From assembly GCA_003279565.1 (NCBI GenBank), contig QCHN01000014.1:1-34793 (forward strand): a DNA stretch of 34,793 bases. Reading direction: 5' to 3'. A program made the position numbers and the translations under genes. The stretch's first letter is position 1. Each line of letters starts with the position of its first letter. The DNA is from Prochlorococcus sp. AG-402-C09. GTDB lineage: Bacteria > Cyanobacteriota > Cyanobacteriia > PCC-6307 > Cyanobiaceae. Positions 1-34,793 of this stretch are shown one piece after another. The notes beneath the pieces are model-generated. The model was not told the origin of the DNA. It was given only the letters and a program-made list of their open reading frames with translations, and ran no database searches.

Positions 1-503
1 TTGTCGTTAGAGTATGCAACACCAACTCCAGCACCAGTTTCGTTACCAGCTAAAGAGTAAGGCATAGCGCCTAGTCTGAAAGCATCTGAGTAAGCAGAAG
101 TTGTTGCAGCAACAACGTCATCCTGATCAACCAAAGGACCAGCAGTTACTTCTAGATCGCCAACTGGGAATGAGTAGAATAATGAGTGAACATTAAGTGC
201 ACCAGATCCTTCTACAGCACTATCCATGCTTGCTAATGGACCACTAGCATTACCAGTTTCAATACCTGCGTAGAAAAGATCTTCGCCAGTGAAGCTAGAA
301 GTTACATCAAGGCCATATGCATACTGCATATAAAGCTCTTCTTCAGTGTCGGCTGTTCCGCCGTCAGAGACAGAACCAACAGTGAAATAAGCACCACCAG
401 AAAGAGAGGTGGTTGATGAGAAGGCAGTGTCAGCATTAACTGCAACAGGAGCCATAAGGCCCAAAGCTGCAGGAGCTACTAATAAACGTTGAAAAAGCTT
501 CAT
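1..503 (-). CDS. Outer-membrane porin, N-terminal part (runs off the left end)
   Basis: The first 167 residues of an outer-membrane beta-barrel protein are present; the rest lies outside the window. The start ATG (501-503) has a GAGG ribosome site five bases upstream. The protein opens with a signal peptide (MKLFQRLLVAPAALG, then a hydrophobic stretch ending near NADTAF). It continues with alternating polar and aromatic short strands rich in Gly, Ser and Thr, as in the porins abundant in Prochlorococcus and marine Synechococcus. No SLH domain follows the signal peptide in the visible part, although many cyanobacterial porins carry one. A Fur-box-like dyad lies about 100 bases upstream, which suggests iron control and a role in iron-stress permeability. 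The family is a confident call; the transported solute is unknown. Confidence 0.75.
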   Translation of the reverse strand, partial: MKLFQRLLVAPAALGLMAPVAVNADTAFSSTTSLSGGAYFTVGSVSDGGTADTEEELYMQYAYGLDVTSSFTGEDLFYAGIETGNASGPLASMDSAVEGSGALNVHSLFYSFPVGDLEVTAGPLVDQDDVVAATTSAYSDAFRLGAMPYSLAGNETGAGVGVAYSND

Positions 504-596
504 AGTGTCCTCACACATAAAGATTATGTATCATATTTTACACTGCTGAAAAAATGAGCGAAAGTAGCACTTGTTACACCTTTCGCGCTGTCATAG

Positions 597-615
597 TAAA
601 ATGATAATCATTTTT
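597..615. promoter_or_regulatory. Fur-box-like iron operator between porin and rsmB
   Basis: Bases 598-614 form a perfect dyad, AAAATGAT-A-ATCATTTT. By my count the 19-base window matches 15 of 19 positions of the classical Fur box GATAATGATAATCATTATC. It sits about 95 bases upstream of the porin start and about 105 upstream of the rsmB start. The porin is the more likely target because outer-membrane porins are commonly iron-regulated, but the site could affect either divergent gene. Confidence 0.6.
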
Positions 616-650
616 ATTTTTGCGGTAGCACAGCCATTTGTTATTACGTT

Positions 651-680
651 TTGACCATTAAAGATTATGCACTTTATTAT
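651..680 (+). promoter_or_regulatory. Candidate sigma-70 promoter for rsmB
   Basis: TTGACC at 651-656 and TATTAT at 675-680 are separated by 18 bases, and the -10 box lies 38 bases before the rsmB start codon. Each hexamer differs from consensus at one position. This is a pattern match in AT-rich DNA. Confidence 0.4.
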
Positions 681-718
681 TGTGATTTAAATCTTTGGTG
701 ACCTAACTATGTTTACCT

Positions 719-2056
719 TTGAGTAAGAATCTTTCATCCATAAAAGGATTAGATGCAAGAAAAGCTGCTTTGGAAGTTATTCAAGCAGTTGGTGGAGGAG
801 CATTTGCAGATGTTGCATTGGATAGAACTTTTAGAGTTTATTCATTTAAGTCGATTGATAAAGCTTTAATAACTGAGCTTTCTTATGGCGCAATTCGTCA
901 AAGATATTTTTTAGATCGCTGGATAGATTTCTTAGGAAAAGTGCCCGCTAAAAAGCAACCTCCGATATTGAGATGGTTATTGCACCTTGGGCTTTATCAA
1001 ATCTTGAAAATGGAGCGAATACCTCCAGCTGCTGCTATCAACACAACCGTCGAGCTTGCAAAAGCTCTTCGTTTGACAAAGCTGGCTCCAGTTGTAAATG
1101 GTATTTTGCGATCGGCTCTTCGAAGTAAAGAAAGAGATCTTTCACTACCTAAATCTAAAAATCCGATTTTAGAATTAGCTAAAAATGAGTCACTACCTCT
1201 TTGGTTGGCAGATGAATTGATTGCTTGGAAGGGAATAGAAGATGCTCATGATGTTGCGCAAGCATTCAACTGTGTTAGTCCAATTGATCTAAGAGTGAAT
1301 AAATTACGTGCAGAAATAAATGATGTAAAAGAAATTTTTGATTCCTTTGGCATTAAAAATCAATTAATTCCAGGTTGTCCATTTGGATTGGAAGTCCTTG
1401 CTGGTTTTGGTGAGCCTAAAAAATGGCCAGGTTATGAAGAAGGAAAATGGAGTGTTCAAGATAGATCTTCACAGCTTATTGCCCCATTATTAGGACCTTT
1501 GCCCGGAGAAAAGATCCTTGACGCTTGTGCTGCTCCAGGTGGTAAATCAACTCATATTGCTGAATTAATCAATAATGATGGCAAAATTTGGTCTGTTGAT
1601 CGATCATCCCGAAGAGCTCAAAAAATATCAGCCAACTCAGAAAGACTTGGGACTCATTGTTTACAATTATTAGTTGCTGACTCTAATGAGTTGTTAGATA
1701 AACATCCTGAATGGAAAGGTTTTTTTGATCGTATATTAATTGATGCCCCATGCTCTGGTTTGGGAACTCTTGCACGTCACCCTGATGCAAGATGGAGAAT
1801 AAACAAAGATAATATCCAGGAGCTTATCTTACTTCAAAGTCAGCTACTAAATTCGTTAGCTCCTTTATTAAAAAGTGGAGGCAAATTGGTCTATTCCACT
1901 TGTACGATTCATCCAGATGAAAATTTTAATCAAATAAAAAAATTTATTCAATTAAAATCTCAATTTTCATTAGAATATGAAAAACAAATTTGGCCGGGAG
2001 AGAAAGATAATGGAGATGGTTTTTATATCGCTGTTTTAAATAAATTTGAAAATTAA
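719..2056 (+). CDS. rsmB: 16S rRNA m5C967 methyltransferase RsmB (Sun/Fmu)
   Basis: SAM-dependent methyltransferase expected to methylate C967 of 16S rRNA. The N-terminal part (about 10-140) is the NusB-like RNA-binding domain. The C-terminal Rossmann domain carries the SAM-binding motif DACAAPGGKSTH at 268-279, the DAPCSG motif with Cys345, and STCT with Cys395. The two cysteines are the release and nucleophile residues of this family. Its 445 residues are normal for RsmB. The start is a TTG at 719: an in-frame stop lies at 704-706 and the ATG at 709 is in another frame. The gene is divergent from the porin and convergent with chlG. An identical inverted copy lies at 32738-34075. Confidence 0.93.
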   Translation: MSKNLSSIKGLDARKAALEVIQAVGGGAFADVALDRTFRVYSFKSIDKALITELSYGAIRQRYFLDRWIDFLGKVPAKKQPPILRWLLHLGLYQILKMERIPPAAAINTTVELAKALRLTKLAPVVNGILRSALRSKERDLSLPKSKNPILELAKNESLPLWLADELIAWKGIEDAHDVAQAFNCVSPIDLRVNKLRAEINDVKEIFDSFGIKNQLIPGCPFGLEVLAGFGEPKKWPGYEEGKWSVQDRSSQLIAPLLGPLPGEKILDACAAPGGKSTHIAELINNDGKIWSVDRSSRRAQKISANSERLGTHCLQLLVADSNELLDKHPEWKGFFDRILIDAPCSGLGTLARHPDARWRINKDNIQELILLQSQLLNSLAPLLKSGGKLVYSTCTIHPDENFNQIKKFIQLKSQFSLEYEKQIWPGEKDNGDGFYIAVLNKFEN

Positions 2057-2135
2057 TAAAACATATATTTATATATAAATCTGCTCTTAAACAGTTTTTT
2101 ATTTATTTATCTAATATTAAAGTTAATAACTTATT

Positions 2136-3086
2136 TTAGAAACTAATTAAAGAACTATGACCAATAGCGATAGCTGTTACAAGCATTCCTAAAATTAGGA
2201 ATGGTTGTGCGCTGGCTTGGTATTTAACATCAAAACTTAATGGATCGCGTAAAAGCCATATGTCTTGAAATGTTATTTGAGGAATTATGAGTAAAACCAG
2301 AATGACAGATGCAAAATGTTGTCCAATCGCTATTAAAACTACTACCATTGCGAGCTGAAAGATATCTATCATTCCTGCGCTAATACGACTTGCATTCTTA
2401 ATACCAAAAACAACAGGGAGTGATTCAAGTCCAAGGCTTCTATCTCCTTCCACGCTTTTAAAATCGTTTATCACAGCTATTCCTAATCCTGACAAGCTGT
2501 AAGCAAGAGTAAGCAGGGCGGTTGTCCAGGTTAAGTGTCCAAAAAGAGCCTGTCCAGCCCACCAAGGAAGAGCTATATAGCTTGCACCGAGAGCATAATT
2601 ACCAAGCCAACCGTTTTGTTTGAGTTTTAACGGTGGTGCTGAGTAAATATAACTTACAAATGACCCTCCCAATGCCAGTAACAGGACTGAAGGAATAGTG
2701 TGATGTGCCCATAAATCCAATAAATAGGCAACACCAAGACCAGCTATTAATAGAACCCATATTTGCAATTTGACTTGAAAAAGAGAAATGGCTCCTGATG
2801 GTATGGGCCTATTAGGTTCATTAATTGCGTCTATTTCTCTATCAAAGTAATCATTGATTGTTTGGGTGTATCCAGTTAAGAGAGGGCCACTCATTATCAT
2901 GCAACTTACTGAAGCAAGTACGTTGCTTAATTCCCAATGGAAATTGCCACTTGCAGCTGCTCCACATATGACTCCCCAGAGCAATGGAATCCATGTGATG
3001 GGCTTCATTAATTGCAAACGAAGCTTCCATATGTTCTTTGTTTCAGAACCTCCTTTTATTCCAAGGAGTTGCCTAGCATCACTCAC
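2136..3086 (-). CDS. chlG: Chlorophyll synthase ChlG (geranylgeranyl/phytyl transferase)
   Basis: Membrane prenyltransferase of the UbiA superfamily that attaches geranylgeranyl or phytyl diphosphate to chlorophyllide, the last step of chlorophyll synthesis, in the thylakoid membrane. The 316-residue protein has the Mg-diphosphate-binding motif NDYFDREID at 78-86 and the expected run of about eight to nine membrane helices. The start is a GTG (3084-3086) beginning MSDARQLLG. It lies 15 bases after the stop of the upstream small DUF2862 gene on the same strand, so the two are probably co-transcribed. It converges with rsmB across a 79-base AT-rich gap. Marine divinyl-chlorophyll organisms use a normal ChlG, so the sequence alone does not show which chlorophyll is made. 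Confidence 0.95.
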   Translation of the reverse strand: MSDARQLLGIKGGSETKNIWKLRLQLMKPITWIPLLWGVICGAAASGNFHWELSNVLASVSCMIMSGPLLTGYTQTINDYFDREIDAINEPNRPIPSGAISLFQVKLQIWVLLIAGLGVAYLLDLWAHHTIPSVLLLALGGSFVSYIYSAPPLKLKQNGWLGNYALGASYIALPWWAGQALFGHLTWTTALLTLAYSLSGLGIAVINDFKSVEGDRSLGLESLPVVFGIKNASRISAGMIDIFQLAMVVVLIAIGQHFASVILVLLIIPQITFQDIWLLRDPLSFDVKYQASAQPFLILGMLVTAIAIGHSSLISF

Positions 3087-3101
3087 TTTTTTATCTCAGG
3101 G

Positions 3102-3323
3102 TTAAGAAACTTCATCTTCGAAGAACCAATGCTTGCTTCCATCATTCATTTTAATTACAACACCAATTCCGCCCCTACCATCAGTCATCTTATAGTCGAT
3201 TACAGTGCCTCTTGGGTCTTCTGATAGTTGGTCTATCAAATAAGAAGGTATGCGATCTCTTACACGTTCAATATTAATTTTAATTTTTGAACCTATCCTT
3301 GAAAGGGAGGTTGGCTTAGCCAT
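3102..3323 (-). CDS. Small cyanobacterial DUF2862 protein
   Basis: A 73-residue soluble protein of the DUF2862 family, function unknown. The body (VGSK/IGSK-type strand, then VRDRIP, TVIDYKMTDGRGGIGVV and HWFFEDEV) looks like a small beta-barrel. I chose the ATG at 3321-3323 (MAKPTSLSRIG) over the upstream GTG at 3348-3350 because the family similarity begins just after it; the longer form would have 82 residues. The gene sits directly ahead of chlG on the same strand and is divergent from hisF with about 50 bases between starts. The pairing with chlG hints at a role around the photosynthetic membrane, but that is inference only. Confidence 0.8.
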   Translation of the reverse strand: MAKPTSLSRIGSKIKINIERVRDRIPSYLIDQLSEDPRGTVIDYKMTDGRGGIGVVIKMNDGSKHWFFEDEVS

Positions 3324-3376
3324 GGAATTAAATGAATTAATTTCGGGCACCTTAACAGTTCCTCTGTTTAAAAATC

Positions 3377-4147
3377 ATGGTTGCTTTAAGATTGATTCCT
3401 TGTCTTGATGTTTCAAACGGACGTGTAGTCAAGGGAGTTAATTTTGTTGGATTGCGTGATGCAGGGGATCCAGTTGAGTTGGGATGTAGATACAGCAAGG
3501 CTGGTGCGGATGAATTGGTCTTTCTTGACATAACAGCTACACACGAAAAAAGATCTACTTTGGTTGAAATGGTTAGACGAACATCTGAAGCTGTAACTAT
3601 TCCTTTTACTGTTGGAGGAGGAATAAGTTCATTGAATGGAATAAATGAATTACTAAGAGCAGGAGCTGACAAAGTAAGTTTAAATTCCAGTGCGGTTAAA
3701 GATCCTTCCTTGATTTCTCAAGGGGCAAATCGTTTTGGATCTCAATGCATTGTGGTTGCAATAGATGCAAAAAAGAACAAAAATATTCCTAATAAGTGGG
3801 ACGTTTATGTGAGTGGTGGACGTAAAAATACTGGTTTAGATGTGATTGAATGGTCGGAAAAAGTATTTCAGCTTGGTGCAGGGGAAATCCTATTAACTTC
3901 CATGGACGGTGATGGGACTCAAAATGGTTATGACATAGAACTTACTAAATCTATTTGTGAGAAAGTTCCAATACCAGTAATAGCATCGGGAGGAGCTGGT
4001 TGTTTGAGACACATTAAAGAGGCTTTTACTCTAGGAAAATCCTCAGCAGCTCTCTTGGCTTCTCTTTTACATGATGGACAATTAACTATCAAAGAAATTA
4101 AAGAATATTTAATTAAAGAAAATCTTCCTATAAGACCTATCGAATGA
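3377..4147 (+). CDS. hisF: Imidazole glycerol phosphate synthase cyclase subunit HisF
   Basis: Cyclase subunit of the HisH-HisF complex. It uses ammonia from HisH to turn PRFAR into imidazole glycerol phosphate and AICAR, joining histidine and purine synthesis. The 256-residue TIM barrel shows the catalytic aspartates Asp11 (IPCLDV) and Asp130 (VVAIDAKK). Phosphate-binding glycine loops appear at VGGGI (79-83) and in the C-terminal ASGGAG. The start ATG gives [11 protein letters not shown], the usual family N-terminus. hisH is not in the window, so his genes are dispersed here, as is common in cyanobacteria. A hairpin follows the stop codon directly. An identical copy lies at 30647-31417. Confidence 0.96.
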
Positions 4148-4180
4148 TTAATATTATCATGAAAACATGTATAATATTAA
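4148..4180 (+). terminator. AT-rich hairpin just after hisF (possible 3'-end structure)
   Basis: The arm TTAATATTATCATG (4148-4161) pairs across an AAAA loop with CATGTATAATATTAA (4166-4180), leaving one unpaired T in the second arm. It begins at the base after the hisF stop codon. No run of T follows, so it is not a textbook intrinsic terminator. It may instead stabilise the hisF 3' end or separate hisF from menG, which starts 47 bases later. Confidence 0.4.
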
Positions 4181-4226
4181 TTATGAGTTAAAGTTTGAAG
4201 GGAGTTAAGTATTTTTCTATATTTAT

Positions 4227-4925
4227 ATGAGGCCTGGCAATACTAAAGCTATAGAGAAAATGTTTAATTCAATTTCTTCAAAATATGATTTACTAAATGA
4301 TATTTTTAGCTTTGGATTGCATAGGTTTTGGAAGAGAAAATTGTTGGATATTCTTAATCCCACTTTTGGGGAAAAATGGATAGATCTTTGTTGTGGTACT
4401 GGAGATATGTCAATACTTTTGGCTAGATATATGAAAAGTTCAAAAAATATTACTGGGATAGACTCAGCTTCTCAAGCATTATTAGTTGCAAGAGAAAGAT
4501 CCAAACAAAAATATTCTTCAATTGAATGGATAAAGGGTGATGCTCTACAAACTAATCTCACATCAGATAAATTTGATGGCCTTTTGATGTCCTATGGTTT
4601 AAGGAATCTTTCTAGTTCTTATGAAGGACTTAGAGAGGCTTTTAGAATTTTGAAACCAGGTGGAAGAGCAGGAATCTTGGATTTTAGATCTTTTGAAGTA
4701 GGCTCAATTCAAGGGCTTTTCCAAAAAATTTATCTAAGTCTTTATGTGGTCCCAATTGCATCACTGTTCGGCTTAGGGCAGGAATATTCATATATAAAAA
4801 AAAGTTTAGTTAATTTCCCTTCCGGGGCAAAACAAGTTCATTTGGCACTTTCTGCCGGCTTCAAGAAAGCAGAATATCAAACATTAGCAAAAGGACAAAT
4901 GGGGATTTTATTGCTTGAAGCCTAG
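4227..4925 (+). CDS. menG: Demethylphylloquinol methyltransferase MenG (UbiE family)
   Basis: Class I SAM methyltransferase of the UbiE/MenG family, 232 residues. In cyanobacteria this enzyme C-methylates 2-phytyl-1,4-naphthoquinol, the last step of phylloquinone (photosystem I A1 cofactor) synthesis. Visible marks are the N-terminal MFNSISSKYDLLND, the SAM-binding motif WIDLCCGTGD at 51-60, and LLMSYGLRNL with LKPGGRAGILDF further on. The ATG at 4227 is the first usable start after an in-frame stop at 4206-4208. There is no well-placed ribosome site; GGGAG lies more than 20 bases upstream. The gene is downstream of hisF on the same strand and convergent with the DUF721 gene 19 bases away. 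Confidence 0.92.
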   Translation: MRPGNTKAIEKMFNSISSKYDLLNDIFSFGLHRFWKRKLLDILNPTFGEKWIDLCCGTGDMSILLARYMKSSKNITGIDSASQALLVARERSKQKYSSIEWIKGDALQTNLTSDKFDGLLMSYGLRNLSSSYEGLREAFRILKPGGRAGILDFRSFEVGSIQGLFQKIYLSLYVVPIASLFGLGQEYSYIKKSLVNFPSGAKQVHLALSAGFKKAEYQTLAKGQMGILLLEA

Positions 4926-4944
4926 GTTAAATATCTCAATTTAT

Positions 4945-5418
4945 TTACAATTCTTTTCTTCTGCAAAAACTACATTTACTCCATAATGTAATTTCTCCCG
5001 TAGGTGAGGGGATTTTGCATAGAGGACACTTGGTTATTCCATTTTTATCAGTTCTACTTGGGTGATTTTCCCAAATTTCTTTTTCAGTTTCTCTTGTGAC
5101 TAAAGCATTTGGATAATGTTGCCTGATTCTGATCTCTTTTATTTGATATCCATATGATTTTAAAGATTCAATTAACTCCAAACGGTTATATAAAAGCGCC
5201 TGTCTCCATTGAGGATGGCTTGCTCCAATAGTTAGAACTTTATTCTGAATGTTAAGTGGTGTGCAATTTAATGCGAGTTGCTCGCCAGCTATTTCTACCC
5301 AGTCTTGAATAAGGCCTCCTACATTTCCTTTCCATGTGGACTTGATTTCTTCTAGGCATGTATATATTGATTTCTCTCTTTTTGCTTTTGTTATATGCTT
5401 TAAGTCATTTAAAATCAA
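4945..5418 (-). CDS. DUF721/DciA-like protein with C-terminal zinc-ribbon motif
   Basis: A 157-residue protein. Residues about 18-100 resemble the DUF721/DciA family, whose bacterial members act as ancestral loaders of the replicative helicase DnaB. Support includes the core IQDWVEIAGEQLAL, LNIQNKVLTI, and HPQWRQALLYNRLELI. The C-terminus has two Cys pairs, CPLC (131-134) and CSFC (149-152), which could bind zinc. Whether the cyanobacterial version loads DnaB cannot be told from sequence. The gene is divergent from pspA. The inverted-repeat boundary at 5386 falls in codon 11, so the first 10 codons exist only here. This copy is intact. Confidence 0.75.
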   Translation of the reverse strand: MILNDLKHITKAKREKSIYTCLEEIKSTWKGNVGGLIQDWVEIAGEQLALNCTPLNIQNKVLTIGASHPQWRQALLYNRLELIESLKSYGYQIKEIRIRQHYPNALVTRETEKEIWENHPSRTDKNGITKCPLCKIPSPTGEITLWSKCSFCRRKEL

Positions 5419-5491
5419 TTTAAATTAGACACCAATGATGAGTTAGTGCTTAAATCTAGCTAATATTTTTTAGATTGCATAAAAGATCCTA

Positions 5492-6268
5492 ATGGGATTA
5501 TTAGATAGGTTAAGTCGCTTACTTAGGGCAAATCTAAATGCTTTTGTCAGTGAAGCAGAAGATCCAATAAAAATACTTGATCAGTCTGTTGCTGATATGC
5601 AAGAAGACTTGGTGAAGCTCCGTCAAGCTGTAGCTATTGCCATCGCAAGTCAAAAAAGATTAGAGAATCAGGCTAATCAAGCGAAAGAGCAAATTCAAAA
5701 TTGGTTTTCCAGAGCTGAATTAGCCTTAAAAAAAGGAGAGGACGATTTAGCCAGAGAAGCACTAAGTAGAAAAAAAACTTTTCAGGAAACTTTTCAATCT
5801 TTAACAACTCAATTTCAAACACAAAATGGTCAAGTTGAAAAACTAAAAAAAAGTCTTTTGTTATTAGAAAGAAAGATCTCTGAGGCTCGAACCAAAAAAG
5901 ATATGCTTAAAGCAAGAGCTCAGGCAGCTAAAGCTCAGCAAAAAATTCAAAGTGCAGTTGGTGATTTGGGTGGAAAGTCTGCGATGGCTGCATTTGAAAG
6001 GATGGAAGATAAAGTAGAGGCATTGGAAGCTTCGGGGCAAGCAGCCTTAGAGTTGGCTGGCGAAGATCTAGAAAGTAAGTTTGCAGCATTAGAAGGAAGT
6101 AATGATATAGAAAAAGAATTAGAGACATTGAGGAGTCAATTAAAATCAGGTGTTGAAGCAATAGCTTTGCCTCCGTCAGATTTAGAGGTTAATGAAGTAA
6201 AGACTGTAGAAATCCAAGAAGTCGAAGTTGAATTAGAGGAAATGAAAAAGTCAATGGATAATTCTTGA
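5492..6268 (+). CDS. pspA: PspA/IM30 family protein (Vipp1-like)
   Basis: Membrane-associated ESCRT-III-like protein of the PspA/Vipp1 family, 258 residues. In cyanobacteria Vipp1 is needed for thylakoid upkeep. The N-terminal amphipathic helix (MGLLDRLSRLLRANLNAFV) and the EDPIKILDQSV motif at about 23-33 are typical. A long predicted coiled coil rich in Gln, Lys and Glu spans about 30-215. The last 40 residues form an acidic Glu/Val-rich tail (VKTVEIQEVEVELEEMKK), which might stand in for the C-terminal helix of Vipp1. Whether it is orthologous to Vipp1 or to PspA is not settled by eye. It is followed by birA on the same strand 29 bases later. Confidence 0.9.
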   Translation: MGLLDRLSRLLRANLNAFVSEAEDPIKILDQSVADMQEDLVKLRQAVAIAIASQKRLENQANQAKEQIQNWFSRAELALKKGEDDLAREALSRKKTFQETFQSLTTQFQTQNGQVEKLKKSLLLLERKISEARTKKDMLKARAQAAKAQQKIQSAVGDLGGKSAMAAFERMEDKVEALEASGQAALELAGEDLESKFAALEGSNDIEKELETLRSQLKSGVEAIALPPSDLEVNEVKTVEIQEVEVELEEMKKSMDNS

Positions 6269-6297
6269 TTTTTATAAGAACACAAGACTTTTGAAGC

Positions 6298-7056
6298 ATG
6301 AATAATCAAAAACTCTATAGAGGTGTAGGTTTGATTTCTAGATATCACAAATTAAATCATTCCTGTTCAAGATCTTGGCAATTAATGTTTAAGCCTATTT
6401 GTGCTAGCACAGAAATAGAGCTAACAAATTGGATTGCAGAGAACCCAGTAAGAAAAAATCAGCCAAAAGCAATGTTTGCCTCTTGCCAAAGATATGGTCA
6501 AGGTCAAGCTGGGCGGATTTGGCAGGCTCCAAAAGGAGGGGTTTGGGTTAGTGCAGCAATTAAGAGAGAAGATCAGTGTAAAAATAATTCTCAGCTTTAC
6601 GGGTTAGCGGTTGCGTTATCTTTGGCTGAGAAAATTGAACCGATGGGAGTTAATGTCAAAATAAAATGGCCAAATGATCTATTAGTTGATGGTCAAAAAT
6701 TAGCGGGAATTTTACCTAGATTAATTTTTAGAGGTGAAAAACTTAGATTATTAAGAGTTGGAATAGGTTTAAATGTCTTCAATAATGTTCCCAAGGAGGG
6801 AATTTCACTAAAACAAATTGTTGGAGATAAAAAGATGAATATAAATTTTTGGTCCTCAGAAGTTTTACATGCAATAGAGAGATCTTTAGATTTTTTGGAC
6901 AATATAAATCTTCTATGCAGTCAAATTGAAGAAAGATTGTGGTCAAAAAAATACATTGATAAAGACACTGGCAATCAATGGGATATCAAAGGTATCGACT
7001 CCAATGGCAGATTAATTATTTTTAAAGAAGATAAAAAGAAAGTTTTGTCTACTTAA
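6298..7056 (+). CDS. birA: Biotin-[acetyl-CoA carboxylase] ligase
   Basis: Biotin protein ligase that makes biotinyl-AMP and transfers biotin to the AccB carrier of acetyl-CoA carboxylase. The 252-residue protein has no N-terminal helix-turn-helix, so it is a ligase without repressor function. Visible motifs are the nucleotide/biotin loop RYGQGQAGRIW (65-75), KWPNDLLV (123-130) and KLAGIL (134-139) with the biotin-contacting Lys134. The loop departs from the usual GRGRRGR pattern, with Gln at the first two Arg positions and Ala at the third. The C-terminal domain is short. The first 25 or so residues are not clearly family-like, so a later start is possible. Confidence 0.88.
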   Translation: MNNQKLYRGVGLISRYHKLNHSCSRSWQLMFKPICASTEIELTNWIAENPVRKNQPKAMFASCQRYGQGQAGRIWQAPKGGVWVSAAIKREDQCKNNSQLYGLAVALSLAEKIEPMGVNVKIKWPNDLLVDGQKLAGILPRLIFRGEKLRLLRVGIGLNVFNNVPKEGISLKQIVGDKKMNINFWSSEVLHAIERSLDFLDNINLLCSQIEERLWSKKYIDKDTGNQWDIKGIDSNGRLIIFKEDKKKVLST

Positions 7057-7071
7057 TTATGATTGTTTAGC

Positions 7072-7797
7072 TTAATTATAAGTAATCTCTGTCACCTTAC
7101 CATCTCTAAATCTTGCTATTTTTTTTGCTCTCTGAGCGACATTATCTTCATGAGTAACTAAGACAATCGTTATTCCTTGACTATGAAGTTGGTCAAAAAG
7201 ATTTAAAACATCTTCAGTAGTTTTTGAATCCAAAGCACCAGTTGGTTCGTCTGCTAATAACAATGAAGGCTGATTGATTATTGCTCTTGCTATGGCAACT
7301 CGTTGTTGTTGTCCTCCAGATAATTGATTAGGCAGATTGGTCATCCTGTTCCCAAGCCCAACTCGAGAAAGAGCCTCTTCAGCGCGCTTCTTTCTTTCTA
7401 TAGAAGGAACGCATGCATAAATCATTGGAAGCATTACATTCTCAAGTGCTGAAACTTCTTGAAGCAAGTGGAATTGCTGAAAAACGAAACCAAGTTCTTT
7501 GTTTCTAATATCTGCTAGCAAGTCATCATCAAGCTTTTCTACTGCAGTCCCATTCAATTCATACGTCCCATTCGTAGGACGGTCAAGACATCCAAGTATA
7601 TTCATTGCAGTACTTTTACCAGAGCCACTTGCACCCATCACGGCAAGGTAATCGCCCTGGGAAACCTCAAGGTTTAGTTCGTCAAGAGCTTTTACTTTGA
7701 CTGAGCCTTCGCCATAAAATTTATTTACATTGGTTAGACGAGCTACAGATGTTTTCAATGATTTTAATTGGTTAGCCAATTGAACTTTTACTTGCAA
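7072..7797 (-). CDS. ABC transporter ATPase of the LolD/MacB/DevA type
   Basis: ATP-binding subunit, 241 residues. It has a Walker [10 protein letters not shown] at 55-63, Q-loop VFQQFHLL, signature [14 protein letters not shown], Walker [13 protein letters not shown] and H-loop VTHE. The FQQFHLL and LSGGQQQR sequences are typical of the MacB/LolD/DevA branch, which powers export of lipoproteins, glycolipids or small molecules through MacB-like permeases. No such permease or membrane-fusion gene lies nearby, so the partner is encoded elsewhere. The longest frame starts at a TTG (7795-7797) and overlaps the 3' end of ndhB by 26 bases. TTG codons at residues 7 and 14 are alternative starts, and the family alignment begins near residue 19. 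Confidence 0.88.
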
Positions 7798-9334
7798 GGG
7801 TAATAGCTTCTTGAAGTAATGGAGTTCCGTTTACCGCACTATCCGCGAAGTTAAAGAGAGGGTTTGAGATGATTCCACCAATAGCAGTTACTAGAACACA
7901 AAAAATCAAAGCTACTTTGAGAGATGACATCCCTTGCCTTGACCACTCTATGGACGGATATGCTTTTACAACATCTGAAGCTTCTTTAGGTTCAGTTACG
8001 ACCATCATTTTTATAACTGAGATGTAATAGTAAATAGATATCACAGAGGTAACCAAGCCAACACTCACTAGTAGATATTGCTCGTCAGCCCATCCAGCAA
8101 AAAACAAATAAATCTTTCCAAAGAATCCCAACATGGGAGGAATTCCTCCCAAAGAAAGAAGGCATAAGCTTAATCCCAATGTGATTAATGGATCCTTTTG
8201 GTATAGCCCTGCATAATCTGAGATTTGATCACTACCAGTTCTGATTGAGAAAAGTATTATGCATGCAAAAGCACCAAGATTCATAAATAAATAAGCTGCC
8301 ATGTATAAGACCATGGCGGCAAAACCATCTTCAGTTCCGCAAACTAATCCAATCATTACAAATCCAGCTTGTCCAATCGAGCTATAAGCCAACATCCTTT
8401 TCATTGATTTTTGAGCTAGCGCTACAACATTGCCCAGCGTCATACTTAGAACAGCTAAAACAGTAAATAGCAATTTCCATTGTGTGTCAAAAGCGCTAAA
8501 ACATCCGACAAGTATCCTTATTGCAAGTGCAAAACCCGCTGCTTTGGATCCTACTGATAAAAAGGCAACTACTGGAGTAGGAGAACCTTCATAAACATCT
8601 GGGGTCCATTGGTGAAATGGAACTGCTGCAATTTTAAAAGCTACTGTAGATAATACGAAAACAAGTGCTAATGCAGATAAAGGTGTTGGAGCACTTATCA
8701 AGGTTGTTCCGACTTCTTCTAAATTTGTAGAACCACTTATTCCATAAAGTAGAGATGCACCATAGAGAAATACTGCTGCTGCTGCTGAACCAACTAACAA
8801 ATATTTTAAAGCCGCTTCTGAACTTCTTGAATCTCTCTTGAGATAACCGGAAAGTAAGTAGCTAGCAACGGAAAGTGTTTCTAGTGAAACAAAAACACTT
8901 ACCAAATCAGTTGAACCGCATAGAAGCATTGCTCCAAGAGTGGCAGCTAACAATATTGCTGCAAATTCACCAATAGGACTACCATTTTGTTCAGCATATC
9001 TCCAACTGATTAATAGAGAAATAAGAGTTGACAGAGCTATAACCCCTCTAAAAGCAATCGCAAGATTGTCTGCGACAAATGCACCTAAGAAAGATTCTTG
9101 AATCTCTCCATTCCATTGCATTGTTAGCAAAATCAAAGCGGTTCCAAGACCTGCATAACAAATGGGAGGGGACCAGCGAGCTGAAGTCTTTTCACCAGCC
9201 AAATCAACCAAAAGAGTCCCTAGCATTGCCATTAGAACTGCAGCCTCTGGGAGCACAGCTTTGGCATTTAAAGATAGATTTAAAAGCTCTACCGGCTCGT
9301 TTATGAATATTTGAAAAGACAAAAGTTCTCCCAT
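7772..9334 (-). CDS. ndhB: NAD(P)H-quinone oxidoreductase subunit 2 (NdhB)
   Basis: Proton-pumping membrane subunit of the photosynthetic NDH-1 complex in the thylakoid membrane, which oxidises ferredoxin and reduces plastoquinone in respiration and cyclic electron flow. The 520-residue protein has about 14 hydrophobic helices and is of normal length. The central conserved part contains [30 protein letters not shown], the loop [14 protein letters not shown] and [12 protein letters not shown], all typical of the antiporter-like ND2 family. The start is an ATG at 9332-9334. Its 3' end overlaps the start of the ABC ATPase gene, so the two are probably transcribed together. It is divergent from topA. 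Confidence 0.97.
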
Positions 9335-9445
9335 TTATGTATTGTTTTTAAGCTGTGTCTGATTTTATAACTCTAGCGAGGTTATCAAATATGCCTTTTT
9401 TATCATTTTGGGCTATGCATTTTACTGTTCAGTACGTTAGATAAG

Positions 9446-9452
9446 AAGGAGG
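9446..9452 (+). promoter_or_regulatory. Strong Shine-Dalgarno of topA with long spacing
   Basis: AAGGAGG lies 12 bases before the ATG of topA. The spacing is longer than the usual 5-9 bases, but an earlier start is excluded because the TTG at 9458 runs into an in-frame TGA after one codon. Confidence 0.6.
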
Positions 9453-9464
9453 AAAATTGAGCTG

Positions 9465-12371
9465 ATGCCCACTGACCATACTCTGGTAATTGTTGAAAGT
9501 CCCACAAAGGCAAAAACTATTAGAGGGTTTTTGCCTAAGGATTTTCAAGTTCTCGCATCAATGGGGCATATAAGAGACTTGCCTAACAATGCCTCTGAGA
9601 TCCCTGCGAAGCACAAAGGAGAAAAGTGGGCAACGATTGGAGTTAATACAACCGCTGATTTTGATCCTTTGTATGTGGTTCCTAAAGATAAGAAGAAAAT
9701 TGTCAAGGAATTAAAACAATCTTTAAAAGGCGCTAGTGAATTGTTGCTTGCGACTGATGAAGACAGAGAAGGGGAAAGTATAAGCTGGCATTTAATGAGC
9801 GTGCTTGATCCGAAAATTCCTGTTAAGAGGATGGTTTTTCACGAAATAACTAAAGAAGCTATTTCCAAAGCTCTATCTAAAACAAGAGAAATTGATATGG
9901 AATTAGTTCATGCGCAAGAAACAAGAAGGATCTTAGACAGACTCGTTGGGTATACGTTGTCTCCTCTTTTATGGAAAAAAGTTTCTTGGGGTTTATCAGC
10001 TGGAAGAGTTCAATCAGTTGCCGTAAGACTGCTAGTTCTTAGAGAGAGAGCAAGGAGATCTTTTAGAAGCGGAAGTTATTGGGACCTAAAAGCAAAATTA
10101 GAAAAAGAAGGTAGTGAGTTTGAGGTGAAAATGACTTTGATTGGAGGACAAAAAATTGCCAGTGGTAGTGATTTTGATGAGTCAACTGGATTATTGAAAT
10201 CTGGTAGAAATGTCAAATTACTCAACGAAGAAGAATCTAAAGAATTGGCTAAAAAGTTAACTAGTGATACATGGAAAGTTACTAATGTCGAAGAAAAACC
10301 GTCAATCCGTAAACCAGTTCCTCCTTTTACGACAAGCACATTACAACAAGAAGCTAATAGAAAGCTTCGATTGTCAGCTAGGGAGACCATGAGATGTGCC
10401 CAGGGTTTATATGAAAGGGGTTTTATTACATATATGAGAACAGATTCTGTTCATCTGTCCGATCAGGCAATTAATGCTTCAAGAAATTGTGTTGAATCAA
10501 AATACGGGGTTGAATATTTAAGTAATAAGCCACGCCAATTCTCTAATAAGACGAGAAATGCTCAAGAAGCTCATGAAGCCATTCGTCCTTCTGGTGAGAG
10601 CTTTAAAACACCCAAAGAGTCCAATTTGCAAGGAAGGGACCTTGCTTTATATGAACTGATTTGGAAGCGAACAGTTGCTAGTCAGATGGCCGATGCAAGA
10701 TTAACAATGCTTGGAGTGGAATTACAAGTTTTGGATGTGTCTTTTAGGGCAAGTGGTAAAAGAATAGATTTCCCAGGCTTCTTTAGAGCTTATGTTGAAG
10801 GAACTGATGATCCTGATATTGCACTTGAGGGGCAGGAAGTACTTTTGCCTAAATTAGCTTTAGGAGATACTCCAATAGCTAAGAATGTTGAGGCGTTGGG
10901 GCATCAGACTCAGCCTCCTGCTAGATATAGCGAAGCTTCTTTAGTTAAAACACTTGAGAAAGAAGGTATAGGTCGTCCTTCAACATATGCCAGTATTATA
11001 GGAACAATCGTAGATCGAGGTTATTCAGTCCTTAATAACAATTCGTTGACTCCAAGCTTTACAGCATTTGCTGTTACAGCGCTTCTTGAAGAGCATTTCC
11101 CTGATCTTGTAGACACCAGCTTTACAGCTCGAATGGAATCTACACTTGATGAGATCTCGACAGGCAAAGTGAGTTGGCTCCCATATCTCAAAGGTTTTTA
11201 CAAAGGTGATTCTGGCCTGGAAAATCAAGTTCAACAAAGAGAAGGAGATATAGATGGAGGGGAATTCCGCTCTGTTTCCTTGGAGGGTCTTTCGTCTCTT
11301 GTTAGACTGGGTAAGTTTGGAACATATCTGGAATCAAAGCAACTTGGTGAAAATGGTAAGCCTATAACAGCTACTCTCCCACAGGAAATCACTCCTGCAG
11401 ATTTAGATGAAGATATCGCAGAGATGATCTTGAAACAAAAAGCTGAGGGACCTGAATCACTTGGAATTGATCCTGATAGTGGACAAAATTTATATCTATT
11501 AAATGGTAGATATGGTCATTTTGTTCAAAGAGGCTTAGTAGTTGAGTTGAAAGATCTTGGTGTCCCAAAAGGCAAGAAAAAGCTTGGAAATCTACGCTTG
11601 TTTAATAGTAGTCAATATGGACTTTATCTAAAGCAAGATTCATCAAAGGTACAGGTTTTGTTGCCAGAGAATATAAAAGAGGAAGATATTGATGTTGAAA
11701 AAGCACTTGCATACCTAGATGATAAATCATTAAAAAAAGCTCCAAATCCAAAAAGGACCTCATTACCAAAAAATTTAAAACCAGAGAATTTGACATTTGA
11801 AGAGGCTCTTGGATTAATTCAATTACCACGTCTGCTTGGGGATCATCCAGAAGGAGGTAGGGTTCAATCAAGCTTGGGTAGGTTTGGTCCTTATGTGGTT
11901 TGGAGTAAAACTGATGGTGAAAAAGATTATCGTTCAATTAAGGGCGAAGATGATGTCCTTCAAATAAACCTAGAGAGAGCACTTGAGCTTTTATCTATCC
12001 CTAAGAGAGGGAGAGGGGGGAGAGCTGCTTTGAAGGAACTTGGTGTCCCGGAAGGAGAGAAAGAAACCATTCAACTATTCAATGGCCCTTATGGTTTATA
12101 TGTTAAGCAGGGAAAAGTAAATGCCTCTCTCCCAGAGGGTAAAACTGCTGAAGATATCTCTATTGATGAGGCTATTCACTTATTGGCAGCTAAAAAATCA
12201 AGTAAAAAAACAACATCTAAGAAAAAAGGCTCTACAAAAAAGACAACAAAGTCTATTAAGAAAGATTTGGATTCATCACCATCAAAAAAAAGTACTACTC
12301 GTAAATCGCCATCTACAACTAAAACAGGGCGTCTTCGAGCTAGCAAAGTCAGGGTAATTAAAACCAAATAA
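9465..12371 (+). CDS. topA: DNA topoisomerase I (type IA)
   Basis: Relaxes negatively supercoiled DNA by single-strand passage. The TOPRIM domain shows Glu11 (IVESPTKAK) and the acidic triad DEDREGE with Asp98, Asp100 and Glu102. The active-site tyrosine is Tyr323 in GFITYMRTDS. From about residue 600 there are several copies of the glycine/aromatic C-terminal repeat (for example LVRLGKFGTYLESKQ, LGRFGPYVVWSK and NGPYGLYVKQGK). There are no CxxC zinc fingers, unlike the E. coli enzyme. The last 60 residues are a Lys/Ser/Thr-rich basic tail that probably binds DNA. The 968 residues are slightly long for the family, owing to this tail. It is followed by a lipoprotein gene on the same strand. 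Confidence 0.97.
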   Translation: MPTDHTLVIVESPTKAKTIRGFLPKDFQVLASMGHIRDLPNNASEIPAKHKGEKWATIGVNTTADFDPLYVVPKDKKKIVKELKQSLKGASELLLATDEDREGESISWHLMSVLDPKIPVKRMVFHEITKEAISKALSKTREIDMELVHAQETRRILDRLVGYTLSPLLWKKVSWGLSAGRVQSVAVRLLVLRERARRSFRSGSYWDLKAKLEKEGSEFEVKMTLIGGQKIASGSDFDESTGLLKSGRNVKLLNEEESKELAKKLTSDTWKVTNVEEKPSIRKPVPPFTTSTLQQEANRKLRLSARETMRCAQGLYERGFITYMRTDSVHLSDQAINASRNCVESKYGVEYLSNKPRQFSNKTRNAQEAHEAIRPSGESFKTPKESNLQGRDLALYELIWKRTVASQMADARLTMLGVELQVLDVSFRASGKRIDFPGFFRAYVEGTDDPDIALEGQEVLLPKLALGDTPIAKNVEALGHQTQPPARYSEASLVKTLEKEGIGRPSTYASIIGTIVDRGYSVLNNNSLTPSFTAFAVTALLEEHFPDLVDTSFTARMESTLDEISTGKVSWLPYLKGFYKGDSGLENQVQQREGDIDGGEFRSVSLEGLSSLVRLGKFGTYLESKQLGENGKPITATLPQEITPADLDEDIAEMILKQKAEGPESLGIDPDSGQNLYLLNGRYGHFVQRGLVVELKDLGVPKGKKKLGNLRLFNSSQYGLYLKQDSSKVQVLLPENIKEEDIDVEKALAYLDDKSLKKAPNPKRTSLPKNLKPENLTFEEALGLIQLPRLLGDHPEGGRVQSSLGRFGPYVVWSKTDGEKDYRSIKGEDDVLQINLERALELLSIPKRGRGGRAALKELGVPEGEKETIQLFNGPYGLYVKQGKVNASLPEGKTAEDISIDEAIHLLAAKKSSKKTTSKKKGSTKKTTKSIKKDLDSSPSKKSTTRKSPSTTKTGRLRASKVRVIKTK

Positions 12372-12402
12372 AATTTTGCATATTTTAAGATTAGTTGAGA
12401 AA

Positions 12403-12864
12403 ATGTTTATTAGATTATTTCTAATAGTTGCTCTCCTTCCACTTCAATCATGTTCAAATACTCTAATTGGCGAAAAGTTTGAAAATAGTTTTGATACCAA
12501 TGTTAATCCAACAACTTCAGACAAAACAAATAATAAGCCACAAAAACCAAATGAAATAAAAAAAATCAAATCAAGAATTAAAGTTGAGAATATAAAAAAT
12601 GAAAAAGGTTTTGAGAATATTGTTAAAGAAAATACAATATCTAATAAAGATAGACTTAGTAAAAAAACAAGCAAAGTAGAAAAGAATGCAATCTTTAATC
12701 CACAGCCATATAGAATTATTTTAAGATTGTCAGGTGCAAATCCCTCTGCACCCGCAGAGACAGTTACTAAGGCTTTAAGAAAAGCAGGGGTCCAGTTTGA
12801 GGTGGAAAAGATCGAACGTTTTGATGAAGGGGATTTGTCAAAGGATACATCTTTGAAAAGATAA
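12403..12864 (+). CDS. Predicted lipoprotein of unknown function
   Basis: A 153-residue protein with a lipoprotein signal (MFIRLFLIVALLPLQSCSN), cleaved before the Cys of the LQSC lipobox. I chose the ATG at 12403 over the upstream in-frame TTG at 12376 because it places the signal peptide at the N-terminus. Residues about 20-105 are low-complexity Lys/Asn/Glu, probably a disordered linker. The last 50 residues (PYRIILRLSGANPSAPAETV... then LRKAGVQFEVEKIERF) look folded, perhaps a ferredoxin-like alpha-beta unit. I do not recognise a named family. It sits between topA and the DUF2232 gene, five bases before the latter. Confidence 0.65.
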   Translation: MFIRLFLIVALLPLQSCSNTLIGEKFENSFDTNVNPTTSDKTNNKPQKPNEIKKIKSRIKVENIKNEKGFENIVKENTISNKDRLSKKTSKVEKNAIFNPQPYRIILRLSGANPSAPAETVTKALRKAGVQFEVEKIERFDEGDLSKDTSLKR

Positions 12865-12869
12865 TAATT

Positions 12870-13556
12870 TTGACTTTAGATAATCAAAACTTTTTCAAAA
12901 GAAGGGATCTTCATAAAGCTCCTCTTAGTAAGAGAAAAGCCTTGAAAATTGTTGAGTCCTCTTATTTGGCTGCTGCAACGGCTTTGATTTGGATGGCTCT
13001 CTATTACTTGCCGATAGGTGGAGCTGTTTTTCGTCTTGCCTTACCCTTGCCCCTGGCTCTTCTTCAGGTTCGGAGAGGGTTTAAAACAGGGATGGAAGGT
13101 GTGACAATATGTGTGATGTTATTAGTCGCACTAATGGGTCCAGTAAGAGGCCCTTTAGTCCTTTTCCCGTATGGATTACTTTCCTTGTGGTTAGGGTATA
13201 GTTGGCAAAAAGGATGGAATTGGTGGTTAAGTTGGAGTGTTGGAGTGTCACTCGGAACTATAGGTTTTCTGTTTAGGGTCTTCGTTTTATCTCTGTTGGT
13301 TGGTGAGAATTTGTGGGTTATCCTCACTCGTGCTGGAGCAGGATTACTTGAAAAAGGAATAGATCTTTTCAATCTTTCTTTTACTCCGGATATGAGACAA
13401 GTTCAAATAGTTGCACTATTTTTGATTATAACTCAAGAAATAGTTTACATTCTTTGTTTGCACGCTTTAGCTTATTGGATTTTCCCCAGGCTCAAATCTT
13501 CGATACCCGAACCACCTGCTTTACTAGAGAATTTAATTTCTCTTGAATCTAATTGA
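12870..13556 (+). CDS. DUF2232 integral membrane protein (YybS-like)
   Basis: A 228-residue protein with a basic N-terminus and about six or seven hydrophobic segments. It matches the general pattern of the DUF2232 family: an early LPIGGAVFRLALPLPLAL stretch, VRRGFKTGMEG, GPVRGPLVLFPYGLLSLWLGY, then a C-terminal helix pair. The function of the family is not established; some members resemble S-component membrane folds. The start is TTG at 12870, five bases after the lipoprotein stop. cobT begins seven bases after its stop, so lipoprotein, DUF2232 and cobT are probably one transcript. Confidence 0.75.
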   Translation: MTLDNQNFFKRRDLHKAPLSKRKALKIVESSYLAAATALIWMALYYLPIGGAVFRLALPLPLALLQVRRGFKTGMEGVTICVMLLVALMGPVRGPLVLFPYGLLSLWLGYSWQKGWNWWLSWSVGVSLGTIGFLFRVFVLSLLVGENLWVILTRAGAGLLEKGIDLFNLSFTPDMRQVQIVALFLIITQEIVYILCLHALAYWIFPRLKSSIPEPPALLENLISLESN

Positions 13557-13562
13557 TTAAAA

Positions 13563-14759
13563 ATGGAAGTAGATCAATATGTTTTATTGACGTCAGGAGT
13601 ATTAGCTTTTGGGGATGGCCTGCAAGAACAAAATGTTGATGAAAGAGTAAAAAGTTGGCAAGAAAATATTAAAAATCTCGCTTTCTTTTTAATCCTTGCT
13701 GGATCTCAAACAGCAGAAATTGAGGGTATCTCTGCTGCTGGCTCGACTCCTGTTTCTAGACGTTATACAGCTGTTGCAGATGCTGAACTTTTATTAAGAG
13801 GACCTTTGCTTCCAAAAAGATGGCCTTTACCTCCCTTACCTGCAGGCGTCTCTCCTGCATTAATTAGTTACGTTGCCTCAGAATTCTTAGAAATCAAACC
13901 GACTATCATAACGGCAGGACTCCTACAAAGCCCCCCATTTAGTCATGTTTTCCTAGAGCCTCCCGAGATAGGCCCCGCTAAATGTTTAAGCTCAGGGAAT
14001 GCAATGGAAAGAACTAGAGTTAGAAATTTACTCGATGGTGGTTTTAAGATAGGCAAGAAATTAAAAAAACCTCTTTTAATTTCGGAATGTGTACCAGGAG
14101 GTACATCTACAGCTTTTGCAGTTCTTTCAGGGTTAGGAATAAATGTTAAGGGCCTTATTAGTGGAAGTTATAAAAATCCACCTTCAGAATTAAAAACAAA
14201 ATTAGTCAACCAAGGACTTAAAGCCGCAAAATTAAAGAAGAATCCATCTTCTGTTGAGCTTATGGCTGCGCTTGGTGATCCATTTCAGCCAATTGCAGTT
14301 GGCCTTTTGATGGGAGCCATAGAATCTGGTCAAGATGTCTTATTAGGAGGAGGTTGCCAAATGTTGGCAGTATTGGCCTTGGCATTAAATGAAATTGAGT
14401 CTGCATCACGCTCTGAATTTGTTGGTAAAATTTTAATAGGCACTACATCATGGTTAGTCGATGAATCACTTTCGTCTGCAAAAACTAGAAATTCTTTTAT
14501 TCATTTAATGAATCATGTCGCTAATCATTTTAGAGTCAAGATCTTGGGCCTAGCTAGTGGTTTTAGATTTAAAGATAGTAATCAAAAAGTTCTTCGAGAT
14601 TATGAGATTGGTTACGTGAAAGAGGGTGTTGGTGCTGGAGCATTATCATTACTCGCTCAAATCAAGGGATTAACTCAGAAAGAAATGGTTGATAGGTGCG
14701 ATATAGAAGTTAGTAATCTATTTAAGTCAAATAATAAAAATACTTATCACGGGATTTAA
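13563..14759 (+). CDS. cobT: CobT-like nicotinate-nucleotide phosphoribosyltransferase (TIGR00303-type)
   Basis: A 398-residue protein of the cyanobacterial and archaeal branch of CobT. It should activate the lower-ligand base of cobalamin by transferring ribose phosphate from nicotinate mononucleotide. Support comes from AGSQTAEIEGISAAGSTP near the start, ECVPGGTSTAFAVLSGLG in the middle, GDPFQPIAVGLLMGA, and a glycine-rich LLGGGCQM. Marine picocyanobacteria are known to make pseudocobalamin with an adenine lower ligand, so the substrate here may be adenine; the sequence alone does not show that. The next gene starts five bases after its stop. Confidence 0.85.
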   Translation: MEVDQYVLLTSGVLAFGDGLQEQNVDERVKSWQENIKNLAFFLILAGSQTAEIEGISAAGSTPVSRRYTAVADAELLLRGPLLPKRWPLPPLPAGVSPALISYVASEFLEIKPTIITAGLLQSPPFSHVFLEPPEIGPAKCLSSGNAMERTRVRNLLDGGFKIGKKLKKPLLISECVPGGTSTAFAVLSGLGINVKGLISGSYKNPPSELKTKLVNQGLKAAKLKKNPSSVELMAALGDPFQPIAVGLLMGAIESGQDVLLGGGCQMLAVLALALNEIESASRSEFVGKILIGTTSWLVDESLSSAKTRNSFIHLMNHVANHFRVKILGLASGFRFKDSNQKVLRDYEIGYVKEGVGAGALSLLAQIKGLTQKEMVDRCDIEVSNLFKSNNKNTYHGI

Positions 14760-14764
14760 ATGAT

Positions 14765-15766
14765 ATGAATACTGATAAATTTGATAGGAGAGAGTTCATC
14801 AAATATGGATTGATCTCTTCTTTGTTTATAATGACAGGGTGTTCACAATCTCAAAAGAAATTAGCTTTAAGAGGAGTTTCTAATACCTTTCCAAGTGAAT
14901 TTGTAAATAGTTTATCTATAGATTGGGAATTTTTTCCTATAAAAGATATCGAATTGAAAGAATTTTCTTATAATTCTACTTTTAAAGAAAAAACAGATTT
15001 ATTAGTCTTAAATGATGGTTGGATTTCTGAGTTAGCTATTAATTCATTTCGAGAAATCAAAGCAGGTAATATCAGAAATAATTTCAGCAAGCAGACTAAT
15101 TCTTTTCTAGAGGGGTTAGGCGAGAATTATAAAAAAAAGCTTTTACCTTTAGCCGTTAGTCCTTGGGTGATTCTTTTCAGAAATGAAGATTCTCTGGCTC
15201 TAAAAAATAAGAATTCTTGGGAAGTTATTTTTTCGAGTTCACTTGTAAATCAAATAGTTTTTCCGCATAGTCCTTATCTTCTAATGTCTATTGCACAAAA
15301 AATAGATTTAGTTAAGGATTTCTCAAAAATTAAGAGACAAGCCAAGTCATATGATGATAGGAATGCTTTAAATTGGGTCGTTTCAGGTCGAGCAAATGCA
15401 GCAGTTTTGCCTTTATCTAGTTGTGTTAATGCCCTAATAGAAGATCCTCGTTTATCTGTCCTTTTGCCTCAGGAGGGAAGTCCGCTGAATTGGACTGTTC
15501 TTGCGTCTCCTTCGCTGTCTCCAGAGCCTTTCCCTACTGATTGGTTTAATTCGTTATGGGGAGCTACTTCTTTGAGACGTGTAATAAGCAAAGGTTATTT
15601 GCCACCAACGAGTTTGTTTGACTTGAGAAAAAAAAATATATTTGTCTCCAAAAGGTATCAATCTATTTTCATTCCTGAAGAGAGTGTTTGGAATAAATGT
15701 TGGTCACTGCCAATACTCAGTGCTGAGAAAAAGAATGACTTGGCTTTAAAATGGAATAATTCATAA
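14765..15766 (+). CDS. Tat-type lipoprotein resembling ABC substrate-binding proteins
   Basis: A 333-residue exported protein. The N-terminus DRREFIKYGLISSLFIMTGC joins a twin-arginine motif to a hydrophobic core and a lipobox Cys, so it should be exported folded and lipid-anchored. The rest has the layout of a periplasmic solute-binding protein: a DLLVLNDGWISEL segment, LPLAVSPWVILFRNEDSL, NSWEVIF, a VVSGRANAAVLPLSSC stretch and a C-terminal half returning to the first lobe. This is like spermidine/putrescine-binding proteins. No permease or ATPase is adjacent, and the ligand is not deducible. The gene lies between cobT and ribE. The fold call is from motif pattern only. Confidence 0.65.
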   Translation: MNTDKFDRREFIKYGLISSLFIMTGCSQSQKKLALRGVSNTFPSEFVNSLSIDWEFFPIKDIELKEFSYNSTFKEKTDLLVLNDGWISELAINSFREIKAGNIRNNFSKQTNSFLEGLGENYKKKLLPLAVSPWVILFRNEDSLALKNKNSWEVIFSSSLVNQIVFPHSPYLLMSIAQKIDLVKDFSKIKRQAKSYDDRNALNWVVSGRANAAVLPLSSCVNALIEDPRLSVLLPQEGSPLNWTVLASPSLSPEPFPTDWFNSLWGATSLRRVISKGYLPPTSLFDLRKKNIFVSKRYQSIFIPEESVWNKCWSLPILSAEKKNDLALKWNNS

Positions 15767-15850
15767 TCAAATAAACTTCAAATTCTAATAAACTTTTTAA
15801 AGACATTTTTAGATACTATAACTAGCATTCTAAGAGTGGCAGTTACAATA

Positions 15851-16507
15851 ATGTTTACTGGTTTAATTCAGTCTATTGGCACGATCAAGAAAAATAATTT
15901 AGGGGTAGTTGTTGATGGATGTAACCCTTTTTCTCCTATAAAACTAGGAGATAGTATTTCTGTTGATGGGGTTTGTCTAACAGTTTCTGAATTAATGAAT
16001 GATTCTTTTTTCGCAAATATCAGCGAAGAGACTCTTAAGAGAACAAATCTTGCAGAAAAAGCTCAGAAAAATGGTCATGTAAATCTTGAGCCAGCATTAC
16101 GTCTTTCTGACCGGTTAGGCGGACATATTGTTAGTGGACATATTGACGGTCTGGGAGAAATTGTTTCAATTGAAAATTTAAAAAATTCCTGGAATTTGAA
16201 AGTAATGTGGGAAGATTTAAATTTCTGCAGATATATGTGCGATAAAGCTAGCATTAGCGTAAATGGGATAAGTCTTACTATCTCTGAGATATATAATAAT
16301 GGTTGTGAATTTTCAGTAGCCGTAATACCTCACACTTGGTCAAATACATGCTTGCAGTTTTTGAAAATGGGCGAAAAAGTTAATTTGGAAGTTGACTTGA
16401 TGGCAAAGTATGCAGAAAAACTTTTAAAATTAGATAATAATCATTCTCTTTCGAAAAAATCCCCAGTAATTAGCTCTGAGTGGCTTAATGAGCAAGGTTG
16501 GAATTAG
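15851..16507 (+). CDS. ribE: Riboflavin synthase alpha chain
   Basis: Catalyses dismutation of two 6,7-dimethyl-8-ribityllumazine molecules to riboflavin. The 218-residue protein is two tandem lumazine-binding domains. The first begins MFTGLIQSIG and has SVDGVCLTVSEL and an SEETLKRTNL segment. The second has GGHIVSGHIDGLGEI, ISVNGISLTISE and the terminal VNLEVDLMAKYAEKLL. I chose the ATG at 15851 because MFTGL is the invariant N-terminus of this enzyme; an in-frame GTG at 15836 would add five residues. The gene is convergent with the AbrB-type gene 43 bases away. No FMN riboswitch is recognisable upstream. Confidence 0.94.
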   Translation: MFTGLIQSIGTIKKNNLGVVVDGCNPFSPIKLGDSISVDGVCLTVSELMNDSFFANISEETLKRTNLAEKAQKNGHVNLEPALRLSDRLGGHIVSGHIDGLGEIVSIENLKNSWNLKVMWEDLNFCRYMCDKASISVNGISLTISEIYNNGCEFSVAVIPHTWSNTCLQFLKMGEKVNLEVDLMAKYAEKLLKLDNNHSLSKKSPVISSEWLNEQGWN

Positions 16508-16550
16508 GAGATTTATATCTGATGTATGTAACTTTACTTTGTGAGAGTTG

Positions 16551-16907
16551 TTATTTTTTGAGTGGTAACAAACTTATCGCTCCAGACTCTTTGCGTACAT
16601 CAATACGAAATTCTTGTCCAGGTTCGAGACCCAATTTTTTTGTATAGGCATGTCCAATAAGAAGATTGCCGTTGCCATGAACTTTTGTCCGAAATTCCGC
16701 TTGTCTTCCTCTTGAAGATCTATTCCCTGCTCTTCCTGGGCCATTTGAGCGAAGTTTATAGCCCTTAGCTTCTACTAGAGCACGGTAGAAACTTTTACGT
16801 AAAACTCTTCCGCTTGGTCCCACATAACCACATCCTTTAGCTATTTCGTCTTCTGGACGGTCGCTCAAAGATCTTGCTTTGTCTAGGAGTTCTTTTCCAA
16901 CAAGCAT
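16551..16907 (-). CDS. Cyanobacterial AbrB-type transcription regulator
   Basis: A 118-residue protein of the cyAbrB family, DNA-binding regulators that in cyanobacteria affect nitrogen, carbon and stress genes. It has the family N-terminus (GKELLDKARSL then DEIAKGCGYVGPSGRVLRKSFYRALVEAKG), a basic linker (GPGRAGNRSSRGRQAEFRT) and a C-terminal swapped-hairpin-like stretch (KVHGNGNLLIGHAYTKKLGLEPGQEF). In cyAbrB the AbrB-like domain is C-terminal, as here. It lies downstream of ctaE on the same strand with 95 bases between, where its own promoter probably sits. Its targets are not deducible from this window. Confidence 0.87.
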   Translation of the reverse strand: MLVGKELLDKARSLSDRPEDEIAKGCGYVGPSGRVLRKSFYRALVEAKGYKLRSNGPGRAGNRSSRGRQAEFRTKVHGNGNLLIGHAYTKKLGLEPGQEFRIDVRKESGAISLLPLKK

Positions 16908-17002
16908 TTCAGACTGATTTAATTAACTGAATTCTGACCAATAAGTGGAATTGTGGCAACAAATTAATTGAAAGTTTCTTGCTTAGTATCAATATTTACC
17001 CA

Positions 17003-17608
17003 TCAAAGGAGGTAAAGGATGATGAATAAAACGACCCAAATCCCATCTACAAAGTGCCAATAGAGCTCTACTGCCTCAAATGGGAACTTGTTTTCGTTAT
17101 TAACTCGACCAAATGGGACACGTGTTTGCCACCAAATAATCATTATCATTATTGATCCAAGTGTTACGTGAAGCCCATGAAAGCCAGTTAATGCATAAAA
17201 AGTACTTGCAAAGAGGTTATCAGTTAATCCAAAAGGCAAAGTAAAGTACTCAAACATTTGGCTGATTAAAAATGCCACTCCCAAAGCACCTGTTATGAGA
17301 AGCCATCTTTGGCATTCTTTTGATTCGTTTCTTTCTAGGAATTTCCCAGCTCGATGAAAAGTAAAGCTACTAACTAGGAGCAAGACCGTATTTAAAGTGG
17401 GTAATGGTAGTTCTAATTCGTAAATAGCATCAGGACCAATAGGATTGACTGCTTTGAAAGTAAGGTATGCAGCAAAAAAACCTGCAAAGGTCATTCCATC
17501 CGCGATTAAAAAAGCTATTAATCCAAACAAACGAAAATCTTCATGTTCTTCAGTTGATAAATTTTTTTTGCTTTCTGAGGATTGCTCTTTTGGAACTATT
17601 GATGTCAT
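17003..17608 (-). CDS. ctaE: Cytochrome c oxidase subunit III
   Basis: The 201-residue membrane subunit III of aa3-type oxidase. It has five main hydrophobic helices and the family features FRLFGLIAFLIADGMTF near the start, TGFHGLHVTLGSIMI in the middle and AVELYWHFVDGIWVVLFIILYLL at the end. Subunit III stabilises the catalytic core. Its ATG overlaps the ctaD stop codon by four bases (ATGA), which indicates translational coupling in a ctaC-ctaD-ctaE operon. Confidence 0.96.
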   Translation of the reverse strand: MTSIVPKEQSSESKKNLSTEEHEDFRLFGLIAFLIADGMTFAGFFAAYLTFKAVNPIGPDAIYELELPLPTLNTVLLLVSSFTFHRAGKFLERNESKECQRWLLITGALGVAFLISQMFEYFTLPFGLTDNLFASTFYALTGFHGLHVTLGSIMIMIIWWQTRVPFGRVNNENKFPFEAVELYWHFVDGIWVVLFIILYLL

Positions 17609-19245
17609 TTCATTACCTCCTGAATTTTATTTGAATCTTTTTCTCCATAACCATATGGTTCAATCACTAGAGGTGCTTCTCCTTCCCAGTTCTCAACAGG
17701 AGGAGGAGAACTTGTTAACCACTCAGGAGTGAGTGCTTCCCATGGATTGTCACCAGCTTCTTCACCGTAGAGGATGCTTTGAAGAATATTCCATAGAAAA
17801 GGTAGAGTACTTAAAGCCATTAATAATGCACCCACGCTACTTATTTGATTAATTAATTGAAATTGTGGATCGTATTCTGCAACTCGTCGAGGCATTCCAT
17901 TTAAACCTAGCCAGTGTTGAGGCGCAAAGCAAAGATTAAAACCTATAAAAGTAATTATGAAATGGAATCTTCCAAGATTTTCATTTAGCATTTTCCCAGT
18001 AAATTTTGGGAACCAGTGATAAATAGAGGAGAAGATAACAAAGACCGAACCTCCATAGACTATGTAGTGAAAATGAGCAACAACAAAATAGGTATCGTGT
18101 ACATGAACATCAAAAGGTACTTGAGCTAGGGCAACTCCAGTTATTCCACCTAAAACAAAGTTAATAATAAATCCGCAGGAAAATAGCATTGCAGCATTAA
18201 GCGATATCTTCCCTCCCCATAAGGTTGCAACCCAATTAAAAAACTTAATGCCTGTCGGAACAGCTATAAATGCAGTAGCGATTGTAAAAAATAAGCGCAT
18301 CCATGGAGGAGTTCCGCTCGTAAACATATGATGGGCCCAAACAACTAGCCCTAAGACAACTATTCCCATAATTGAGAAGACCATTGTTGTATAGCCAAAA
18401 AGTGGTTTTCTGCTATGGATTGGAAGTATCTCACTGACTAAGCCAAAGGCAGGTAAGACCATGATATAAACGGCAGGATGCGAGTAAAACCAAAAAAGAT
18501 GTTGATAAACAATTACATTTCCACCAAGACTTGGGTTGAAGAAACCGGTATGAGCAACTATGTCAAAGCTCAAAAGTATTAAAGTGCCAGCGAGAACAGG
18601 AGTTGATAGAACGACAAGAATACTTGTACCAAGCATTGCCCAGCAATACATTGGTAATTGCATTAATTTAAGTCCAGGTCTTCTTAGTTTGAGGATGGTG
18701 GCGATGAAATTAATACCACCAAAGATTGAGCTTCCACCTAAAAGTAATACACTTAATATCCAAATAATTTGACCGGCTGCTGGAGTCGTGATGCTTAAAG
18801 GTGGATACGCTGTCCACCCTGATTGTGCGGCTCCGTTAATAAAATAGCTTGTTATCAACATCAAACCAGAGGGAGGTATTAGCCAAAAAGCAACTGCATT
18901 AAGTCTTGGGAAGGCCATGTCCCTTGCACCAACATAAAAAGGTATTAAATAGTTGCCAAAGGCACCATTTACTACAGGCACGATCCATAAGAAAATCATG
19001 ATTGTGCCGTGGAGAGTTAAAACTTGGTTATAAACCTCTCTAGGCATGAAATCTGATATAGGACTGATTAGCTCTATCCTTATTGCTCCAGCTAAAGATC
19101 CTCCAATTAAATAAAACAAAAAACCACAAACTAAATATTGAAGACCTATGACTTTGTGATCGAGACTAAAGCTCAGATATTTTAGCCATCCAGTTGGTTG
19201 AAGCTTTTCTGGAGGAGAGTTGCTTGGTTTGAGTGAAATAGTCAT
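17605..19245 (-). CDS. ctaD: Cytochrome c oxidase subunit I (A2-type)
   Basis: Catalytic subunit of the respiratory terminal oxidase, 546 residues with twelve helices. The metal ligands are all visible: His79 (heme a), His256 in YSHPAVY with the cross-linked Tyr260, the CuB pair His305-His306 (WAHHMF), and His391/His393 (AHFHY) for hemes a3 and a. The motif YSHPxVY replaces the GHPEVY of A1-type oxidases, so the D-channel glutamate is absent, as in A2-type enzymes. Lys334 (TGIKFFNW) fits the K channel. It lies five bases downstream of ctaC and overlaps ctaE by four. Confidence 0.97.
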   Translation of the reverse strand: MTISLKPSNSPPEKLQPTGWLKYLSFSLDHKVIGLQYLVCGFLFYLIGGSLAGAIRIELISPISDFMPREVYNQVLTLHGTIMIFLWIVPVVNGAFGNYLIPFYVGARDMAFPRLNAVAFWLIPPSGLMLITSYFINGAAQSGWTAYPPLSITTPAAGQIIWILSVLLLGGSSIFGGINFIATILKLRRPGLKLMQLPMYCWAMLGTSILVVLSTPVLAGTLILLSFDIVAHTGFFNPSLGGNVIVYQHLFWFYSHPAVYIMVLPAFGLVSEILPIHSRKPLFGYTTMVFSIMGIVVLGLVVWAHHMFTSGTPPWMRLFFTIATAFIAVPTGIKFFNWVATLWGGKISLNAAMLFSCGFIINFVLGGITGVALAQVPFDVHVHDTYFVVAHFHYIVYGGSVFVIFSSIYHWFPKFTGKMLNENLGRFHFIITFIGFNLCFAPQHWLGLNGMPRRVAEYDPQFQLINQISSVGALLMALSTLPFLWNILQSILYGEEAGDNPWEALTPEWLTSSPPPVENWEGEAPLVIEPYGYGEKDSNKIQEVMK

Positions 19246-19249
19246 AAAT

Positions 19250-20062
19250 TTATATTGATTCTTTAGAGTTTTCTTTTAACCATGTATCAAAGTCTTCTTG
19301 TTCATCAACTATTACGTTTGATCTCATCCCACCATGATAAGGGCCACACAATTCTGCGCAAACAATCGGAAAATTACCTGCTTTTGTAGGAGTGAAATTT
19401 AAAATAGTTGGCTGACCTGGAATGACATCTTGTTTAAGCCTGAATTGAGGCACCCAAAATGCATGTATTACATCTTTAGATTCCATTTTTAAGCTAACTT
19501 CTTTTCCAACTGGGACATGAAGTTCTCCAGAAATGATATCTCCTTTTGGATAATGAAAGATAAAAGCAAATTGCATTGCAGTTAACTCAATTGGTAGTGA
19601 GGATGAATTTTTTGTAGATGAATTCTCAATAGGCCCTGAACCAATACCTCCCCAAACCCTTTCAGTCTGATTATCCATTTGCCCACTGTGATCATGCATT
19701 AAAGGTTGCATGCCACCCATTCGATCATAAATATCGTAGCTATATAAACCTACAAACAAAACAACAATGGCAGGAACTGCTGTCCAGAAAATTTCCAGAG
19801 TAATATTACCTTCTAAGTCAATCCCATCTCCAGTTTCTCCAGGTCTACGACGGAATTGAATAAGACTATAAATTACTAAAGCAGTCATACCTATGAAAAG
19901 TATGCAGCCAATAATGAATAGAACTCGATAGAGTTCATCATAAACAGGAGCATTCATGCTCGCGCTCACTGGAAGCATATCGACGTTGTATGCAATCCAA
20001 ACTCCTGTTATGCCAAGAATTAAACTTAACGTAAGGGTTAAGATGGCCGATAGTTTCGGCAA
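19250..20062 (-). CDS. ctaC: Cytochrome c oxidase subunit II
   Basis: The 270-residue subunit carrying the CuA centre that takes electrons from cytochrome c or plastocyanin. It has an N-terminal signal/anchor and two helices (to about residue 110). The cupredoxin domain carries the CuA ligands His200 (DVIHAFWVP), Cys235, Cys239, His243 and Met246 (CAELCGPYHGGM). A Met/His/Gly-rich linker at 114-128 (RMGGMQPLMHDHSG) lies between membrane and cupredoxin domains. The start is a TTG (20060-20062), supported by a perfect AAGGAG six bases upstream. This is the first gene of the ctaCDE operon and is divergent from ctaA. Confidence 0.95.
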   Translation of the reverse strand: MPKLSAILTLTLSLILGITGVWIAYNVDMLPVSASMNAPVYDELYRVLFIIGCILFIGMTALVIYSLIQFRRRPGETGDGIDLEGNITLEIFWTAVPAIVVLFVGLYSYDIYDRMGGMQPLMHDHSGQMDNQTERVWGGIGSGPIENSSTKNSSSLPIELTAMQFAFIFHYPKGDIISGELHVPVGKEVSLKMESKDVIHAFWVPQFRLKQDVIPGQPTILNFTPTKAGNFPIVCAELCGPYHGGMRSNVIVDEQEDFDTWLKENSKESI

Positions 20063-20068
20063 GAAGAT

Positions 20069-20074
20069 CTCCTT
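20069..20074 (-). promoter_or_regulatory. Shine-Dalgarno that fixes the TTG start of ctaC
   Basis: On the minus strand AAGGAG is followed by six bases and then TTG. No ATG or GTG is as well placed, so the ribosome site decides in favour of the TTG start. Confidence 0.7.
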
Positions 20075-20244
20075 TTCTATTTATAGGTTATGGGCAAAAG
20101 TAACTAATGTATCGGCTAATTGTTAATTCAAGATGAATAATTTTTTTTTAAAGAGAATCTTTATGTTGCAGTCCGTTTATTCAGGTGACGTGTACAAAGT
20201 AATCGCTACGTTGAATTAATAAAGATATTGATGGATTTGCATAC

Positions 20245-21171
20245 GTGCATATTATTTATCCACCAAAGTCACTCTTTAGATTGGGCCAGCTTGCTGCTCA
20301 TGTGGTGGTAGCACTGATCGCTCTTGTAGTGATTGGAGGTGCTACCAGAGTGATGGAGGCTGGCCTCGCTTGCCCAGACTGGCCTCTATGTTACGGATCG
20401 TTTTTGCCTGGTAAGCAAATGAATTTACAAGTCTTCTTGGAATGGTTTCATCGATTAGATGCTTTCTTCGTAGGGATTGTTTTAATTACTCAATTTGTCC
20501 TGTCTTTGCTCTGGGCAAAAACTTTGCCTAAATGGCTTCCTTGGATCTATGGATTCTTAACTTTATTGATTGCCTTTCAGGGTTTTTTAGGTGCTTTGAC
20601 AGTACTTCAACTACTACCATCTTTAATCGTCATAGCTCACCTTGCAGTTGCATTTACTCTTGTTGCGATCATGAGTGGGGTGACTCAACAATTACTTAAT
20701 CCTGGTAAATCGATTTTTCCACTTTGGCTTCGTTCTGTTGGATTTTTATCTCTTTTTTCAGTAGTAGCTCAGTCTTTAATAGGTAGTCGGGTGGCAACCT
20801 CTTGGGCAGCACAACGATGCTTGGATTTTGGAGATTCTTGCAATCTTTTAGGCCTTCACCGGGCAAGTGCTATCCCAGTGACCTTTTTGGTGATTTTATT
20901 CGTAATTGTTTCATCTTTTCAGAGAGATGTTTTTATTAATCAATGGCCCTATCTCTTGACGATTGTTTTTTTAATCACCTCACAAGTATTTCTAGGAGTT
21001 TTTTCTATTCACCTAGGGATGAGTGAACCTAGTCTTATCATTGGTCATCAACTAATTGCCTGCTTGTTAGTGGCCGTAATAGCAGCATTGAATTTTAAAG
21101 GTAGAGGAATTGATAAACCTTCCCAATCACTTTTTATAAATCAATCAACTTTGGAGACATGTCATGGTTAG
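20245..21171 (+). CDS. ctaA: Heme A synthase CtaA
   Basis: Membrane heme O monooxygenase that oxidises the C8 methyl group to give heme A for the oxidase encoded next to it. The 308-residue protein has eight hydrophobic helices in two four-helix halves, with conserved histidines in [24 protein letters not shown] and [10 protein letters not shown] loop [10 protein letters not shown] after the first helix carries a Cys pair, as in CtaA. The start is GTG at 20245; the nearby ATG at 20231 is out of frame. It overlaps ctaB by eight bases and is divergent from ctaCDE across 182 bases that hold both promoters. Confidence 0.95.
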
Positions 21172-22159
21172 TTCTACTTCAGATTTAATTTCACAGCCCG
21201 TCAATCGAGAGGAAATTGTTCCTTCTAGAAAGCGTATCAAATTACCAGCTTGGTTAGAGGTAGCCAAACCAAGATTAATTCCTCTTTTACTTGCTACCAC
21301 AGTTGGTGGAATGGCTCTTTCTGAAGAATGGCCACTACCCTCTCCAAGATTGGTGTGCACTTTGGGTGGAGGAGCTCTTGCGGCGGCGGCGGCAGGAGCT
21401 CTTAACTGCTTGTGGGAACAAGATCTTGATAAGAGAATGAAACGCACCAGTAATAGAGCATTGCCCTCTGGTCGCCTTTCTCAGTCTTCTGTTTTTATTG
21501 GAGCAATTGCTTGCACACTTGCGGCTTCTGGCCTTTTAGTAGCTGGAGTTAACTGTTTAGCAGCTGGACTTACTCTTCTGGGACTTTGTAGCTATGTTCT
21601 TCTTTATACAGCCTTTTTAAAACCTAGAACATCTCAAAATATCGTTTTTGGAGGAGTTGCTGGAGCCATTCCTCCTCTTGTAGGAGCTTCGGCAGCAGCA
21701 GGACATATTGGATTGGGTGGTTGGTGGCTATTCTCTTTGGTAATGGTCTGGACCCCAGCACATTTTTGGGCTTTGGCCATATTACTAAGAGAGGACTATC
21801 GATCGGTTGGGATACCGATGCTTCCAACAGTAAGTGGTCCTTTTGTTACGGCAAAAGCTATATCTGTTTATGGCTACTTAACTGTATTTCTAAGCTTTTT
21901 AGGGTGCTTTGTCTTACCTGAAGGAGGTTTGTTATATGGAATTTTATTATTACCTTATAATTCACGTCTTCTTCAATTGGTTTCCAGATTAAGAGATAAT
22001 CCAGAGGATTTAGATCGGGCTAAGGGTTTGTTTAGGTGGTCTATTCTTTATATGTTTGGAGTTTGTTTTTTGCTTGTTATTAGTAGATTACAGGTGTCAA
22101 TTGTTTTTAATGATCAGTTAATAGCTTTAATTAAAGACTTCTCTATGAGCTTTTCATAA
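21164..22159 (+). CDS. ctaB: Protoheme IX farnesyltransferase (heme O synthase)
   Basis: UbiA-superfamily prenyltransferase that adds a farnesyl group to heme B to make heme O, the substrate of CtaA. The 331-residue protein has about nine helices. The first Asp motif is [20 protein letters not shown] (residues about 83-102). The second region, [21 protein letters not shown] followed by [11 protein letters not shown], is diagnostic of CyoE/CtaB. Its ATG lies within the last codons of ctaA, an eight-base overlap that suggests coupled translation. Alanine-rich coding near 21378-21393 (gcggcggcggcgg) is an ordinary helix stretch. Confidence 0.96.
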
Positions 22160-22262
22160 GTCTATAAAATAAAAATAAAAATTTTATGACCTTGCTCTCT
22201 AATATTAATTAGAATTTGTTAGAAGATGTCAGCTTATTTTTTTTTAGTCAATCTGTTTTTAG

Positions 22263-23276
22263 ATGTTTTTCATCCAACTAAGAGATTTATTTAAATCTTA
22301 TGGCCCTGTTAGAGCTCTAAATGGACTCAACCTCGGAGTCCCTAAAGGTTCTTTATATGGCTTGTTAGGCCCAAACGGAGCCGGTAAAAGCACTGCAATT
22401 AGAATTATCTGTACTCTCCTTGATCCTGATTCTGGTCATGTTGAAGTGGGGGGACGTGATGCTTTGTTTGAGGAAAAAGAAATCAGGAGAAGGTTGGGTT
22501 ATGTTGCTCAGGATGTTGCAATCGATAAAATACTTACAGGTAGAGAGTTGTTACAGCTTCAAGGAGATCTTTATCATCTAGATAGAAAGCATAAGAGACA
22601 GAGAATTGACGAATTGATTCAGAGACTAGATATGCATGATTGGATTGATAGAAGATGTGGTTCTTTTTCGGGAGGTATGAAAAGAAGACTTGATCTCGCT
22701 TCAGGATTGTTGCATGAACCCGAATTATTGATTCTTGATGAACCTACTGTTGGGTTGGACATAGAAAGTCGATCGGTTATCTGGGGATTATTGAAGGAAC
22801 TAAGAAATAAGGAAACTACAATTCTTTTAAGTAGTCATTACCTCGAGGAGGTAGATGAATTAGCAGATGAGATGGCTATTATTGATAATGGAAAAGTTAT
22901 TGCTAGTGGAAAACCAGATGATTTAAAAAAAGAACTTGGTGGAGATAGAGTTACACTTAGGGTGCGAGAATTCAGTGATGAAGCAGAAGCTGAATCTGTA
23001 AGAAAATTAATTAAAAATATCAATGGAGTATCAAATGTAGTAGTGAATCAAAAGCAAGGATATTCTTTGAATTTTTTAGTTCAAAGTAATGATGTTATCT
23101 CAAATTTGTCTAGTCATCTTTCAAAAGAAAATTTCGAAGTTTTTGCACTTTCTCACAGTCGGCCAAGTTTAGATGATGTTTATTTGCAAGCGACTGGCAA
23201 AACTCTTATGGACGCTGAATTAGAGCTAGCTGGTAAAAGAGATTTTAAGCTTGAGAATAAGAAATCTATGCGTTAA
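22263..23276 (+). CDS. ABC exporter ATPase (DrrA/CcmA-like)
   Basis: The 337-residue ATP-binding subunit of an ABC-2 type exporter. It has Walker A GPNGAGKST, signature FSGGMKRRLDLA, Walker B LLILDEPTVGLD and H-loop SSHYLEE. After the core (about 1-220) comes the roughly 110-residue C-terminal extension typical of the daunorubicin-resistance (DrrA) subfamily. It is paired with the permease gene 31 bases downstream and follows the heme A genes by 103 bases. The substrate is unknown. The position next to ctaAB is not proof of a link to heme. Confidence 0.9.
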   Translation: MFFIQLRDLFKSYGPVRALNGLNLGVPKGSLYGLLGPNGAGKSTAIRIICTLLDPDSGHVEVGGRDALFEEKEIRRRLGYVAQDVAIDKILTGRELLQLQGDLYHLDRKHKRQRIDELIQRLDMHDWIDRRCGSFSGGMKRRLDLASGLLHEPELLILDEPTVGLDIESRSVIWGLLKELRNKETTILLSSHYLEEVDELADEMAIIDNGKVIASGKPDDLKKELGGDRVTLRVREFSDEAEAESVRKLIKNINGVSNVVVNQKQGYSLNFLVQSNDVISNLSSHLSKENFEVFALSHSRPSLDDVYLQATGKTLMDAELELAGKRDFKLENKKSMR

Positions 23277-23307
23277 CTAATTGAATTACTCCTAAATTAT
23301 TAAAAAC

Positions 23308-24162
23308 ATGATTACTACTAATCCATCAATTTCTAAGGACAAGCAATCTAGAAATGATTTGAATGAAATGTTGCAGGAGATTTCTGCTTTAACATGGAGG
23401 CTTTTTATTCAATTAATTCGAAGACCTTCAACATTATTTGCAGGGGTTCTTCAGCCTTTGATATGGCTTTTGCTTTTTGCAGCGCTATTTTCTAATGCTC
23501 CAATAGATTTTTTGCCTGGGAGCAGTAGCTATGGAGAATTTCTTGGTGCAGGTTTAATAGTCTTTACTGCTTTTAGTGGTGCTCTTAATGCTGGACTCCC
23601 TGTGATGTTTGACAGAGAATTTGGTTTTCTTAATCGATTATTAGTTGCTCCATTGCGTAGCAGGAGTTCAATTGTGATTTCTTCAGTAATCTACATAACT
23701 ACTATTAGCCTTTTGCAGAGTTTTGCAATAATGGCAACTTCTGCTCTCTTAGGTTATGGCTGGCCAACTCTGGGAGGTTTCCTTTTGATCGCAATAACCT
23801 TGTTGCTATTGGTATTTGCAATAACTGGTTTAAGTCTTGGGTTGGCCTTTGTATTGCCAGGACACATAGAGCTAATTGCAATTATCTTCATAGCTAACCT
23901 GCCTGTTCTTTTTGCTAGTACAGCATTGGCTCCTATATCTTTTATGCCTCAATGGCTGGGATGGATAGCATCAATTAATCCATTAACATTCGCGATTGAA
24001 CCGATACGAATGGCATATCATAGTTCTTTAGATCTGAATGCGGTTTTAATTAATGCTCCTTATGGAGAAGTAAATGGATACTCTTGTCTGGCAATTCTAT
24101 TTATTCTTACAATTGGGTTGTTTTTTCTTATCAGACCTCTTTTAAATCGCAAACTTGCTTGA
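23308..24162 (+). CDS. ABC-2 type exporter permease
   Basis: A 284-residue membrane protein with six hydrophobic helices, the partner of the ATPase just upstream. Conserved features are the N-terminal coupling segment (WRLFIQLIRRPSTLFAGVLQPLIWLLLF), FDREFGFLNRLLVAPLRSR between helices 2 and 3, and the C-terminal WLGWIASINPLTFAIEPIR, all standard for DrrB/NodJ-type ABC-2 permeases. The transported compound is not deducible. The first 30 residues are polar. Confidence 0.88.
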   Translation: MITTNPSISKDKQSRNDLNEMLQEISALTWRLFIQLIRRPSTLFAGVLQPLIWLLLFAALFSNAPIDFLPGSSSYGEFLGAGLIVFTAFSGALNAGLPVMFDREFGFLNRLLVAPLRSRSSIVISSVIYITTISLLQSFAIMATSALLGYGWPTLGGFLLIAITLLLLVFAITGLSLGLAFVLPGHIELIAIIFIANLPVLFASTALAPISFMPQWLGWIASINPLTFAIEPIRMAYHSSLDLNAVLINAPYGEVNGYSCLAILFILTIGLFFLIRPLLNRKLA

Positions 24163-24191
24163 TAGTCTTAATTTAGCGATTAAGAAGAACC

Positions 24192-24671
24192 TTGGAGTCT
24201 AGAAAGTATCACCTACAAAAACAAATTATAGAAGCTCTAAAGGCTAAAGATAGTGATTTATATTCTCTCCTGAAATCTCAATGGGCACACCGTTTTGGAG
24301 TGGAAAGCTTAGAAGAATTGAAAAATCTAGATTTAAACGAGTCGAATCAAAACACAAATGATTTAAATAATCAAAAAATAGATCAATCGCAAGAAAATTC
24401 TTTCGAGGGTGATGAGTCAATTAATATGGAAAAGAATGATATTAAAGAAAAAGAAATCAAAACTAATGAATTTGATTCAATTAAAGATGAGAATGATGAA
24501 TCGATAAAAATTAAATCATATAAAATAGATGTTAAAAAAAATGATTCGAACAAATTTATAAATCCAGTTAAAGATAAAAATAATCAGACTAAAATAGAGG
24601 CCTTGATTCCTTTACCTCCTAAACCCAAATATGGTTATCTTAGAAAGTGGTTGTTAAGAAGTAAGTCCTAA
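24192..24671 (+). CDS. Conserved-looking protein of unknown function
   Basis: A 159-residue protein. Both ends look constrained: an N-terminal helix pair (ESRKYHLQKQIIEALKAKDSDLY, then LLKSQWAHRFGVESLEELKNL) and a C-terminal proline/basic motif (LIPLPPKPKYGYLRKWLLR). Residues about 50-135 are low-complexity Asp/Asn/Lys/Glu and likely disordered. The start is a TTG at 24192 with AAGAAG just upstream; no ATG suits better. It follows the ABC permease by 29 bases, probably in the same transcript, and is convergent with groL. I know no function for it. Confidence 0.65.
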   Translation: MESRKYHLQKQIIEALKAKDSDLYSLLKSQWAHRFGVESLEELKNLDLNESNQNTNDLNNQKIDQSQENSFEGDESINMEKNDIKEKEIKTNEFDSIKDENDESIKIKSYKIDVKKNDSNKFINPVKDKNNQTKIEALIPLPPKPKYGYLRKWLLRSKS

Positions 24672-24720
24672 ATTAACTTTTAATTTTTTTGAATTTGAGA
24701 GTGTAGATCTTCTCAATTCC

Positions 24721-26403
24721 TTACATCATTCCTGGCATACCCATACCACCCATACCACCCATACCACCCATACCACCCATACCACCCATGCCACCCATGG
24801 GGTCTCCGCCTTCAGCACCTGGGGCTGCTGGTGGCTCAGGTTTGTCGGCAATCACAACTTCTGTTGTGATTAGAAGTGAAGCTATTGATACAGCATCTTG
24901 AAGAGCAAGACGTATTACCTTTGAGGCATCTAATATTCCTGCTTCAAGTAAATCCACATACTCTCCAGTTTGTGCATTGAAGCCTTTACCTAATCTCTTG
25001 ATATCAGAAACAACAACATCCCCATTATATCCTGCATTTATAGCTATCTGTTTTGTTGGAGCAGTCAATGCTCTTTCTATGATTTTAACTCCGGTTCTTT
25101 GATCACCTTCTAGCTTTTTTGACAAATCTTCAAGCCCATCACTTAGTTCTAGGAGAGTAGTTCCTCCACCTGCAACAATACCTTCTTCAATAGCTGCGCG
25201 GGTTGCATTAAGAGCATCCTCAATTCTTAGCTTTCTATTCTTTAACTCAGTTTCAGTAGGAGCACCAACTTTAATTACTGCTACACCTCCTGCAAGTTTA
25301 GCGATTCTTTCGTTTAACTTTTCTTGGTCATACTCAGAATCTGTTTCATCCAGTTCTCTTTTTATTGAGGCAATGCGATTAGATAGTTCAGTATTTTGAT
25401 TTTCATTTGCAACAATTGTTGTTGTGTCTTTTGTAATTGTCACTCTTCTTGCTTGACCTAAATCAGAAATTTGAACTTTCTCAAGACTCATGGCTTTGTC
25501 TTCGCTAATTAATGTGCCACCAGTTAGCACAGCAATATCTCCTAGTGCCGCTTTTCTCCTCTCGCCAAATGATGGTGCTCTAACTGCTGCGACCTGTAAA
25601 ACCCCGCGGTTTTTATTTACTACTAGTGTGGCTAATGCTTCACCCTCTACTTCTTCGGCAAGAATTATTAATGGTGTTCCATTCTTCTGAACAGTTTCCA
25701 GAACTGGAATGAGATCTGCAATTGATGAAATCTTTTTATCAGTGATTAATAATGATGGATTTTCAAATTCACAAATTAATCGATCTTCGTCAGTAACAAA
25801 ATATGGTGAGCTATAACCCCTATCAAATGCCATCCCCTCAGTGATATCTAGCTCAGTAGCTAAAGATTTGGATTCTTCAACTGTAATTACTCCGTCAAAA
25901 CTGACTTTATCTATTGCATTTGCAATCATTGAACCTATTTCCTCGTCTCCACCAGCACTAACTGTCGCAACTTGCTTGATAGCATCCCCACTGACTGATT
26001 TGCTTTTTTTCTTAAGATCATTAACGATTTGTGCTACGGCCTTTTCCATTCCCCTTCTTAATTCGATCGGGCTTGCTCCCGCGGCTGTATTTCTCAACCC
26101 TTCTTGAACCATGAATTGAGCTAAAACAGTTGCAGTAGTTGTTCCATCCCCGGCTTTTTCCTTCGTTTTTGATGCAACTTGTTCAATCAGCTTTGCTCCT
26201 ATGTTCTCAAATGGATCTTCAAGATCTATTTCTTTAGCAATAGTTACTCCGTCATTAACGATATCTGGGGCACCAAATTTTTTTTCAATAACAACATTTC
26301 TACCTTTAGGTCCAATTGTGACTTTTAGTGCATTGGCTAAGTTGTTTACTCCTTTTTCTAGAGCGCCACGTGATTCGTCTGAAAAACTTAGAAGTTTTGA
26401 CAT
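24721..26403 (-). CDS. groL: 60-kDa chaperonin GroEL
   Basis: ATP-dependent protein-folding chamber subunit, 560 residues. It has [12 protein letters not shown] near residue 28, the nucleotide motif [12 protein letters not shown] near 85, the apical domain with SSPYFVTD, and [14 protein letters not shown] near 410. The C-terminus ends in repeated GGM units (six or more), the flexible tail that lies inside the ring. No groES gene is adjacent, so this is the lone groL; cyanobacteria usually have a second one in a groESL operon. No CIRCE operator (TTAGCACTC-N9-GAGTGCTAA) is present upstream, but a longer hairpin is. Confidence 0.97.
24740..24799 (-). repeat. 9-base tandem repeat encoding the GroEL Gly-Gly-Met tail
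   Basis: The unit CCCATACCA occurs five times without change from 24740 to 24784, then once with one substitution (24785-24793), then a partial copy. It encodes the GGM repeats at the chaperonin C-terminus and can vary in number by slippage. Confidence 0.9.
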
Positions 26404-26421
26404 ATTTGATTTGAATTAATC

Positions 26422-26459
26422 TTAATCTCCCACAGGAATCACACATTAGGGGAGACTAA
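26422..26459 (-). promoter_or_regulatory. Inverted repeat in the groL leader
   Basis: On the minus strand TTAGTCTCCC (26450-26459) can pair with GGGAGATTAA (26422-26431) as a 10-base-pair stem with one G-U pair and an 18-base loop. The base of the stem lies 18 bases before the groL ATG. The TTAG...TAA outline recalls a CIRCE site, but the sequence and spacing differ. It may be a protein operator or an mRNA structure. Confidence 0.4.
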
Positions 26460-26531
26460 ATAAGTGGGGAAAGCCGAATCGTAACTCACAAATTATTCCC
26501 AATTTTTGCAGAAGGTAGTTAGTGTCAACAT

Positions 26532-26708
26532 ATGAATGATCCTGGAGCTTTATTTTTTATTCTTATGGCTGGGTTGGCCGGGACTATGACCTTGATTTAT
26601 TTCCCTTTGAGGATATTTCTCACAGCTACGGCAAGAAGCAGAAGATTAAAACTATTGCAACGAATTAGAAGATTGAGAGATGAACTAGGGCAGCCTATCC
26701 AAAATTGA
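26532..26708 (+). CDS. 58-residue membrane-anchored small protein
   Basis: A short reading frame from ATG 26532 to TGA 26706-26708. The product begins MNDPGALFFILMAGLAGTM, a single hydrophobic helix to about residue 30 (ending YFPLRIFL), followed by a strongly basic helix (TARSRRLKLLQRIRRLRDELG). The membrane-then-basic layout and clean ending before fabG suggest a real gene rather than chance. It is divergent from groL and convergent with fabG, whose stop is seven bases beyond. I know no function for it. No strong ribosome site is visible. Confidence 0.65.
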   Translation: MNDPGALFFILMAGLAGTMTLIYFPLRIFLTATARSRRLKLLQRIRRLRDELGQPIQN

Positions 26709-26715
26709 TATTTGC

Positions 26716-27468
26716 TCAACTCATAACCATACCACCATCAACTTGAATTGTCTGACCAGTTATGTAAGCAGCAGATGGATCTGCTGCTAGAAATCTCACT
26801 GCTCCTGCAACATCCTCAGGGTTGCCAAATCGTCCAAGCGGAATAGCAGAAAGGATTGATTCACTGTTCAGATCTTTTGTCATATCCGTTGAAATAAAAC
26901 CTGGAGCAACTGCATTGACAGTAATCCCTCTGCTTGCAAATTCTTTTGCGGCACTTTGTGTAAAACCTATTACTCCAGCTTTTGCTGCAGAATAATTTGC
27001 TTGGCCTGGGTTACCCATCAAGCCAACTACAGAAGTTATGTTGATAATTCTCCCTTTTTTTTGTTTCAGCATCTGCCTAGAGACTGCTCTTGTACAATAA
27101 AAAACACCATTCAAGTTAAGGTCTACGACTTTCTGCCAATCGTCTGTTTTCATTCTCATTAAAAGACCATCTTTAGTTATCCCTGCGTTGTTGACCAGAA
27201 CATCGATTTTATTATTTTTATCCAATACGGTTTTTATTAATTCATTTACCGAATTTTCATTAGAGATATCAGCTTGAAGAGGGTATGCCTTACCTCCAAA
27301 GGAACTTATTTCTGAAACGACCTTATTTGCATTCTCCAAAGACGAAGAATAATTGATGATTACTTCTGCTCCTTCCTTTGCTAAAAAAATTGCAATAGCC
27401 TTGCCAATTCCTCTACTAGCTCCAGTTACAATTGCAGTCTGACCTTCAAGTAATTTTGCTGATGTCAT
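26716..27468 (-). CDS. fabG: 3-oxoacyl-[ACP] reductase FabG
   Basis: NADPH-dependent reductase of the fatty acid elongation cycle, 250 residues of the short-chain dehydrogenase fold. The cofactor motif is TGASRGIG at 15-22 and the NNAG motif is at 93-96. The catalytic residues are Asn118, Ser146 (ITSVVG), Tyr159 and Lys163 (YSAAK). The C-terminal VDGGM is typical. The start ATG is at 27466-27468. The gene is divergent from ispD across 156 bases that contain several dyads. Confidence 0.96.
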   Translation of the reverse strand: MTSAKLLEGQTAIVTGASRGIGKAIAIFLAKEGAEVIINYSSSLENANKVVSEISSFGGKAYPLQADISNENSVNELIKTVLDKNNKIDVLVNNAGITKDGLLMRMKTDDWQKVVDLNLNGVFYCTRAVSRQMLKQKKGRIINITSVVGLMGNPGQANYSAAKAGVIGFTQSAAKEFASRGITVNAVAPGFISTDMTKDLNSESILSAIPLGRFGNPEDVAGAVRFLAADPSAAYITGQTIQVDGGMVMS

Positions 27469-27533
27469 AATTTAATGATTTTAAATCGTTAGATCGAATA
27501 CTTAATTTATTTAACTTACTATTGAGCCACTTG

Positions 27534-27582
27534 CTTTTTAAAAAGACTTTAAGTCAGACAGTAAAAATAGTTATTTTTACTG
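27534..27582. promoter_or_regulatory. Cluster of three dyads between fabG and ispD
   Basis: Three perfect palindromes lie within 49 bases: CTTTTTAAAAAG at 27534-27545, GACTT-T-AAGTC at 27545-27555, and CAGTAAAAAT-agtt-ATTTTTACTG at 27559-27582. They are in the divergent intergenic region, 43 bases or more before the ispD start and 66 bases or more before the fabG start, so they could be operators or leader hairpins rather than terminators. Confidence 0.4.
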
Positions 27583-27624
27583 GTCGAATATATTAAGCGA
27601 ATAATCAATAGAGAGGGATCAGTT

Positions 27625-28302
27625 GTGCATTTGTTAATTGCTGCTGCAGGAAGTGGAAGTCGAATGGGTGCTGATAGAAATAAACTCCTTTTGACAGTTG
27701 CAGGAAAGACTGTTTTAGAGTGGACTTTGAAAGCAGCTTTCGACTCTAAAACAATTACTTGGATTGGAATTATTGGACAACCGAAAGACAAAAACTCCAT
27801 ATGTTCAATTTTTGATGATTCAGTAAAGTCAGTTCAATGGATCAATGGGGGATCAACAAGACAGCAGTCAGTTCGGCTGGGATTAGCGGCCCTTCCAATT
27901 GATGCTAAGTCTGTGCTGATTCATGATGGAGCAAGATGTTTGGTAAGATCAAACGTTTTTGACGACATTTCACAGATTGTTTCTGAGGGGCAAGCTGTTA
28001 TTGCTGCGTCACAAGTAACAGATACCATTAAAAAGGTCGATAAAGATGGTGAGATTATTGAGAGCCCACCTCGTTCAGATCTATGGTCTGCTCAGACACC
28101 TCAGGGCTTCCCCGTAAATAAACTGAAGTATGCTCATAGTGAAGCAATCGCTAAAGGATGGAATGTGACCGATGATGCATCCTTATTTGAACGATTGGGA
28201 TTACCAGTAAAAATTTATGATGCTGGGCCTTCAAATATTAAAGTGACAACTCCATTTGATCTCGTAATTGCAGAGTCTTTATTGTCTATTGTAAAAGACT
28301 AA
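27625..28302 (+). CDS. ispD: 2-C-methyl-D-erythritol 4-phosphate cytidylyltransferase
   Basis: Third enzyme of the MEP isoprenoid pathway, which supplies precursors for phytyl, carotenoid and quinone side chains. The 225-residue protein starts at GTG 27625 ([15 protein letters not shown]). It has the CTP-binding loop with Arg13 and Lys20, [11 protein letters not shown], the HDGARCLV motif, [11 protein letters not shown] and the C-terminal [10 protein letters not shown] followed by [10 protein letters not shown]. Its last 17 bases overlap the 3' end of the convergent peptidase gene. Confidence 0.96.
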
Positions 28303-29161
28303 GACTCCCTGTGTCGCCATTTAAGATAGCTTGACTACCAAGAGGGAGTGATGCGTTCCCACAACAGTGTCCAATGGGCAGATTTGAAATAATTGGAATT
28401 TTAAGGTCTTGTGTTCGATCTTTGAAAATATCAAGAAGATCAAACGTCTTTGTTTTATCGACGTCTTTCTCGTTATCACAGTAAGTAAAAGAGCCAAAGC
28501 CTAAGCCAGCTAGCTGTTGTAGAATTCCAGCCAATCTTAAGTGAGTTAACATTCTGTCAATTCTGTAGGGAGCTTCTCCAATATCTTCGAGTATTAAAAT
28601 TGATTTTTTAAAATTTGGTAGATGTTGAGTGCCAATTAAGTGAGTCAGTACAGTGAGGTTGCCAACTATTAGATGCCCCTTTGCGATGCCGCCTCCCCAT
28701 GGGTCTCCATAAATATCCGGTACAAGATTTCCAAACAAGATTGATTTAAGTCTGTCTTTGCTCCAGTCTGGCTCGCCCCCCAAAGTCGTAACGAGTGGAC
28801 CATGAACTCCTCCCTGAAATCCACCTGCGAGTCGTGCAAGAAGTATGGAAGTTAAATCAGAGAAGCCAACCATCCAGCCTTCTTTCCATGGTTGTCTTTT
28901 TTCAAGTAATCTCGCCGATCCCCAACCACCTCTTGCAAATGCCAATAGGGGATAATGACTGTTTGAGTGTAATTCATTAAATCTAACTTCATCATTGCCT
29001 GCCAAATAGCCCCAAGATCTATCTTCTGCATAGATATGGTTGCATATTAACCCCCACTCCTGAAGGACTTTTATGCCCGATTTGAGATCTTCTTTTTTAC
29101 TTATTGGCGAACTTGCTGCAACTATGTGGAAAAGATCACCTTTTTTTAGCGACTTAGTCAT
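28286..29161 (-). CDS. LD-carboxypeptidase family protein (S66, LdcA-like)
   Basis: A 291-residue protein of peptidase family S66, which removes the terminal D-alanine from muropeptide tetrapeptides during peptidoglycan recycling. The probable catalytic triad is Ser101 (VGFSDLTS), Glu192 ([17 protein letters not shown]) and His265 (IGHCCGN). [11 protein letters not shown] near residue 77 is the family nucleophile-approach motif. It has no signal peptide, which fits a cytoplasmic enzyme. It is preceded 25 bases upstream by the ubiA 3' end on the same strand, probably in one operon, and overlaps ispD by 17 bases tail to tail. Confidence 0.9.
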
Positions 29162-29186
29162 TTGCGAAATTTGCTAAAATCATTGA

Positions 29187-29407
29187 TTAAACAAGTTTGC
29201 TCAATACCATGCCAAGAAGTAATAAACTGCCTAATCGGACTTGATTGCTGAAATGCAAACCTGAAGTTTCAATACCTTTTGATCTTGAATTTAATAAGAG
29301 AACCTCTCTTTGCATTGATAAAGTCGAGATCAACCAAAAAGGCCAATACGTTAATCCTAAATTTGCTTGGAAAGCAGCAACAGCTAGAAAAAAACAGGTT
29401 AAAAAGT
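29187..29407 (-). pseudogene. ubiA: ubiA (4-hydroxybenzoate prenyltransferase), C-terminal fragment cut at the repeat junction
   Basis: On the minus strand an open frame runs from the junction at 29407 to the TAA at 29187-29189 and encodes the last 72 residues of a membrane protein. The fragment (FLAVAAFQANLGLTYWPFWL, then MQREVLLLNS, HFSNQVRLGSLLLLGMVLS) matches the end of UbiA: helix, GL-x-YW segment, Arg-rich turn, F-x-N-x-V-x-L-G, helix. In cyanobacteria UbiA starts plastoquinone synthesis by prenylating 4-hydroxybenzoate. The other three quarters of the gene are missing because the sequence switches to the inverted copy. The truncation probably belongs to the assembly rather than the organism. 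Confidence 0.8.
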
Positions 29408-29849
29408 AGCAAAAAGAGAGAAATCAATATATACATGCCTAGAAGAAATCAAGTCCACATGGAAAGGAAATGTAGGAGGCCTTATTCAAGACTGGGTAGA
29501 AATAGCTGGCGAGCAACTCGCATTAAATTGCACACCACTTAACATTCAGAATAAAGTTCTAACTATTGGAGCAAGCCATCCTCAATGGAGACAGGCGCTT
29601 TTATATAACCGTTTGGAGTTAATTGAATCTTTAAAATCATATGGATATCAAATAAAAGAGATCAGAATCAGGCAACATTATCCAAATGCTTTAGTCACAA
29701 GAGAAACTGAAAAAGAAATTTGGGAAAATCACCCAAGTAGAACTGATAAAAATGGAATAACCAAGTGTCCTCTATGCAAAATCCCCTCACCTACGGGAGA
29801 AATTACATTATGGAGTAAATGTAGTTTTTGCAGAAGAAAAGAATTGTAA
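29408..29849 (+). pseudogene. DUF721/DciA-like gene, 5'-truncated copy
   Basis: Codons 12-157 of the gene at 4945-5418 are present in frame from 29409, including both Cys pairs, but the first 10 codons and the start are replaced by ubiA sequence. An in-frame TAA at 29400-29402 closes the frame upstream, so no fusion with ubiA results. Confidence 0.9.
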
Positions 29850-29868
29850 ATAAATTGAGATATTTAAC

Positions 29869-30567
29869 CTAGGCTTCAAGCAATAAAATCCCCATTTGTC
29901 CTTTTGCTAATGTTTGATATTCTGCTTTCTTGAAGCCGGCAGAAAGTGCCAAATGAACTTGTTTTGCCCCGGAAGGGAAATTAACTAAACTTTTTTTTAT
30001 ATATGAATATTCCTGCCCTAAGCCGAACAGTGATGCAATTGGGACCACATAAAGACTTAGATAAATTTTTTGGAAAAGCCCTTGAATTGAGCCTACTTCA
30101 AAAGATCTAAAATCCAAGATTCCTGCTCTTCCACCTGGTTTCAAAATTCTAAAAGCCTCTCTAAGTCCTTCATAAGAACTAGAAAGATTCCTTAAACCAT
30201 AGGACATCAAAAGGCCATCAAATTTATCTGATGTGAGATTAGTTTGTAGAGCATCACCCTTTATCCATTCAATTGAAGAATATTTTTGTTTGGATCTTTC
30301 TCTTGCAACTAATAATGCTTGAGAAGCTGAGTCTATCCCAGTAATATTTTTTGAACTTTTCATATATCTAGCCAAAAGTATTGACATATCTCCAGTACCA
30401 CAACAAAGATCTATCCATTTTTCCCCAAAAGTGGGATTAAGAATATCCAACAATTTTCTCTTCCAAAACCTATGCAATCCAAAGCTAAAAATATCATTTA
30501 GTAAATCATATTTTGAAGAAATTGAATTAAACATTTTCTCTATAGCTTTAGTATTGCCAGGCCTCAT
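29869..30567 (-). CDS. menG: MenG, inverted duplicate copy
   Basis: The 232-residue product is identical to that of 4227-4925, with the same start and SAM motif. It lies entirely inside the right arm, so its existence as a separate gene in the genome is doubtful. Confidence 0.85.
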   Translation of the reverse strand: MRPGNTKAIEKMFNSISSKYDLLNDIFSFGLHRFWKRKLLDILNPTFGEKWIDLCCGTGDMSILLARYMKSSKNITGIDSASQALLVARERSKQKYSSIEWIKGDALQTNLTSDKFDGLLMSYGLRNLSSSYEGLREAFRILKPGGRAGILDFRSFEVGSIQGLFQKIYLSLYVVPIASLFGLGQEYSYIKKSLVNFPSGAKQVHLALSAGFKKAEYQTLAKGQMGILLLEA

Positions 30568-30613
30568 ATAAATATAGAAAAATACTTAACTCCCTTCAAA
30601 CTTTAACTCATAA

Positions 30614-30646
30614 TTAATATTATACATGTTTTCATGATAATATTAA
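30614..30646 (-). terminator. hisF 3' hairpin, inverted duplicate copy
   Basis: Mirror of the AT-rich hairpin at 4148-4180, directly after the stop of the duplicate hisF. Confidence 0.38.
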
Positions 30647-31417
30647 TCATTCGATAGGTCTTATAGGAAGATTTTCTTTAATTAAATATTCTTTAATTTC
30701 TTTGATAGTTAATTGTCCATCATGTAAAAGAGAAGCCAAGAGAGCTGCTGAGGATTTTCCTAGAGTAAAAGCCTCTTTAATGTGTCTCAAACAACCAGCT
30801 CCTCCCGATGCTATTACTGGTATTGGAACTTTCTCACAAATAGATTTAGTAAGTTCTATGTCATAACCATTTTGAGTCCCATCACCGTCCATGGAAGTTA
30901 ATAGGATTTCCCCTGCACCAAGCTGAAATACTTTTTCCGACCATTCAATCACATCTAAACCAGTATTTTTACGTCCACCACTCACATAAACGTCCCACTT
31001 ATTAGGAATATTTTTGTTCTTTTTTGCATCTATTGCAACCACAATGCATTGAGATCCAAAACGATTTGCCCCTTGAGAAATCAAGGAAGGATCTTTAACC
31101 GCACTGGAATTTAAACTTACTTTGTCAGCTCCTGCTCTTAGTAATTCATTTATTCCATTCAATGAACTTATTCCTCCTCCAACAGTAAAAGGAATAGTTA
31201 CAGCTTCAGATGTTCGTCTAACCATTTCAACCAAAGTAGATCTTTTTTCGTGTGTAGCTGTTATGTCAAGAAAGACCAATTCATCCGCACCAGCCTTGCT
31301 GTATCTACATCCCAACTCAACTGGATCCCCTGCATCACGCAATCCAACAAAATTAACTCCCTTGACTACACGTCCGTTTGAAACATCAAGACAAGGAATC
31401 AATCTTAAAGCAACCAT
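30647..31417 (-). CDS. hisF: HisF, inverted duplicate copy
   Basis: Product identical to that of 3377-4147 (256 residues, Asp11 and Asp130 present). Complete within the right arm. Probably not a true second hisF. Confidence 0.87.
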
Positions 31418-31470
31418 GATTTTTAAACAGAGGAACTGTTAAGGTGCCCGAAATTAATTCATTTAATTCC

Positions 31471-31692
31471 ATGGCTAAGCCAACCTCCCTTTCAAGGATA
31501 GGTTCAAAAATTAAAATTAATATTGAACGTGTAAGAGATCGCATACCTTCTTATTTGATAGACCAACTATCAGAAGACCCAAGAGGCACTGTAATCGACT
31601 ATAAGATGACTGATGGTAGGGGCGGAATTGGTGTTGTAATTAAAATGAATGATGGAAGCAAGCATTGGTTCTTCGAAGATGAAGTTTCTTAA
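31471..31692 (+). CDS. DUF2862 protein, inverted duplicate copy
   Basis: The 73-residue product is identical to that of 3102-3323, and the same ATG choice applies. It precedes the duplicate chlG by 15 bases. Confidence 0.75.
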   Translation: MAKPTSLSRIGSKIKINIERVRDRIPSYLIDQLSEDPRGTVIDYKMTDGRGGIGVVIKMNDGSKHWFFEDEVS

Positions 31693-31707
31693 CCCTGAGA
31701 TAAAAAA

Positions 31708-32658
31708 GTGAGTGATGCTAGGCAACTCCTTGGAATAAAAGGAGGTTCTGAAACAAAGAACATATGGAAGCTTCGTTTGCAATTAATGAAGCCCATCACA
31801 TGGATTCCATTGCTCTGGGGAGTCATATGTGGAGCAGCTGCAAGTGGCAATTTCCATTGGGAATTAAGCAACGTACTTGCTTCAGTAAGTTGCATGATAA
31901 TGAGTGGCCCTCTCTTAACTGGATACACCCAAACAATCAATGATTACTTTGATAGAGAAATAGACGCAATTAATGAACCTAATAGGCCCATACCATCAGG
32001 AGCCATTTCTCTTTTTCAAGTCAAATTGCAAATATGGGTTCTATTAATAGCTGGTCTTGGTGTTGCCTATTTATTGGATTTATGGGCACATCACACTATT
32101 CCTTCAGTCCTGTTACTGGCATTGGGAGGGTCATTTGTAAGTTATATTTACTCAGCACCACCGTTAAAACTCAAACAAAACGGTTGGCTTGGTAATTATG
32201 CTCTCGGTGCAAGCTATATAGCTCTTCCTTGGTGGGCTGGACAGGCTCTTTTTGGACACTTAACCTGGACAACCGCCCTGCTTACTCTTGCTTACAGCTT
32301 GTCAGGATTAGGAATAGCTGTGATAAACGATTTTAAAAGCGTGGAAGGAGATAGAAGCCTTGGACTTGAATCACTCCCTGTTGTTTTTGGTATTAAGAAT
32401 GCAAGTCGTATTAGCGCAGGAATGATAGATATCTTTCAGCTCGCAATGGTAGTAGTTTTAATAGCGATTGGACAACATTTTGCATCTGTCATTCTGGTTT
32501 TACTCATAATTCCTCAAATAACATTTCAAGACATATGGCTTTTACGCGATCCATTAAGTTTTGATGTTAAATACCAAGCCAGCGCACAACCATTCCTAAT
32601 TTTAGGAATGCTTGTAACAGCTATCGCTATTGGTCATAGTTCTTTAATTAGTTTCTAA
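31708..32658 (+). CDS. chlG: ChlG, inverted duplicate copy
   Basis: The 316-residue product is identical to that of 2136-3086, with a GTG start and the NDYFDREID motif. Complete within the right arm. A second identical chlG would be unexpected in a streamlined genome. Confidence 0.87.
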   Translation: MSDARQLLGIKGGSETKNIWKLRLQLMKPITWIPLLWGVICGAAASGNFHWELSNVLASVSCMIMSGPLLTGYTQTINDYFDREIDAINEPNRPIPSGAISLFQVKLQIWVLLIAGLGVAYLLDLWAHHTIPSVLLLALGGSFVSYIYSAPPLKLKQNGWLGNYALGASYIALPWWAGQALFGHLTWTTALLTLAYSLSGLGIAVINDFKSVEGDRSLGLESLPVVFGIKNASRISAGMIDIFQLAMVVVLIAIGQHFASVILVLLIIPQITFQDIWLLRDPLSFDVKYQASAQPFLILGMLVTAIAIGHSSLISF

Positions 32659-32737
32659 AATAAGTTATTAACTTTAATATTAGATAAATAAATAAAAAAC
32701 TGTTTAAGAGCAGATTTATATATAAATATATGTTTTA

Positions 32738-34075
32738 TTAATTTTCAAATTTATTTAAAACAGCGATATAAAAACCATCTCCATTATCTTTCTCTCCCGG
32801 CCAAATTTGTTTTTCATATTCTAATGAAAATTGAGATTTTAATTGAATAAATTTTTTTATTTGATTAAAATTTTCATCTGGATGAATCGTACAAGTGGAA
32901 TAGACCAATTTGCCTCCACTTTTTAATAAAGGAGCTAACGAATTTAGTAGCTGACTTTGAAGTAAGATAAGCTCCTGGATATTATCTTTGTTTATTCTCC
33001 ATCTTGCATCAGGGTGACGTGCAAGAGTTCCCAAACCAGAGCATGGGGCATCAATTAATATACGATCAAAAAAACCTTTCCATTCAGGATGTTTATCTAA
33101 CAACTCATTAGAGTCAGCAACTAATAATTGTAAACAATGAGTCCCAAGTCTTTCTGAGTTGGCTGATATTTTTTGAGCTCTTCGGGATGATCGATCAACA
33201 GACCAAATTTTGCCATCATTATTGATTAATTCAGCAATATGAGTTGATTTACCACCTGGAGCAGCACAAGCGTCAAGGATCTTTTCTCCGGGCAAAGGTC
33301 CTAATAATGGGGCAATAAGCTGTGAAGATCTATCTTGAACACTCCATTTTCCTTCTTCATAACCTGGCCATTTTTTAGGCTCACCAAAACCAGCAAGGAC
33401 TTCCAATCCAAATGGACAACCTGGAATTAATTGATTTTTAATGCCAAAGGAATCAAAAATTTCTTTTACATCATTTATTTCTGCACGTAATTTATTCACT
33501 CTTAGATCAATTGGACTAACACAGTTGAATGCTTGCGCAACATCATGAGCATCTTCTATTCCCTTCCAAGCAATCAATTCATCTGCCAACCAAAGAGGTA
33601 GTGACTCATTTTTAGCTAATTCTAAAATCGGATTTTTAGATTTAGGTAGTGAAAGATCTCTTTCTTTACTTCGAAGAGCCGATCGCAAAATACCATTTAC
33701 AACTGGAGCCAGCTTTGTCAAACGAAGAGCTTTTGCAAGCTCGACGGTTGTGTTGATAGCAGCAGCTGGAGGTATTCGCTCCATTTTCAAGATTTGATAA
33801 AGCCCAAGGTGCAATAACCATCTCAATATCGGAGGTTGCTTTTTAGCGGGCACTTTTCCTAAGAAATCTATCCAGCGATCTAAAAAATATCTTTGACGAA
33901 TTGCGCCATAAGAAAGCTCAGTTATTAAAGCTTTATCAATCGACTTAAATGAATAAACTCTAAAAGTTCTATCCAATGCAACATCTGCAAATGCTCCTCC
34001 ACCAACTGCTTGAATAACTTCCAAAGCAGCTTTTCTTGCATCTAATCCTTTTATGGATGAAAGATTCTTACTCAA
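32738..34075 (-). CDS. rsmB: RsmB, inverted duplicate copy
   Basis: The 445-residue product is identical to that of 719-2056, with a TTG start and all catalytic motifs. Complete within the right arm. Confidence 0.86.
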   Translation of the reverse strand: MSKNLSSIKGLDARKAALEVIQAVGGGAFADVALDRTFRVYSFKSIDKALITELSYGAIRQRYFLDRWIDFLGKVPAKKQPPILRWLLHLGLYQILKMERIPPAAAINTTVELAKALRLTKLAPVVNGILRSALRSKERDLSLPKSKNPILELAKNESLPLWLADELIAWKGIEDAHDVAQAFNCVSPIDLRVNKLRAEINDVKEIFDSFGIKNQLIPGCPFGLEVLAGFGEPKKWPGYEEGKWSVQDRSSQLIAPLLGPLPGEKILDACAAPGGKSTHIAELINNDGKIWSVDRSSRRAQKISANSERLGTHCLQLLVADSNELLDKHPEWKGFFDRILIDAPCSGLGTLARHPDARWRINKDNIQELILLQSQLLNSLAPLLKSGGKLVYSTCTIHPDENFNQIKKFIQLKSQFSLEYEKQIWPGEKDNGDGFYIAVLNKFEN

Positions 34076-34113
34076 AGGTAAACATAGTTAGGTCACCAAA
34101 GATTTAAATCACA

Positions 34114-34143
34114 ATAATAAAGTGCATAATCTTTAATGGTCAA
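34114..34143 (-). promoter_or_regulatory. Candidate rsmB promoter, inverted duplicate copy
   Basis: Mirror of 651-680: TTGACC and TATTAT with an 18-base spacer on the minus strand. Confidence 0.38.
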
Positions 34144-34178
34144 AACGTAATAACAAATGGCTGTGCTACCGCAAAAAT

Positions 34179-34197
34179 AAAAATGATTATCATTTTA
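34179..34197. promoter_or_regulatory. Fur-box-like operator, inverted duplicate copy
   Basis: Mirror of 597-615, containing the perfect 17-base dyad at 34180-34196. It lies about 95 bases before the porin ATG at 34291. Confidence 0.58.
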
Positions 34198-34290
34198 CTA
34201 TGACAGCGCGAAAGGTGTAACAAGTGCTACTTTCGCTCATTTTTTCAGCAGTGTAAAATATGATACATAATCTTTATGTGTGAGGACACT

Positions 34291-34793
34291 ATGAAGCTTT
34301 TTCAACGTTTATTAGTAGCTCCTGCAGCTTTGGGCCTTATGGCTCCTGTTGCAGTTAATGCTGACACTGCCTTCTCATCAACCACCTCTCTTTCTGGTGG
34401 TGCTTATTTCACTGTTGGTTCTGTCTCTGACGGCGGAACAGCCGACACTGAAGAAGAGCTTTATATGCAGTATGCATATGGCCTTGATGTAACTTCTAGC
34501 TTCACTGGCGAAGATCTTTTCTACGCAGGTATTGAAACTGGTAATGCTAGTGGTCCATTAGCAAGCATGGATAGTGCTGTAGAAGGATCTGGTGCACTTA
34601 ATGTTCACTCATTATTCTACTCATTCCCAGTTGGCGATCTAGAAGTAACTGCTGGTCCTTTGGTTGATCAGGATGACGTTGTTGCTGCAACAACTTCTGC
34701 TTACTCAGATGCTTTCAGACTAGGCGCTATGCCTTACTCTTTAGCTGGTAACGAAACTGGTGCTGGAGTTGGTGTTGCATACTCTAACGACAA
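34291..34793 (+). CDS. Outer-membrane porin, N-terminal part, inverted duplicate copy (runs off the right end)
   Basis: Identical to the fragment at 1-503 read in the other direction: 167 residues with a signal peptide and a GAGG ribosome site (34282-34285). It stops at the window end at exactly the same base as the left copy. Confidence 0.74.
   Translation, partial: MKLFQRLLVAPAALGLMAPVAVNADTAFSSTTSLSGGAYFTVGSVSDGGTADTEEELYMQYAYGLDVTSSFTGEDLFYAGIETGNASGPLASMDSAVEGSGALNVHSLFYSFPVGDLEVTAGPLVDQDDVVAATTSAYSDAFRLGAMPYSLAGNETGAGVGVAYSND

What the first reader, a model, noticed from the sequence alone, without database searches (positions are those of the whole stretch)
1..34793. Window is a giant hairpin: 5386-base perfect inverted repeat flanking a 24-kb loop
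Base i is complementary to base 34794-i for the first and last 5386 bases, including six genes and non-coding gaps with no difference that I could find. A true ancient duplication would show silent changes. A recent real duplication, a hairpin amplification chimera (typical of multiple displacement amplification) or an assembly foldback all fit. Given the broken genes at one junction, artefact is most likely. If it is real, it would be a rare large inverted duplication in a streamlined genome.
Basis: partly seen in the sequence, partly recalled or inferred. Interest (0 to 1): 0.75.

Follow-up and report, generated by a model that had tools for sequence, protein, structure and literature searches.

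The report
Fold-back chimera in cyanobacterial assembly
The giant hairpin is almost certainly not in the cell: it looks like a DNA-copying error joined to the true sequence at a 10-letter match, right where the draft genome of this marine cyanobacterium has a gap.

Summary
Bases 1-5386 equal the reverse complement of 29408-34793 with 0 mismatches, and the window is one whole contig (C14) of a Prochlorococcus-like draft (34 contigs, 1.63 Mb, listed 88.7% complete).

Left arm and loop are native: they run in order along the best-matching relative. The right arm is not. Of 40 other genomes of the genus, none spans the 29407/29408 joint and 36 carry arm-side sequence, each in one place. In relatives the loop's right end continues into a UbiA-family gene, cut here to about 73-77 codons, then ppx, lgt, petA, petC and tatC. 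That stretch, about 17 kb, was not found in the readable assembly, which resumes at base 1 of contig C8. petA is in 17 of 17 relatives at least 90% complete, so this is an assembly gap.

At the joint the native sequence, read from relatives, shares 10 nt (AGCAAAAAGA) with the inverted site 24 kb away, the published signature of inverted amplification chimeras, though their sites usually lie under 10 kb apart. Both contig ends stop at the same base, so the right arm has no sequence of its own.

Verdict: amplification chimera kept in the assembly. No reads were available.

The parts
1..5386 (+). Left arm, native copy: porin start, RsmB, UbiA-family prenyltransferase, PF11061 protein, HisF, UbiE/MenG, DciA (all but its first codons)
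   Evidence: Matches, in order with the loop, the same place in G027 and six single-contig relatives; gene content by Pfam
5387..29407 (+). Loop, native single-copy sequence (PspA/IM30, biotin/lipoate ligase family, ABC transporters, proton-antiporter family NDH subunit, topoisomerase, lumazine-binding protein, COX1-3, CtaA, UbiA-family, Cpn60, short-chain dehydrogenase, IspD, LD-carboxypeptidase)
   Evidence: Window 709-24397 and 24775-29417 align in order to G027 contig C4 at 90-91%, with 24320-24762 at 78% between them; Pfam
29190..29407 (-). Last part (about 73 codons, 77 with the bases matching past the joint) of a UbiA-family prenyltransferase gene, cut by the false joint
   Evidence: Protein match residues 220-296 at C14:29190-29420, 84%; the only other match in the assembly is a 26% paralogue at 21335-22009; relatives carry about 296 aa there
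29408..29417 (+). Microhomology AGCAAAAAGA: present in the native right-hand sequence of relatives and, inverted, at window 5377-5386
   Evidence: All 7 fetched relatives' right-end matches run to 29417; the 10-mer is on the native right side in 6 of 7 and, of 5 relatives whose left site was printed, on the inverted side in 3; G027 shares exactly 10 nt; rate of 10 nt or more at random inverted pairs 1.9e-5
29408..34793 (-). Right arm, second copy of 1-5386 with no independent sequence; artefact, with DciA copy lacking its first codons
   Evidence: 0 differences from the left arm; no second arm place and no spanning match in 40 other genus genomes

Best explanation
During whole-genome amplification of one cell, a growing strand that had copied the chromosome up to window 29417 was displaced. 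Its 3' end (...AGCAAAAAGA) annealed to the complementary TCTTTTTGCT at 5377-5386 on a displaced strand, and it was extended back toward base 1. (The reverse direction gives the same joint.) Correct molecules covering the next 17 kb were rare or absent, so the short-read assembler followed the chimeric reads and walked through the left-arm sequence a second time, backwards, to the same dead end at base 1. The sequence facts and the missing native flank are shown. The single-cell amplification and the assembler path are inferred.
For: One arm copy at the native left position in all six single-contig relatives. 0 of 40 other genus genomes span the joint. In G027 the loop's right end continues into UbiA/Ppx/Lgt/PetA/PetC/TatC (similar ORF layout in G032), not found in this assembly apart from two short matches of 48 and 56 bases elsewhere. 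The assembly resumes at C8 base 1, about 17.4 kb further on. petA is in 17 of 17 relatives at least 90% complete. 10-nt inverted microhomology. Both contig ends stop at one base, and the native left neighbour C4 ends about 0.6 kb away. MDA chimeras: 406 of 475 (85%) inverted, complementarity of 2-21 nt common. Prochlorococcus single-cell MDA: about 1 chimera per 10 kb and 7 chimeric contigs in each of two libraries (passages).
Against: The two joined sites lie 24 kb apart. In E. coli MDA only 69 of 406 inverted chimeras joined sites more than 10 kb apart, and only 34.8% of those showed complementarity. No other contig of this assembly shows a hairpin between its first and last 2 kb, 0 of 28 readable others; fold-backs inside contigs were not looked for. 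That the genome is a single amplified genome is inferred, not read from a record. No reads were available.
Confidence: 0.95

Rival explanations
1. A real, very recent inverted duplication in this cell or its population: replication template switching at the 10-nt inverted repeat produced a tandem-inverted-duplication or fold-back amplification.
For: Zero differences and a short inverted-repeat joint are also what such events give; inverted amplification by a replication-based model is described elsewhere (PMC4689423, search listing and start of abstract only).
Against: A real interstitial duplication keeps the native continuation, but the right flank was not found in the readable assembly. A terminal fold-back would remove petA, which is in 17 of 17 near-complete relatives. 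No readable contig supplies a second outer flank. None of 40 relatives has it.
Confidence: 0.03
2. Pure assembler or scaffolder error with no chimeric molecule behind it, a wrong walk in the assembly graph.
For: Both arms end at the same base, as expected when one graph edge is used twice.
Against: The shared sequence at the joint is only 10 nt in the best-matching relative, shorter than usual short-read assembly words (recalled: 21 or more), and the window holds no N. So reads with the joint most likely existed.
Confidence: 0.02

Closest known systems
Inverted chimeras of multiple displacement amplification (Lasken and Stockwell 2007, PMC1855051; abstract and Results section read)
   Same: Two segments of one chromosome joined in inverted orientation, with short complementarity (10 nt, inside the reported 2-21 nt) at the joint
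   Different: 24 kb between joined sites, where most reported are under 10 kb; seen here as an assembled contig, not as reads
Chimeric contigs in Prochlorococcus single-cell assemblies (PLoS One 2009, PMC2731171; passages read)
   Same: Non-adjacent regions of a Prochlorococcus chromosome joined in one contig; the paper says annotation may reveal such contigs
   Different: Those were checked against the MED4 reference; here the reference is the gene order of relatives
Plastid-style or organelle inverted repeats (recalled)
   Same: Large identical inverted repeat around a single-copy loop
   Different: Not seen in any of 40 relatives; one joint breaks a gene; no tRNA and no Rfam match in the window

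Membership tests
MDA inverted chimera | Two native segments joined in inverted orientation | tested here: met
MDA inverted chimera | Short complementarity at the joint (2-21 nt reported) | tested here: met
   10 nt, judged from relatives because the native flank is missing here
MDA inverted chimera | Joined sites usually under 10 kb apart | tested here: not met
   24 kb apart; a usual tendency (337 of 406 inverted chimeras), not a requirement
MDA inverted chimera | DNA was amplified with phi29 polymerase | tested here: inconclusive
   34 contigs, none under 2,000 bases, and relatives with single-cell style titles fit the pipeline of PMC6122165, which kept only contigs over 2,000 bp (passages); the genome's own record is unnamed
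MDA inverted chimera | Absent from unamplified DNA | not testable with these tools
   No reads or DNA available
Real segmental inverted duplication | Second copy has its own outer flank | tested here: not met
   The end 90 bases occur only at the two ends of C14, besides matches of 14 and 15 bases; the smallest contigs C30-C34 read as N and could not be checked
Real segmental inverted duplication | Native sequence still present beyond the breakpoint | tested here: not met
   About 17.4 kb beyond the breakpoint not found in the readable assembly, with the same C30-C34 caveat
Real segmental inverted duplication | Arm depth about twice loop depth | not testable with these tools
   No reads available

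The most novel reading that the evidence does not exclude
A genuine large inverted duplication, formed by template switching at a 10-nt inverted repeat, existed in this one Prochlorococcus-like cell, and the missing right flank is an unrelated coverage gap that happens to begin at the same base.
Probability: 0.03. Interest if true: 0.5.

Novelty: not a real feature. Interest (0 to 1): 0.06.

Why it matters
As biology it does not matter. As data quality it does: 5,386 bases and about six genes are counted twice, a UbiA-family gene looks truncated, and a false gene order sits in a draft genome. A simple test (first bases of a contig equal to the reverse complement of its last bases) would flag such contigs.

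Tried and rejected
PhiX174 spike-in or phage origin was rejected: the arm length equals phiX174's 5,386 (recalled), but the arm encodes chromosomal genes also found in relatives, and the phage search gave only two weak matches of 182 bases (presence of phiX174 in that collection not checked).

Organelle-like conserved inverted repeat was rejected: none of 40 relatives has a second arm place, and no tRNA or Rfam match lies in the window.

Other hairpin contigs in this assembly: none among the 28 other contigs with readable ends, first against last 2 kb. C30-C34 read as N and were left. The same-strand matches of C28 and C29 are only my overlapping stretches; the other rows not involving C14 were short matches of 23 to 81 bases.

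A porin repeat as the cause of the contig break at base 1 was considered. Only C14 matched that part of the relative's DNA (a divergent copy would be missed), so a repeat is not shown. By their coordinates, contigs of at least six other genomes (G017, G020, G026, G027, G028, G029) also begin within about 0.7 kb of the same place; the cause was not determined.

Limits of the empty answers: searches scored 40 of 90 and 40 of 124 candidates; L035 10866-11001 was not searched; C30-C34 (11.8 kb together) read N when fetched and may not have been searchable. Even all of that could not hold the whole 17.4-kb stretch.

One paper search (terms on inverted repeats and chimeric contigs in single amplified genomes) listed no paper on this contig among the 10 of 89 shown; it gave PMC13265396, of which I read the abstract.

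Full report
Observation. The window is the whole of contig C14 of a draft genome of 34 contigs and 1,626,188 bases, listed at 88.72% completeness. Bases 1-5386 are the exact reverse complement of 29408-34793, with no mismatch or gap; the match stops at 5387. The loop is 24,021 bases.

What the DNA is. Arm and loop genes are those of a marine picocyanobacterium. By an arm protein (RsmB), 15 loci were found in the named genome collection: 13 titled Prochlorococcus sp., one uncultured Prochlorococcus sp., and one distant Nitrospirae MAG; records very near the window's own may be left out of that list. The best-matching relative, G027, has a contig of 122,655 bases, the same length as QCIZ01000004.1, Prochlorococcus sp. 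AG-402-O21; that they are the same record is my inference. The loop holds ordinary genes: 18 of 22 loop reading frames tested have a Pfam match and 4 have none at the limits used.

Which arm is native. Window 709-29417 runs in order along G027 contig C4 at 90-91% identity, apart from a 78% patch at 24320-24762, and 77-523 matches the contig's start at 95%. The right arm matches G027 only at the left-arm place, backwards. The six single-contig relatives (G002, G010, G019, G025, G032, G033) each hold one arm match and one loop-end match in the same relative order, 24 kb apart in four, 28 kb in G025 and 40 kb in G019. A 2,001-base probe across the joint was searched in the 41 genomes of the genus held, this one included. 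Of the 40 others, 36 have arm-side matches (several of them partial), each in one place; 2 have only the loop side; 2 have neither; and none spans the joint. Five rows begin 17 nt and one 7 nt before it, as short overhangs.

What should follow 29407. In G027 the loop's right end continues without a break into a 296-aa UbiA-family prenyltransferase gene, then Ppx/GppA, Lgt, cytochrome f (PetA), Rieske protein (PetC) and TatC, among others; G032 has a similar ORF layout. In this assembly only the end of the UbiA gene remains, residues 220-296, matching to 29420; the only other match is a 26% paralogue in the loop. The next 8.5 kb gave one 48-base match in C5 (E 1.5e-4), and PetA gave none. Of the following 20 kb of G027, the first 8.8 kb gave one 56-base match in C7 (E 5.4e-5), and then the sequence resumes at base 1 of contig C8, at G027 C4 position 46,788, about 17.4 kb beyond the joint. 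PetA is found in 35 of the 40 other genomes and in 17 of 17 that are at least 90% complete. The UbiA protein is found in 34 of 40, one of them only by a weak 24% match, and in 16 of the same 17. So the joint sits at the edge of an assembly gap. Contigs C30-C34 (11.8 kb together) read as N when fetched, and I cannot say what they hold.

The other ends. Both ends of the contig stop at the same base inside a porin-like gene (the relative G032's full gene scores just under the PF13609 cut-off, 26.5 against 27). The native neighbour on that side is C4, whose last base lies about 0.6 kb away by comparison with G032. The end 90 bases occur nowhere else in the readable assembly beyond matches of 14 and 15 bases. 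The right arm therefore carries no base of its own and no second flank.

The joint. The right-end matches of all 7 relatives fetched run to 29417, ten bases past the joint. The 10-mer AGCAAAAAGA is on the native right side in 6 of these 7 (not G032). On the inverted left side, printed for 5 of the 7, it is in 3 (G027, G033, G002) and altered in G032 and G010. In G027 the two sides share exactly 10 nt; the 10-mer occurs there once forward (29331) and once inverted (5262) in 29.3 kb, which holds 1,176 inverted 10-mer pairs of any kind. Two million random inverted position pairs in 38 kb of G027 gave a shared stretch of 10 or more at a rate of 1.9e-5. The length is judged from relatives, since this genome's own native flank is missing.

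Mechanism. In the abstract and Results section that I read, Lasken and Stockwell report 475 mapped MDA chimeras from one E. coli cell: 85% inverted, 76.8% with at least 2 and up to 21 complementary bases at the joint, inverted ones mostly under 10 kb apart. Passages of PMC2731171 give about one chimera per 10 kb and seven chimeric contigs in each of two Prochlorococcus single-cell libraries; passages of PMC2668756 give one per 13-27 kb in other marine single cells. Passages of PMC6122165, a Prochlorococcus single-cell genome set, describe MDA or WGA-X, SPAdes in single-cell mode, only contigs over 2,000 bp kept, and 1.5 misassemblies per 100 kb in benchmarks. The abstract of PMC13265396 reports palindromic reads as an MDA artefact. 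The smallest contig here is 2,023 bases. All of this fits a chimera that stayed in the assembly because correct molecules were missing beyond the joint.

Against. The 24-kb spacing is in the rarer class (69 of 406 inverted chimeras were over 10 kb, with complementarity in 34.8% of these). No other readable contig of this assembly is a hairpin end to end (0 of 28). The single-cell origin is inferred. No reads were available, so depth and spanning reads remain untested. Perfect identity does not separate a new duplication from an artefact.

Verdict. Real pattern in the file, not a real feature of the genome: confidence 0.95.

Noticed in passing
window 24320-24762: A patch 78% identical to the best-matching relative, inside a contig otherwise 90-91% identical; it covers the end of the 159-aa ORF 24192-24671, which had no Pfam match at E 1e-10.
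   Followed up: no
G000 contigs C4, C14, C8: By comparison with relatives the native order is C4, gap of about 0.6 kb, C14 1-29417, gap of about 17.4 kb, C8.
   Followed up: yes
L036 3394-4007 and window 1-518: Contigs of at least six other genomes of the genus begin within about 0.7 kb of this porin-like gene's place (G017, G020, G026, G027, G028, G029; coordinates); G027 C4 begins within the gene.
   Followed up: partly
window 1-5386: The arm length, 5,386, equals the phiX174 genome length (recalled); a coincidence, since the arm is chromosomal.
   Followed up: yes
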